In this document: positions 1 to 64,000 of the stretch, piece by piece
Position numbering within the stretch: position 1 is the first letter of the stretch
Layout: each line of letters opens with the position of its first letter
Assembly (NCBI GenBank): GCA_009829735.1
Contig: CM020619.1
Location: forward strand, 5,720,083 to 5,784,082
Source of the DNA: Pyropia yezoensis
Lineage: Eukaryota > Rhodophyta > Bangiophyceae > Bangiales > Bangiaceae
Length of the DNA: 64,000 nucleotides
Direction: 5' to 3'
The notes under the pieces: generated by a model
Seen by the model: the letters and a program-made list of their open reading frames with translations, nothing else
What the model was told of the DNA's origin: nothing
Database searches by the model: none
Position numbers and translations under genes: made by a program

Positions 1-509
1 AGCTCAAGGGTGCCCTTTACCGTACACAACTTCGATACAAGAAGAACTTTGACGCCCGGTTACGGGTACGCAACGCAACCCTGGTATCAGGTGACTGGGT
101 CTACATCAGACACCGGAAGTTCCGAGGAAACAAGCTTATGCAACCGGTCAAGGGACCGTACTAGATCTTACACAGAGATGATCACTCTGTCATCCTGCAC
201 TCCGATACGGAGATACAACGCATCAACCTCAATGATGTGACACCTGCTCCGAAGCCGGAACAGCCTCAGCCGGTACCGGCTGGGTTGCTACACGAAGCTC
301 TTACAACCCACCGGTCAGATGACCTGGTGGGACTTGATGGGATTCCATACCAAGTAGAGAGCGTGGTCGGACACACCGACCCGGACCTACCAGGACCCTG
401 GTACGTCAAGGTGATGTGGGTCGGATACAACTCACCCACCTGGGAACAGGCGGCGAATATACCCCGCCAACTCCTCATGCCTTACATGAGGCGACGACGC
501 CTATTGTAA
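1..509 (+). pseudogene. A-element pol C-terminus: integrase tail plus chromodomain
   Basis: Reading in the frame that starts with the codon at 3, this continues the integrase C-terminal region (basic KKNFDAR stretch, then GDWVYIRHRKF, an SH3-like GPY/F-type segment ending GPY). A chromodomain follows at about 340-480 (PYQVESVV, then WYVKVMWVGYNSPTWE). Chromodomains of Ty3-type integrases direct integration to particular chromatin. One in-frame TAG at 162-164 follows GPY; element B has Gln at this place (GPYQVL), so CAG to TAG is likely. Otherwise the frame is open to the TAA at 507-509. The 5' part is outside the window. Confidence 0.8.
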
Positions 510-961
510 CAACCCAAACGACACCGACTTCGGCTGTTGGGGGGTGAGGCTTATACCTACTAAGTAGGGTGTCACATGGATTCGGCAAAAACTTAGGTTC
601 ACTAAGTTGAAGCGGACTTAGGCAAACTAAGTAAGCTACTGACTTTTACAAGTTTACTTGAAGGAGATGACTAACTCCGATAATCTCAGAGTAACCTGAG
701 GCTTACACCAATGTACACCATCATCCATGGGGCAAGTGACGGACCAAGGAAGGTTGACCTTCATGAGTATAAACCAACCAGGATGGGTTGGGGGGGGCAG
801 GAAAGAACCGAGGCAAGCCACGACTAAGTCAGACGGGGTACTTCCCAATGGCAGGCATTGGTATCATGCAAACGCGCAAGCGGGGGATGAGCTTATACTC
901 ACTACTACCCGGCCGCCAAAAGGGTCACCGGGGCCCTCTCCCTCACAAACAATAGCACTCC
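510..961. other. A-element spacer between pol and the antisense gene
   Basis: No coding frame is supported. The spacer separates the end of the sense pol frame (509) from the end of the converging antisense gene (962). The only structure seen is the hairpin group at 556-632. In elements B and C this spacer does not exist. Confidence 0.6.
556..632. terminator. Three short perfect palindromic hairpins at the convergent junction
   Basis: Three inverted repeats with arms CTAAGT/ACTTAG or a close variant lie in 77 bases: CCTACTAAGTAGG at 556-568, ACTTAGGTTCACTAAGT at 591-607 and ACTTAGGCAAACTAAGT at 616-632. They sit just after the pol stop codon and downstream of the end of the antisense gene. 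A role in 3'-end formation or transcription blocking from both sides is inferred from position only. Confidence 0.4.
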
Positions 962-3268
962 TCAGTGGGTAGACCTACTGCCCGAGGGAGGCCACTCACG
1001 CGTAAGCGCGTACACCTCCATGCTGCACCGGTCGGCAACCTCACGACGGTCAATCACCCGAGTTACCTCGGTGCATAGCTGGACGAGGGTGCTGCGGCCG
1101 GCCTCCACGTCCGCCAGAGCGGACTGGAGGCGGTCCAGCACGCCACCGAAGCAACGCGCGGACCCAACCAGCGCAGCACCTGGGGGGATATCCCCCCAGC
1201 TAACAGAGAGACCCTCCCGCATCGCGCGGGCAATAAGGGCGTCAACGCCTTCATGCCAGAGACGGGGACCCCCATCACGCATGACAGGGGCGGAAGGCGA
1301 CACTGGCGCAGCCAGAGGAGCCACAGGAGCCGACACGGCTACCACCGGAGCCGGTGGCACCTGATACGAGGCCCGGTAGGATCCTACTGAAGGAGCTCCA
1401 CCGTAAACCCGGCGGGGCTCGGCGCGAGGACGGGACACCTCACGCTCCCCACCCGCAGAGCCCCACTCTCGGGGACGACGGCCAACCGCCACCGGTATTG
1501 GGTTACCGAACCACGGGGCGAGGATCTGAAGAGGGTCATGGATAACCATGGGAATACCCAGGTCAGCAACAGCCTCGGTGGACGCCCACCCATGGCAATT
1601 GGGCTCACCCGGCTGAGTACGCCGGATACGCAACGAGTGACGAGGCAAGGGGGAAGCCCCAGCCTGCGGGTCCCGGTACGGGGGAAGGGCCAACACCCCA
1701 GCCCAGTTCACGGCATCGTGAGCAGCCAGCAGAGCCTCGAGCTCCCGGGCCAACCCGGTCTTGGTGGCTATCATGTCCACGCCCAACTGCGCGATGTGCC
1801 GACGGACACCCGTCGGAAGATGAAACAGGCGCCCCTGCCGCCGGACGGCCAGCAAAAAGGAAGAAGCCTGCCCGAGGGTAACCTCAAGGGTGAAGGTACC
1901 CTGCAACGGGTGGACCGGCCGGGAGGCCAACACACTCCGGAAGTATCGGAGACAGGAACCGATGTCAAACCGGAAAGCAGGGGCGGGTTCCCACCCCTCC
2001 TGCCACAGAGGCGGGCGCACGGCAGTGTACACCGGCGCACGACCGTTACCGGTCTGCAACGCACACGTTATATCGGTGCGGAACGCATCCGCCATGATAC
2101 CATGGTTGCGTCGCCAACTCGACGCCGACTTCAACCCCGCCATGGGCGGGTACGGAGCCGTCAACGTCAGGTACGGGGATACCCCCGGGAAGTACTCGAA
2201 CCCGGGATACCGGCCGGTATCACCCACCGTCTCCCCAAACACCACCGGCTCCGCAGCCGCCGCAATCCCCCGAGCACTAGCCGGGTAGTCAACCTCCCGC
2301 GGCAGCGCAGGAGCAATGAAGTCGCGTATCCCGAAGGCAGAGTCGAGGTAGACCTCACCCCGCCCCATCCGGGTGCGCCAGAGCTGCGCATGCCGGTCGT
2401 CCGGCTGGCTCAGGATCCAATGATGTTCCACCCGGACCGCGTTCGGCTGGTTGACCGGCCGCACCAACTCCCTCTCCCAACTCGGGTCGACCTTGGCGCG
2501 CCGGGAGGTCGCTCCAGGGAGACGCATCAGGTGGAAACCCACCCGCATCCGCCCCGCGGAGTCCATCGACTCATGCACAGTCATGCCTCGAACCCGAGCC
2601 ACCAAGTCGGACATCGACAGGGCGGGTTGACCTGCCGCTGAGGCGACGCCGCCACCCAACGGGGCAACCCGGGCAGGACCAGGAAGAATCGGGGGCGCCG
2701 AGGGAAGCCCCACCGGCAGATGCGCCGGCACCGGAGGAGCACGGGGCCGAGGAGGAATAAGAAGGGCGGGCGCCCGCCCGGAGTAACTCTCGGAGTCCAC
2801 CGCCATCGGGGTAGATACCTCTTCACCACCAAGCGCCCGCGGCACCGCGGGCAGAGCGGCGCCACCACCCGGGCCCGACGTGGGCACCACCGGGGCAGCA
2901 GGGGTAGACCCGTCACCCACTGCCACGGACACACCCACCGGGCGGGCACCCGCACCGTCTTGACCCGCCGGCCCGGCCGGGGCGCCGCCACGACCATCCG
3001 ACACGCCGGCGACGCCGTCTTGAGGTAGAGCCGCGCCGGCACCGGCGACAGAAGCCATCCGGGCCGCCGGAGAAGTAGGGGTAGAGGCCACCGCTGCGCG
3101 CGGTTGCCTGCCACCCGACGGAGCCGTAGTGCCGCTGCACACGGACGACAATCCGCCCGGCGCACCTTCCGGGGCCACACGAACTGTCACCCGGTCGCCT
3201 TCGTCCTCCGACGAGCTCTCCAAGAAGCACTCGGCGGCGGTGGCAGAGACGGGAAAGTCGTCCACCAT
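962..3268 (-). CDS. Antisense accessory gene of element A (aORF-A), unknown function
   Basis: This is an uninterrupted frame of 768 codons on the strand opposite gag-pol, ending head-on with pol. The start chosen is ATG at 3268-3266; a GTG codon precedes it. The N-terminus is acidic (SSSEDEGD). Residues about 30-215 are Ala/Pro/Gly-rich and probably disordered. Residues about 215-600 have normal globular composition rich in aromatic residues (examples: EHHWILSQPDDRHAQLW, FEYFPGVSPYLTL, FRFDIGSCLRYF). A Pro/Ala linker and a short C-terminal globular segment (LWHEGVDALIARAM) follow. There is no signal peptide, membrane segment, zinc finger or polymerase motif, and no family is recognised. Intact length in an otherwise mutated element suggests selection. 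Genes of similar size occupy the same place and strand in B and C. Confidence 0.75.
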   Translation of the reverse strand: MVDDFPVSATAAECFLESSSEDEGDRVTVRVAPEGAPGGLSSVCSGTTAPSGGRQPRAAVASTPTSPAARMASVAGAGAALPQDGVAGVSDGRGGAPAGPAGQDGAGARPVGVSVAVGDGSTPAAPVVPTSGPGGGAALPAVPRALGGEEVSTPMAVDSESYSGRAPALLIPPRPRAPPVPAHLPVGLPSAPPILPGPARVAPLGGGVASAAGQPALSMSDLVARVRGMTVHESMDSAGRMRVGFHLMRLPGATSRRAKVDPSWERELVRPVNQPNAVRVEHHWILSQPDDRHAQLWRTRMGRGEVYLDSAFGIRDFIAPALPREVDYPASARGIAAAAEPVVFGETVGDTGRYPGFEYFPGVSPYLTLTAPYPPMAGLKSASSWRRNHGIMADAFRTDITCALQTGNGRAPVYTAVRPPLWQEGWEPAPAFRFDIGSCLRYFRSVLASRPVHPLQGTFTLEVTLGQASSFLLAVRRQGRLFHLPTGVRRHIAQLGVDMIATKTGLARELEALLAAHDAVNWAGVLALPPYRDPQAGASPLPRHSLRIRRTQPGEPNCHGWASTEAVADLGIPMVIHDPLQILAPWFGNPIPVAVGRRPREWGSAGGEREVSRPRAEPRRVYGGAPSVGSYRASYQVPPAPVVAVSAPVAPLAAPVSPSAPVMRDGGPRLWHEGVDALIARAMREGLSVSWGDIPPGAALVGSARCFGGVLDRLQSALADVEAGRSTLVQLCTEVTRVIDRREVADRCSMEVYALTREWPPSGSRSTH

Positions 3269-3908
3269 CACCTCTTCCCCCTCCTCAAGCAGGAGGTCGT
3301 CCTCGCCCCCGGGTACCTGGGGGTCCGAGATGGTGAAGCCGGGGTAGCAGGGGCGCCCCGTGCCGAAAAGCCCCAGCCGGCTCGACCCGGTATAAGGAAC
3401 GCTCGCGGGGATGAGCCAGGAAAGCGCGGGCAGCCGCGCTTATAACCACACCGCTCGGCACGAACGATACGGCAGCGCGGGACGACCCGCGCCAGCCGAG
3501 CTACGAGGGCGCTCCACCCAGGAACCTGGATCGGGGCCACGCCCCCCCCACACGGGGTAAGCAAAGGGGGTCACCCCCAACCGCCCCCACGCCACGCGGG
3601 CAACCCCCGCCACTCACTCAATCGTCCCGCGGGAGGGGCCCCCCTACCACCAGGCGCCTAATGGCGGATCCGCTTGTACCACCCCTCGGAAAGGGGGGTC
3701 GTGAACAGAAACCCGCATCGGGAAATTCAACGGTCCGGAAAACGGATCGTGTGTGAACCACACAAAGGGGGGCACCCCCCGCAGAAAACCTCGAAAAGGG
3801 GTGTCTTTCGCGACAGGGCGCAAAGCCCCACCCGACTGGTAAACGGTCACGCGACCCACTTACATTCGGTAACCCGAATGCAACTCGACCCGAGGACAAG
3901 CCGAATCT
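3269..3908 (-). promoter_or_regulatory. Leader/promoter region of aORF-A with TATA-like box
   Basis: This stretch between the antisense gene and the 3' LTR has no convincing gene. On the minus strand a TTATAA hexamer at 3440-3445, followed by a GCGCGG run, lies about 170 bases before the antisense ATG. A similar TATAAAAGCGCG box occurs in the equivalent place in the B-like fragment (4689-4695). Promoter function is inferred. Confidence 0.4.
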
Positions 3909-3920
3909 AAGGGGGGGATA
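3909..3920 (+). other. Polypurine tract of element A
   Basis: AAGGGGGGGATA lies immediately before the LTR, where plus-strand DNA synthesis is primed in LTR retrotransposons. Confidence 0.75.
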
Positions 3921-4268
3921 TGTAGCAATATGGTCGGCCGTATTGTGACCCTAATATTAGGGGGGCTACTTCTAGCCCTTAAGTTTCAATTTGAGAGTCC
4001 GTACTGGTCACGGTATCTATAAGTTACGTATGACCAGAGGGACTTGCATCTTGGGGCGGAGGGTAGTTAGTAGTGTCTCCGAGGGTTTATAACGAGGGAG
4101 CCAGCGGCGAATCCACCGCCGGACATAATAGAACAACAAACCCCTCCCATTTGGGCTCCCATCTTGGTCCCGTAACTTGCGCTCCAAGAACAGGAACCCT
4201 GGCCTCCCGGTGACGTTGATGCCGATCCCGCTTGGTGAGTGTTCCCTGATAGTGGATGTGCAGCGGAT
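3921..4268 (+). repeat. A-element 3' LTR
   Basis: About 348 bases, beginning TGTAGCAATATGG and matching 57570-57917 along its whole length with scattered substitutions and no net length change. It contains a TTTATAA box near 4087-4093, a plausible core promoter. After 4268 the sequence changes to an inverted, truncated B-type LTR. Confidence 0.85.
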
Positions 4269-4641
4269 ACCTATTGTGCTACAGCAATCCCCCCACTACG
4301 AAACAAGAAGATAGGGTGTGGGCCAACAGTTTCTTGGTCGGGACGGGAAGGCGACGCCAAGCCCCGCTGTCCCTCCCCTTATCCCCCCAAGGTGCCGTCA
4401 GAATCTCGCCACTCAGAATATCCCACCCCAGCACCTGCCCACCGGGCCACACGAAAATTCAAGACGATAAAATGCAGAAGACCCTCCAATCCATGTTGGA
4501 TTTACTTTCAAGCAAAGTATCCCTGACTTAGGGAAATTCGGGATCAAATGCAAGGGGAGAAACGGGTCAGACCAGATGTCCCCCGTCCGACATACTGGTA
4601 TGGCGCGTTCTGCCCCCCTGGGAGGGGCCAGTTCTGCCACA
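4269..4641 (-). repeat. Truncated, inverted B-type LTR
   Basis: Recognisable by the shared core (CCCGTCCCGACC block, AAACAAGAAGAT, AAATTCAAGACGATAAA on the plus strand) in inverted order relative to 14346-14815. The far end is missing where it joins the A LTR. Confidence 0.8.
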
Positions 4642-4688
4642 CTCCCCTTTCCTCAGTTACGACCGACCCGGTCGGCCCTGAGAAGGGG

Positions 4689-4695
4689 TATAAAA
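4689..4695 (+). promoter_or_regulatory. TATA box upstream of the B-like antisense gene
   Basis: TATAAAA in a G/C-rich setting, 48 bases inside the LTR edge and about 270 bases before the ATG at 4964. The intact B copy has the same flanking bases (about 23190-23240, reverse strand) but a degraded box. Confidence 0.5.
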
Positions 4696-4963
4696 GCGCG
4701 TGTTGCACTAGCCGGGGGCGCGACTCGCTGTCCCCCGGTACGTCACCTCGAGGTGGAGGCAGTCACGTCGACCGTCCCCCTCAAGCTCGCCCATTTGGCA
4801 GCTTGCACACACCTTACCACCACGTTCCCCAACCACGCACCTCACCGCGGGCCACCCCACGCTGGGGAGGCCCCGGGTATATCCACGATCCAAGTCCCCC
4901 TCAAATCGAGGTGGGCCTCGGGCAATTGCGACCGAGTTGCCTCTCCCGAACTTGGGGAGAGAC

Positions 4964-5505
4964 ATGGTGTACTCCGGGGTGGAGTCTGACTTCCTGGACG
5001 AGCGTATAGAAGACACGCCTCGCGTTGTAGCATCCGTCGGGACTTCCGGCGAGAGTTCCGCGGCTGCCCCGGGGGATGAGATGCCTGCTCCACCCGACTT
5101 TGAGTTGGCGGCGGGCTCTCCCCCGGAGGTAGGCCCCGCCACTCCACGGGAGGCCCTGGGGAGGTGGTACTATCCACCCTGGCCCCTGTACAAGGAGGGC
5201 CTGACGATTATCCGCTGCGGCCGACTTGGCCCTGCGATGGATCGCGTCTGGGGGCGCCTCCGGGAGAAGTTCCCTCGTAGGGTAGGATTCCGTCCCGATT
5301 TCAAGACGGACCAGTTTGCCGGCCTGGACGACGAAGAGGTCGAAGACTTGCAGCGGGTCAGGAACTTGTTTACCTGCGGGGGTACCACCGAGGGTTCCGG
5401 CGACGTGCCGACCTTCACGTGGGACGTGGTGGCAACTTGCCCCCCGTTCATCAGTACCTCTGTTCCGAGCGTCCATCACTTCGACATGCGGATGGAGAAG
5501 GACAC
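4964..5505 (+). pseudogene. Start of B-type antisense gene (aORF-B'), truncated
   Basis: An open frame from ATG 4964 encodes an acidic, probably disordered start and then a globular region (RWYYPPWPLYKEGLTIIR, FRPDFKTDQFAGLDDEEVED, DVPTFTWDVVATCPP, VHHFDMRMEKD). The last parts match the B antisense gene (DLPTFTWDAVATRP, THHFDVRMEKD). It is cut inside the HFDMRMEKD segment by the C LTR. Upstream codons in the same frame are open, so a slightly earlier start cannot be ruled out. The copy shows what the damaged N-terminus of the B gene should look like. Function unknown. Confidence 0.65.
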
Positions 5506-6077
5506 TGTGGTATGGAACTTGATCCTCTAAGACACAAGTCAGTATCCCTCGGGGGAAAGGGACAGGTAACACAGATAGGAGAACTACGAGAGTAGTGTGC
5601 CTGTTGCCTCACGTGCCTGCTCGCAGAGCAAACAGATACGCACGGTAGTGCACATGGGGAAAAGGAAAGCAAACGCGCAGTTGTCTTTTTCCCTGAGGGC
5701 GCGGGCCAAGTGCGCCTCGCTGTCCCTCTTAACGTGCATCTGGGGGAGCCTCGGCACGTTGGCCAGGTAACTTCCCCATACCCCCGAGTGGCCCCGACCC
5801 GAGTCTAACCTCGTCAGGTCGGGGGCAATTATCACTACTGATTCTATTCCCACTCACTAATTTCACACTCAAATCCTCTCAAATGTAGTCCCTCACACAT
5901 ATGCAAAAACCCATCGGAAGTCCCTCTCTCACGTGTGGACAGCGTAGTCCACCGCATCCCACTGCCGGGGACGGGCCACGGGCGTCAATCATCCTTTCAC
6001 GGCGGACGTGTCCTGGCACCTGGTGCCCCCTGGTCGCCATCGCGGGTAGGCGCCAAGTGAGGGCCAGGAATGCTACA
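5506..6077 (-). repeat. C-element 3' LTR
   Basis: Plus-strand limits are TGTGGTAT and ATGCTACA, so on the element strand it runs TGTAGCAT to ATACCACA. Close copies lie at 25839-26410 and 32008-32578. It resembles the 32008 copy more than the 25839 copy, for example in the CATCCTTTCACGGCGG block. Confidence 0.85.
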
Positions 6078-6243
6078 TAGCTACCTTCCTAGGCCGGCAC
6101 ATCCTCAGGCCGTGACAGGTGCCACCGTGCACAGCCTCGAGCACGCCCTCTCCTGTGCCGAGGTCGAGCGTCTTCACCCTGAGCCGTGATCACTTTTCCC
6201 CAGCCCTGCCCCCCTCCTTTACCTTGGCCTTCCCGTCCCATTG
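6078..6243 (+). other. C-element leader of the antisense gene, interrupted by element D
   Basis: This 166-base piece lies between the C 3' LTR and the D insertion. With 13698-13714 it would form the ~180-base leader before the antisense ATG at 13715. No TATA box was seen. The last five bases (CATTG, 6239-6243) are the target duplication of element D. Confidence 0.55.
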
Positions 6244-7090
6244 TGTGAGGAACCACCCACACTTGGGCAGCCCTCAACGTACTCGTGATGGTGTCAGCGA
6301 CCCATGCCAGCCAATAGGGCGACAGGGTGCGGGGAAGAGGATGGAGGTGGTGACGGTGGTGGGTCTGGGGAAGAGGACGGCGCGACGTCGGTGGTGATCG
6401 AGAGGGTTCAAAGGGTGAAGGTCGTCTTTGGTCTGTGTCTGTGGTTGCCCTTCCGGTCTCCCCTGGTGGCGCCGACACTCACGCACTATATACTCGCGTC
6501 GGGGCCCCCGAGGTGCCCCAAAGCATGCGTTTCCCCGTCGCTCCACCGGTAGGCACAAAACGGCCCAAAAACAAAGCATGGCTCTCAGAACAAAGCATGG
6601 GCGGGCGTGCGCACTAAAGGAGTGCAGCCCCAGCTTGCCCCAAACGAATGGGTCCGGCGTGCGGCGCCTAGGGCGCCGCCCCAGCCGGCTCCAGACGCCA
6701 GTCGGCCCGAAGGTCCGAGAGGCGTGTAAGCACGATTCGATCGAGTCGGCCGAATCGGCCAGCCGGCTAGCCAGTCACATCGCTGCAATGCTGCAGCGAG
6801 GACATTTTAACGGACTCGCCAGCTGTGGCAGATGTGGCTCGTCATGGGTGCTGACGGTGGCGCTTTTCGACAGGCCATGATGGGCTGTCGATGGCTGCTG
6901 TCGTGCGGCCGGCAGACACCGTGAGACAGCGGCTGACTCATCTTGCGTCTGGAAAGTACACCGTGTCATGCCCCACAACACAAGGAGTTGATCCATGTTG
7001 CCAGGAGTTGGTTCGGCAGGATCTGTAAGGAGAAGTCCCAGATATTATCCCTTAAGTATTAGGCATGGGAATAGGGGGGAAATCCTTACA
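6244..7090 (-). repeat. D-element 3' LTR
   Basis: 847 bases, TGTGAGGAACC to AATCCTTACA on the plus strand, nearly identical to 12851-13697. Confidence 0.92.
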
Positions 7091-7100
7091 CCTCCCCCCC
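7091..7100 (-). other. Polypurine tract of element D
   Basis: GGGGGGGAGG on the minus strand lies directly between the chromodomain stop codon TGA (7103-7101) and the LTR start, so the pol gene ends with no 3' spacer. Confidence 0.75.
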
Positions 7101-10100
7101 TCAGGACGTGCGTCGAAGGAAGGCGTCGAGAACCTCAGGTGCGTTGTCGAGGTCTTGCGTGGTTAGCCAGGTGTTCCCACTGACATCGCAGCCTTTCCAC
7201 TTGACCAGGTACTGCAGTCGTCCACGGCGTTTTCGTGACCGAATAATGGAGTCCACTTCGTACTCAACCGATCCGTCCGGAAATGCTACCGGAGCTGGAG
7301 CGGGAGGAAGTCGACCATACGGATCAGCGTTGTACGGCTTGAGTAGACTGGCGTGAAAGCGTTGTGCACCTTTCGATCAAGGACTGCTTGAGGCAGATCC
7401 AGACGGAACGTAACATCATTGATGTTTTCAGTGACTCGGTATGGTCCCGAAAACTTGGGCATCAACTTGCGAGCGCCCTGGAAGGCGTCCGGCATAAGGT
7501 TCCTGGTGCTCAGGAGCACGAGGTCGTCGACAGCGATCGTACATGGTCGGCGTCGACGGTTAGCGTACGCCGAGCGCGTCTCATTGGCCTTCTTGATAGC
7601 GGTAATGGCAGTCTCCTGAGCTTTTTGCAGACTGCTTAGCCAATCTGAGACTGCTGGTAGTTTCGATTCCTTGCTCTCGACGATGTCGACAGGTACTGTC
7701 CTTGGTTCAAAGCCGTAGTTCAGGAAGAATGGGGAGTACGTCGTGACCGCATTGGGTGACCGGTTGTAAGCTACTTCTGCAGCAACAAGGAAGAGAGGTC
7801 TTAATCACCCTGATGATGGTTCACGAAGTTTCGCAGGATTTCTTCAATCTTCTTGTTCATGATCTCGGTTTGTCCGTCCGTCTGGGGATGATAGGCTGAA
7901 GATGCCTTGATCTTGACCTTTAGAATTTCGGTGAGCGACTGCCAGAAGTTGGAGAAGAAGATACGGTCTCGGTCGCAGACGACGTCGGATGGTAGACCGT
8001 GATGACGGTAGACGTGATCATGGTAGAGTTGCGCTACGACTGGTGCAGTACAGTCGGGCTTCATTGGTGCTAGTCGAATCATCTTCGACAGTCTGTCCAC
8101 AATGACGTAAATGCCATTGTGGCCCCTTTGGGTCAGTGGAAGAGGGGTGATAAAGTCCATGGAGACACTTGCCCATCGTTGGTTCGGTGGATCTAGTGGT
8201 TTGTGGTGACCCAGAAGTGAATGGGTGCCAGCTTTGTTCCGCAGGCACAAATCACATGATTGTACGTATCTTTGGATGTCCTTCCGTATTGTCTTCCAGT
8301 AGTATTTGGAAGCAATAGCGTTGGTGCTTTTCTTAACTCCCATATGTCCTTGGCTTGGGATGTCGTGGTAGTCATGGAGTAGTCTTTGGCGTAGAGTACC
8401 AACGGGGATGCACGTACGGTCACCTCGTTTCAACAACCTCATGTGAAGCCGGTAGGGAGATACCGGGTCTTTGACTAGGTTGGCAAACTCGGGATCCGCG
8501 TTGTACTCTTGGTCTAGGGTAGCAAGGTCTTGATCACTTTGGCTTATGGTCATGAGGTTGTTGATTTCAGTTTTCTTGGGTAGGCTTTCGATGGTCTTGG
8601 TTAGCACGCGACTAAGGAGATCTTGATTGGGAGCGTGCTTATCGGGGGCGTCTTGTGGTTGCCTTGAAAGAGCATCAGCTACGGGGTTGGAAATGCCCTT
8701 GATGGGGATGATCTTGAAATCGAATTGCTCCAACAGCTCTAGCCACTTGACTTGGCGGTCGTTGAGCTTCTCTTGGGTTTTCAAGTACCTTAGGGACTCA
8801 TGGTCGGTGTGCACCTCGAACGACCTTCCATGGAGGTAGCAGCGCCAGTGTCGAATGGCTTGTACAACTGCGAGCAGTTCGCGCTCACGGATACTGTAGC
8901 GCTGTTCGTGGATGTTCAGCGTCAATGAGAAGTAGGCCACTGGGCGTCGTCCTTTTCCGTCATCTTGTTCAAGGACAGCGCCAACAGCATACCCACTGGC
9001 ATCTGTGGAGACGAAGATTGGGCACGTCTTGTCGAATGGCCTCAGTACTGGTGCACTTGTCGTCAGGGTTTGTAGTTGCTCAAAAGCCTTCTCGGCGTCA
9101 GAGTTCCATTCGAAGTCGACGTTTCCAGTAAGCCTTGTGAGGGGTGCAGCCACGGATGCCATTCCCTTGATAAATCGACGATAGAAGTTGACCATGCCGA
9201 GGAAAGATTGCACATCTTTTTTGCTCTGTGGCGTTGCCCATGATCGAATGGCTTGGACCTTGTAGTCCTCCATAGAGAAGCCTTCGTTGGAAATGACATG
9301 GCCGAGGTAGTCCACAGTTGTTCGCGCAAATTGGCATTTGCTGAGTTTGGCGTAGAGCTTATGCTCTCGCAGCTTGTCCAGGGCTTGCCTTAGGTGCTTT
9401 AAATGATCTTCGTAAGCTTCACTGTAGAACAGGATGTCGGCGAGGTAGACGCAGATAAACTCGTAGAGATAGGGTCGGAAGACGTCATTCATTAGGTTCA
9501 TGAAGACCGCGGGGGCATTTGTTAGCCCAAAGGGTAGCACGGTAAATTCGTAGAACCCGTATTTTGTTCGGAACGCCGTCAGTGGGATAGTATCAGGGTC
9601 AAGCCGGACCTGGTGGTAACCTGATCGGAGGTCGATCTTCGTGAAGTACTTGGCCTTTCGCAGTTGGTCGAAGATGTCGTCAATTCTTGGTAAGGGATAT
9701 GCGTTCTTGATAGTGGCTTTGTTCAATGCTCAATAATCGATGCACATTCGCCAGCCACCGTCCTTCCTTGCGGCAAAGAGTACAGAAGAGCCCCACGGTG
9801 AGGCACTTGGTTGGATGAACCCCTTTCGTATTAGGGTTGCAAGTTGTGTCTTGAGTTCATCGAGTTCCCATTCAGATAGGCGATAAATGCCACTGCGACG
9901 TGGTTGAGCGTCCTCCGTAAGCTTGACGCTAAACTTGTGACTGCGTTCAGGAGGAAGTCCATCGGGAAGCTCTTCCGGGAAGACGTCGGCGTACTCGTTG
10001 AGAATCTCTTGGACGTCATTCTTGTCTTCAGCTTCTCCCATTTTGATCGCATTGATGTCAAAGGTGCTGGAAGGATCTTCGGATTGCAGGTAAATGGCGA

Positions 10101-10638
10101 AGACAGGAACTTTTTGAATAAGGTCCTTGGCGAGGCGTTGCATACTAATCAGGCCATGGGGTTTCTTGAGGGAGGCAGTGATGGAGATGTTCTTTTGGTT
10201 AAACTTGAAGGAGATCTTGTTCTTCTTGTTGTTGATTTTGGCGTCCTTGTCGTCACGCCATTTCTTTCCGAGGATGATGTCGTACGCACTTAGGTCGCAT
10301 ACAGCAAACCGAAGACGTTCTTGGTATGGGCCGATGTGAATCTCTAAGGGTTCAATGGTCTCTGCGAGGACGTGGGAGCGACCATCGGGCATGTTAGCCG
10401 CGAAGTCCGTTTCTTTCGTGGTCACATTCAGGGTATTCACGAGGCGCCTTGATACGACGTTAATGGGAGATCCGTCGTCAAACAGCACCTTAACAAGATG
10501 TCCATTGACAGAGGCAGTGGAAAGCAGAAGCCCGAGACGCGGGCCTTCAAATGGTGACGACATGTTTTCAGGAACCGAAGAAGCGTCTGGCACCGGTTTT
10601 GATGACGGTTGCTGCTTCAGTTCCGCTGGCCTTTTGGG
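7101..10638 (-). pseudogene. D-element pol: protease, RT, RNase H, integrase, chromodomain
   Basis: Aspartic protease is near 10500-10430 (LFDDGSPINV; DDG rather than the usual DTG/DSG). RT follows (RMCIDY then ALNKATIKNAYPLPRIDD); its active-site motif reads YLAD at about 9445-9434, so the first catalytic Asp is replaced by Ala. RNase H has STDASGYAVG and HTDHESLRYL. Integrase has the H-H-C-C finger (ending CDLCLRNKAG) and catalytic segments SMDFITPLPL, CDRDRIF and TDGQTEIMN. A chromodomain (YLVKWKGCDVSGNTW) is near 7110-7265. Breaks are a TGA at 9732-9730 where DYRALN is expected, a TAA at 7803-7801, and a 1-base frameshift near 7345 inside VHNAF. The frame is entered from gag by a -1 shift. 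Confidence 0.85.
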
Positions 10639-11486
10639 CAGTCCTTGGCCATATGTCCTTTCTCACGGCAGCGGAGGCAGAGGCCTTCACGCATGCAGCG
10701 CTGACGCTCTTCAGGCGTGAGTTTCTCGACTTTGATGCTGGAGATTTCCATGGGAATGACACCCGTCGTGGATGGCCTCGCAGATTTGCCGCCGAGGTGC
10801 GTCGAGGCACCAGCCTTGGCAGCCTCCACGCGCAGAGCGTCAGTCATGAGAGATTCAAGATCCGAGTAGGTCTTGAGACAAAGAGCCTGCCAGATGTCCC
10901 GCTTCAAGCCTCGGGTGTAGCGGTCAATCTTCTCGGCTTCCGTGACGTCAGCGATGTCCAAGAGGACGCTCAGAAACGTCCTGTTGAACGTTCCGACGTC
11001 TTTGATTTGGCGCCACGAGTGCAGCTTGTCTCGTGCCGCTTGTGTCTTGTTCAGTGGACTGAAGCGGCGAATTAGAGCAGAACGGAAGGATTCCCAGTTC
11101 GGGACAGCTGTAGTCTGACTGTAGATCTTCCACCAGTCGAACGCTTCGCCGTCGAGGAAGGTGCAAGCAATACTGCACGCATCGTCGGGGTCACTCAGTC
11201 GCACATAGAAATCCATATGCGAGCACCACGCTTCAACCGTCCAAGGTTTACCGGAGAAAGCCACGGGTTTGTTCGGCCTCGCGGATTTCATGCCACTAGT
11301 AGTGGCCCTGGCCTTGGCTTCGGACAGTTGCTGCTTAGCGTCGGCTAGTTCCATCTTATGAGCCTCGAGTTGTTCGCTCATTTGCGCGACAAACGCTGTA
11401 AGCTGGGTCCAGGCTGCCATGGTCGGTGCGTTCGAGCCCGAGCCCGGATTGGCCCGGTTGACACCCCCTGGGATTGGTGCATCCAT
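10617..11486 (-). CDS. D-element Gag with CCHC zinc knuckle
   Basis: An intact 289-residue capsid/nucleocapsid protein. An N-terminal coiled-coil-like stretch (about residues 30-60, LEAHKMELADAKQQL) precedes a retrotransposon-gag domain (FSGKPWTVEAWCSHMDFY, FDWWKIYSQ, WESFRSALIRRFSP). A single zinc knuckle lies near the C-terminus (CLRCREKGHMAKDC, CX2CX4HX4C). It packages the element RNA. The stop (10619-10617) lies 12 bases after a candidate -1 slip site. Confidence 0.9.
   Translation of the reverse strand: MDAPIPGGVNRANPGSGSNAPTMAAWTQLTAFVAQMSEQLEAHKMELADAKQQLSEAKARATTSGMKSARPNKPVAFSGKPWTVEAWCSHMDFYVRLSDPDDACSIACTFLDGEAFDWWKIYSQTTAVPNWESFRSALIRRFSPLNKTQAARDKLHSWRQIKDVGTFNRTFLSVLLDIADVTEAEKIDRYTRGLKRDIWQALCLKTYSDLESLMTDALRVEAAKAGASTHLGGKSARPSTTGVIPMEISSIKVEKLTPEERQRCMREGLCLRCREKGHMAKDCPKGQRN
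10632..10638 (-). promoter_or_regulatory. Candidate -1 ribosomal frameshift heptamer, element D
   Basis: On the minus strand CCCAAAA is phased as C CCA AAA in the gag frame, just upstream of the gag stop. The pol frame is the -1 frame and is open from here on. The X XXY YYZ pattern fits known slippery sites; use in vivo is inferred. Confidence 0.55.
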
Positions 11487-11832
11487 GGTGTCTTGGGTTC
11501 AAGTCCGAGGCAAACAAACTTACAACCCAGATTTCACAAGACTTGCTTGGGGAGGACCCCAAGGAAGATCTCGGAGATGTGGGATAGGAGTTTGTCTGCA
11601 GCAGTAGTGGTGTACACGATTTGGATAAGTGCTGCGCTAGTTGCTGCAACGTTCCAAATAATGTACAGCACTACTTCGAGAAGCACAAGAAATTCGGTTG
11701 AAATCACACAAACGGATTATTCAGAAGCGTCCGTGCACAGGCCCGAGTCGGGTCGTGTCGGATTTCCAAGCGGGGGGATCAATGGGGGAAAATCGGGCTC
11801 CTAGGCCAGATCCAGGGGCGTGTCAACAGGTG

Positions 11833-12612
11833 TCAATCGGTGCGGCGCGCCAGCGTGCGGTGATGATCCTTGCCACGTGTGTGCCGCTCGAAATGTTCCA
11901 CCGACTCAAATTCGCGACCGCAGGGTTCGCAACGGGGAAGGGTGTCCGGGCGGTTAATTACGTATCGGTGGCGACGGCATCCGCGGTGATCACGCAGCAC
12001 AGTGAGGCTGTTGCACCGCACACCGCACAGATTGCAAAGGAATTTCCATTGCGCCCCACGGTGGCTCTTGGCAATTCGGCGTTGCTCACGCTGCTCAACC
12101 GCGCGCGCGGTGGTTGGCTTGATGTGACCAATCACCGGTGGCGGCGGGGCGGTGTAACGGCGCCCCGATTCTTGGGGGGGCAAAAACAGGCGACGGTTGA
12201 CGCGGGCTGCCGTGTCCTTGGTGGCAGGGCCCTTGCCCTTGCCCGAGAGGGGGGGCTTGGGTGCGGCCCGGCCCGCCGAGGCGAGGCGGACTGGGACCGC
12301 CGGGGTAGGAATCGAGTGGGCGCCCGCCGGGGGGTTGTGTGCCCTCGGGCGGGCGTGTGCCTGCGGGGAGCCGCGTGCCGACGGGGGGCCGCGTGCCCAC
12401 GGGGGGCCGCGTGCCGACGGACCGTGGGCCGTGAAGGCGCCACGGGTCGTCGGGGGTGCGCGGACCGTCGGGGGTGCGCGGATCGTCGAGGGTGTGCGTA
12501 CCGGGGGGGTGCCACGGGACGTGGATACGGTATCGCGCGCCGAGGCCGCCGAGGATGTCGGGCCGGCCGCCAGTGCTGAGGAAGAGTATTCCGAATCTGA
12601 TGTGGATCTCAC
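11833..12612 (-). CDS. Extra D-element frame with two U1/matrin-type zinc fingers
   Basis: A 259-codon open frame lies on the element's sense strand between the 5' LTR and gag. The first 130 residues are Pro/Arg/Ala-rich with many APPT and RGPP repeats. The C-terminal third has two CX2CX12HX5H motifs: CNLCG...RDHRGCRRH and CEPCG...ERHTRGKDHH. That spacing is typical of U1-like/matrin fingers that bind RNA or dsRNA. No ATG occurs in frame; the frame begins with GTG and a TGA lies two codons upstream. The start codon may therefore be mutated or supplied by splicing. It is not part of a normal Ty3/Gypsy element; capture from the host is possible. Confidence 0.55.
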   Translation of the reverse strand: MRSTSDSEYSSSALAAGPTSSAASARDTVSTSRGTPPVRTPSTIRAPPTVRAPPTTRGAFTAHGPSARGPPWARGPPSARGSPQAHARPRAHNPPAGAHSIPTPAVPVRLASAGRAAPKPPLSGKGKGPATKDTAARVNRRLFLPPQESGRRYTAPPPPVIGHIKPTTARAVEQREQRRIAKSHRGAQWKFLCNLCGVRCNSLTVLRDHRGCRRHRYVINRPDTLPRCEPCGREFESVEHFERHTRGKDHHRTLARRTD

Positions 12613-12832
12613 TGGGATTCAACAATCGGTTGACCAAAAGAAAAATTCCGTGAAAAAGAAACCACAAGGGTTATGTCAGGAAATTGTTCGTTCGGTGTGA
12701 TTCGTGGAACCCGCTACGTTCTATTACAATGCCCGTGGCAAGCCGAACGTATGGGGCAACACGACTGCACAATCGCAGGGAGAGCGAAATCAAAAACGGA
12801 ATCGCAAGTCACCGCCAGGTAGAAAAGCCAAA

Positions 12833-12848
12833 CTATCTGAAGCTACCA
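12833..12848 (-). other. Primer-binding site of element D
   Basis: Two bases after the 5' LTR the minus strand reads TGGTAGCTTCAG, starting with the TGG complementary to a tRNA CCA end. The first seven bases (TGGTAGC) are as in initiator-Met tRNA sites, but the match does not continue clearly, so the tRNA is not assigned. Confidence 0.45.
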
Positions 12849-12850
12849 CA

Positions 12851-13697
12851 TGTGAGGAACCACCCACACTTGGGCAGCCCTCAACGTACTCGTGATGGTG
12901 TCAGCGACCCGTGCCAGCCAATAGGGCGACAGGGTGCGGGGAAGAGGATGGAGGTGGTGACGGTGGTGGGTCTGGGGAAGAGGACGGCGCGACGTCGGTG
13001 GTGATCGAGAGGGTTCAAAGGGTGAAGGTCGTCTTTGGTCTGTGTCTGTGGTTGCCCTTCCGGTCTCCCCTGGTGGCGCCGACACTCACGCACTATATAC
13101 TCGCGTCGGGGCACCCGTGGTGCCACAAAGCATGCGTTTCCCCGTCGCTCCACCGGTAGGCACAAAACGGCCCAAAAACAAAGCATGGCTCTCAGAACAA
13201 ATCATGGGCGGGCGTGCGCACTAAAGGAGTGCAGCCCCAGCTTGCCCCAAACGAATGGGTCCGGCGTGCGGCGCCTAGGGCGCCGCCCCAGCCGGCTCCA
13301 GACGCCAGTCGGCCCGAAGGTCCGAGAGGCGTGTAAGCACGATTCGATCGAGTCGGCCGAATCGGCCAGCCGGCTAGCCAGTCACATCGCTGCAATGCTG
13401 CAGCGAGGACATTTTAACGGACTCGCCAGCTGTGGCAGATGTGGCTCGTCATGGGTGCTGACGGTGGCGCCTTTCGACAGGCCATGATGGGCTGTCGACG
13501 GCAGCTGTCGTGCGGCCGGCAGACACCGTGAGACAGCGGCTGACTCATCTTGCGTCTGGAAGGTACACCGCGTCATGCCCCACAATACAAGGAGTTGATC
13601 CATGTTGCCAGGAGTTGATTCGGCAGGATCTGTAAGGAGAGGTCCCAGATATTATCCCTTAAGTATTAGGCATGGGATTAGGGGGGAAATCCTTACA
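12851..13697 (-). repeat. D-element 5' LTR
   Basis: 847 bases, partner of 6244-7090. A TATATA box at 13094-13099 in a GC-rich stretch is the likely core promoter for gag-pol, about 600 bases from the LTR start. Confidence 0.92.
13094..13099 (-). promoter_or_regulatory. TATA box in the D 5' LTR
   Basis: TATATA, flanked by GAG and GTGCG on the minus strand. The same motif occurs in the 3' LTR at about 6487-6492. It is the only AT-rich hexamer of this kind noticed in the LTR. Confidence 0.5.
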
Positions 13698-13714
13698 CAT
13701 TGGTTCTGTAAGGT

Positions 13715-14345
13715 ATGTCGAGGTCCGAGATTAAGTCTGGGCCCGTGGCTCCGGCAGCGGGTTCCTCGGACGATAACTCGGGTGGTCGTGCCCCTCTCCT
13801 GCCTCCGGTTCATCGGGTGTCGACGCGGACGCTGGTCGTCACCGCGGAGGAGGTGGGTCAAGTGCCTCCGGCTCCGGCGTCGCGCCCAGTCGAGACCTCC
13901 CCGGTGGATCTCCCGGAGATGTTTCTCGGTCACGATCCCCCCGCGGCCCGGCGTTTCACCACGGTGGTCGGGAACGACAGCGCGGTCCGGTGTGAGCAGG
14001 ACTTCCTGGCCATCTGGCGCAAGGAGATCCAGCGCGGGTTCTTGACGGAGATGGAAAATATGCGGCTCCACACGGCGGGCCAGACGCGCCTGGCTCAAGA
14101 CCGCTCCCAGAGCTTTTCGGGTTCCTCTTCGGTTGCCCGTCTGAATAATCTTCCCTCTTCGCTGATGCTGGATCTTCCCTTGACCGAGCGCTGCGTGTCT
14201 GCGTCCGTTCTCCCGTGGCAGGAGGACAAGGATTACGTCCGCCGGGCGCTCAATGTTTGGGATGAGGCGCTTAAGGGACCGGGGACTTTGACTTGTGACC
14301 CCCGTCCGGACATAGTCGCTCTGGAGCCGCCGGTTTTGACCTGGA
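13715..14345 (+). pseudogene. Antisense gene of element C (aORF-C), first part
   Basis: The open frame starts at ATG 13715, 17 bases beyond the D insertion, and encodes 210 residues: an Ala/Pro-rich start, then a globular region (FTTVVGNDSAVRCEQDFLAI, DKDYVRRALNVWDEALKG, EPPVLTW). The B element then interrupts it inside codon 211. The same frame resumes exactly at 23722 after B (first codons KYSM) once one target-duplication copy is discounted, so the two pieces were one gene. The segment ending in PPVLTW aligns in position with PTFTW of the B antisense gene. Function unknown. Confidence 0.7.
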
Positions 14346-14815
14346 TGTGGCAGTATTGACCCCCAGGTAGGGGGGCAACACGTGCCATGCAAGGGGCGGC
14401 AGGCCACTTGCCTGACCCGTTCCTCCCCCCGCATTTGGGGCCATATTCCCTAAGTTTGGGATAGATAGCTTAGTAGTAAATCAAACGTGGATTTGAGGGT
14501 TTTCTGCATTTATCGTCTTGAATTTTCGTGTAGCCCGGTGGGCAGGTGCTGGGGTGGGAGATTCTAAGTGGCGAGATTCTGAGGGGACCCCGGGGGGATA
14601 AGGGGAGGGACAGCGGGGCTTGGCCCTGCTTCCCCGTCCCGACCAAAAAACTGTTGGACCACACACCATCTTCTTGTTTGTCAGTGCGGGGATCGCCCCA
14701 CAACAGGGATAGAGTGTGTGCGACTTGCACTTCTTCCGGTTCCCGCCGACACGGGAGGCAGCCCTTGTACACCGTCCCAACTTGGGTGTCGCGTGTGCGA
14801 GAGGTTTTTGCCACA
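14346..14815 (+). repeat. B-element 5' LTR
   Basis: 470 bases beginning TGTGGCAGTATTGACC and ending GTTTTTGCCACA; paired with 23247-23716. Confidence 0.93.
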
Positions 14816-14817
14816 TT

Positions 14818-14833
14818 TGGTGGAGCAGCAGGG
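14818..14833 (+). other. Primer-binding site of element B
   Basis: TGGTGGAGCAGCAGGG begins two bases after the LTR. The same 16 bases occur after the C 5' LTR (31988-32003, minus). The complementary tRNA would end in CTGCTCCACCA; the tRNA is not identified. Confidence 0.7.
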
Positions 14834-14934
14834 GACTGAGGTCAACTTTACCTCCGGGTGCACCCGGGTGTAGGGGGCCCTCTGGCTCAGAGGAACGGTG
14901 GACTTGGACCGTGTCATACCGATCGTCAGCCAAC

Positions 14935-16865
14935 ATGGCTAGTTCGGACCCCCCGTCGTCTGGGGAGTACGCGGGTGACGCACGTACTTCAGTGCCTTTG
15001 AATACTGGTGAGACACAGGTAGGTTTACCTGGGGTCGCAGAGGGACTAGAGGTCCCTCAAGCCAGCAGGACTGGAAGTATGGGCGGGCAACAGGCCACCC
15101 CGACTCAGTCGGGAGTTCACTCGGGTGACACTTCTGATGTGGGTGGGCCGAAGTCTGGCCACGGTGTGGTTCACTCAACGGGAACGTCCCAAGGTGAGAG
15201 GACTGCCCCGCGGGTTCCACTCGAGTGGGAGCCAACTGTGGCTTGGAGCCGTCGCCAACAAGGCTTTCGGAGGACGGCGGACCTCCGTTGGTCGGCGATG
15301 GGCTCGCGCCCATGCCCCCGGTTGAGACCCTTGAGGATCGTGGTTACCCCTCAGGTGGACTCCCGGAGGCGGACCGAGACTCAATTGGAGTCGACAATCC
15401 ACTCCTCGCGCAAACTGTCCGTCGGGAGGCGACCAATGTGTTACGGCAGACTTTGCCGGACCTTGTGGTCACGATGACGAATACTATTCTGAATCAGATT
15501 CTGGCGAGTTTGCCATATGGCCTTAATGTCCAGACCGGATTGGGGCTTTCGAGCCCGCAGGCACAGGGGGAATCCCCCCTTACGCCTATCTCGGGTCGCC
15601 CCGAACCGGGGGCGACCCCTGTGACTCCCCACGAGGGAGCCACACCATTCTCGGTGGGGCGTACGCCCTTCACGGGGGAGTTTCCCTCGAAAACGCCGGC
15701 GGCCACACCAAGCTCGCCGCGGCAGACAGGAGCCACTGCGGGTCAACTTACCCCAGTGCCTCAGCGGCGTTTCCCTCAATGTGAGGTGCCGCCCAAGATC
15801 CAGGTAGCCAACCCGGTCTACCAGAGGATCTTTGACTTTGAGACCTACGCCCTCCACAACAAGTCGGTGGCGTGTGGTCCTGTCCAGGCCCGAGCCATGG
15901 GCCGTGCCAAGAAGAGTGCACTTCACTCTTTTGGGCACAAAGCGGAGTGGGATGGAAATCCCCCCCTCCGCGTCTTTGAGCTTCTACGTCGTTTCACAAA
16001 AGCCTGTGACGACAATGCCATAAGTGAAGGCATGGCTTTCTATATGCTACAGGAATTGACGAAGGGCGACCTACAGACAGAACTTATGTCCGTCATGCCC
16101 TGTTCCTCAAGTGGAGGCGCTGGTGAGGTGACGTCCTATTTGGAGCTCGTCGACTGGTTGTTGAGAGCCATGGTTGATGAAGCAGCGTTGGCTTCTCAGG
16201 TCGAGGAGTTTACGCAAGCTCACCAGGAAGAGAATGAGGACGAGTTGTCCTTTGCGGAGCGGGTTCGTAAGCTCAACAATCTTTGTGGGTTTCTTCATCC
16301 ACAAGCTGTGGTGAAGAGTCGGTTTGTGGAGGGACTTTATTGGTCAGTCCGGATGGAGACCCGGGAGCATATCACTGCCCGGGCAACCCTGGCCGAGTTG
16401 GCTAGGTTCGCCTACCACAGAGGCGAGGCCTACCGCAAGTTGCGGGAGGAACAACGCCAGGAGCGTCAGGCCGAGTTGGCCAAGGAACGTGAGGAAGCGC
16501 GCTAGGCCAGAGAGTTGAGAGAGGCACGCCGAATCCGCAAGGAGAGGGTGGTAGCTGCCGTGGGAACTTCCCAGGGTATCCCTTCGTCATCCCCAGTCGG
16601 GAAGACCCCTCCGGGAACTGACAATCGGTGTTGGAACTGCAACTTTGATGGACACTGGGCATATGATTGCCCCAAGTTGAGTAAACGCATTCAACAACTT
16701 GTTAGGAATGCGAGAAAGAGGTCGGCTACGAACGAAGTACGTTCACGCCGCCAGGGTGGACCTCGACCGGTAGTGGCGGTCGCCACACCCTCGGCGGAGG
16801 GGGCGGACACGTCGTCCTCGGACTCGTTGTCTTCCACTTCGCCCTCAGATTCAGACGCCAAGTAG
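14935..16865 (+). pseudogene. B-element Gag with CCHC knuckle (one frameshift, one TAG)
   Basis: The likely start is ATG 14935 (MASSDPPSSGEYAGD). The reading frame changes between about 15225 and 15290, after PLEWEPTVAW, to a frame that stays open through the capsid region (RVFELLRRFTKACDDNAISEG, DWLLRAMVDEAALASQ, ENEDELSFAERVRKLNNLC). A TAG at 16503-16505 interrupts a charged region that continues in the same frame. A CCHC knuckle follows (CWNCNFDGHWAYDC), then a Ser/Asp-rich tail to TAG 16863-16865. The capsid region resembles that of element C (LLRFVKACNDNDVSVG). Pol overlaps in the -1 frame from about 16685. Confidence 0.8.
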
Positions 16866-16867
16866 GC

Positions 16868-16874
16868 AAGAAAC
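16868..16874 (+). promoter_or_regulatory. Degenerate frameshift heptamer, element B
   Basis: A AGA AAC followed by GAA TGA lies at the position and phase where elements A and C have G GGA AAC GAG UAR. Two G-to-A changes would explain the difference. A TAG just upstream (16863) now ends gag first. Confidence 0.4.
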
Positions 16875-16876
16875 GA

Positions 16877-19800
16877 ATGACCGTTGGAGCTGGCCGTCCG
16901 AAGCTCACAACGGCAGCCTCGGCCAAGTGGGTCAAGAGGACGAACCAACCCTGCCGGATACTGCGGCGACCTAAGGGAGTCCGCCCACCTCGGGTAGGAC
17001 TCCCCAAGAACGTAAACCCACGTCGGGTCATCGCGGTGCTGACGGGTGAGAACTTCCAGGTGGCTGGACGGGTGCAACTAGCCCCCGGCCGTTCCTGCTG
17101 TGCCCGTATCGTACTTGATACCGGGTCAGGAGCCTCCTTGATACGCAAGTCGCTATTACCAAAGGAGATGAAGCTCCAACGCTGGAAGTCTAAAGCTGAC
17201 CATCTGATCGACATCGATGGTGGGGTACTGCCCATCGTTGGCGCCGTGACCCTACCAACTAGGTTGGGGACCCATGAGGTCGACGTGACCTATGGAGTAG
17301 TTGAGAATATATCGGTACCCCTGCTTCTGAGTACCCCTTATGTTGTAACACAAGTGCCTTTGATTTGTGGCCCTGAGTATTGGGTCAAGTTGATGAATGG
17401 GGAGAGCATCCCCATCCTTCGTAAGGGAAAGTCTGTGGCTCCTGTGACAGTCTCACAGTCGAAGCCTGTTTGCTCTGTGAGAGAAGGGCTTACTGCTACC
17501 CTGCGCTTAGCCCGTACAGTCACGTTGCCCCCCAACTCGGTGCACGTTGACGTTGTAACTGATTATACGGGGAGCGGGTTGGTGCACCCTCACCCCCGTC
17601 TTGCTCGCAAGCACCAAGTGCATGTTGCCCTTGGCACGATGGACTCCAAAGCCAGGGTTCCGTGGAGGATCGAGGTTATGAACCTGAGCTCGTCGCCCAA
17701 GTACTTCAAGTCGGGAGCCAAGTTTGGCTATATCGACCAACATGAGGGACCGGTAGTAGCGGTCACCCTCAACGCGGGCGCGAGTAGCGACCCGAAGTCC
17801 GGAAAGGAGAAGCACCAAGCCAAGTCGGCCGCTTCTTCTCGGCCCCATGTGAACATGGAGAGTGTTCCACCCAGGTTGAGGGTTCAAGTTGAACGCCTCC
17901 TGAACCAATATCACAAGTTGTGGGATGGTCAATTGGGACTCATGAGAGCCACCCAACACCGGATCGAGTTGAAACGCGGTGCACCCCCTATACACCAACA
18001 ACCGTATAGGGGAGGGCCCCGTTCAAGGGCCCTCGTTAAGGAGCAAGTCGCTCGCTTGGAGGCCCTCGATGTGATCGAGGCCAGCAACGCCGAGTAGGCG
18101 AGTCCGGTGGTTAGCGTCCCCAAAGTTGATGGGACCCCACGGTTCTGTATCGACTACCGTAAGCTCAACGAGAGCACGGTGAAGGACAGTTATCCCCTAC
18201 CTAGGATGGACGAATGTCTGGACTCTCTGGGGGAGGCAAACGTGTTCTCTACCCTCGACTGTAACGCGGGGTATTGGCAAATTCCCATTGCCCCAGAAGA
18301 CAGGCATAAAACTACCTTTACATGTCACTGTGGTACCTACCAGTGCAAGCGACTACCGTTTGGACTGTGGAACGCGCCGGCAACTTTCCAGCGCGCTATG
18401 GACATGAATCTGGCCGGAGTACGGTGGCAGATCTGTCTCGTGTACCTAGACGATATCATTGTGTTCTCCCGAAGTCAGGAGGAACACATTGACCATCTTG
18501 GCCAGGTGTTCAAGCTACTTGCTGACGCCGGTGTGTCTCTGAAGGCGAGTAAGTGCCACCTCCTCACTCAAGAGGTGGAATACTTGGGACATATTGTCCG
18601 TCCGGGGCGCCTCAGTGCCACCGAGAAGAACTTGAGGGCCATCCGTAAGGCTCAGTACCCCCGGACCCAGACCCAGATGAGGAGCTTCCTCGGGATGTGT
18701 AACGTGTACCGACGTTTCACCAAGAGCTTCGCCAAGGTGGCAAAGCCGTTGAATGAGCTAGTTTCCTCAACGCTACCGAAGAACCTGCCTCCCCCAAGTC
18801 GGGTGGAGCAGGAATCCTTTGAGTCTCTTCGGGACCTTCTGCTGAAGCCCCCTATCTTGGCTATTCCCAGGTTGGGAGGGCGCTACATCCTGGATGTGGA
18901 CGCTAGCTACGACCAACTTGGTTGTGTGTTGCTTCAGCAGCAGCCGGACAAGGAGTACTTGCCGGTGGGATACTTCAGCAAGGGGCTGAACTCGGCTGAG
19001 AAGAACTACGGAGTCACCGAGCTGGAAGGACTCGCAGTGGTGTGGGCGGTGACTTCACTTCGTCACTACCTAGAGGGTGAGAAGTTCCTCATCCGCTGTG
19101 ACCACCGCGCGTTGCAGTTCATCTTCAAGACGGATTGTACGAACACCCGCCTGAACAGTTGGAGGGTGCGACTGGCACCCTTCAACTTTGATATTGAGTA
19201 CCGACCTGGCAGGCAACATGCCCTTGCCGACGGCCTTTCTCGGGTACCTTGCGAGGGGCTGGACACTAACTCGGTCGATAAGGACATCCCCATCGTGGGG
19301 GTAGTCACGCGCTCGGGTCAGGCGTTGGACCCCGAGGCGCCAGGGAACAAGAAGTACTTGCCCCTGTCCTGGGACGAGGTGGTGAAGGGCCAGGCCGAGG
19401 ACCCCTTCTGCAAGTAGCAGAGGGATACGCTGGATACGGTGGCGGAAACGCGGTTCTTTATCGAAGACGATGGCCTCCTCTTGAGGAGGGGGGTATTCCA
19501 GGGGACCGAACAGCTTGTCGTCATCGCATCCCTCAAGGACAGTATCCTTGAGAGGGAGCGTAATGCTTCCACAGGTGGACACCTGGGGTCTAGTAAACTG
19601 TACCAGACCCTGAGGACAAGGTACTACTGGCCGTCCATGGTGGTGGACATCGACAGTTGGGTGGCTGCCTGCACAAATTGTGCGCAGAACCGTCTGATGG
19701 AACGGCGGCCTACTACGGCTATGTTACTGTTCCCGGCCAACGAGCCCTTTGCCGCGTTGGCAATGGACATCCTTGGGCCACTGCCAGTGACCGAGGAGGG

Positions 19801-20971
19801 CAACCGGTACCTCCTGGTCATCTGTGATCGCTTCACGAAACTTACGCGAGCGATCCCACTGGCGGAGATCACGGCCATGTCGGTCGTGTCAGCCTTCCTA
19901 GATCACTGGGTTGCCGCGTATGGCGTCCCGGACAGTACACTATCGGACAATGGACCGCAATTTGCGTCTGTACTGTTTCAGGGAGTGCTGGATATGTTGG
20001 GGGTTAAGGCAAACTATGCCACCCCCTACCACCCACAAACTAATGGGCAGGTGGAGCGCTTCAACAAAACTATTGTTAGGCAGCTGCGCCACTATGTGAG
20101 TGAGCACGTGAAGACGTGGGACCAATACATTTCTATTCTTACTACCGCCTACAATTCGCAGGTTCACTCATCTACCGGGGAAGTACCCCTCGCTTTTGTG
20201 ACCCCCCGTCGTGTGCGGTCTATTGCCGTGCGGCGGTCGCTCCCAACTAGGGAGGGTGGTGGCAGTACGCCTACTCCTACTGAGATTAAGGCGGAGTTCG
20301 CTGCTAGGCTTGAAAAACTCATCCCTAAAGTCAGGGCTGAGATGGACAAAGCACAAAAGCGCTACAAGCGTACCTTTGACAAAAAGGTGCGCAATGCAAA
20401 GCACGTCCCCGAACAGGGTGACTGGGTACTGGTTCACTCACACACCCCATCTGGGGGTAAGGTGGTATTCCAGACTCAGGGGCCGTACCAGGTCCTTCGT
20501 ACTGATGGGCGGCGCTTCCCCATCGAAAATGACGATGGGGTCCGCACAGTAAACGGACAGGATGTGGTCAAAGATGCACCACCGCCAGCAGGCGACCCAG
20601 CTTGGGCGCGTGCGCTGGAAGCGTGGCGTTAGCCCTCGCTGCCTGCGGCCAAACATGGCCCGCAGGAGTACGTGTTCGATAAGTTCATCGACCACGGATG
20701 GGATGACGACACTAACCGCCTCATGTTGAGGGTGTGTTGGTTCGGCTATAAGGCCAAGGATGATACGTGGGAATATGTGGAGGACCTTCCCGCTGAAAAG
20801 GTCCGGGAATACTGTGCCCGGAATGAGATAGACCCTAACAACCCCCCTCAACGTGAGGGAAGGCCGGGTAACAGTGCCAAGGGAGTGCTTCAAGTCGAAG
20901 TGGTACGCAGAGTGGCTTTTAACTACAGCCCTAACCCTCACACTCTCACAACAAGGGCAGCTGCCAACTAG
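16877..20971 (+). pseudogene. B-element pol: protease, RT, RNase H, integrase, chromodomain (three TAG codons)
   Basis: One continuous frame contains protease (VLDTGSGASLIRK near 17115), RT (YRKLNESTVKDSYPLPRMDE; YLDDIIVFS near 18440), RNase H (DVDASYDQLG, CDHRALQFI, ADGLSR), integrase with the H-H-C-C finger (GGHLGS ... CTNCAQNR), the triad in AMDILGPLP, LSDNGPQFAS and NGQVERFNK, and a chromodomain at 20680-20860 (LRVCWFGYKAKDDTWEY). In-frame TAGs lie at 18095 (Trp expected in SNAEWASPVV), 19415 (between RNase H and INT) and 20630 (between INT and chromodomain). Catalytic residues are intact. The final TAG shares CTAG with the stop of the antisense gene. Confidence 0.88.
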
Positions 20972-22910
20972 GCATGCATGCTAGACTCTCCAACCCCACG
21001 GCCCTCGCCCTCACGTGAAGGCGAGCGGCAAGACCCACGCCGATAACGTTCCCCACCAGTCGGCGGGGCCGGCGGCTCCAAGTCGGAACCGTCGCGCCCC
21101 TCACGGTCGCGCAAGTGGCGACTACCGCGGCTACCCTTCCGCTTGGTCTTGCGCGCAAGTTGACGACGCAGACGCCGGAACAACTCCGACTCTGACGGAG
21201 TAGAGGACTCCGAGACGGAATAAGACAACTCTTCTTCCGACACGGCGGGAGAGCGCCGCGAGTGACGGCGACGACGGCGAGGAGGCGAGTAGGCCCGGCT
21301 CGCCCGACGTTTGCCACGCCCAAGTGGGGCTGGCTGGGGTACAATAGCCCCGATGCGAGCCAACTCGGCCGTCATAAACTCCGCCACCGACTCGCAACTC
21401 GCGGTCGCCACCGCAGTACGAACGCGCCCCTCAAGTTGAGAAGTCTCTGAAACTTGAAGGGTTGCGGTCGACGCCGCCAACCAGGAAATGGTGCGCACCA
21501 ACGTGGTGACCATCATCTCTGAGGTCAGAGGCGTGGCCGGTAACACCAACTTGGGGTAAACCGTGAGAAGAGTGGCCCCCAAGTTGAGGGACACCGGGGT
21601 GGACGCCTCAACGGCCACGCTTATCGGGATGTCCCCGTGCGGCTGGTAGGGGACAGGAGGAAGCGGAAGGGCACGCCGAGGTGGCGGTGCCCGAGTGTAA
21701 CTGCGACCCCTACTCGGGGCCCCCGCAGTGGGCTGAGTCATATGGTCATCGTGAGAGGGCACGGCCATCACTATGGCCTTGTCCGGGGGCGGCGCAGTGT
21801 GGCGATCCACCCCAGAGGCATACGGGTAGTCCCCGATGCCCCGGCCCTCTCGTAGTACCACACAGCCGTCGTGAAGTTCACGAGCGACCCACACGAACTG
21901 GCGAAGTGCGCCATCGTCCTTGGGCCCGCGGGTGGGGCGGCGCAACTTGTGCTCGATGCTCTCCCACTCGATGAACTTGTGGAGGCGGTGCATCTCCTCA
22001 AGTAAAATGAGTTGTCCTGATGAGCACCCCTCAGCAACTAGCTGAGGGGAGAGCTGCTCCAAACCTTGGATAAGCCGAAGGGGAAGATGCCAGAGCATCC
22101 CCCGCCGCTGAACACAAGACACCCAGGTCCACATGACCTCGAGGAGCCACTGGGTGGCCAACATGGCCCACACCAGGGGATCTGGGCTAGCCGTCAACAT
22201 GACGGAGCCGAACTGGTCGAGCAACCGGGGTAGCAACGCAGGGAACCCGTAGGGGACCTCAACTTGAGGCCACCACTCAGGCTTCTTGGGGTAGTCCTGC
22301 TCCTTACTGGCAGCGGACTGCTGCGGAAACTCAAGTTGAGCCGAGTTCACCAAGTAGGGACCTCGCCGGAAGTCCTTCTCCATCCGCACATCAAAGTGAT
22401 GAGTGTGCGGATCGGCCTCGTTAAGGTACAAGGGGCGAGTTGCCACCGCGTCCCAAGTAAAGGTCGGCAAGTCGCCGGGACCCGGGACAGTTTCCCCGCG
22501 GTCCACCATGGCCTTAGCCCGCTGTACGTCTTCGACCTCCTCATCATCCAGGAAGGCAAACTGGTCCGTCCTAAAGCCTGCAGGGAACCCGACCCTACGA
22601 GGTTACTTCTCCTGTAGGCGGTCTCATACCCGACCCATCGCTGTGCCAAGTCGGCCACAGCGAAGAATTGTCAACCCCTCCTCATATGGAGGCCAAGCGG
22701 GGTAAAACCACCGCCCCAAGGCCTCACGTGGGACGACTTGGCCCGCCTCCGGGGGAGATCCCGCCATCAACCCAAAGCCGGGTGACGCGGGAGTCCCATC
22801 CCCGGAGCAACCACAGAGCCCCCGCCGGAAGTCCCGGCGGGCGCTGCACCGTAGGAGGTGTCCTCCATACGTTCGTCAAGAGAGTCAGTCGCCACCCCCG
22901 GGGTCGCCAT
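20968..22910 (-). pseudogene. Antisense gene of element B (aORF-B)
   Basis: The frame runs from ATG 22910-22908 (MATPGVATDSLDERMED; compare MVYSGVESDFLDERIED in the fragment at 4964) to TAG 20970-20968. The first 130 codons hold a 1-base deletion near 22790 and TGA and TAA codons near 22630-22600. From 22509 down 513 codons are open. That part has a globular region (DLPTFTWDAVATRP, HTHHFDVRMEKD, WWPQVEVPYGFPALL, WLLEVMWTWVSC), a Pro-rich linker, and a strongly basic Arg/Ser tail (SPPRRRRRHSRRSP, RRLRRQLARKTKRK) suited to nucleic-acid binding or nuclear import. No known family recognised. The last four bases overlap the end of pol. Confidence 0.72.
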
Positions 22911-23230
22911 GGCTCTCCCCAAGTTAGGGAGAGACGCCCTGGTTGCAGCGGCACGAGACCCGCCTCGATTTGAGGGGGGCTCGGATCGTGGGTAAATGGG
23001 TGGCCTCCCCAGCGTGGGGCGGCCAAGGGGAAGGTGAAGGGGATGAGTTGGTGATGGTGAAGAGGAAACCGGGGAGAGCAAGCTGCCGAGTGGGCAAGCT
23101 TGAGGAGAGGGGCGGTCATCGTGACCGCCTCCACGTCCACGTTACGTAGGAGGGTGGACAGCAAGTCGCACCCCCCCCGCCGAGACGTGCGTTTACGCAC
23201 CCCCTCACAGGGCCCACCGGGTCGGTCGGA

Positions 23231-23246
23231 ACTGAAGAGAGGGGAG
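23231..23246 (+). other. Polypurine tract of element B
   Basis: ACTGAAGAGAGGGGAG lies immediately before the 3' LTR; the B-like fragment has GAGGAAAGGGGAG in the same place. Confidence 0.7.
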
Positions 23247-23716
23247 TGTGGCAGTATTGACCCCCAGGTAGGGGGGCAACTCGTGCCATGCAAGGGGCGG
23301 CAGGCCACTAGCCTGACCCGTTCCTCCCCCTGCATTTGGGGCCATATTCCCTAAGTTTGGGATAGATAGCTTAGTAGTAAATCCAACTTGGATTTGAGGG
23401 TTTTCTGCATTTATCGTCTTGAATTTTCGTGTGGCCCGGTAGGCAGGTGCTGGGGTGGGAGATTCTGAGTGGCGAGATTCTGAGGGGACCCCGGGGGGAT
23501 AAGGGGAGGGACAGCGGGGCTTGGCCCTGCTTCCCCGTCCCGACCAAAAAACTGTTGGACCACACACCATCTTCTTGTTTGTCAGTGCGGGGATTGCCCC
23601 ACAACAGGGATAGAGTGTGTGCGACTTGCACTTCTTCCGGTTCCCGCCGACACGGGAGGCAGCCCTTGTACACCGCCCCAACTTGGGTGTCGCGTGTGCG
23701 AGAGGTTTTTGCCACA
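23247..23716 (+). repeat. B-element 3' LTR
   Basis: 470 bases, same ends as 14346-14815, followed by the CTGGA target duplication. Confidence 0.93.
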
Positions 23717-23721
23717 CTGGA

Positions 23722-25365
23722 AGTACTCCATGTCTTCGCCGGCGCGGGAGCAAGGCGAGCGACGGGGGTGCCAGCGGGACTACATCGTGAGCTGCAACCA
23801 CCAAGAGTTCTGGAAGATGGACGAGGCAAACCGGGCGGCGTACCACCCCAAGGTCATCCCGCAGCAGCAGGAAGTCGAGATCCCGGTCGGGTTTGCACCG
23901 TCAAGCATCCCCTCCACTTCCTGGACGCGCTCACCCAGGCGTCGATCAAGGGCTTCTTCCACTCGATCCCATACATGATGTACACCTTCGAGATGACAGT
24001 CCTGGCGGCCAAACACTGGCCTCACGAGTTCTTGGTGTATTATGGGCTCTGGCTCCTCTCGGACCTACTGATGGTCTGGACTGTCGAGAAGCTAACCGTC
24101 GACTTCTTGTGCAGCCAGGATGAGGAGTACAAGGAAATGTTACTGGCGATGATCGACTTCCGGCGTCAACTCCCGGTACATGACCAAACCTTCCTGAACT
24201 TAATCGCGGACCAGAATAGCCCGCGTCGGGATGGCTCGGCTTGGGTGCAGGTGGTCCGCCAGAATTCTCGAGCTAAGTTGCAGCTGGCCACGCCGCTGCT
24301 GGCGTGGCCGCAGCTGGGAGGTCTTGCTGTGCCGGCCGCTCTGGACCTGCTGCCGTCTGGTCCGCCGGTACAAGAGTCGGGGCGGGCTGCGGCGGTTGGT
24401 CGTGCGTCTGCAGCTGCTCAAGTTCCTCCGGTTGCTTCTGCTGCGCCGCTGGCTCCGCCTTCGCCGTCGCCGGCTCGTGTGCACCAGGCTATTCCTGCAC
24501 CGGTACTTCAGGCTCCTCCAGCACCGCGCTTGCCTGCCGCGGCTTTTGGCGTTACTCCCGGCGGTATCGTCCGGTCGCCTACTACTCCGGCCTTTCCTCC
24601 TCGGGGGACTTCCACGGCTGGTGGCGGCTCAGTGCCCACCTTCCCGTTGGGTACTCCTGTGTTCGGCGTCGGTCCCAGCCGTCAGGTGTGGCATGCTCAG
24701 GTCGGTTTGAGATTCCGGCTCCGACTCGACGCCTTTCCCGCGTTCGGGTACCCGACTGGTACCTGACTCAAGGTGGCCCGGCGTGCGACCAGTACGACGT
24801 GGGATTGATCGAGGATCATATGGGTCGACTTCCGGTGCAGGTCGAGGGCATCGGGTCTTCCTTGGCGCTGGGCACGTATGCCAGCGTCTTGAACGAGGTG
24901 GTCGACCAGGTGCTTGCTTGTGCTGACAGCGGCCAGATGTCGGACAGTCCGGTGGTTGGTGACCTCCTTGCGACCTTGACCCGGCCCGGCATGGCCCAGC
25001 GCTGGTCAGGAACCTTCTCGAGCTTCCAGGAGCTTTCGTGGGTGTACCTGGCGGAGCGGGAGCGTCCGGCAGCTACTAGTGCTGCTTTGGTGGCGAAGTA
25101 CGTCGAGGCGACTCGGCCGCCTTACTACGTCATCCCGTCATCCTGTGGGTCCCGTCGTGCTGCTGACGAGGCGCTAGGGGACGCTCCCGTGGCGCAGCGC
25201 GCGCGCCGAAAGTTATACTTGAGGGCAAGGAGGGTGAGAGTCCATGGAGAAGGGAAGAGGGAAGAGCCGAAGAGACGGTTTCCTCGAACGGGTGCTTGCT
25301 TGTCTTCTGAGAGTTCCATGCTTGTTGTGCTTGTTTTCCTTGATACACCCGATCCCTTTTCTTAG
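23722..25365 (+). pseudogene. Antisense gene of element C (aORF-C), second part
   Basis: It continues 13715-14345 in frame after the B insertion (KYSMSSPAREQ, CNHQEFWKMDEANRAAYHP, QQQEVEIPVGF). The frame changes near 23895 to one encoding LHFLDALTQASIKGFFHSI and FLVYYGLWLLSDLLMVW, then an Ala/Pro-rich linker, and changes again near 24700 to the frame ending at TAG 25363-25365. The order globular, Pro-rich linker, tail is as in the B gene. EVEIPVGF followed by LHFLDALTQ resembles QVEVPYGF followed by LPRLLDQF in B, which suggests homology. The full gene would have been about 758 codons. Function unknown. Confidence 0.65.
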
Positions 25366-26549
25366 TGTTCTTGTTCCGCGTTCGTTGCGACCGAGCTCGC
25401 CTCGTCCCGCAATCTCTGATCAGCTTCTTCCTTCTCGTCATCCTCCGAGTCTGACACCAGGATCTTGCCTGCTCTGGCCACCGGGGTGCCTTCAGTCCCG
25501 TTCCGCCGTGTGTAGGCGCAGACATCAGCAATGGGCAACCGGTTCGAGGGCTCCCAGAAATCATCAGCTGGGTTGAAACGGAACCAGCGTACTCGCAGGT
25601 ACAGGCTTCGCTCCATCCAAGCATGGTCTACAAACTTGACGTGGACGTATTCTCGACATTCTCGTCGGGATGACCAGGGTACTGCGGCGCGCTTACGATG
25701 GGTCAGGTCCCGCTTGATTGGCGGTGCAGCTCGAGTGGCGTGGTCGCTGTTTACCCGGTACGGAGAGCCATCCACTTCTAGAAGGAACGCCCAGCCGTCC
25801 GTGCCCAGGATTTCATAGGGCCCGTCCGTCTTGGAGTCTGTGGTATAAAACGCGCTCCTCTCAGGCACGTGTCAATGTCCCTCGGAGGAAAGAGACAGGT
25901 AACATAGGAAGGGGAACTACGGGAGTGGTATGCCTGTTGGCTCACGTGCCTGCTCGCAGAGCAAACAGATACGCACGGTAGTGCACACTGGGAAGAGGAC
26001 AGAAAACGCGCAGTTGTCTTTTTCCGGAGGGCGCGGGCCAAGGGCGCCTCGCTGTCCCTCTTAACGTGCATCTGGGAGAGCCTCGGCACGTTGGCCAGGT
26101 AGCCCCCCCCATACCCCCGAGTGGCCCCGACCCGAGTCTAACCTCGTCAGGTCGGCGGCCACTATTACTTCTAATTCTATTCCCACTCACTAATCTCACA
26201 CTCAAATTCTCTCAAATGAAGTCCCTCACAAATATGCAAAAACCCATCAGAAGTCCCTCTCTCACGTGTGGATAGCGTAGTCCACCGCATCCCAGTGCCG
26301 GGCACGGGCCACGGCCGCCAACCATCACCACACGGCGGGCGTGTTCTGGCACCTGGTGCCCTCTGGTCGCAGTCCCGGGTCGGCGCCAAGTCGGGGCCAG
26401 GGATGCTACAGAGTCCAGCTCCCCCCGGGTCTTGCTGTGATCGTCCGCGAAGACCCAGTCGCCATCACCCAGCTCCGTGGTTTTTTCGCGGGCACCTTTG
26501 TCGTAGCCCCGCTTGTATCGCTCCTGGGTCTTCGCGATTGACTCCTTGA
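25362..26549 (-). pseudogene. C-element integrase C-terminus and chromodomain, split by solo LTR
   Basis: Residues of the integrase tail (KTQERYKRGYDKG, GDGDWVFADDH) lie at 26411-26549. A solo LTR interrupts the frame. The GPYEIL segment and a chromodomain (LYLRVRWFRFNPADDFWEP) follow at 25362-25838. The terminal segment is acidic (SDSEDDEKEE). The stop TAA is at 25364-25362 and overlaps the stop of the antisense gene by three bases within TTAG. Confidence 0.75.
25839..26410 (-). repeat. Solo C-type LTR nested inside element C
   Basis: A full LTR (TGTGGTATAAAA to GGATGCTACA, plus strand) flanked by GAGTC at 25834-25838 and 26411-26415, with no internal element sequence. This is the usual product of LTR-LTR recombination after a separate insertion. 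Its plus strand starts with a good TATAAAA box that would fire antisense to the element. Confidence 0.88.
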
Positions 26550-27443
26550 CTCGTGGGCGAAGGAGCTTCACTTGTTCCAAGAACTCATCCTTCGCCTTGG
26601 CGCCCGACTTCAGGGCAGGCTGGAGACCGTCCGGTGATCTTTCTAGGGAAACGTTGGTCAGCCGGCTTGAGGTGACAAAGTCTAGTGGAGCTACCCCCGT
26701 TGTCCGGTGAACACAAGAGTTGTGGGCTAGAGTGAGGACGGCCAGAAGCTCATCCCAGGCTTCTTGATGCTCTCAACATAGTTTGGAAGCATGTTCACCA
26801 GGGTCTGGATAAAGTGTTCCACTCGGCCATTCGTTCGTGGGTGGTACGTCGTAGTAAACACGTTCTGGATACCCATCAGGTCACAGACTTCTTGGAAGAA
26901 CAGGGATGCAAACTGGCGACCGTTGTCGGTTAAGACGGAGTCTGGAGGGCCATATGCAGCCATCCAGTACTCGCAGAAGGCCGACGTAACATCCAGGGCC
27001 GTCATGGTCCTCAGCGGGATTGCTCGAGTGAACTTGGGGAACCGGTCACAGATAATGAGCAGGTATATGTTGCCACTCGATGTATCAGGAAGGGGCCTCA
27101 GGATGTCCATGTTTAAGCTTGCAAAGGGCTCCGCCACAGGGAACAGGCGTAGCTTAGAAGTCTTCTTCCTCTGGGTCAACTGGTTCCTTGCACAGGAGAC
27201 AAAAGCCTCTAGATGCTTGTGGACGTCACTTGCCATGGTTTCCAAGTAGTCGTGCCGCCGCATCGAGGCATACATCCGGCTCATGCCAGGGTGTCCGGCC
27301 TTGGGAGACGAGTGTTCCAGGCGGAGGATATCAGCTCGTAGACTTCGGGGTACGTAGACTTGAGTTGCCCCATCAAAGGGTGATACCCGTATCAGGAGTG
27401 AATCCGTGGACTCGGAGAAGCGACTATCCCGGTTCAGGTCCAT
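26550..27443 (-). pseudogene. C-element integrase core
   Basis: The frame from 27443 encodes a degraded zinc-binding segment (HPGMSRMYASMRRHDYL; second half CARNQ rather than CXXC) and a catalytic core with LNMDILRPLP, SVLTDNGRQFAS and TNGRVEHFI, so the D, D, E positions are present. A stop near 26727 and further stops separate it from the C-terminal part. A frameshift near 27440 separates it from RNase H. Confidence 0.75.
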
Positions 27444-28047
27444 GGTGGCGGAGCTCCGAGCAATGAGGATCCGTGAGCTGTGCCTCCAACATCCGGTGAA
27501 TGGTTACCGGTTGGTGAGCTTCAGGTGACTCGTACAAGGGAGCATGCCAGCCACGTCCGACATTCAGGAGGATGAAACAAGGCTTTTCCTCCGAGATAGG
27601 GCCCGTGTCGGCTGCAGGAGTCTCCAACTGGGACATGGTGTCGGCGCAGTGGTGCTCCTTCCCTGCTCTGGTGCACACCTTGTACTTGAATTCCGAGAGG
27701 CGTAGGCGCCGAAGGACGACCCTTCCTCGGCTGCTGTCCATGCATAGCAGCCACCTTAGGCTGGCGTGGTCCGTCCGGATGAGAAGCTCATGTCCTTATA
27801 GATATGGGCGTAACAAGAAGCAGGCCCAGACGACTTCGAAGCACTCGCGTTCCGTTGAGGAATAGTTCTTCTCGGCTGGAGTCAAGACGCGACTGTAGTA
27901 GCCCACCGGGAAGAAGTGCCAATCAGGTTGTTGTTGGAGCAGAGAGCACCCCACCTGGACGCCACAGGCGTCAGTCTCTCGAACAAGCTGGCCCTCCGGC
28001 TCGCTTAGCGCCAGTACTGGAGTCGTGGTTAGGCGCTTCTTGAGCTC
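27424..28047 (-). pseudogene. C-element RNase H region
   Basis: Continues the RT frame after TAG 28050-28048 (Gln likely: AFQELKK). Recognisable parts are TDACGVQVGCSLLQQQ, FPVGYYSRVLTPAEKNYSSTE, RTDHASLRWLL and EHHCADTMSQLE. A second stop (TAA) lies at about 27798. The first Asp of the DxD-type start is read as TDAC, as in related elements. Confidence 0.7.
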
Positions 28048-30048
28048 CTAGAAGGCGGTTGTCTGCTTCTCATCCAACACCGAGAGCTGTGCGGGGAGCT
28101 TCTTGCCGGTGAGCTTGGTCAGCGACCTGGCAATAAAGGCATAGTCCCGTACAAACCGGCGGGAGACGTTGCACATACCCAGAAAGCTCTCGAGCTTCGT
28201 CTTGAGCTTCGTCTGGGTTTTAGGTTGCCGGGCTTGCCGAAGGGCCTTGATATTCTTCTCGTTGACCCGAAGCTCCCCCGGACTCAGCACGTGCCCCAGG
28301 TATTCAACTTCGTTCTCAAAGAGGTGGCACTTCTCTGCCTTCAGGGTGACTCCAGCCTTGCACAGGAGAGCTAGGACCTCTCGGAGGTGCTCTAAGTGCT
28401 TCGCCGGGGTCTTGAAGAAGACGATGAGATCGTCCAAGTAAACCAGACATGTCCTCCATCTTCTTGCCGACAGAATTATGTCAATCGCTCTCCGGAAGGT
28501 AGCCGGAGCATTAGTGAGGCAAAAAGGAAGACGCTTGCACCGGAATTGCCCCTTATGGCACGTGAAAGTTGTCTTGCCCTTGTCCTCGTCGGCCAGAGGG
28601 ATCTGCCCATAACCGGCATTACAATCAAGCGTTAAAAAGAGGGTGGCATCACCGAGAAAGGCGATGCTATTTTCCATCCGGGTTATCGGGTACTGATCCT
28701 TGTCTGTCATGTCGTTCAGGCACCTGTAGTCGACGCAGAAACGGAAGTGACCGCCAGGCTTCGGGACAACCACCACCGGGAGGGCCCACTCGCCATCAGA
28801 GGGCGCGGTAACGTCCATCTTGAGCATCTTGTGAACCTACTTCTCAATCCCATCCCGGCGATGTGGTCCAGCGCAATACGGTTGCAGGTGTACTGGCTTA
28901 ACATCCGGCTTGAGTTGAATGCAGTGTAGGGTGGCGTCAATCTTGCCCAGATCTTCAGACCACAGGTGCCGATACTCCTGGAGAAGCTTCTCCAGAGCCT
29001 CCATCAGGTCAGGAGGAACACTTTCTTCATTGACATTCGGCATCCTGGGTGGCGCTTGATCGGGTTTCGGGGCAATGACAAGAGCTTGTGCTTGTTCCGA
29101 AGATACGCCGAGGGCGGATACGTTGGATGCCCGTTCTTGTTGCAGATTCCAGAGGACGTCCTTGCCCGGGGCACGGGCAGACCCTCGATAAGGTTCTGCC
29201 GTTCCAACTCGAGTACCCTTTGCGAGAGTTATTGGCTTCCGGCTCACGTTGACGATCAGCACGGAGAACGGGGCGTGCCTTTCCACCTTCTTGTGATGCC
29301 CATTGGCCAAGTGTAACCGGTGTTTCGCCAGAAGCTCCTTGCGTCCGTAGATCAGGCATTGACCCGTTGTCCGGGTAGTCACTTGAACATTGGTCTCCGA
29401 ACGAGGAGGAAGAAGCACTGGTTTGAAGAGAGTCAAGGTAGAGGGTGGGACACGATCCTTCTTGCTCTTGAATACACAAACCTTTGTGTCCAGGTGCTCC
29501 AGCACCGGTGACACAATCCCATGGTTGAACTGCACCTTTTCTTCTCCTGGCAGGATAATCTTGACATGCTGCTTCTGGAAGTCCCAGCCTAAGATGAGGG
29601 GGACTGAGAGGGTCTTGACTACGAGAAATGGAAAAAGCATCTGTTGATTGTTGACATGGATGGCGACAGGAAGGCGGCCAAGCGGTCGTCGGGGTTGACC
29701 CGAAGCCTCTACAATCCGGGTTTTGGAAGAGGCTCTCCAGGCTTGTCGGCGCCTGCCCGGAGGTTTCAGGTTCTCAGTGATGACGCATGGTCCGGCTCCC
29801 GTGTCAACCACCAGAGTAAAACCTTGAGGGAGGCTATCCCCCACACGCATACGAGCACTAATCTTGAGGTTGTCCTTACGCAAGACGAGCAAAATCCCCT
29901 TGAAGATACAGGGTGTCCATGCGGCTACCAGTGGAGCAGGTAACTGCCGTCTTTTCTCCCGGCACGCAAGGGGAGAACAGATACAAGTACCCTGCCGTCG
30001 AATATTCAAGAAGACACTTTAGGAGAGCGCCTGCCCTACTCGTTTCCC
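28048..30048 (-). pseudogene. C-element protease and reverse transcriptase
   Basis: The pol frame is entered by the -1 slip at 30048-30042. A TAA lies at about 30020. The protease has VVDTGAGPCVITEN near 29800. RT has VVVVPKPGGHFRFCVDYRC, SYxPIxRM-like QYPITRMENS, and an intact YLDDLIVFF near 28440. A TAG at 28839-28837 replaces an expected Gln (IEKQVHKML). A three-residue duplication (KLKTKLES) lies in the thumb region. Confidence 0.8.
30036..30048 (-). promoter_or_regulatory. -1 frameshift heptamer and gag stop, element C
   Basis: The minus strand reads GGGAAAC GAG TAG with the heptamer phased G GGA AAC in the gag frame. Gag lies in one frame and pol in the -1 frame. The arrangement is identical to element A (60253-60265). 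Confidence 0.65.
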
Positions 30049-31796
30049 GAGTCCTAGGATTCCTTGGAGGTCTCGGTCTCCAGGTCAAAGTCCGTAGGAG
30101 CTTTCTTGGTCAGTGCCTCGGTAGTTCTCTGCAAAGTTGCCACCCGAACCGCGTGTACCTGTGCCTTGTCCGTTTTTGTGGGCGTTCGCTGGTCAGCCCA
30201 GTTGACCTCCTTAGCGAGCACTAGTCCTTGACGCTTGAGCTTCTCCTGGAGATCCTTAGGGATTGTCGGGCACTGGTCAGACGTATGATCCTTCTTCTGG
30301 CACAGTCAACAAGACCGAAAACGCTGATTCTTGATATGTCTAGGGGCTACCAAAGAAGGCTGCTCCTTGGATACGAAGCCACCCCACTTGTCACCTGTCG
30401 CCCCGGGAGAGGTCTCGCCAACAGCCAGTACCGGTACTGGGTTATTGCATCCCTTATACTTGTCGGGTCCGGGACGAACTCGCGACAACGGCTTGGGAGT
30501 TGACACCATGGGAGCCTGGAGGGCCTTGGTCCGCCGGTTCTTCCCCTGGGTGTAGGCCATCAGCTGCTATAAGGTATGCTGTTGGTGTTCCGGATTGTAG
30601 TTCTCAGCATCAACTTAAAGATATTCAGGAAGCCCTTCCGAGAAGATCATCTTGAGTTTGTCCTCAGGGTATACGTTGCCACGAGCCTCGCTCATCTCGC
30701 GGACACGGCGGGCGATGGCCTCTGGAGTCTCTTGTCGTTCCATGGTTGCCCGGTTAAACCTGCCCACTGTCTTGCGCAGGGAGTCCGCGTCCGCGTAGTT
30801 GGACAGGAGCTAGTTGACCGCTTTCGGGTAGCTCCCAACGGTAAGCCCGACGATGTGTCCGGCTGAGTCCGGAAGAAATTGTGCGAGCCGCTGTTCCGCT
30901 TTTCCGGTCATGAAGTTTTCTACAAGGTAGAGTGTCTTGCCCACGGACACATCGTTGTCGTTGCATGCCTTGACGAACCGGAGCAGGAAGGCAAAGATAA
31001 GCGCCGGCTTCTTCCCAGAAAGCTTAGGATGTCCCCCGAGATTCGGCTGCATGCGCCGGTTCAGGGATGCCATCTTCTTGGCCATCTTCCGGGTATAACC
31101 TTGGTCTTGGTTCTCCAGCCGGTAGTTGCCCCAATACGTGGCCTTGTTCAGGGTGGCATCCCCCACTTGGTGGGCAGGAAAGTCAAACTCGACCAGCCTG
31201 CGCCGGGTGGGACCAGGGGATGCGTCCCAGTCGTATCCCTCCTCAGATCTGGAGGAACTGGTCTCGCTGGTGCTAGAGCGACGACGACGACGCCGCTGCC
31301 TCTGGCTGCTCCGGTTACCGGTCTTCGAGCTCCCCGCCCCATCGGACGCCAGGGGAGGAAAGGCTTGGCCGTTCCTAGGAGTCGAGGTCTCAGGGGCACC
31401 GTTAGAACCAGTCACAGCGGTGCCTCTGGCACTACTAGCGCCCACAGGAAGAGGTGTATACACCCAGCTGCCATGTCTAGGTCTAGGAGTAAATACACCA
31501 GGGGGTGTCCCTGGAAGTTCAGGAATAGAACCGACAGGAGGGAGTCGTCTGCTTCGCGCGGACTCAAACTCCGTTGACCCCGGGGTGGCTCCCACAGGAG
31601 GGACAGCCGGAGGAACGGGAGCAGGAGGTACTTGGCTGCCTGTAGACTCCAGTCCGCTAACGGGTGTCACGCCCAGGTCTTCTTCGCCCGTAGGGAGAAC
31701 GCCGGGTTGGGCACCGTCCCCCGCGGTGACCAGGGATGCGTCAAGGGACGCGGGGTCTACCCCTTCGGGCACCGTCGTGCCAGGGAGGGTAGCCAT
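30036..31796 (-). pseudogene. C-element Gag
   Basis: The start chosen is ATG 31796-31794 (MATLPGTTVPEGVDP). The N-terminal 170 residues are Pro/Gly/Ser-rich. A capsid-like region follows (FLLRFVKACNDNDVSVG, GHIVGLTVGSYPKAVN), a continuation after TAG 30812-30810 (Trp expected, as in B DWLL), and a CCHC knuckle with CX4HX4C intact but a TGA inside its first CX2C (near 30307). Other stops lie near 30617, 30567 and 30056. No frameshift was seen, so damage is by point changes only. Confidence 0.75.
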
Positions 31797-31987
31797 GCTG
31801 GTCTCTTGACAGCCACAGTCCAGTTGCCTGCGTGTCCAAAGATCGCAAGCAACCACAAGAGAGGGGTTGGAGAGCCAGGAATGGGATTCCCGTCAACGGG
31901 TGCAAATAATTTCAAAACCACAGAAAGATACAGAACAGGAACAACCCAACCGCTGCTCCCAACTGTCTCTTCTCAAACACTCCAATG

Positions 31988-32003
31988 CCCTGCTGCTCCA
32001 CCA
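31988..32003 (-). other. Primer-binding site of element C
   Basis: TGGTGGAGCAGCAGGG on the minus strand, four bases after the 5' LTR, identical to that of element B. Confidence 0.7.
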
Positions 32004-32007
32004 AACA

Positions 32008-32578
32008 TGTGGTATAAAACTCGATCCTCTCAGCCACGTCTCAATATCCTTCGGAGGAAAAACACAGGTAACACAGAAAGGAGAACTACGAGTGTGGTAT
32101 GCCTGTTGCCTCAAGTGCCTGCTCGCAGAGCAAACAGATACGCACGGTAGTGCACACGGGGAAGAGGAAAGCAATCGCGCAGTTGTCTTTTTCCCTGAGG
32201 GCGCGGGCCAAGTGCGCCTCGCTGTCCCTCTTAACGTGCATCTGGGGAAGCCTCGGCACGCTGGCAAGGTAGCCCCCCCCTACCCCCAAGTGGCCCCGAC
32301 CCGAGTCTAACCTCGTCAGGTCGGGGGCCACTATCACTACTAATTCTATTCCCACTGACTAATCTTACACTCCAGTTCTCCAAAATCAAGTCCCTCACAC
32401 ATATGCAAAAACCCATCGGAAGTCCCTCTCTCACGTGTGGACAGCGTAGTCCACCGCATCCCAGTGCCGGGGACGGGCCACGGCCGTCAACCATCCTTTC
32501 ACGGCGGGCGTGTTCTGGCACCTGGTGCCCCCTGGTCGCCATCCCGGGTCGGCGCCAAGCAGGGGCCAGGATGCTACA
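32008..32578 (-). repeat. C-element 5' LTR
   Basis: 571 bases, TGTGGTATAAAAC to AGGATGCTACA on the plus strand. It is followed on the minus strand by the primer-binding site and gag, which marks it as the 5' LTR. Confidence 0.85.
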
Positions 32579-32885
32579 ATCACCTTAGCTTCGCTCATCC
32601 TCTTCACCTCTCCGTCAACGATCTCTCGTTGCTTAGGTCCCGCTCGGTGCGGTTGCGACCGGGAGGGTCGTGCGCCTGTTACCGGATCTATACGATGTTG
32701 GGTTGCCCCGATTGTACCCAGGGCCCCGCCGGTCCACATGACGTCATGCTTTCTTAGCATCCGTCGTACCCCATAGGCTACCGAAGGGGGAAGGTGCTCT
32801 AGGTCAGCCTCGGCCAGGGCCTTCAAGGCTTCTTGGTCCTTCGGCGGAATGTCCGCCGGAGCTGGTGGTTGACTAGTGTCTATTC
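32579..32885 (-). pseudogene. A-like pol fragment (protease-RT linker)
   Basis: The minus-strand frame encodes PPKDQEALKALAEADLEHLPP, RRMLRKHDVMWTGG, TIGATQHRID and EIVDGEVKRMSEAKVI, closely matching 61370-61645 of the right-hand A element. It ends at the C LTR exactly where the A sequence continues to the RT domain. No other part of this copy is present. The far limit near 32885 is approximate. Confidence 0.75.
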
Positions 32886-35236
32886 TACTGACAGCCTCAT
32901 TTGATCGTTTTAGGATCAAATGATCCTCTTTATCTCTCTCTGTTTACTCTTCCTTCCCGACCTCGCCTACTCGACCTGGACCGGTGGCCGCGGCGACTGC
33001 AACGGCTGCGGCGGCGGATGCGGCCGCAGACGCGGAGATGGCGGCGGGAGAAACGGACCACGGCGTTCGCGACGGCGGCGGTGGTTACGGCGGGGGCTAC
33101 AGCGAACGGCAGCCGCCGCTGAAGGGTGCGCGGCCGCTACAGGCGGCCGCGGCAGGTGGCCGCGGCAGGCGGCAGGTGGCCGCGGCAGGCGGCCGCGATA
33201 GGAGGCCGCGGCAGGCGGCCGCGGCGCCGGAAAGCGAGGACTTCGGCCACTGGCAGCGGAAGCGGAGGGACGGGACCGCGGCAATCGGAGGCCGCAGCGG
33301 CAGCGACGGCGGCGGGGGCGGCGAGGGCGGCGGGCAGCAGCCGCGGTGGGCGGCGGCGTCGTCGGCGGATGCTCCAACCGGTGGTGCATGCCGCGCATGG
33401 CGGGGGGCGCGGTCCTGCCACGCGTCCGCGTGGCCAGATGGCGTGACCGTATTACGGTCGCCGAAAACCCACACAGACAATATTGGGAGTCCGGAAATGT
33501 CATGAAACTGCCGCCCAGAGGGCACTGCGGGTTACAGCTCGTGCTTGGACCTGACCAGACTCGTGATAGGCCCTTCCCCGTGCTGTGGCGCATTGTCCGG
33601 TAGGCCCACAATGTCCCCTGAGCGGGGGGGGTACTGGATGCGATTGCAGGTCATAGGAGCTTACTGGATTTTGAGTGCTTAACCATGTACGCCCACCGGT
33701 TGAGTCTGCCGGGCAGGGCACGTGATAGGAGAGCACTTACAGAGGGTCTCAGAACAACACATCATTGGCTGTTGAGAATAGGTCCAGAGTCTGCCCCATT
33801 CGTAAAGAGATGAATATTGCAGTCATCCCAATTTTGGCGGTCTGCTCAAAGGCCAGAGTACAACAGTGGTTGACCAATGGCGTGCATCAGATCTTCCTGT
33901 CGCGACCAATGGTCGCCTTGGAGCGGGGTCCGTTGTTGTGCAAACAGAACGGTCGGGGACTTCCGACCAATTTCTGAGCCGATCCACCAGAGAATCGAGA
34001 ACGGCTGAGGCTTCCCAACTGTTCCTGCCCGGGACTCGCCTGAGATGGAGAAGAAAGAGGGGAGATCGTTGGATAGAACAAGAGTATTCTGACCAATGAG
34101 CTCTCTGATGGAGAAGCGTCAGGACCCGGGGCCAATCGCGTACTTTCGGGATCCGAGAGCTTCTGCATTACTGCGCCGTTCTCATGCCCTTCTCGAACGT
34201 CATGGCTGAAGTGCTGTCAGCCACCAGTTGTTGTGCAGTTGTACCCATGCACAACAGCCAAAATTGGGACTACTGCAAGAGGTTGATTGTGTGTGCAACT
34301 TGTTGACGCGAGTGCAAGTGCCAGCCAGCCCTTCCATTGCCAGACTTGAGCTCGAGGGAGGGGTCGCCTCGGCTCGTCGAGTCCCTCCTATCGCTCGCCG
34401 CCACGAGCTGCATGCAGCCCCAGTCCCTGGTGCCACGCTTGTTCCTCTCCGCGAAGCACCTGGTTCGATGCTCTGGCTCCTGTGGCTCCTGTGCTGTGCT
34501 GCGGCGGCAGGCAGGGGCGGTGGGGGCTCGGTCGATGGCAGATGTGCACATGGCAGGGGCGGTGGCTGCCGCCCTCCCCTGACGCCGCTGCTGCTGCGCC
34601 AGTGACGCTGGTCGGCTTGCGGGCGCCAGTGCCCCTCACGGTCCACCGCTCCTACCTTGCTCGTACGTGGCCGTCAAAATGTGGTTGTGGGCGGCAGCGG
34701 CTGCGGCGGCGGGACTTTCGGTGAACCATGGGCGCTGGCAGATGCTGCCCACCGGCGGCGGCGGCGCAAATTCTCTGTCACCGCAGCCGCTGCACCTCCG
34801 GACAGCTACACCGCCACCGCCTTACGCCCCGCCAAAGAGGGGCGCTATTCACAGCCCTACACCCGTGAGACTCACAATGCGTTGTGAGACTCGGAATGGG
34901 CATTGTAAGACTCACAACACTGTGGGCCGCTGCACCTCCGCCACGGAGAGATACACCGCCACGGTACACCACCGTCACCTCCGTGCTCCGCAGCACAATG
35001 GCCTGCTTCGCCGACCATGGTGGCCGCCCTGCGGCCGCTCCCTCCTCCCTTCCCCGCGCTCCACAGGCAACACTGTAATAGTAAAGAAAAACTAGAGTTA
35101 CATTGACATTGGCAGGCCCACGGACCTCGCCGCCCGTGGCGCCATCCTCCCCCCCCCCACCCTGCTCACGCTCCCATCTCTATTGCACTCACTAGCCTCA
35201 ACTTCCCTTTCCGCCGCCACACAGCGCTCACATTCG
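32886..35236. other. Host intergenic sequence, no gene supported
   Basis: It contains a GC-rich stretch (about 32980-33420) with tandem GCGGCCGCGGCAG-type repeats at 33130-33235. The rest is mixed-composition DNA with only short or low-complexity frames. Around 34860-34915 the motif GAGACTCACAA(C/T) recurs. No RNA gene or transposon end was recognised. Confidence 0.5.
33130..33235. repeat. GCGGCCGCGGCAGGC-type short tandem repeats
   Basis: Imperfect tandem copies of GCGGCCGCGGCAG, GGTGGCCGCGGCAG and similar units. CpG-rich, no coding sense supported. Confidence 0.7.
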
Positions 35237-35920
35237 TTAGCACTTGGTCCACTTGGGCGCGCCCGTATCGCAATAGCACTCCTCCACATCCTTCCAGACC
35301 CACGTGCACGCTTGTCCATCGTTCGAGTTGTCCACCTTGAGCGACTCGGGCCACCAGTGGGAGACGCACGTCTTGGTTGCCGTCGCCCGCTTCATCGTCT
35401 TGGCCATGGGCTTGGTGCACGGCGGCTTGCACGTCAGCACGTCGCAGCCCTTCCACGTGCACACCCCCCCCTCGACTGTCTTGCCACACACCTTCAAAGT
35501 CTTGACACACCGCTGCCCATCCTTCTTGACATACCGCGTCTTCATCACAGGCGGCTTGGGGGGGCACACAGGCTCCGCACACTCCGTCTTGTCACACCAG
35601 GTGCGTACACAGTTCTTGTCGTCATTGAGCTTGGTGCCACACTGGCTCCAGGTCGACACGCAGCGCTTGCCGTTCTGGAAGACAATCATGGTCTTTGTCG
35701 GCATGCGGGGAGGACAGCAGGTCGTCACATCCTTCCAGATCCACTTGCCCGCCGCTGCGTCACGGCCCGTCACAAACCACCTGCTGATGCACTGCTCGCC
35801 ACTCTCCTTGGTGATCTTCATAACCTTGGGGCTGGGGCTCGGGCCGGGGCTGGTCGCGGTCGCAACCGTGGCGGCGGCCGCCACCGCGGCGGCGACTGCC
35901 AACAGGGAGAAACGGCCCAT
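35237..35920 (-). CDS. Secreted cysteine-rich protein
   Basis: A 227-residue protein from ATG 35920-35918. The first ~22 residues are a clear signal peptide (MGRFSLLAVAAAVAAAATVA), so the protein is probably secreted or cell-wall located. The mature part has about 20 Cys and many Trp/Lys, with a module repeated at both ends: CISRWF...WIWKDVTTCC near the start and CVSHWW...WVWKDVEECYC near the end, with CVSTWSQCG between. It ends in Cys. This suggests disulphide-linked repeats. No enzyme motif or named family is recognised. A longer frame upstream (to 36247) is G/C-rich and unlikely to be coding. Confidence 0.75.
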   Translation of the reverse strand: MGRFSLLAVAAAVAAAATVATATSPGPSPSPKVMKITKESGEQCISRWFVTGRDAAAGKWIWKDVTTCCPPRMPTKTMIVFQNGKRCVSTWSQCGTKLNDDKNCVRTWCDKTECAEPVCPPKPPVMKTRYVKKDGQRCVKTLKVCGKTVEGGVCTWKGCDVLTCKPPCTKPMAKTMKRATATKTCVSHWWPESLKVDNSNDGQACTWVWKDVEECYCDTGAPKWTKC

Positions 35921-38900
35921 GGTGAAAGGGGGGAGTGGGGGAGAAGCAGCGGGGGTGGTCGAGGTGGATGCAGTGCTCGTCGGATGCGGTTTGCAAGGAG
36001 GGAGGGGAAGAACAAAGCGACAGGCCAAGCACACTCGCGCGCGCAAGGTGGGGGTGTACAGCAAAGTGACGCGGACAGAGGGTTGCGGACACGCCGGCAA
36101 CGTCAGGGTGGCGGATGAGAGCGGGAGTCGGTGCGGCGGCGGCAGCGGCGGCTGTGTCTGCACGGTCCCGGCAGGAGCGCTCACACGGTTGCGGCCGCGG
36201 CGGCCCCGTTTTCTACTTTTCCCGACCCTGGCTGGGCTGGGCCCCAAACGGCGCGGCCATCCGCCCCCCCGGCGCCCCCATCAAAACCCCACGAGGTGCC
36301 GCGAGGGCCGCTCGCGCACACCTGGGCCCCTGGCCATGCGCGCAGGCAACGTCTCCACCGACTACCTACCCCCCGCGACCGCTCCTTTGGGATCGCGAGG
36401 GGGGGGCGCCTGCGTCAACGCCACCCCCCCCCCTCCGCTCCACGCCGCTGGAAACCCCCCCCCCCCCCCAGAGCGCATGCGAGCTGCTCCCGTGGCGGAC
36501 CACTACCACCGTGGGAGGTGACCACGGGAGGTGCTGTGGGGCGGAAGCGGGGCCTTGGTTGCCGCAGTCGCGGGGGGGGAGCGCCAGGCAGCTGCTTGGC
36601 ATGGCTCTGTGTGCCAACCCTCCCGCCCCCCCAACCCTCCCACTGAGCACAGGCAGGTCGTGCGGCGCTGGCAGCGGGCCACCCAGAGGAGGGAGGGGTG
36701 CGGCGGGGTGGGGACCGCGGGCGGGGGGGGGGGGGGGGTGTGGCGTGGCCGTTGGCGTTTTGGGGCATGTGGGAAGGGGGGGGCGGCGGATCGGCCGGCA
36801 CGCAGGCAGGCAGTGGGGTTTCCGACTGCGAGGCGGGGCGGCCGCGCGTGTGGCACACACGCGTTCTGAGGAGAGAGGGGGACGGGGGGGCAGCGGGAGG
36901 TCGCCAGACTGGCTGGCGAGGCGTGGCCGGACGGCTGTGGTCTTGGTGGCGGGGGGGAGGGGCACCAAAGCGGCGAGCTGCAGCTGGGTGCAACCCCCGC
37001 TGTCGGCGGGCCACGAAGCCAGCCGGCACGCGCCGTGGCAGGCGAAGTGGGCATCCGCGACAAGGACCGCCGTCGTGCAAAGTGGGAGCACAGCGGTGGC
37101 TTGCCGGCTCTCGCGCGTCACCCCCCCCTCCCTACCAGCCTCTTGGCACTAAAGCGCCTCAGCCGCTCACCCCGGATCAACCCTGACGCGAATCATCGAC
37201 ACTATTTACAGTTTATCCTGTCCAGACCCATCCAGCGCTATTTACCTCTTTCACGGGCACTTCAATTTCCGACCACCCACCGAGGCGCGGCTGGGCACGG
37301 CTGCACCCGTCGGCAATGTATCTATCATAGCCTCCGGGCTCGTGAGCTGCACATCATATGGAAGTAAATATGGTTTTACTTCATACAGACCTAGCTAAAT
37401 ATCATATGAAGAAAACGCTTACTTTGCCCAGTTCACAGGTCTGCATCTCCGTAGATCTGTGTATCTGCCCGACGCAGTAGCCACATTCCCAAGGCGCACC
37501 CTTGCACGAAGGCCGCCAAAGCGCTTCGCGATCGTGACTCGCCCCTCGTCACGATCAACTGCTCACGTTGCATTCCGCAGAGAGCGCTCGGAGGGCCCTC
37601 TCTGTTGTATGCACGTACAGTCCATACAGTACAGTGGCCGCCCCGTGGGAGGGGGGCGGGGTGGACTGCTATGAATACAGTAGTGCTATACCTACCATAC
37701 GCGCCGCCCTCGTGGCAGGTGTGGTCGGTCTCGCTGAGGGTCCCCTTACACCCGCCTCTTCACAAAAAGAAAACGTTGGACAGAGCCGACCGCAGGGGGG
37801 AGGGGGGCGCGCGGGAGCCGCCTCACGCCCCGCGCCGTCGGTGACGGTCGCACGGCCGTCCCCCTGCAGGCGGGCCTTGCAAGGGAGAAGGCCGTTGGCA
37901 ACGTGGGGGCGCCGCGACCGTCAGTGACGACCGACGGCACCAGAGCTAGCTAGGCCCAGCTAGCTGTGCCGCGTGCACGCGACGGGCAGGCGCGCCACCC
38001 CCAAACGCCAAACGCCTCCCCCCCACCCCCCGCCCCCCCCCCCCCCCCCACGGCCCACCCCCCCCCCGCCCCTCCCTTGCAGACCAACCCCGACGACTCT
38101 ACCCTACTGTGTGGACGCCATGGCTACACCCATATGGGCAGCTGCCACAGCCCGCGGCGGCGACAGCGCACCGTCGCCGCTAGAGGTGACCTGGCAGGCG
38201 CGGGGGGCGGGCGCGGCGGCGGGCGGCGCGCGCCGGCAGCCCCCCCCCCCCCCCCCCCGCTGCGCCACGCGGCCCCCGCGGTGGGGGGGAGCTGTCCGGC
38301 GGGGCCGGCGGGCGCCCCCCCCGTCCTCCCGCCCTGGCCAGCACTGGCAGCCGGCGGGGGGCGGCGGCAGAGGGCGGCTGGGGCGGCGGTGGCACCGGCG
38401 GCGCTGCTCGACGTGGCGGCTTGGTCGCCGCCGGGCGGGGCGGGGGGGAGGGGGGGGGGGGGGGGTGTGGGCGGGGCGGCGGCGGCGGCGGCGGGCGGGC
38501 GGGTGGGGCCGCGCGACTCGGCCTCGTCTTGGGGCGCTCGGGGGGAATGGCTGGCGGCGGGGGGCGGGGGGAACCTGCCATAGGATGGCGGTGGGCCGCG
38601 CGGGCCTGCACGCTTGTGGCAGCCTGGGGGCCGGGGGAGGGAGGGAGCTCCCTCCCTCCCCCGGCCTCCAGGTGCCCCGAGGGGGGGGGGGACGGGGGGG
38701 TGCAGGGGGGAATGGGGGCGTTGGCGGCGGCCGCGGCAATCCGCGGCGGCTACCCCCCGGGCGGCTCGTACGCCCTCCCCCTCTTGTCAAGGAGGAAGGG
38801 CGATGGAGGGGGGGGACGCGCGCGTAGCAGCGGGCAGCGGTGGCGGCAGCGGCAGCGGCAGCGACGGCGGCGGCAGCCGCTGCGCCGGCTGCGCCGGCGG

Positions 38901-38925
38901 CGGCTGCGGTGGCGGTGGCGGCGGC

Positions 38926-38959
<34 letters not shown>

Positions 38960-41900
38960 CGCGCGCCTCCCACGGCCGTGGGCGGCCACCCGGTGGGCGG
39001 GGCGGGGGGGGAGCGGGCCGCCCCACGGAGCGGGCGGGGTGGGTGCGGAGGCCCCCGGCCGGGCTGCCGCCAGCGTCTTGGCCACGCGGGCCCGTCCCCC
39101 CCCCCCCTCCCCTCCCCCCCCCCCCCCCCGCGCGCGCCCGCGGCGCGCCACGCGGCACGGCGCAGGGCACACCAAAAAAAATCGGGTTTTGTGGGCGCAC
39201 CGCCACGAGCCGCCCGTCCCGCACGACACGCCCTGCCATGCGCTGCCGCCGTCGGTACCCCGAGTGTGCGCTGCCTGCCGCTTCCACCCCACCCCACCCC
39301 ACCCCACCCCCACCGTCACCCCCACCCCCACCCCCCCCCCCCCCCCCCCCGCCCTCACCCCGCCCCCCACACCACGGCGCGCGCGCCCCGCCCGCGGTGG
39401 GCGTGTCCCCGCCGGCAGGCCCGGCCGCCAGCCACCGCCGCCGTGGGTACCTCCCCAGGTGGGGAGCCGCCGCGGCCGCCGCCACCCAACGGCGACGCCA
39501 CGACCGGATTTTGGCGGCGCTGGTCGGCACCACTCCCCCCCCCCCCCCCCCCCAACCCCCCCCCCCCCCGCGGCGGCTTGCCCGGCGCTCCGTCACCGCG
39601 TGGCGGTGGCGGCGGGGTGGGCCCACGCGGCCACAGCCAAAAAACGACCCACGACCGGGGTCGTTGGCCCGCGGCCACGGGCGTCACGGGCAGCTCCCCC
39701 CCCCCCACCCCCCCCAACCTTTGACGCGCGCCCACCGAGACGACGATGCAACCCCCCACCCCCCCCCCATCCCCCCCCCCCCACCCCCCCACCGCGGGCG
39801 GCAGACAACAAGGCAAGAAAAAAAAAAAAAAAAGTAGAGAAGAGCTGAGGCGGCAAGCAAAAGGAGCCTTCCCCAAGCAAGCAGCGCAGGTGGGGAGGGG
39901 GGGGGGGGAGGAGGCGTGCGCGGCGGCCGGCAGCCGCCCGGTCCGTCTGGGGGGGGGGGTGGTGGTGGCGCCGGGGGGGGCGGCCGCCGGTGGGCACCGC
40001 CGGGCGGGAAGCGGGAGGGGGCGGCAGCGGCGGGGAAGTAGAGGGGGGGGTGGGGGGGGGGGGTGGGTGGGCGTGTGTCCCCCCCCCCCCCCCCCCCCCC
40101 CCCACCTGGCATCGCCGCCCCACCCACAGACTCCTCCACCCACCCACGCACCCGGGTGGCGGCCACCCCCCCCCCCCCCGCCCCCCTACCTACCGACACC
40201 CCCCGCCACCGCCCACCCCCCCCGCCAGCCGCCGCTCCCTGCCACAGGCCCGGCGGCTTGGCCGGGCCTGCCGCTCCGACGCCCAACCGTCCCGGGACAG
40301 GAGGCGGCGGCGCGCCCGCGGGGTGGCCGCCGCCGCCGGAATTCCAACCGCGCCGCCCCCCCCCCCCCCCCCCCGCCGGCCGGGGCGGCCACCCCACGGC
40401 CCTCCCCCTCCCCCCCCCCCCCCCGCCCCCCCACCGCCGCCGCCGCCGCCCGCCCCCACGCGGGCACACTGCCGGTGCGTGCAGACGTCTTTTTTTTCGC
40501 GTCGACGCCCGCCGTCAGCGGGGCGTCGGCCGTCTCTGCCTTGCCCTACCCACACGCCCGCGCGGGCGGGGCGGACGGTGGAATTTGGGCTGGGGGGGGT
40601 CGGCGGGTGCCCGCCGTCGCCTCGGTCGCCGCCGCTGGCCGCCGCCGACGCCGACGCCGCCACCGCCGTCGCCAGCCACCAGCCACGGGGGTCCGGGGCG
40701 GCGGCGGCGGCGGCAGCGGCGGCGGCGCCCCTTCCTTCCCCCCTCCCCCCCTTTGCGGCCCCCTGCGGCGGCCGACGTCCCTGCCCAGGCGGGCGTGGCG
40801 GTGCGTGGGGGGGGCGTGGCACCACCCCCCCCCCCCTCGCGGTAGGGGGAGGGGGGGGGGAGGGGGGGACACCGCCGGGCGTGGCGGTGCGTGCCGACGG
40901 CGGCACGGTGCGGGGGGGGGGGGGGGGGGGGAGTGACGTACGGCGGCGACGGTGGCGTCGGTGGCGGTCACAGCTGCGGGGCCGGTGGGGAGGTTAGGGG
41001 GGGGGGGGGGGGGGGTGCGTGGGTGGGTGTGGGAGGGGGGCGACAAGACCACTGGCGGTGGCGGCGGCAGCAGGGAGGGGGCAGCGGGCCGCAGCAGAGG
41101 GGCGGGCAGGGGGTGGCGGCGGCGACGGCCGCGGCGGCGGCGACGGCGGCGGCGGCCGGCGGTGGCCGGCGGCAAGCGGCGGCCAGCGGCGGCGGCGGCC
41201 AGCGGGGGACGCCGACCGAGGGGGGGGATCCACAGCCCCGGCGCAGCGGGCCTGCGGCGGGCTGGGATGCGGTCGGTGGGCGGCTGGTGGGGGGGGAGGG
41301 GGGGGCGGCGGCGGCCGGCGGCGCACCCCCTCCCGCGGGAGGAGCGCAAGGGCGCGGGGGGGCCCCCCCGACCGCCATCCCGCCGCCGCCGCCGCCGCCG
41401 TCACGGTGGCCGCGGCCGCTGCCGGGACGCCCCCGACGGCGGGGGGCGGGCGGGGGAGGGGGGGGGGGCACCAACGTCCCGCCCCGCGGCACCCCACCCC
41501 CGCCGCCGCCCCTGTCGCCGCCACCGACGCCGCCGCGGCTGCCGTCGCACCGCTGTTGGCCGCCCGGACGCCGGGCGCCCCCCCCACCCACCCCCCCCCC
41601 CCCCGACGCACCCCCCCGCCTGCCCACCTCGGCCGCTGCACCCGCGCGTCGCCGGCCAGTGGCGGGGTTTTGTCACCCTCCCCCCCCCCCCCCCCCCCCA
41701 CCGCCTCCCCCGCTACAAACGGGACCGTCGGTGCGCCCGTCCAGGGGTGGCGAGCAGGCCCGCTCGACAGTGGCGGCCGCCGCGGCCTCGCGCGCCCCTG
41801 CCTGCCCGCGCGCGCTGCCCCTTGCGCGGGCGGGCGGGTGGGGCGGGCGGGCGGGCGGGCGGGTGGGTGGGTGGGGGGGGGGGGAAGGGGGGCGGGCGGT

Positions 41901-42132
41901 GACCGCCCCCGCTCGCGCACCCCGCCTCCCACCGCCGGTGTGGCTGGCCTTTTTCGCGTCGGCCGCCGCTGCGACGGCGCCCCCTGCCGCTGCCGCCCTC
42001 CCCGGCGGCCGCCCTGCCGTCGCTGCCACTGCCGGCGGCTGACTGCCGCTGCCGCTGCCGCTGCCGCTGCCGCTGCTGCCGCTGCCGCCGCCGCCGCCGC
42101 CCGTGCCCGCCGCGTCGGCCGGCGGCGCTGCG
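35921..42132. repeat. 6-kb G/C low-complexity region with long homopolymers
   Basis: No gene is supported. Runs of 15-23 C or G are frequent (for example near 36723, 38036, 39330, 39540, 40080, 40365, 40915, 41000, 41690), mixed with GGC/GCC triplet repeats. Long open frames on all six frames here reflect lack of A/T-rich stop codons. A small AT-rich island with an imperfect hairpin (GAAGTAAA...TTTTACTTC) lies at about 37359-37420, and a near-perfect palindrome (AGCTAGC...GCTAGCT) at about 37943-37964. Confidence 0.7.
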
Positions 42133-42192
42133 ATGCGCGCGCCGTGGCGGGCCGCCCCGACGCCGTCGCGCTCGCTGCCGCCCCCCACCCCC

Positions 42193-42232
<40 letters not shown>

Positions 42233-45200
42233 CGGCGGCGGCGGCGGCGGCGGCGACGCCGCGGCGGCAGACGCCCGCCGCCACCACCGCCGCCGCCGTC
42301 TCTGCCACCGCCGCCGCGGCGCTCGCCGCCGCCACCCCCGCCTCGGCCCCCCCCGGCTCCCCGTGGCGGCACTACACGCGCCTGACGCCCGCGTCGCCGC
42401 CGTCGGCCGCTGACGCCGGCGGCGGCGGCGGTGGCGGCGGCGGCGGCGGTGGGTCGGGCGCGCGGCGGCCGCCGCGGCCGCCGCCATCGTCGGCCGCGTC
42501 CATGGTGGCCATGCGGCTGCCACAGGCGGCCAGCGGTGGTAGCAGCCGAGCCGGCCTCTCCCCGTCTGCCACCGCCGCAGCCGCCGCCCCCACCACCGCC
42601 GCCGCCGCCGCCGCTGCCTCCGCCGCCGGTACCCGGGCGGGTATCCCCGTCCGCCGCCGCACCGCCGCGGCGGTGGTGGTGGCGTCGGTGGCGGCGGCGG
42701 CGGCGGTGGCGGCCGCGCTGGCCGTGGCCGCCGCCGCCGCGGCCGCCGCGGCCGCCGCCCGGGGGGGCGCCGCGGGGGGCGGTCCCGGTGGGGGGCTGGC
42801 CGTGGGCGACGGCCGCGGCGGGGGCGTCGCCGCCGCCCGCGGCGGCGGCGGCTCCCCCCGCGCTGGCGCCACCGCGACGACGGTGGAGGTGGCGGCCGCA
42901 CCCGCGTCGCCGCTGCCACGGGCGGCGGCGGCGGCACTGCCAGCAGGGGGGGTGGGCGCCGACGGCGGCGGCGGTCGAGAGGAGGCGCCCGGGGGGGAGG
43001 GAGGGGCGCGCTCCGCCGACCCACCGCCCCGCCTGCCCGTGCGCATCGTCCGTGCGGCGGCAGTCCCTGCTGACGACGCCGCCGTTGGGCGGGGGGGGGA
43101 TGGCGGCGGCGCCGGGGCGGCGGCGGCGGTGGGGGCAGCGGCGGCTCCCGCGGCGGCGGCGGCCCGTCCCGCGTGGGCAGAGGACGTGGCAGGGGCACGG
43201 CCGCCGCCGCCCCCCCCCCCCAGCGGCCGACGCCGTCCGTCGGCGGCGGCGGCGGCAACGACGGGCGGCGCGGGTATCCCCGCAACGCCGCCGCCGTTGG
43301 CAGCGGCGGCGACCGCGACGGCGGCGGCGGCCGCCCCCGCCTCGGCCGCCGCCCCCGGGCGGTCACCCCACCGGCGGCGGCGGCGCCCCCCCCCCGCCGG
43401 CGCGGCGGTCTACCTCACCACCGCCGGCGAGTCGCTGACCGTCCTCGACGGCCTGTGCGTGGCCGCCGACGGCGTCGCGACCGCCCCCGCCCAGCCGCTG
43501 CACTGTGGGTGGTCGTGGTCCGCGGCGGGGCGGCTGGCCGTCCCGCCCCCCGCCACGTGTGGGCGCAAGTGGGACGAGGCGTTTCGGTACATGCGGCTGG
43601 AGCCGCCGCCGCTGGTCGCCAACGCCACCGCCGTGGCGGGGGGCGCCGGCGGGGCCACCACCCCGCCCGCGTCGCCGACGCCGTCGCCGTCGCCGTCGCC
43701 GTCACCACGGGGGTTGGTCGGCCGCGTGGCGGCCGCCGCCCGTGCGGCGGCGGCGGCGGCGGCAGCAGCAGCGGCGGGCGCCGCGGGTGGGCCCCCCCCC
43801 CTGACGCCCGCCGAGGCGGCCGCCCGGCGGCGGCCGACGCTGCCTGGCGTGACGGCCTTCCTCACGCTCGCGCCCGCAGCGTCCAACTTGGCCCACTATA
43901 CGGGCACGATGGCCCACCTGGCGCACCTCCTCCGCCACCCCGACGCGTACGGGCTGGGCGGCCCCGTCACGGCGGTGGTGGTCGCCGCCACCGCCGAGGC
44001 GGGCCGGGGCTTTGCCAACGCCTCCACCTTCCAGTCCATCCTGTTGGCCGCCGCCGTGCCGGGCGGGCATATTGCGGTGCTCCCGCCGTCGACGCGCCCG
44101 GCGTTTCCCCTCCCCCCCGGCACCCACGCACGCCATGCAGGGGAAAAGGGTCAAAGCGGCGGCGGCCCGACTGTGACGGTCCTCCTCGGGCGGCCCGCCC
44201 CCGCGTTGGCAGTGGCGGGGCTCGTGGCCCCAGGGGCGGGCGGGGCACTGTGCATGGAGCGGGCGGCGGTGCCCAACTTTCCCCGCGGCCGCTGGTTCCT
44301 CCCCGCCGCCGAGCGGCCGGTGCCCGCCGGGTGGGACCTCCCGGCGGGCGCCCCCGCCTGGGCGGTTGCCGCCGCCGGCACCGCCGCCGCCGCCGCGCGG
44401 GACGAGGCGGTCGCCGCCGAGGCGGGCGTCCCCGCCGACGCGGCGCCGTTCAAGGCCGCCGTGCTGGCAGCGTGTGGGCTTCTGCAGGGCGAAGCGGCCG
44501 GGGCGGCGGCCGGCAGCGGCGGCGGCGGTGCGGGGGGGGCCGCGCCGTTGGCGGCGCTCCCGACGATGCGGCCGGTCGTGTCTTACCTCGTCCGCCGGGG
44601 CCGGCGGCGGGCGTTTGACGCCCCCTCCGAGGCGGCCGTCCGCGCCGCGCTGCGCCGCGCCGCCCGGCGGGCGGGCATGACGGTGGAGGTGGTGGACCCG
44701 ACGGGGGTGCCCTACCCCGCGCAGGTCGCCGCCGTCGCGTCGTCGGCGGTGCTGGTGGGCGTCCACGGGGCCAACCTGGTCAACGCCGCGTGGGCGCCCG
44801 CGGGGGCGGAGCTGGTGGAGCTCTTCCCCCGCCGCTTCCGCCACTCCATGTACACGGGGGGGGGGGGGGCGGGCCTCGGCTACACGCCCGTGGAGCTGGT
44901 CGAGGCCCCGTCGGTCGCCGTCGAGTACCCGGGACTCCCCGCGTACGTCGCCGCAGGGGCGGGGGGGGCGGCGGGGGGGGAAGGGGGTGGCGGCGGCGGC
45001 GGCGGCGGTGGTAGTGGTGACGGCAGCAGCCGCAGCGGAGGTGGCGATGGCGGCCGCGGTGGCGGTGGCGGCGGGGTGGGTGGGGCGCCCCCCACCACTG
45101 CCACCACCGCCGCCGCCGCCGTGTCGGCGTGCATGGCCGCCGAGGCGGCGTGCAAGCTGTGGTACCGCGCCGACGGGCGGGCGCTGGCGGCGGGCGCCCC

Positions 45201-45274
45201 AGACCTGCCGCGCATTGAGGCGGCGGTCGTTGCCGCCGCCGCCCGCGCCACCGCCGCGGCGGCCCGGTCGCGGC

Positions 45275-45306
<32 letters not shown>

Positions 45307-45360
45307 GCGGCAGCGGGGGGAGGGGGGGCGGGAGGGGGGGGGGCAGGGGGGGACGGCTAG
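42133..45360 (+). CDS. GT61-family glycosyltransferase, probable Golgi/ER type II membrane protein
   Basis: A frame of 1075 codons. The start is uncertain: ATG 42133 is the first, and ATG 42502 in good context would leave a ~55-residue cytosolic tail. One Ala/Val membrane segment lies at about residues 178-210 (42664-42760), followed by Ala/Gly-rich linker. The C-terminal half is a GT61 (DUF563) domain: NLAHYTGTMAHL near residue 586, the acceptor/donor loop FANASTFQSILL, and the diagnostic GVHGANLVNAAWAPAGAELVELFP-type block near residue 875. GT61 enzymes include plant xylosyl/arabinosyltransferases and animal EOGT and POMGNT2. The substrate here cannot be told. Gly/Ala inserts (about residues 935-970) and a Gly-rich C-terminus are unusual. 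Confidence 0.8.
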
Positions 45361-46811
45361 TTGGGGGGGGGGGGGGGGGGGGGGGTGGCACCCTCACCGA
45401 CAGGTGGGGGGGTGGGGTGGGCCGCGGCCGGGCCGCTGCCCACGGGGCAGCCGGGGGTGACGGTGGGAGGCGGACGCGGCTGTGGGGGAGCGTGCGCGGG
45501 GGGTCCCGGCGGGGGGGTGGAGACACGTTCCCCACTCTCCTGCATCGGCGGTCGCCCGCCGGGGCCACCGTCGCGGCGGCGGTCGCCCGTCCCCCGGGGA
45601 TGGCGGCCCCGCTGCCGACGGGGGAAGACAAAAAAACAAAAAAAACAAAAGAGACACAGGTGGCGGCGCGGCACCACAGCGGCGGTCGGACCGCAAGCGT
45701 GACCGCGGCGGCGGCCGCCGTGCCGAGCGGTGTCAGGGGGTTGGCAACGAGCGCCACCGCCACCGGCGACCCCCCCCAACCCGCCGCCGCCACCACCACG
45801 GTGCTGGCCCAGGTACGACCTACGGCAAGCCCCCGTCTGCCAGGCGCCGCTTCCACTAGCTAACCCCGGTCAGCCCACCCGGCGCGAGCAGCGTTGTCCA
45901 GCGACGCTCAGCTCCGACGAGCGCCACCCCCCCGCCACCAGCGCACTGCCTCCCTGGCAGCGGCACTGACGCCCACTGACGCCCACCAGCGCACGGCCGA
46001 CGGATGCGCGCGGAGGGGGCAGGGAGGGGAGGGGGGGGGGGGCGCAGGACGGCCTGCAAGCACAGTCGCCCCCCGCCGGCATAGGGGGGGGGTCGGTGGC
46101 GGGGGGGCGAGGCGACCGCTCCCGCCGACAGCCGTTCCGCGGGGGGACGGCCGCTACATGGTGCAGGGCCGACGGAGGGGTCCATCCAGAGCCGCAGGTA
46201 GCGAGGAACACAGGGGAGGGGGCAGGGGGCGGCCGCAGCGCCGGCACCGCCATGGGGACCTTTCCAAGCGGTCACAGCATGATGGGGGGCCCTGGAAGGT
46301 TTCGGCGGAGCGGAGCGTAACGAGGGGGAGACGGTGACGAAGCCCGGAGAGAGAGGCGGCGTCCATCCGTATGACCGGTAATAGCGACCACCTCAGCGAG
46401 ATATCATCATCAGATGGTCGGCTGAAGCAGCGGAGCACACTGTTGGACTCGTCTCGTTATTACCGGTCAGACGGATACGTCGCGGACTTGTCGTGAACCA
46501 TCACATCGTGGACCTTTCGTGGACTGTCGCTGACCTGTTTGCTGACCCAACAGATTCGTACCTATCCTTCAGGCTCGAGACATACATGCGTAATTGATCC
46601 GCGGGCTTGCTATTTCACAGGGAATGCAAGAGGTGAGCGAGCGAGCGTGGAGGCTGAATGCTCGCACCATCGCCCTTGCACCTCCGCTTCAAACGGCCTC
46701 GCTCATCTCACCACGCCATCCCTCCCTGTACATCGACGCTCTCGACCAGCCGGCTCTCTCCTCCGCCTTCCCGTTTCTCTTCCCCTTTCTTCCTTCTTGT
46801 TTCCGACCGCC
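45361..46811. other. Intergenic: GT61 3' region and PsbQ-like 5' region
   Basis: It starts with a run of about 25 G after the stop. A-rich stretches at about 45629-45652 could take part in 3'-end formation. No gene is supported. An inverted repeat lies at 46365-46476. Confidence 0.5.
46365..46476. repeat. Inverted repeat, 19-bp arms, upstream of the PsbQ-like gene
   Basis: ATCCGTATGACCGGTAATA at 46365-46383 and its reverse complement with one mismatch at 46458-46476, with a ~74-base loop. Weaker similarity extends outward. It could be a tiny MITE or a regulatory hairpin 340 bases before the ATG. Confidence 0.55.
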
Positions 46812-47411
46812 ATGGCGTTTGTCAGCAGCCCCGCCGGCCTCGGCGCCCGCGCCCCCCGCCTGGCCACCACCACCCGCCCGCCCCTCCTCCCCGCGGGACT
46901 CACCATGGCCGCCCCCCCCCCCCCCCCCCCCCCCCCCTCCCTCCTGTCCCGCCGCGCTGCGCTGGCCTTGGCGCTCCCCCTGGCTGCCGCCATTGCCGTC
47001 GTGGGCGTGGCACGCCCCCTACCCGCCGCCGCGTCGTCGCTGTCGCTCAAGGACTCGGCCACCGCCTCGGCGGTGGCGGCGGTGGCGACGGGGGCGGCCA
47101 AGTTGGGCCCCCTCCTGGACACTGTCCGGGGGATGCCGGAGAAGCTGTCAGCCGACGATGTGGGCTACCTCCACCGGGCGCGAGCGGCGATGGTCACCCC
47201 ACTCCTGGGTTCGATGGCCAAGGCCGCTGCGGGCGTTGGTGCCGACGCGGCGTCGATGGTAGTGGCGCAGATGCGGGGGCACGACCTGGAGCTGGTAACG
47301 GAGATTCGCGCAGGGCGGGGCAAGGGCGTTGCCCGCGAGCTGGAAGAGATGGTGGAGAGCGGAGCGGATTTTGCCAAGGCCGCCGCGGGGTGGGTGGCGG
47401 AACACAAGTGA
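46812..47411 (+). CDS. psbQ: PsbQ-like (PsbQ') lumenal extrinsic protein of photosystem II
   Basis: 199 residues from ATG 46812 (GCCATGG context). The N-terminus MAFVSSPAGLG is typical of red-algal plastid transit peptides. It is followed by a Pro run, then a twin-Arg thylakoid signal (SRRAALALALPLAAA) ending in PAAASS at about residue 77. The mature ~122 residues form a helical bundle pattern of the PsbQ family (LGPLLDTVRGMPEKLSADD, YLHRARAAMVTPLLG, GVARELEEMVESGADF). PsbQ' binds the lumenal face of PSII in red algae and stabilises the oxygen-evolving complex. The gene is nuclear with no intron seen. The call rests on overall pattern rather than a single catalytic motif. Confidence 0.75.
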   Translation: MAFVSSPAGLGARAPRLATTTRPPLLPAGLTMAAPPPPPPPPSLLSRRAALALALPLAAAIAVVGVARPLPAAASSLSLKDSATASAVAAVATGAAKLGPLLDTVRGMPEKLSADDVGYLHRARAAMVTPLLGSMAKAAAGVGADAASMVVAQMRGHDLELVTEIRAGRGKGVARELEEMVESGADFAKAAAGWVAEHK

Positions 47412-48668
47412 AGAGTGGGGGGTGGGCGGCAGGGGCGGGTGGGGTGGGAGGGGGTTGGAATGGGGGGCGGGGGGAGGGAGGGCAGGCCGAGTCGGAGGCT
47501 GGCCGCCGCCTGGACGGACGAACCCGTTGGGAACGGTGGCCCTACTCTTCTTTCTCTCTTTCTTGTGTGTCTTCAGTGGCCGCGCGGGTGCGGGCGCGGG
47601 CCCTGTTTGGTCACGCCACACCGACGGACGTGCTACAGTACATACAGTGGTCTTGCTGGCGCTGCCTGGTTCGCGGCGAGTGCCTGGACTGGGACTGGCG
47701 CAGGCGGCAGTGTCCGAGCGGGGACCCTTTGTCGTGTCGGCCGGGCGCACCACATTTCATTCCCACGCGTCCTCTTTGTGTTCATGCCAAATCCTTCGCC
47801 AGTCGCGAGCGTTCACGACGGGTGTCGTCACGTTACACGTCCCATTTGCACTGGGGATGGCTTGGAAAAAAGACGGCGCTGTAAGTATGTATCGGGTTTG
47901 GACGACCATCCAAGGCGCAACGGGTTTCCAGGGCGGGGCGGGCGGCACGCCTCTTGCATGCCACCTCTCCCCCCACGTCCCACAGGCCCAACCACGTGCA
48001 CCGCCCCCTGTTTTATTCGTCGCGCTGCCACCGCCCCTCCATTGCGTGCCTGGGGGGGGGTGCATCAGACCGGCCACCGCACCGGCCGCTCCCAGCGCAG
48101 TGCGTCCGCGAGCGGCGGCCTCCCCCCCACGCCAGCCACTCGTGCACGACGCGGTGGCAGCGCCTGCGTCAGAGCGCAGCGAGCGCTTCCCCAGTCTGTC
48201 ATACCCATCTGGTGCTGGTGCCGGCAGCTGGTTGGCCGCGGCTGCGCTTGCCCGCTGCCCGCTGCCCGAGGGGGCGAGGTGGGTGGGTTGGAGGGCGGCG
48301 TTGCCTGCGCCTCCCACATCCGACGCACGGTGGTGGGGGTCGGGGGTGGCGCGTCCTTGTTCCTCGGTGTCGCGGGCGGGCTCGCGGCCTCAGTCGGCCT
48401 GTGGCGGGCGGGTGGCGAGGTGGGGGGGCGTTTCGGTGGTTCCGGGGAGGTGGAGGAGGGGGGTGGGGGCTGGCGTGCGTGTTGACGGCTCTGTCGGGTG
48501 GCGCCCGGCCGGGCTGTACCCCCCCCCCCCTGTGCCTCCCACTGACGAGCTGCACCCGCGACACCCCACTGCACCGCAGCTGTGTTACTACTCGCCCCCC
48601 CCCTTGCTCTCTTCTCCGTGCGACCCGTGGCGACCGGGGGGGACCTCCCCTCCTTGGATTCCTTTGCC
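47412..48668. other. Intergenic between PsbQ-like and BAR-J genes
   Basis: Frames here are low-complexity. A pyrimidine stretch ending CTTCAG at about 47548-47576 resembles a splice acceptor, but no convincing exon follows. Nothing else seen. Confidence 0.45.
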
Positions 48669-51600
48669 ATGGACCCGGCATTTGACCCCGCGTTTGGCCC
48701 CAGCGGCGGCGGTGGTGGCGGCGCGTGGACGTCCAAGCTCAAGAGCCTTGGGGTTGAGGCCAAGCGCGCCGCCGAGCGCACCCGCCACACCGTCCTCGCG
48801 TCGGTGGGCCTGAGCGACGCTCCCTCCGGGAGCAGCGGCGGCGGCGGTGGCACCTACGGGGGTCCACCCGACTTGGACCGCGCCGCCGCGGCGTATGTTC
48901 GGCAGACGGCGGCGTTGCGGCGGCTCAAAGCGGACGCGTCAGACGCGTTTGAGGCGCTGGCCAAGGCGGCGGCCACCTCCCAGGCCATGTCCCTGGCGCT
49001 CGTTGACGCGGCCGCCGCGGCCGACGCGGCGGGCCCGCCGGCGTCGCTGTCAATGTCGTTGGCGTCTGCCGCAGACGCGCTCGCCACCGCCGACGCGCAC
49101 GTGGCGGACGACGCGCTGCGGCGTGCGGAGCGGAGGCTGCGGCGGCGGGTGCTGGCGCCTCTTGACGAGGAGGTTGCCCGCGGGCGGGAGGTGGCGTCCC
49201 GACTCGACGCCCGCCGTCGGTGTGCGGCAGACCTGGATCGCTACCGCTCACGGCTGGCGGATGCGCGGTCGGCGGGGGGGGGGGTGGGCGCCAACCCGTT
49301 TGGCTCGCCCGGTGTGGTGGGCTCCCCCCTCGGGGGTGGTGGCGTTGGTGGCGTCGACGCGGATCGCGCCAAGGCCGAGACCAGGCGGGAGGAGCTGGAC
49401 GCCGCCGCACCTGCCTTGCTAGACGCCATCGAGGGGGCGCTCCCGCTGCGGGCCGCGCTGTTTGGCGCCGTTCTTTCCGAGACGGTCGAGATGCGGCGCC
49501 GCTTCTACGCGGACGCCGCCCGCGCGTTTGATCAAGTGGTGGAGGTGGTGGGCGTGGACACGCTCACGACAATGCGCTCGCCTGGGGGTGCTGCCCCCGC
49601 CGGGGTGGGGGGTAGCGGTAGCCTCGGGGACGACGCACCGCTTGGCGGAGGCCGCTCGTCTGTGGGCTATGGTGATGGCGGCGGGCGGTATGGGAGCTCA
49701 GCTAATGTGTCCCCTGCCGATGACGACGTGTTTGGCCTGGGCGGTGGTGGCGCCGCAGCGGCAGCGCCGCCGCGCCGGGCTGCGGCCACGCCCGCATCGG
49801 CGGCCAACAACTTTGGGGAGAGCCTCTGGGACGAGGGTGGTGGAGACGGGCCTTCGTCTGACGACGATGATGGCGTGTATGGGGGCAGCGGCGGCGGCGG
49901 CGGGATGGATGGCGGCAGTGGGGTGGGCGGTGGCGGTGGGTACGGGTCGGAAAAGGATGGGCGGGCCGGGTCAGCCAATGGGGGCGACGATGGGTCCTTC
50001 CGCTCCTTCAAGGCTGCGGGCGGCGTGCGCCGTAGCGCGCGCAACAGTATGGATGGTCCAGCGGCCACTGGGGCGGGTGCGGCGGGGCGTCGCCGGTCAG
50101 GCTCGGTAGCTGCCTCCCCTGGGGTGTCGGAGGACGAGGCGCTTGTGCCGCCCCCTCGCGGGGGCAGTTACCCCTCGGCAGGGGTGGGCAAGCGCGAGAC
50201 GACCCAGCGTGCGTCGCGGTCGCGGCCGCCGCACCCCGACCGCACCACTACGGGGTCATCCTACGGGGAGCGCATCTTTGGCAGTGACCCGCCGTTTGCG
50301 GCCGCCGTGGCGCCGTCAGCGGCGGCGGCGGCTGCGGGCGGCTCCTTTTTTGATGACCTTAGCAGCGGCGGCGGTGCGGCCGCCCCCGCCGACACCACCC
50401 CCGTCCGCCCGCGGTCGCGCTCTCGCCGCGCCGATGCGCGATCGTCAGACGACCAGCCGCCTGTTCGGTCGTCGGGCAGTGAGGGTGATCTGCTGGCCGA
50501 TCTGATGGGTGATGGCGGCAGTGGGGGTGGTAGGGCGCCCACGGCCGGCGGGTCGGGCCTTCGGCGGTCGAGCACCACTGGTAACGGCCACAGCCCGCTG
50601 GATGACTGGGCGTTTGGGGCGTCGGCGTCGGCGTCCAAGGCGACGCCGACAGGGGCGGGGCACGGGGGCAGCGACGGAGACCTGCTCGGCTCCTTTTCTC
50701 AGTCCCGCTCCGCGCCACGGATGGGCGGCGTCGCGGCCGGTGGGGCGGCGACCGGCGGGGACCGACGCGGAGGCGGCGGGGGAGACAGCAGCAAGCGCCC
50801 CCCATCTTCGCGGGCGTCTGCATCCAACCGCTCTCGGGCGTCTGAGGCAAGTGGTAGCGGCGGTGGCGGCGGCGGCGGCGGCAATGGGTCTGGCGGCGGT
50901 GCGACACTCTCGCGCGATGCGTTGAAGAAGAAGCACGCGGCGGAGATCAAGGCTCGGGCGGACGAGAAGCTGGCAGCGGTCAGAGAACGGGAGCAGGGGG
51001 AAGCAGCGCATCAGGCGGCAAAGGATAGCGTGCGTAGCTCGTGCGAGGTCAAGATCAACCGCTGGACGGCGGCTGGCCAGCGGAGGGGCAACCTACGCGC
51101 CCTGCTGGCAACGCTCGACTCCGTGCTGTATGCATCGTCAACATGGAAGCCCGTGACAATGGAGACGCTGGCGGTTGCGTCCAAGGTCAAGGTGAATTAC
51201 CACAAGGCCATCTTGCAGGTGCATCCCGACAAAATCACCCAAAAGGGGCTGTCCACTGAGGACGTGGTGCTGGCTGAGCTCATCTTTGATGAGCTGAAGA
51301 ACGCGCAGGAGGTTTGGGCGGCGGAGCTGGAGGGCAAGCCCCCACCACCGGGGTCAGTGGGGCCCAAGGGCGCCGTCCCGTCGGGCGGGGGAGGCGGCGG
51401 CATGTTTGGGCGCGGCGGCGGCATGGGTGGTGGCATGGGCGGTGGGATGGGCGGCATGGGCGGCGGCATGGGCGGGGGGATGGGCGGCATGGGCGGCGGC
51501 ATGGGCGGGGGGATGGGCGGCATGGGCGGTATGGGTGGCATGGGTGGCATGGGCGGCATGGGCGGCGGCATGGGCGGCATGGGCGGCGGCTATGGCGGGG

Positions 51601-51728
51601 GAATGGGCCGTGGGGGGATGGCCGGCCGCGGCGGCATGGGCTACGGCGGCATGGCCGGCGGCATGGGCTATGGCCGCGGAGGCATGGCCGGCCGCGGCTA
51701 CGGCGCGGGGAACAACCGGCGTGGGTAG
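48669..51728 (+). CDS. BAR-domain plus C-terminal J-domain protein, auxilin-like
   Basis: 1019 residues from ATG 48669. Residues about 60-300 form a BAR-like helical region (RQTAALRRLKADASDAFEAL, LRRAERRLRRRVLAPLDEEV, MRRRFYADAARAFDQVVEVV) that would bind curved membrane. The middle is disordered, Gly/Ser-rich, and holds short endocytic-type motifs (NPF near 213, DLLADLMGD near 606, DLLGSF near 674). Residues about 795-890 are an auxilin-type J domain with HPD at 852-854 (ILQVHPDKI), which recruits Hsp70 to uncoat clathrin vesicles. The last 100 residues are a Met-Gly repeat (GMGGGMGG). Auxilins usually lack a BAR domain, so the fusion is notable. Single exon. Confidence 0.8.
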   Translation: MDPAFDPAFGPSGGGGGGAWTSKLKSLGVEAKRAAERTRHTVLASVGLSDAPSGSSGGGGGTYGGPPDLDRAAAAYVRQTAALRRLKADASDAFEALAKAAATSQAMSLALVDAAAAADAAGPPASLSMSLASAADALATADAHVADDALRRAERRLRRRVLAPLDEEVARGREVASRLDARRRCAADLDRYRSRLADARSAGGGVGANPFGSPGVVGSPLGGGGVGGVDADRAKAETRREELDAAAPALLDAIEGALPLRAALFGAVLSETVEMRRRFYADAARAFDQVVEVVGVDTLTTMRSPGGAAPAGVGGSGSLGDDAPLGGGRSSVGYGDGGGRYGSSANVSPADDDVFGLGGGGAAAAAPPRRAAATPASAANNFGESLWDEGGGDGPSSDDDDGVYGGSGGGGGMDGGSGVGGGGGYGSEKDGRAGSANGGDDGSFRSFKAAGGVRRSARNSMDGPAATGAGAAGRRRSGSVAASPGVSEDEALVPPPRGGSYPSAGVGKRETTQRASRSRPPHPDRTTTGSSYGERIFGSDPPFAAAVAPSAAAAAAGGSFFDDLSSGGGAAAPADTTPVRPRSRSRRADARSSDDQPPVRSSGSEGDLLADLMGDGGSGGGRAPTAGGSGLRRSSTTGNGHSPLDDWAFGASASASKATPTGAGHGGSDGDLLGSFSQSRSAPRMGGVAAGGAATGGDRRGGGGGDSSKRPPSSRASASNRSRASEASGSGGGGGGGGNGSGGGATLSRDALKKKHAAEIKARADEKLAAVREREQGEAAHQAAKDSVRSSCEVKINRWTAAGQRRGNLRALLATLDSVLYASSTWKPVTMETLAVASKVKVNYHKAILQVHPDKITQKGLSTEDVVLAELIFDELKNAQEVWAAELEGKPPPPGSVGPKGAVPSGGGGGGMFGRGGGMGGGMGGGMGGMGGGMGGGMGGMGGGMGGGMGGMGGMGGMGGMGGMGGGMGGMGGGYGGGMGRGGMAGRGGMGYGGMAGGMGYGRGGMAGRGYGAGNNRRG
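51412..51670 (+). repeat. GGCATGGGC-type tandem repeat coding for Gly-Met-Gly
   Basis: Tandem 9-15-base units in the 3' end of the BAR-J gene encode GMGGGMGG repeats; likely variable in length between strains. Confidence 0.8.
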
Positions 51729-52343
51729 GCACGGCGCCCAGGAGGGGCTGCCGTCTTTTCCTTTTTTTCCTTTTCTTTCCTGTTTGTGTGGCAGACGGCT
51801 GGGTGCGGAGGAGGGGGATGGGCAACCGGTACGGAAACGGGACGAGACCGCCCGCCGCCGGCCGGGCGGGGAGATTGCCCGGCCGGCTAGACACCCTGCG
51901 TGCCCCCCCCCCCCCCCGCCGCTGGCGATTTTTCCCCCGGAGACTGGACGCCCGAGCCGGCCTGACCGCGGACACGCCGCGGCGCACTCCTGGCCAGCCG
52001 GTCGACGGGGGAGCAACGCGCGATACAACGGTGGGGGCTGGCAGGCTGCAGCCACAGGCATGAGCGAAGAAAAAGCAAGAAAAAACAAATGCAAACCAGA
52101 CGTGGCGGCAGGGCAAGGCACGCACCCGGCACGGGGCGAGGAGCGCCAGCAGAGAGGGCTGGAATCCGCCGGGGGCGCCCGCCGCAGCGCTGAGGTTGCG
52201 CAGCCCCCCCACGCTCCACCCCCAGGTGTCGTGGGGGCGGCACTCGCCCAGGCCGCACGCAGCTCCGTCCAGCCGCCCCCAATCCCGACGCGCCATCCCC
52301 CCGCCTCCCCCCCCGTCCGCCTCCTCGTCCAACGCGCGCCGCA
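51729..52343. other. Convergent intergenic region
   Basis: It lies between the 3' ends of the BAR-J and INO80C-like genes. It starts with a T/C-rich tract (CTTTTTTTCCTTTTC, 51760-51780) that may belong to the 3' UTR. No gene supported. Confidence 0.5.
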
Positions 52344-54372
52344 TCACTTGAGCTGCGTGTTGGCCCCCCGCAGCGCGAGAAACTCATCCACCCGCCACTC
52401 GGGCATGGCGCGGGCGGCCGCAAAGCCGCCCACCCCCCAGTACCGCATCCGCGTGCGCGGGTCCGTGTACGCGGCGGGGAGGCCCGTAATGTCACAGTAC
52501 TTTTTGGGCGGCGCTGTCGACGGCGGCGCCGCAATGTTGGTGTAGGTGGCCGCGCTGACGGGGAGGCGCCCATAGTTTTGGGATGCCAGCAGCGCTTTAA
52601 GCGCCTTGAACGCCCGCCGCCGGCCGCGCCGGTGCTTGGTCACCGCCGTCGTGCTGATCTCGGTCAGCCGCCGCACCCGCTTGGAGGCGAGGAGGCTGGT
52701 GTGCTCCCCAATGGGGGGGATGACGATCGTCGGCGGGGGGGACGGGGGGGGGGAAGCCGCCCGTTTGGTAGAGGCAGGCGGGGGGGGGGGGGGAGAGATA
52801 GGGGGAGGGGGGGGGGGGGGGGGAGGGGGCGGAGGGGGCGGCGGTGGGGGCGGTGGGGGAGGAGGTGGCGCGACCGAAGCGGGCGCCGGGGTAACTGCCG
52901 ACGCCGTCGCCACCGCGGCCGGCGCACTCGCGGCCACTGCCGCTGCCGTCCCGCCCGTGGACCCGCCTCTGGCCGCCGCCCCCGCGCGTGACGTCCGCGG
53001 CGTGCGGCCGCCCGGCGACGACAACGGCGGCGGCGGTGGCACCGACGACGGAGGCGGCGGTGGCGGCGGCGGGGGTGGGGGAGGGGGCGGCGGCGGGGGA
53101 GGCGGCGGGGGCAGACCCCCCCGCATGGACGGCCCACCACGGGAGGAGGACGGCGGCGCCCGCCCGTCGCGTCCGTCGCGGCCGTCGCGCGTGTCGCGGC
53201 CGTCGCGGCCGTCGCGCGCGTCACGGCCGTCGCGGCCGTCGCGGCCGTCGCGGACGCCGTCGCGGCCGCCGTCACGACCGCCGTCGCGGCCGCCGTCGCG
53301 ACCGCCATCGCGGCCATTGTCGCGGCCGCCGTCGCGGGAGCGGTCGCGCACGTCACGTACGTCACATCCACCATCGCGGGAGCGGTCCCGCCCGTCCCGC
53401 ACGTCCCGCACGTCCCGCCCGCCGCGGTCGCGGTCCCGCCCGTCCCGCACCCGCCCGTCCCGGTCGCGCCCGTCCCGGTCGCGCCCATCCCGGTCCCGCC
53501 CTTCCCGGTCCCGCCCGTCGCGGTCCCGCCCGTCGCGGTCCCGCCCGTCGCGGTCCCGCCCATCCCGGTCCCGCCCGTCCCGGTCCCGCCCGTCCCGGTC
53601 CCGCCCGTGGTCCCGCCCGTCCCGCCCATCCCGCCCATCCCGCCCATCTCGCCCGTCGCGGTCGCGGCCGTCCCGGTCGCGGCCGTCCCGGTCGCGGTCC
53701 CGCCCGTCCCGCCCGTCCCGTCCATCACGGGGGTGCCCCCCCTCCCGGCCGCCCCGCCCCTCCCGCGGGTGCACCCCGTGGCCGCCACCATCCCGCGGGT
53801 GCAGCAGCCCGTCCCGCCCGTCCCGCCCGTCCCGCCCCCCATCCCGCCCACGGCTGTCACGGCCGTCCCGGTCGCGGCCGCCCCCACCCCGCCCGTCCCG
53901 GCCGCCGCCCCGCCCGCCGTCACGGCCACCGCGGTCGCTGCGGTCGCTGCGGTCACGGCCATAGCCCCCCCCCCCCCCCCCCCCCACCCCCGCCGCTGCC
54001 GCTGCCGCTGCCGTGCCCCCGGTCACGCCCGTCCCGGTCGCGGCCGTCGCGACCGCCGTCACGGGAGAGGAGCGGCGGGAAGAGGTCCCGGTCGCGCCCG
54101 TCCCCCCGCCCCCCACCCCCATCGCGATCGCGGTCGCGGGGCTCCCGCATGCCGTCGCGGCTGTCGCGCGCGCGCGTATCGCGGCCGTCCCGGTGGTCCC
54201 CGCGGCCGCCACCGCCGCCGTCGCCGCGGCCGTCACGCCCGCCGTCGCCCCGCGAGTCCCCGCCGCCGCCACCGCGGCCGTCGCGGCTGTCTCGGTCCCG
54301 GCTGCTGCCTGACAGCACCGACCCGTCACCCCGCCGGCCGTGCTTGCCGGGGATGTCGCCGGGCGGCGCCAT
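52344..54372 (-). CDS. INO80 complex subunit C (Ies6) homologue with Arg-Asp repeat extension
   Basis: The C-terminal ~110 residues match INO80C/Ies6: a basic helix (KHRRGRRRAFKALKALLASQ), then the YL1-C domain (APPKKYCDITGLPAAYTDP, MRYWGVGGF), ending in FLALRGANTQLK. In yeast and animals this subunit binds Arp5 and nucleosomal DNA in the INO80 remodeller. The start chosen is ATG 54372-54370 (MAPPGDIPGKHG). The N-terminal frame runs into a 21-base C run (53965-53985), where a one-base change of frame is needed to join the rest, probably a homopolymer length error. Residues about 270-420 are RDG/RDRDG repeats. A Pro/Gly-rich linker follows. Ies6 proteins are normally about 170-190 residues. 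Confidence 0.8.
53160..53720 (-). repeat. Arg-Asp(-Gly) coding minisatellite
   Basis: Six- and nine-base units (CGGGAC, GACGGG, CGCGACGGC on the coding strand) repeated over ~560 bases, encoding RDRDGRDRDG. The other strand reads as a false Arg/Ser-Pro repeat. Confidence 0.8.
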
Positions 54373-56309
54373 GGCGCCACCCGCACTAAAAGGGACGGTC
54401 AACCGTTGGGGGGTGGGGGGGGGAATGGAAGTGGGAGGAGGGGAGCACTCAAAGTCTGGTAAAGCTCCCCGGGGGTGGTGGAAGAGGACAGCGCCGCGTC
54501 TGATGTTACAGCTGCAGCTGCGGGGGGTAGCGGCGGTGGTGCAGCACATGCACGCGCAACGGCTGGTGTGCGCCGAGGAGCGATCGACGTGCGCGAGGGA
54601 GCAAGTCGACACCAGTTGCAAATGTTCAACCAAAATGTTGAAAACAGCAGCAGTACTGTACCTAGGGGCTTTGGCTAAATTTGCGCAAACTCGCAACCTT
54701 GTCAGTGCCAGAGCTGTGGTGACCAGCGCAGTGGATCTTAATCCATGTACCTAGAATTTCGCGCATGCGAATGCGAGCACGTGCCAGAGCGTGTTTTGGG
54801 TCTCCGTCGACCTCGGTTCCCTCTGCGAACCCCTGCTTCAAGTTCGAGAACGATCACGCATGAGACGATAAAAAACACTTGCATTGCACACTCCCCCACA
54901 TTCTGCGCGCATTCTGCCACACATCCAGCAGAAAAAAACACCCTGAGTGCATATGCATGTTTTTTTTTTCGGCCCCTTGCCGGAAGCATGCACATTGATG
55001 ACCCGTGGGCCACCTGATTACATCGTTCCACAACCTCTTGCACCGGCCGTCGGCGCAAGGCATACACGTGTCTGCACAGTTCGTGCGGGAAGCGCTGCTT
55101 GACCTCGCCCGCGTCGCCGCGGGGTGTGCGCGGTCACCGCGTAGTCGACCTGGTGCACTTAGTCAGCGCCGTTGTGGCACAGTTTGCGGACAGTGCGCAG
55201 CGAAACGTGTCTGAAACGACACGCCCTTTGTGAAAGGATGCGCTGACGGTCACCAATTTGCATCGAGTGTTCGTTTGATTCTGCATTGTTGATGCGCGTT
55301 TGCAGAACATTGCTCCGCACTGATGTTTGGACTCTCACGGGACATGTGCATTTCGGATTGTTCCATGCGAGAATCCACTGCAAATACGTGTTGGTTTTGG
55401 GCTATCTCAGCCGGTACTGAACAACAAGCTTCACTTCTTACATGAGGACGTAGCCCTTCACGTCCTGGTCGTCGTAGGCAAGAAACGAAGAGGAAAAAAG
55501 AACCTCCCAGCTCGTGGTGGTGCTCGCGCACCTTTTATGCGCGGTTTTCGCCCTCCAGAGGCCACAGGGGCCACCATGCAAAAACGTGTTTCGTAGATGC
55601 GGGCCCGATGCGCGGAATTCTAGGTACATGGGTCAAGACCCACTGCGCAGGGCGGGCGCTGCCGCGAAAGCGCACCACGGACCGGGGCTGCGACGACCAG
55701 GGAGGCCCGGCGGGGAGGGCGGGGCCAAGGCGAGCCATACATTCATGGCGACCAGCGCCGCAATCAGTTCGGCGGCTGCCAGCCAAGTGGCCGTGGGCGC
55801 GGCAGCCCCGTCTGTGGGGGCATGCGACGCAGCCGCACCTAGCAGAGGTTGAACGTAGCGGAGGCCGGGTGTGCGCCCCCGAGCCCGGCAGCGCCCAAGG
55901 GGTCTGTAAAAGGGCGACGGTCAATGTAACGGTGCGGGTCGCGGCGGTGAAGCAGTGTCCACGCCGATGGCGACGGCAAGAGTGGGACCGACTAGTAGTG
56001 GCAGCGACGGTGAGCGGCGGCGCGTGTGCGCAGCCCTGCCCTCTTGGCGACGGTCCGAGTGGGAGCGACAGCGGCGGCGGAAGTCGACCACACGTGGCCC
56101 TCGGTCGCCGAGCCCTTGCTCGTTCTAACTGACTGCCTTTCCCGCCCCATCCCTCTTTTGTTTGTTTTCCTTTTGCGCTTGCGCTGATGCGAGCTCAAGG
56201 ACCACCCCTTTCCCGCTCACCCCCGCTGTCATCATCCTCCACCACCTCCCCCCCCCTCCTTCCCTCAAAGCCGCCACGAGGGACGGCGGCCGCATACGCC
56301 GCCGCGCCG
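54373..56309. other. Intergenic, contains a terminal-inverted-repeat element
   Basis: No gene supported. It holds the inverted-repeat element at 54726-55648. The remainder (55649-56309) is mixed sequence with a T-rich tract at 56155-56175. Confidence 0.5.
54726..55648. mobile_element. Non-autonomous DNA-transposon-like element with 41-bp terminal inverted repeats
   Basis: The left end 54726-54766 (GCGCAGTGGATCTTAATCC...) and the right end 55608-55648 are inverted copies over 41 bases with four mismatches, all transitions. The 923 bases between are less GC-rich than the surroundings and have no long frame. No clear target duplication was found (flanks ACCA and AGGG), so the superfamily is open and a plain long inverted repeat is possible. 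Confidence 0.6.
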
Positions 56310-56829
56310 TCACAGCGGCAAGCCACCGCCCCTCGACCCAACGGGGCTCGCTGAGGCGTCGGCGTGCGACACGGGCGCCACCCCCGCGCGCCAAAGGGCC
56401 AGCTTCAACGCAATCACATACGCATTGTGCTCGGCGAGAGTGGCGGCGGCCCTGCGGCTGTTGCCCAGCAGCCTCCACGCATTCATGCCCACCACAGTGC
56501 CTTTTTCCAGCGCCCGGCGGGCCAGCTCGTCGCCGTTGGTGGCCTCCTCACAGGGGTCACGCTGCCGGCCGCGCGGCACAAACGTGGCCGCGTCCCACAC
56601 CGCGTTCCGCTGCCGCGCGGCATCGTACGCTACCTCAGCAGCGGCCTTCTCGGTTTCCTTGCCGTTGGGAAGGCCAAGCACTTGAGAGAGGAGGGATGCC
56701 TTACGAGCTTTCTTGCTTGCGCGGTGCCTTTGACTCGCCATCCGCAATCGGTCCCGAGCGGCGGCGACGGCGGCGGCGGAGCCAGGCGTCCCCACCGCCG
56801 TTTCCGCCGCCGTTGCCGGCCCCACCGCC

Positions 56830-56860
<31 letters not shown>

Positions 56861-57569
56861 CCTCTGCCAACGTGACTCTTCCCTCTTGTAGCGCCGCCGC
56901 CGCCGCCTCTGCCAACGCCGCTGTCGCCGGCGGTGGCGCCGCCACCGCCACCGTCGCCGCCGCCACCGCCCCTTCGCCGCCGCCACCGCCCCTTCGCCGC
57001 CGCCCTCGCCGACGCCACTGCCGTCACCGCTGTCGTGGCCGCCAACGCCCCCCACCAGCCCCCAATCGACCCCGTAGCAGGCGTGCAATGCGCGCTAATA
57101 ACCTCTGGGCTCTACAAAGCCGCCGCCGTCGCCAAAGTGGGGCGGAGCGCTGTACATGGCTGGCACGGGTGAAACCAGCGCGCCTTGCGCCGGGATGACA
57201 GCAGCAGCGGCAGCGGCGAGCTCCTTGGCACTCCAATCCGCAGGGGCCGCTGGGGACGCAGCCGCTGCTGCCGCCACCACCGGCACCGAAGGTGCCGCTA
57301 CCACCGGCGCCGTCGGTGCCGCCGCAGCCGTCGCCACCATTGGCAGCCGGGGGGGGGGGGCGCCCAAGTACGGCAGTACCCCACAGTCAAGGGTGTCCTT
57401 GTCGGCAGAGGAGGTCTGCTCACCCATGTTGAGCGCCAGCTCATCAAAGGCAGGCGCGCTGTACATGGCTGGCACGTGTGGTAGCAGCGCGCCTTGCGCC
57501 GGGATGACAGCAGCAGCGGGAGCGGCGAGCTCCTCATCACTCCATGCCGCAGGGGCCGCTGAGGACGCC
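56310..57569 (-). pseudogene. Unknown host gene interrupted by element A
   Basis: Two minus-strand frames probably belong to one gene. The upstream part (57569-57095) has a duplicated unit: WSDEELAAPAAAVIPAQG...VPAMYSAP and WSAKELAAAAAAVIPAQG...VPAMYSAP, with TSSADKDTLDCGVLPYLG between. The downstream part (about 57000-56310) has an Ala-rich start, a basic stretch (RMASQRHRASKKARKASLL) and a helical C-terminus (RRALEKGTVVGMNAWRLLGNS). An intron or frame break near 57095-57000 is needed to join them. The A LTR at 57570 cuts the upstream end, so the start is missing. No family recognised. Confidence 0.5.
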
Positions 57570-57917
57570 TGTAGCAATATGGTCGGCCGTATTGTGACCC
57601 TAATATTAGCGGGGCTACTTCTAATCCTTGGCTTTCAATTTGAGAGTCCGTACTGGTCACGGTATCTATAAGTTACGTAAGACCAGAGGGACTTGCATCT
57701 TGGGGTGGAGGGTAGTTAGTAGTGTCTCCGAGGGTTTATAACGAGGGGGCCGGCGGCGAATCCACCGCCGGCCAAGGCAGAACAACAAACCCCTCCCATT
57801 TGGGCTCCCATCTTGGTCCCGTGGCTTGCGCTCCAAGGACAGCAACCTTGGCCTCCCGGTGACGTTGGTGCCGATCCCCCGTGGTGAGTGTTCCCTGAGA
57901 GTGGACGTGTAGCGGAT
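57570..57917 (+). repeat. A-element 5' LTR
   Basis: Begins TGTAGCAATATGG within the host gene; same length as 3921-4268. A TTTATAA box lies at about 57735-57741. The 3' limit is near 57915 and not certain. Confidence 0.8.
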
Positions 57918-57931
57918 GGCCCTGGCACACG
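57916..57931 (+). other. Possible primer-binding site of element A
   Basis: TGGCCCTGGCACACGG directly follows the presumed LTR end and starts with TGG, as needed to pair with a tRNA CCA end. It differs from the B/C site. The tRNA is not identified. Confidence 0.35.
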
Positions 57932-58087
57932 GATAGGGATCCAGTCCTTTTCTTGTACTCGTGGTGCTGCGATCTGTTGATTGTTTTGAGTAGTTGCGTT
58001 TGACTGCGATCTACGGTTACTCTCCCCCAACTACCCCCTCGCTCTCTTATTCGTGGTGACTGTTACGTCGGTTGACTGATTGTGACT

Positions 58088-60265
58088 ATGTCTACCCAAG
58101 AGACGGGAAACGTTCAAGGTGACGGATCGGCATCGACGCCGACCCCGGAGCTGAACCCGGGAACCGGGATCGGTAACCCGATCGACAACATTGAGACGCC
58201 GATGCTCTCCGGTGCCGGATCGACGTTTGGTACGGCACGGACGGCCGGGGGCGGCGGACCGCCGCAACTGTCCTCTGCCGACCTCACGCCGCCGCCACCT
58301 TCACCAGGAGACTCCCTGATGGCATCATTGGCTCGCATCGAAGCCCGGTTCACCGGGCTCGACGCCCGTCAAGAGCGTACGGAGGACGCAATGGCGGTGC
58401 TGATGTCAGCACGCCATACGACGGTACCCCGTCGGGTCCCCCCCACACCGGTACGGTTCGAACCGGCCGGACTACTTTCGGAGGCCACCAGGGTCAACCC
58501 CGGTGTTGCTACTCCTGGACAACCCCCGGACACGGCGGGTTATGGATCCGACTCGTCGGGTGAGTTGGAACGTAGCCATACGGAGCGCTACGCTCGGAGC
58601 ACCCAGAGCGGGCTCCGCGGACATGGTCCGGCGGACACTTACGCCGGAACAGAGTCGGCGATGGGGGGAGACGGTACCGTCTCCCATTACCCCCTCGACG
58701 ACGGAAGCCAGGCAACTCGGGTACCCGAGGCGCCGACGCCGGAAGTTCCAGCGTCACTGATGCAAGCGATGACAGCGCAGGTTACTGCTAGCTTACTGAA
58801 GCGGTTGGAGTCCGATGAGTTCACTCATCAACTGGCGAAGCGACTGGATATCCAGGACGCGGACACGGAGATTGTCAACGAAGTCTTCAGGTCGGTACTA
58901 ACTCCCGAACGTTATCGTTTGGAGGACCGATCCACTGCCGTATCGGAATCGATGCGTACGACCTCGCACCGAGCGATTCGCTCTATGCAGACCCTTATGA
59001 AGGGAGTCCCTATGTTCGGGGGCCCCAACGGACGCCCGTTGGCAGTCATCGGCTTCTTGACTAGCTTTAAGGCAGCCGCAGACAAGGCACTCGTCAACGA
59101 GGGGCTGGCGCTGGAGATCCTCCCGTTCTTTGTTGACGAGCGGGTTCGAGGCATCCTCCGCCAGGCATCCCCGATGCCGGGAATGAGGGTTGCAGCCACC
59201 CCCATGGATTACCGTGGTATATTGAAGGAGTTGCTTAGCAGCTACCTCAGTGAGGACAAGTGCGAAGACCACTATCGGGCCCTTCGCACTGCCACCGCCC
59301 AGTCCTGGGAGGATGAGGAGATGTTTGGACGCCGGATCCAAGAGCTCGACTACGAGCTGGGGAAGCTCCTCGGTGAAGGGGAACTACGGGCCATCCTGTT
59401 CGCAGGAGTACCCAACTACGTGCGGATATCCGCACGGGGAGCCAATACGGCCCGGACGAGCTTTAGTCGACTGATGCATATGTGCAAGTCCCTAGGGGAC
59501 GCCTACCGGGTGCTACACCCGGAATGCGCCTTGGCCCCGAAGCCCAAGGGTGAGGGAGGCAAGCCCAGTCTTACCCCGGTACCGAGGCAAGAGAAGGTGG
59601 AACGTAAGGCCGCACCAGTACTGGTGGCGACCGAACATCCCCCTACCGGTGAGGATGAACCTCTAGTCGACCAACAGGGCCACCTGTTGCTACCGGCGAC
59701 GCCGGTGATTGATGAGTATGGTACGGTAGCGTACATCGCCCCGGCTGGGACCCAGTTCCAGGTCAACGAGGGAGCGGGTCGGCGCGTCCCGTATGTGCGG
59801 ACTACGGGGTATGCCCCGGTTACGGGTAACCCCAACCAGCCCCTGCCGACATGGGCAGTACGTACGGAGGCACCTCCGCACATCGCTGGTAGAGCCAACC
59901 GGTTGGGGGAGTCCATGTTCCGGCTGGCACCGGGACCCAAGGCCTACCAAGGGGCGGGCACTCGGGCGCCCGAGGCAGGCAACCGGACCTATGGAGCCAA
60001 CCCGACGCGGACGCCCGGGACGGCCGGCACGTCCGGATGTATGTTGTGCGGAGACCCCCAACACTGGGAGTCCGCATGCCCGCTCATCCCGGAGGAGTCT
60101 CGACGGGCAGCGGCGCAACGCAAGGCATCCATGGGTGGGTATCCCGCCCGAGGCCCGGCACCGGGTAGGCAGCAAGCTCCAGGAGGAGTACTGGCAGTCG
60201 AGGAGGCACCCCCTCCCTCGGATGCCCCGGAGGACAGTACCCGGCCGAGCACGGGAAACGAGTAA
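58088..60265 (+). CDS. A-element Gag with CCHC zinc knuckle
   Basis: 725 residues from ATG 58088 to TAA 60263-60265. The N-terminal ~220 residues are Pro/Gly/Thr-rich. A capsid-type helical domain spans about 220-480 (LMQAMTAQVTASLLKRLES, IGFLTSFKAAADKALVNEG, WEDEEMFGRRIQELDYELG). A zinc knuckle lies near residue 650 (CMLCGDPQHWESAC), then a Pro-rich tail. It is much larger than the D Gag because of the disordered N-terminus. The gene overlaps pol by about 97 bases in the -1 frame. Confidence 0.88.
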   Translation: MSTQETGNVQGDGSASTPTPELNPGTGIGNPIDNIETPMLSGAGSTFGTARTAGGGGPPQLSSADLTPPPPSPGDSLMASLARIEARFTGLDARQERTEDAMAVLMSARHTTVPRRVPPTPVRFEPAGLLSEATRVNPGVATPGQPPDTAGYGSDSSGELERSHTERYARSTQSGLRGHGPADTYAGTESAMGGDGTVSHYPLDDGSQATRVPEAPTPEVPASLMQAMTAQVTASLLKRLESDEFTHQLAKRLDIQDADTEIVNEVFRSVLTPERYRLEDRSTAVSESMRTTSHRAIRSMQTLMKGVPMFGGPNGRPLAVIGFLTSFKAAADKALVNEGLALEILPFFVDERVRGILRQASPMPGMRVAATPMDYRGILKELLSSYLSEDKCEDHYRALRTATAQSWEDEEMFGRRIQELDYELGKLLGEGELRAILFAGVPNYVRISARGANTARTSFSRLMHMCKSLGDAYRVLHPECALAPKPKGEGGKPSLTPVPRQEKVERKAAPVLVATEHPPTGEDEPLVDQQGHLLLPATPVIDEYGTVAYIAPAGTQFQVNEGAGRRVPYVRTTGYAPVTGNPNQPLPTWAVRTEAPPHIAGRANRLGESMFRLAPGPKAYQGAGTRAPEAGNRTYGANPTRTPGTAGTSGCMLCGDPQHWESACPLIPEESRRAAAQRKASMGGYPARGPAPGRQQAPGGVLAVEEAPPPSDAPEDSTRPSTGNE
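60253..60265 (+). promoter_or_regulatory. -1 frameshift heptamer with gag stop, element A
   Basis: GGGAAAC at 60253-60259, phased G GGA AAC in the gag frame, is followed by GAG TAA. The pol frame is the -1 frame and is open through this point. The same heptamer drives the shift in mammalian PEG10. GGGT/ACCC complementary segments 20-60 bases downstream (for example CGGGGT near 60279 and ACCCCG near 60311) could form the stimulatory stem. Confidence 0.7.
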
Positions 60266-63200
60266 GAGGAAGGACGACACGGGGTCGCTGGGGTAACCCT
60301 AGCAAGCCACCCCGGACTGCCGCGGGGAAAGCCCCACGGAGAGCGCGGTTGAGCCGACGCCGCATCAACCCCCGGGTACACCTTCCGGCCCCGACGACAC
60401 GGCGTCAGGGGATTGATGACCAAACTCCAAGGTTGGGAGGAGAGGACGGGAAGCCCCGTCACATGGAACCAGACAAGGGCCCTGTTCAGGATGCCCGAGC
60501 TACACCGGATATCGGTGTAGGCCACGTACTGTTCACCTTGGAGAACTTCAAGGTATCAGCCACACTGGGGGCTGACCCCCAGTCGACCCGGTCGTATTAC
60601 CCCGTACTGGATACAGGGGCTGGACCTAACTTGATCCGGAAGGATACCCTCCCGGACAAGTGGCTCCCGCGAGTCAGAGTTGCTCGGGGACCCACGATCA
60701 AGGATGCGAATGGTCGTCTCATTCGTACGACCGCAGCGATGTCGCTGCAGGTCACCATCGGGGAGCTTACTACGGAAGTTGACTTCCTGGTATGTGAGAC
60801 GCTATCTGTGCCCTGCATACTGGGGTGCACCTTCATCAACGGGCACGTTGATGCAATCCGGCCGGGCCGGAGGACCATCGAGCTGCAAGAGGCCGGCGGG
60901 ACGAAGAGAGGACAGACAGCGATCGTCAGGGACCTAACGCTACAAGGGAGCCACGTTAACGTGGCTGAGGTATACGCAAGCGTAGAACCGAGGACACTCC
61001 GGCTGGCCAAGCGGACTCGCTTTGAGCCGCTGTCGGAGACCGTCCTCCCCGTTAACTGTGACCTCGCAGGCATCTGCAGAGTCCAGTTCAACCTACGAAC
61101 CTACAAGCACCATGGGTTGACCATGGTCAATGGTATCACAGACCTCCCAGCAGGGGGGTCATCACTGCTGGTGATGGCGAACTATCGCCGTAAGGCAGTC
61201 ACCCTCCCGAAGGGAACTATCCTCGGGATTGCCGAACTCTACGAAGGAGATATCCTTACCCCTGGTAAGGAAGGTCAAGTGGAACCACTTGAAGTACTGG
61301 CGGTCGCCGAGACCACCGAGCGACAGCAACCCGATGACGGGAAGCCTAACCCATCGGCGGCTCCGGCGGACATGCCGCCAAAGGACCAAGAAGCCTTGAA
61401 GGCACTGGCCGAGGCTGACCTCAACCACCTTCCCCCTTCGGTAGCTGAAGGGGTACGACGGATGCTAAGAAAGCACGACGTCATGTGGACCGGCGGGTCG
61501 CTGGGTACCATTGGGGCAACCCAACACCGTATAGACCTGGTACCAGGTGCTCGACCAGCGCGGTCGCAACCGCATCGTGCGGGACCTATGCAACGAGAGA
61601 TCGTTGATGGGGAAGTGAAGAGGATGAGTGAAGCTAAGGTGATCCGACCTTCGACGTCGGAGTGGGGTGCCCCAGTCGTTATCGTACCGAAGAAGGATCA
61701 AACCCCTCGGTTTTGCATCGATTATCAACGCCTCAACTTGGTTACCAAGAAACACTCATACCCTTTACCAAGGATGGACGAGTGTATCGACTCGCTGGGG
61801 GAAGCCACAGTGTTTACCACTATCGACTGCAATGCCGGGTACTGGCAGATCCCAGTGGCGGAAGAGGATATCCCCAAGACGGCGTTCGTCTGTCACAGTG
61901 GCGTGTACGAGTTCCTAAGGATGCCCTTCGGATTGTCCAACGCCCCCGCCACATTCCAACGGGCCATGGACATCATACTGTCGGGAGTCAAGTGGCGTAA
62001 CTGCCTGGTGTACTTGGACGACGTCATCGTCTTCTCGCGTAACATGGATGACCATGTGCAACACGTAGACGAGGTACTCACCCTCTTGCGGAACGCCGGG
62101 GTAACCCTGCGCCTCAAGAAGTGCGCCTTCTTCCAGCAGACAGTCGAGTATCTGGGTCACCAGATCACACCAGGTAAACTGGGAGTGCTCGAAGCTAATA
62201 CCCGGGCACTCCGGGATGCGCAATACCCAACCACCCAGACACAGCTGAAAAGCTTCCTGGGGATGTGCAACGTATACCGACGGTTCGTCAAGGACTTCGC
62301 TCGTATAGCTGAACCGTTAACGGTTCTGACGAGCAGTGCCTTGCCAAAGGTACTCCAACCTCCCTCGCCCAGCGAGGGAGAGGCATTCAAGCTGCTCAAG
62401 CAAGCTCTGCTAGTCCCACCCGTGCTTGCGTTGCCGCATAGACGCGGGACCTTCGTCATCGACGTCGACGCCTGCGACACCCAAGTGGGATGCACCCTGC
62501 TACAGGGAGAGACCATCATCGGTACCGATAATGCTATCCCGGACCTACATCCGGTAGGGTACTTCAGCCGGACACTCAACCCGGCTGAGCGTAACTATAG
62601 TGCCACCGAGCGCGAGTGCCTCGGAGTCATATGGGCAGTGCAACTGCTCCGGCCATACCTGGAAGGTTCCAGGTTCATCGTAAGGTCCGACCACGAACCT
62701 TTACGATGGCTTCTCAACCTTGGTGACAAGGATTCCGACAGCCACGGTCGGCTAGCCCGGTGGAGGCTGAAGATGGCCGAGCACGACTACCGGACCATAT
62801 ATAAGGCCGGCTCCACCCATCATCTGGGGGACGCGCTGTCGCGACTCGATACCCCAAGCGGGGATACCCGACAGGTGGACGAAGACATCCCGGTGGTACC
62901 GGTGTGCATGGTGGGTAATGCTACCCAAGGTATGGTTGACCATACCATGGCACACCTTGCGTGCCCGTTGACCCTCGCGGACTTCCGCGAGGCACAGGCC
63001 AATGACGATGACTGTAAACGCCATCGTGCTAACCTCCTGGCCGGCACGGCCGGCATCTTCTCCGAGAACGAGGACGGACTCATATATCGGCGGGCACCCG
63101 CCGATGGACGGCATCAGGTCGTGGTTCCCGTGTCCTTACGGCAGGCCGTCATGGAACGAGAACACGAGAACCCCACAGCCGGACACCCGGGGGGTTCGCG

Positions 63201-64000
63201 CATGTTCGCAGCAATGCGAAGGTTCTTCTACTGGCCAGCAATGGCCGTCGACGTAATCGACCACGTGCGGGGATGCCACCCGTGCGCACGGAATCGCATG
63301 AGTCTTCATAGGCGGGCATCCGCTATGAAACTGTTCCCCCCGGATGGACCCAACGAGCAAGTCGCTATCGACATACTCGGACCGCTTCCGGTAACGGAAG
63401 AAGGGAACAGGTACATCCTGGTCATGTCGGACCGCTTTACTAAGCTGTCACGGGCAGTAGCAATCCCGGACGATACGGCCCACACCATCATGAACGCAGT
63501 GGTTGACCACTGGATCAGTGCTTACGGAGTAATGAAGCAACTTCTCTCCGATAACGGAGCAAACCTTACGTCAGCATTCTGCACTAAGGTCCTGGGCATG
63601 TTCGGTATCGAACCCCGTCGGGCATCCGACTACCACCCGCAGTCCAACGGGCAGGTGGAGCGGTTCAACCGCACCATCGTCAAGATGCTCCAATGCTATG
63701 TGGCGGAACACACGAAGACGTGGGACAGGCTTCTGTCCGTCTTGACCCTGACATACAATGCCAGGCCCCACCGGAGTACCACCATTGCCCCCCTGGAATG
63801 GGTCATGCCGATGGGCGTTGGTAACCTGACGCTGCCACCGGGCAGATGCACTCGGTATGATATACCAAAGGGCCGACCGGCCGAACGGATCCACTTAGCT
63901 TGGTTGGCCAAGCTATCGTGGATGATACCCAAGCTCAAGGGTGCCCTTGACCGTACACAACTTCGATACAAGAAGAACTTTGACGCCCGGCTACGGGTAC
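60256..64000 (+). CDS. A-element Pol: protease, RT, RNase H, integrase (continues past window)
   Basis: One open frame entered by the -1 slip; the first in-frame ATG is 60463. Protease: VLDTGAGPNLIRK (Asp at 60610). RT: FCIDYQRLNLVTKKHSYPLPRMDE and the active site YLDDVIVFS at 62011. RNase H: DVDACDTQVGCTLLQ, NYSATERECLG, RSDHEPLRWLL and HLGDALSRL. Integrase: zinc finger HENPTAGHPGG ... CHPCARNR, then the catalytic Asp 63370, Asp 63550 and Glu 63658 (DD35E spacing), in VAIDILGPLP, LSDNGANLTS and NGQVERFNR. All catalytic residues are present. The frame ends at the window edge in the integrase C-terminal region (KKNFDARLRV), the same point at which the left copy begins. Confidence 0.93.

Follow-up and report, generated by a model that had tools for sequence, protein, structure and literature searches.

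Related Ty3-type retrotransposons of Pyropia yezoensis carry a gene convergent with pol ahead of the 3′ LTR

Why do retrotransposons of a red alga carry a large reading frame on the strand opposite to pol, and is that frame a gene? The question is raised by a 64,000-nucleotide stretch of the Pyropia yezoensis genome (hereafter the window), in which the original prediction placed such a frame after the chromodomain in three elements, A, B and C. As described below, in all three a large convergent antisense gene does lie after pol and before the 3′ LTR. The chromodomain matches are weak: PF00385 matches the pol end of B with an E value of 8.9e-5 and that of A with 0.025, both under the curated Pfam cut-off, and the Pfam scan found no chromodomain match in the pol end of C.

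Arrangement of the elements

Element B is a complete LTR element of Ty3 type on the plus strand: its 5′ LTR (14347..14815) and 3′ LTR (23248..23716) are 97.9% identical, and a 5-bp target duplication, CTGGA, adjoins them on the outside. Between them lie a reading frame named gag by its place (15198..16505), pol (16706..20971, encoding RT and RNase H, then integrase, with in-frame stops at 18095, 19415 and 20630 and a weak chromodomain at its end) and, on the minus strand, the antisense gene (20968..22910). The window copy of this gene, read from 22910 to 20968, is interrupted by two in-frame stops (near 22603 and 22624) and differs from relic E (see below) by a 1-bp indel near 22803; in genomic copy L031 it is open for 647 codons from the ATG. 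Both B copies that we fetched keep the order of pol, antisense gene and LTR, and in both pol stops 111 nt short of the antisense stop, so the overlapping stops of the window copy are a quirk of its decay.

The first copy of element A is represented by the end of pol (165..509, plus strand; weak chromodomain, in-frame stop at 162-164), the antisense gene (962..3439, minus strand; 825 codons from stop to stop) and the 3′ LTR (3921..4281, plus strand), just before which lies a G-rich purine tract. The same order is found in 29 of 30 A loci. The start codon of the gene is an ATG at codon 37 (near 3331) in 21 of the 24 A loci with a readable site; this codon has been lost from the window copy, which is why the first ATG left there is at codon 58 (3268). 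A second A-family copy (57570..64000, plus strand) has its 5′ LTR from 57570, a frame in the gag position without a Pfam match (58076-60265), and pol from 60268, which continues past the window end and has protease (weak), RT, RH and integrase all in one frame.

Element C runs on the minus strand, from a 5′ LTR (32008..32578), adjoining a probable primer-site sequence identical to that of B, through the end of pol (25362..25838, with a chromodomain by position only) to a 3′ LTR (5506..6077). Its antisense gene, on the plus strand, is split into two parts (13715..14346 and 23717..25365, the second changing frame twice) by the complete element B, whose target duplication lies at 14342-14346 and 23717-23721. 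The piece at 4964..5505 (plus strand), which had been assigned to element B, instead comes from a distinct B-like relic, E: it is the start of an antisense gene, with its ATG at 4964 and cut at 5505, and part of the relic’s 3′ LTR is found at 4284..4647 on the minus strand.

Element D (6244..13697, minus strand; LTR 847 bp, target duplication CATTG) is also complete and serves as a control. In agreement with the original prediction it has no antisense gene; its 642-codon pol frame lies 710 bp from the LTR. The RTs of A, B and C, which are of Ty3 type, are 55-65% identical to one another and form one clade; that of D, at 33-38%, falls outside it.

Homology of the antisense products

The B and C products had been thought homologous, and they are matched here with an E value of 2e-8, the score of their cores being reached in 0 of 1000 shuffles; a BLAST search with window B against the C pieces gave nothing below E 0.13. 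The A product, previously held not to be alignable with confidence, does align with B: 0 of 1000 shuffles reached the score of the cores, and 0 of 500 that of the genomic copies, which are identical at 92 of 336 positions. BLAST of window B against A gave an E value of 1e-4, and hhalign, with shallow profiles, a probability of 8.6% and an E value of 0.0039; among 12 pairings of A-family with B-family proteins, the score was reached in 0 of 400 shuffles for seven, and in 3, 10, 38, 44 and 103 of 400 for the others. The direct comparison of A and C is weak (5 and 126 of 1000 shuffles for the cores, 289 and 232 of 500 for genomic copies), and hhalign found no match of the C frame to A or B. These alignments support homology of A with B and of B with C; that of A with C would follow through B. 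For the C-terminal parts, the A–C score was reached in 8 of 1000 shuffles and those of the other three pairs in 841-974, and we therefore claim homology for the core only. Between families, the antisense product diverges faster than RT.

Relatives of the antisense product

Relatives in P. vietnamensis share 46-55% protein identity with the antisense product, and a set of 5.8 billion proteins contained at least seven relatives, with the best 8000 candidates scored in part of the searching. None was confirmed among IMG/VR and GTDB genome contigs, and a sequence search of the PDB returned no relative (lowest E 0.39). A Pfam scan gave no match for P0001, P0002, P0003, P0004, P0007, P0010, P0011, window B or relic E, and none of P0001, P0007, P0010 and P0011 matched NCBIfam or PHROGs. 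A DUF6214 hit for P0006 (E 0.014) was under the cut-off, at chance level, and was discarded.

Such a protein might be the product of a captured host gene that the elements carry passively, and LTR elements in plants are known to capture genes (excerpts of PMC7264820). We consider passive carriage improbable: none of the seven relatives from the 5.8-billion-protein set, scored partly among the best 8000 candidates, has a named host function, each of the three clade members in the window has the gene, and its constraint is almost that of pol (see below). As an origin of the gene, ancient capture is possible. No better favoured is the idea that the product is a distant member of Transposase_28 (PF04195), in which case plant and red-algal elements would share one ancient gene. 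Its place and strand are those of the plant Retand antisense ORFs, and its GF-P-L segment may resemble that family; however, PF04195 was not matched at E values up to 10 for P0010, P0007, P0006, P0004 and the A and B core pieces, or at E values up to 1 for P0001, P0002, P0003, P0011, window B and relic E.

Open frames and selection

Whether other genomic copies stay open was a question attached to the original prediction, and for A and B they do: of the copies scored, 29 of 55 in family A and 74 of 76 in family B have no stop in the antisense frame, fractions that are biased upward because the best-scoring subsets were taken. For C, the frame is broken in all three copies read (the window copy and the fetched L033 and L034, in which the order of pol, antisense gene and LTR is present), but an open relative, P0011, exists.

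Selection among copies was measured in family A, and in B against E. In a set of 30 A copies the whole gene has a dN/dS of 0.37, with dN below dS in 435 of 435 pairs, and pN/pS for the core is 0.28, similar to the 0.25 of the pol end in 29 of these copies. For B against E, dN/dS is 0.36, under all 500 neutral simulations (minimum 0.44), so the values near 1 that had been a concern are found in neither comparison. Variants common to several A copies comprise 170 synonymous, 146 nonsynonymous and 0 stop changes (54% synonymous), versus 268, 511 and 19 for private variants (34% synonymous; Fisher 4e-9 and 0.003). That shared variants are free of stops and more often synonymous than private ones implies selection while the elements multiply, relaxed after insertion. 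On the sequence evidence, the antisense frame is a protein-coding gene maintained by purifying selection during element multiplication.

A different view is that the antisense RNA matters, through double-stranded RNA or silencing, and the protein is incidental. Convergent genes can give paired RNAs, as has been suggested for plant elements (excerpts of PMC7264820), but selection acts on amino acids, with dN/dS well below 1 and no stop common to copies, and we rate this view slightly below the two considered above. Much less probable again is that the frame is no gene at all, only a by-product of high G+C content or of constraint exerted on a different frame. The antisense regions do have 64-68% G+C, which lengthens chance frames, and in a frame-by-frame comparison of 16 of the 30 A loci a low dN/dS (0.44) is also found for the frame of the sense strand whose wobble positions coincide with those of the antisense frame. 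However, that frame is not open (its longest pieces are 157 and 154 codons), and the antisense frame stands at 0.37 versus 1.28-1.33 for the other four. The A frame, fully open as first described, reaches 825 codons compared with a maximum of 458 in 500 dinucleotide shuffles of 900-3600; the 543-codon open part of window B likewise exceeds all 500 of its shuffles (maximum 403), and the frame is kept in P. vietnamensis at 46-55% protein identity. The by-product reading is thus largely contradicted. An envelope-like gene, suggested by the location between pol and the 3′ LTR, is disfavoured most strongly, by the opposite strand and by the lack of a membrane-strength segment in five proteins, whose highest 19-residue hydropathies are 1.23-1.54.

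Discussion

We put at roughly three in four the probability that A, B and C represent a red-algal Ty3-type clade with an antisense accessory gene that has its own promoter and perhaps a nuclear, trans-acting product. In these elements the extra protein gene lies tail to tail with pol, antisense to it and ahead of the 3′ LTR, and a promoter in the ~180-590 bp that separate the antisense start from the 3′ LTR would allow transcription independent of the 5′ LTR transcript. In A, a candidate promoter is the TATA-like TTATAAGC (3438..3445, minus strand), ~110 nt upstream of the antisense ATG that is usual in the family, and 24 of the 26 A loci located have a TATAA motif at this place; in relic E, the TATA-like TATAAAAG lies upstream of the antisense start (4689, plus strand). 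These motifs precede antisense starts in A and E only: none was found before the B start (window, L031 and L032) or in 166 bp of C, and the A stretch has two on the pol-sense strand versus one on the antisense strand.

The product, of ~650-790 residues, has Pro/Ala/Gly-rich arms flanking the conserved core of ~220 residues, taken as residues 361-600 of P0001 in A and 90-335 of P0010 in B, with an Arg-rich tail in B and basic runs in P0005, P0010 (RGKRR, RRRRR) and P0011; such runs were not found in P0001 or P0007. The predicted structure of the A product was unusable (mean pLDDT 28.5), so it is composition and analogy that suggest, less surely than the promoter, a nuclear accessory factor that may bind nucleic acid or chromatin in trans. 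Its targets might be element transcription, RNA export or integration, as proposed for Grande gene23, and convergent transcription across the 3′ end may add regulation by antisense RNA.

We see even odds that the family, so far found only in red-algal Ty3 elements and perhaps of an undescribed fold, is antisense through the whole RT clade (RT to 55% identity) and arose separately from the antisense genes of plant and fungal elements. If so, an antisense accessory gene would be a third gene that Ty3 elements have evolved repeatedly, comparable to env on the sense strand. The function of such genes is a subject of research in plant LTR elements, to which the red-algal gene adds a separate, selection-tested case in a lineage remote from plants and fungi. 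The P. yezoensis genome is small and has many very similar B-family copies, on all three large contigs; in it the transcription of the gene, the localisation of its protein and the dynamics of the copies are open to direct measurement.

Grande of maize and RIRE2 of rice are Tat-type elements and are not known to have a chromodomain. Compared by description, they resemble A, B and C in antisense place and differ in being land-plant elements. In both, an antisense ORF lies after pol and before the 3′ LTR; transcription of the Grande ORF, gene23, is driven by a promoter lying upstream of it, and the encoded protein is nuclear (excerpts of PMC7264820). Elements of the Retand lineage with TRP28 (PF04195) antisense ORFs are described as non-chromoviral, with a region of 2.9-6.6 kb, about half of them with tandem repeats; they differ from the red-algal elements, in whose products PF04195 was not found. 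Outside land plants, Boty-like elements of the fungus Botrytis have, again by description, the same arrangement, the antisense gene brtn lying between pol and the 3′ LTR (excerpts of PMC7264820 and PMC8365987). An analogy only is offered by HBZ of HTLV-1 and APH-2 of HTLV-2, antisense genes with nuclear regulatory products (excerpts of PMC11963269), the HTLV antisense promoter being in the 3′ LTR (excerpts of PMC7264820). No red-algal case of an antisense accessory gene was found in the open-access literature, among the matches listed. The arrangement is known from plant and fungal elements; the protein family and the red-algal setting appear new. If the proteins are unrelated to those of plants, the same arrangement arose more than once, and such repeated origin would point to a shared need, for example for a regulator produced separately from the LTR transcript.

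Antisense genes in A, B and C

Sequence comparison of copies showed that the element's minus strand carries a protein gene that is conserved and under selection. In A, one of the three Ty3-type families with this gene, the antisense frame has 825 open codons, against a maximum of 458 in 500 dinucleotide shuffles of the region. The window copy of B has 543 codons open in one stretch (maximum 403 in 500 shuffles); this copy has in-frame stops in both genes, two in the antisense gene (along with a 1-bp indel) and three in pol. The antisense frames of A, B and the first piece of C resemble gag and pol in codon-position composition, with position 2 lowest in G+C; this was not seen in the last C piece.

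Among 30 A copies, dS in the antisense frame was 0.104 and dN 0.039 (ratio 0.37), and every one of the 435 pairs had dN below dS. The B-like relic E (4284-5505) has 179 codons in common with the B antisense gene, at about 74% nucleotide identity, and the dN/dS of that pair, 0.36, lies under every one of 500 neutral simulations, whose mean was 0.79 and minimum 0.44. Neither ratio is near 1, the value that the original prediction named as counting against a conserved gene. Along the A gene, pN/pS was 0.28 in the core common with B (residues 361-600), 0.29 directly ahead of it and 0.36 at the C-terminal end; the N-terminal end, Pro/Ala-rich arm and linker gave 0.49-0.56. For comparison, the A pol end gave 0.25 (29 copies). 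Variants private to a single A copy comprised 268 synonymous, 511 nonsynonymous and 19 stops, compared with 170, 146 and 0 for those in at least two copies (Fisher 4e-9 and 0.003). Shared variants include ones passed through active elements, and private ones are mostly post-insertion; such a contrast, measured for A only, is the trace that should be expected of a working gene encoded by the element.

Copies elsewhere in the genome

The genome searched comprised 107.48 Mb in 11 contigs (window, G000:C2:5720083-5784082), and all copy counts refer to best-scoring subsets of candidates. As had been predicted, other copies retain an open antisense frame: it was stop-free in 29 of 55 A copies (the best 55 of 23,446 first-look candidates scored with the A protein) and in 74 of 76 B copies (the best 76 of 3,562 scored with P0010, a B-family antisense protein for which this genome contains a 100% identical copy). 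Scores against P0010 were identical for 46 of those 76, spread over all three large contigs, suggesting a recent burst of the B family. Both B copies retrieved, 4% apart, have open antisense frames, and in both the pol stop lies 111 nt ahead of the antisense stop. C copies other than the window's own were 84-87% identical to a 371-base C query piece (best 40 of 502 scored). The two retrieved keep the layout with broken antisense frames; the database protein P0011 (583 aa) is an unbroken C-type frame, so an intact one exists somewhere. The order pol end, antisense gene, LTR, with pol and LTR on the same strand, was found in 29 of 30 A loci, the sole exception being L024, where no pol end was found. 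Two A copies 20 kb apart, L014 and L027, have an identical two-codon length difference, perhaps from local duplication.

Relationships among the families

RT identity is 65% for A-B within the B RT core (55% when a longer stretch is taken), 57% for B-C and 55% for C-A; element D, which lacks the antisense gene, stands at 33-38% to these three. The antisense proteins diverge more than RT across A, B and C. Their cores are identical at 55 of 207 positions for A-B and 35 of 133 for B-C, scores reached by 0 of 1000 shuffles in each case; for A-C, 5 and 126 of 1000 shuffles reached the score. With proteins from genomic copies, A-B gave 92 of 336 identical (0 of 500 shuffles) and B-C 0 of 500 twice, and A-C similarity was not significant. 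The proposed homology of the B and C products thus holds for the core, and A, whose relation had been left open, is homologous to B there, so that homology of A and C in the core follows via B rather than from direct comparison. Profile-profile comparison gave a weak match between A and B (probability 8.6%, E 0.0039). Of the relatives seen, the only ones with another species named were three proteins of P. vietnamensis, at 46-55% identity to A.

Layout in the window

Element D is complete (6244-13697, TSD CATTG), and its LTRs (6244-7090 and 12851-13697) are ~98% identical over 848 bp; from its sequence it appears to be a fairly young insertion of a different RT clade from A, B and C. Element B, also complete (14347-23716, TSD CTGGA), interrupts the antisense gene of C; the LTRs of element C lie at 5506-6077 and 32008-32578. 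Immediately inside the 5' LTR of both B and C is TTTGGTGGAGCAGCAGGG, a probable primer site. A C-family solo LTR (25839-26413, TSD GAGTC) sits inside element C, close to its pol end. No target duplication matched between the outer flanks of C (5501-5505; 32579-32862), the right one being an A-type pol fragment (89%), a sign that element C may have undergone recombination or deletion at its ends. Element A is present as two half copies, one with the pol end, antisense gene and 3' LTR (1-4281), the other with the 5' LTR, gag-position frame and pol (57570-64000). Both window ends (1-70; 63932-64000) fall at the identical pol point, so the halves are complementary by chance of the cut. Across 38000-54000, G+C measured in 2-kb windows is 68-85%, and the region has many overlapping frames of great length, the longest of 1105 codons.

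Expression, possible role and known systems

The antisense gene may have its own promoter ahead of the 3' LTR. In A, the usual antisense start has a TATA-like TTATAAGC about 110 nt upstream, and such a motif occurs in 24 of 26 located loci; the A copies are so similar that they would have it in common anyway, which makes this evidence weak, and the pol-sense strand of this A stretch has two TATA-like motifs. The usual ATG is retained in 21 of 24 readable loci and gone from the window copy. Relic E has a TATA-like TATAAAAG; none was found for the B or C gene.

By analogy with Grande gene23, which has a promoter of its own and a nuclear product (PMC7264820), the protein would most likely serve the element as an accessory factor in the nucleus. 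The C-terminal tail of P0010 is Arg-rich, and none of five antisense proteins tested has a membrane-strength segment; a structure model supported no role and opposed none.

A 2012 survey of the P. yezoensis sequences of that time reported no retrotransposon chromodomains among them (PMC3350952). Among the matches listed from the open-access literature, we found no red-algal antisense case of this kind. Antisense ORFs placed as in A, B and C are described for Grande, RIRE2, Retand, PvRetro13 and the fungal Boty (PMC7264820; PMC11963269; PMC8365987). The antisense domain of Retand, PF04195, was not found in our antisense proteins. The gene in A, B and C therefore combines a known arrangement with a protein family so far unassigned.
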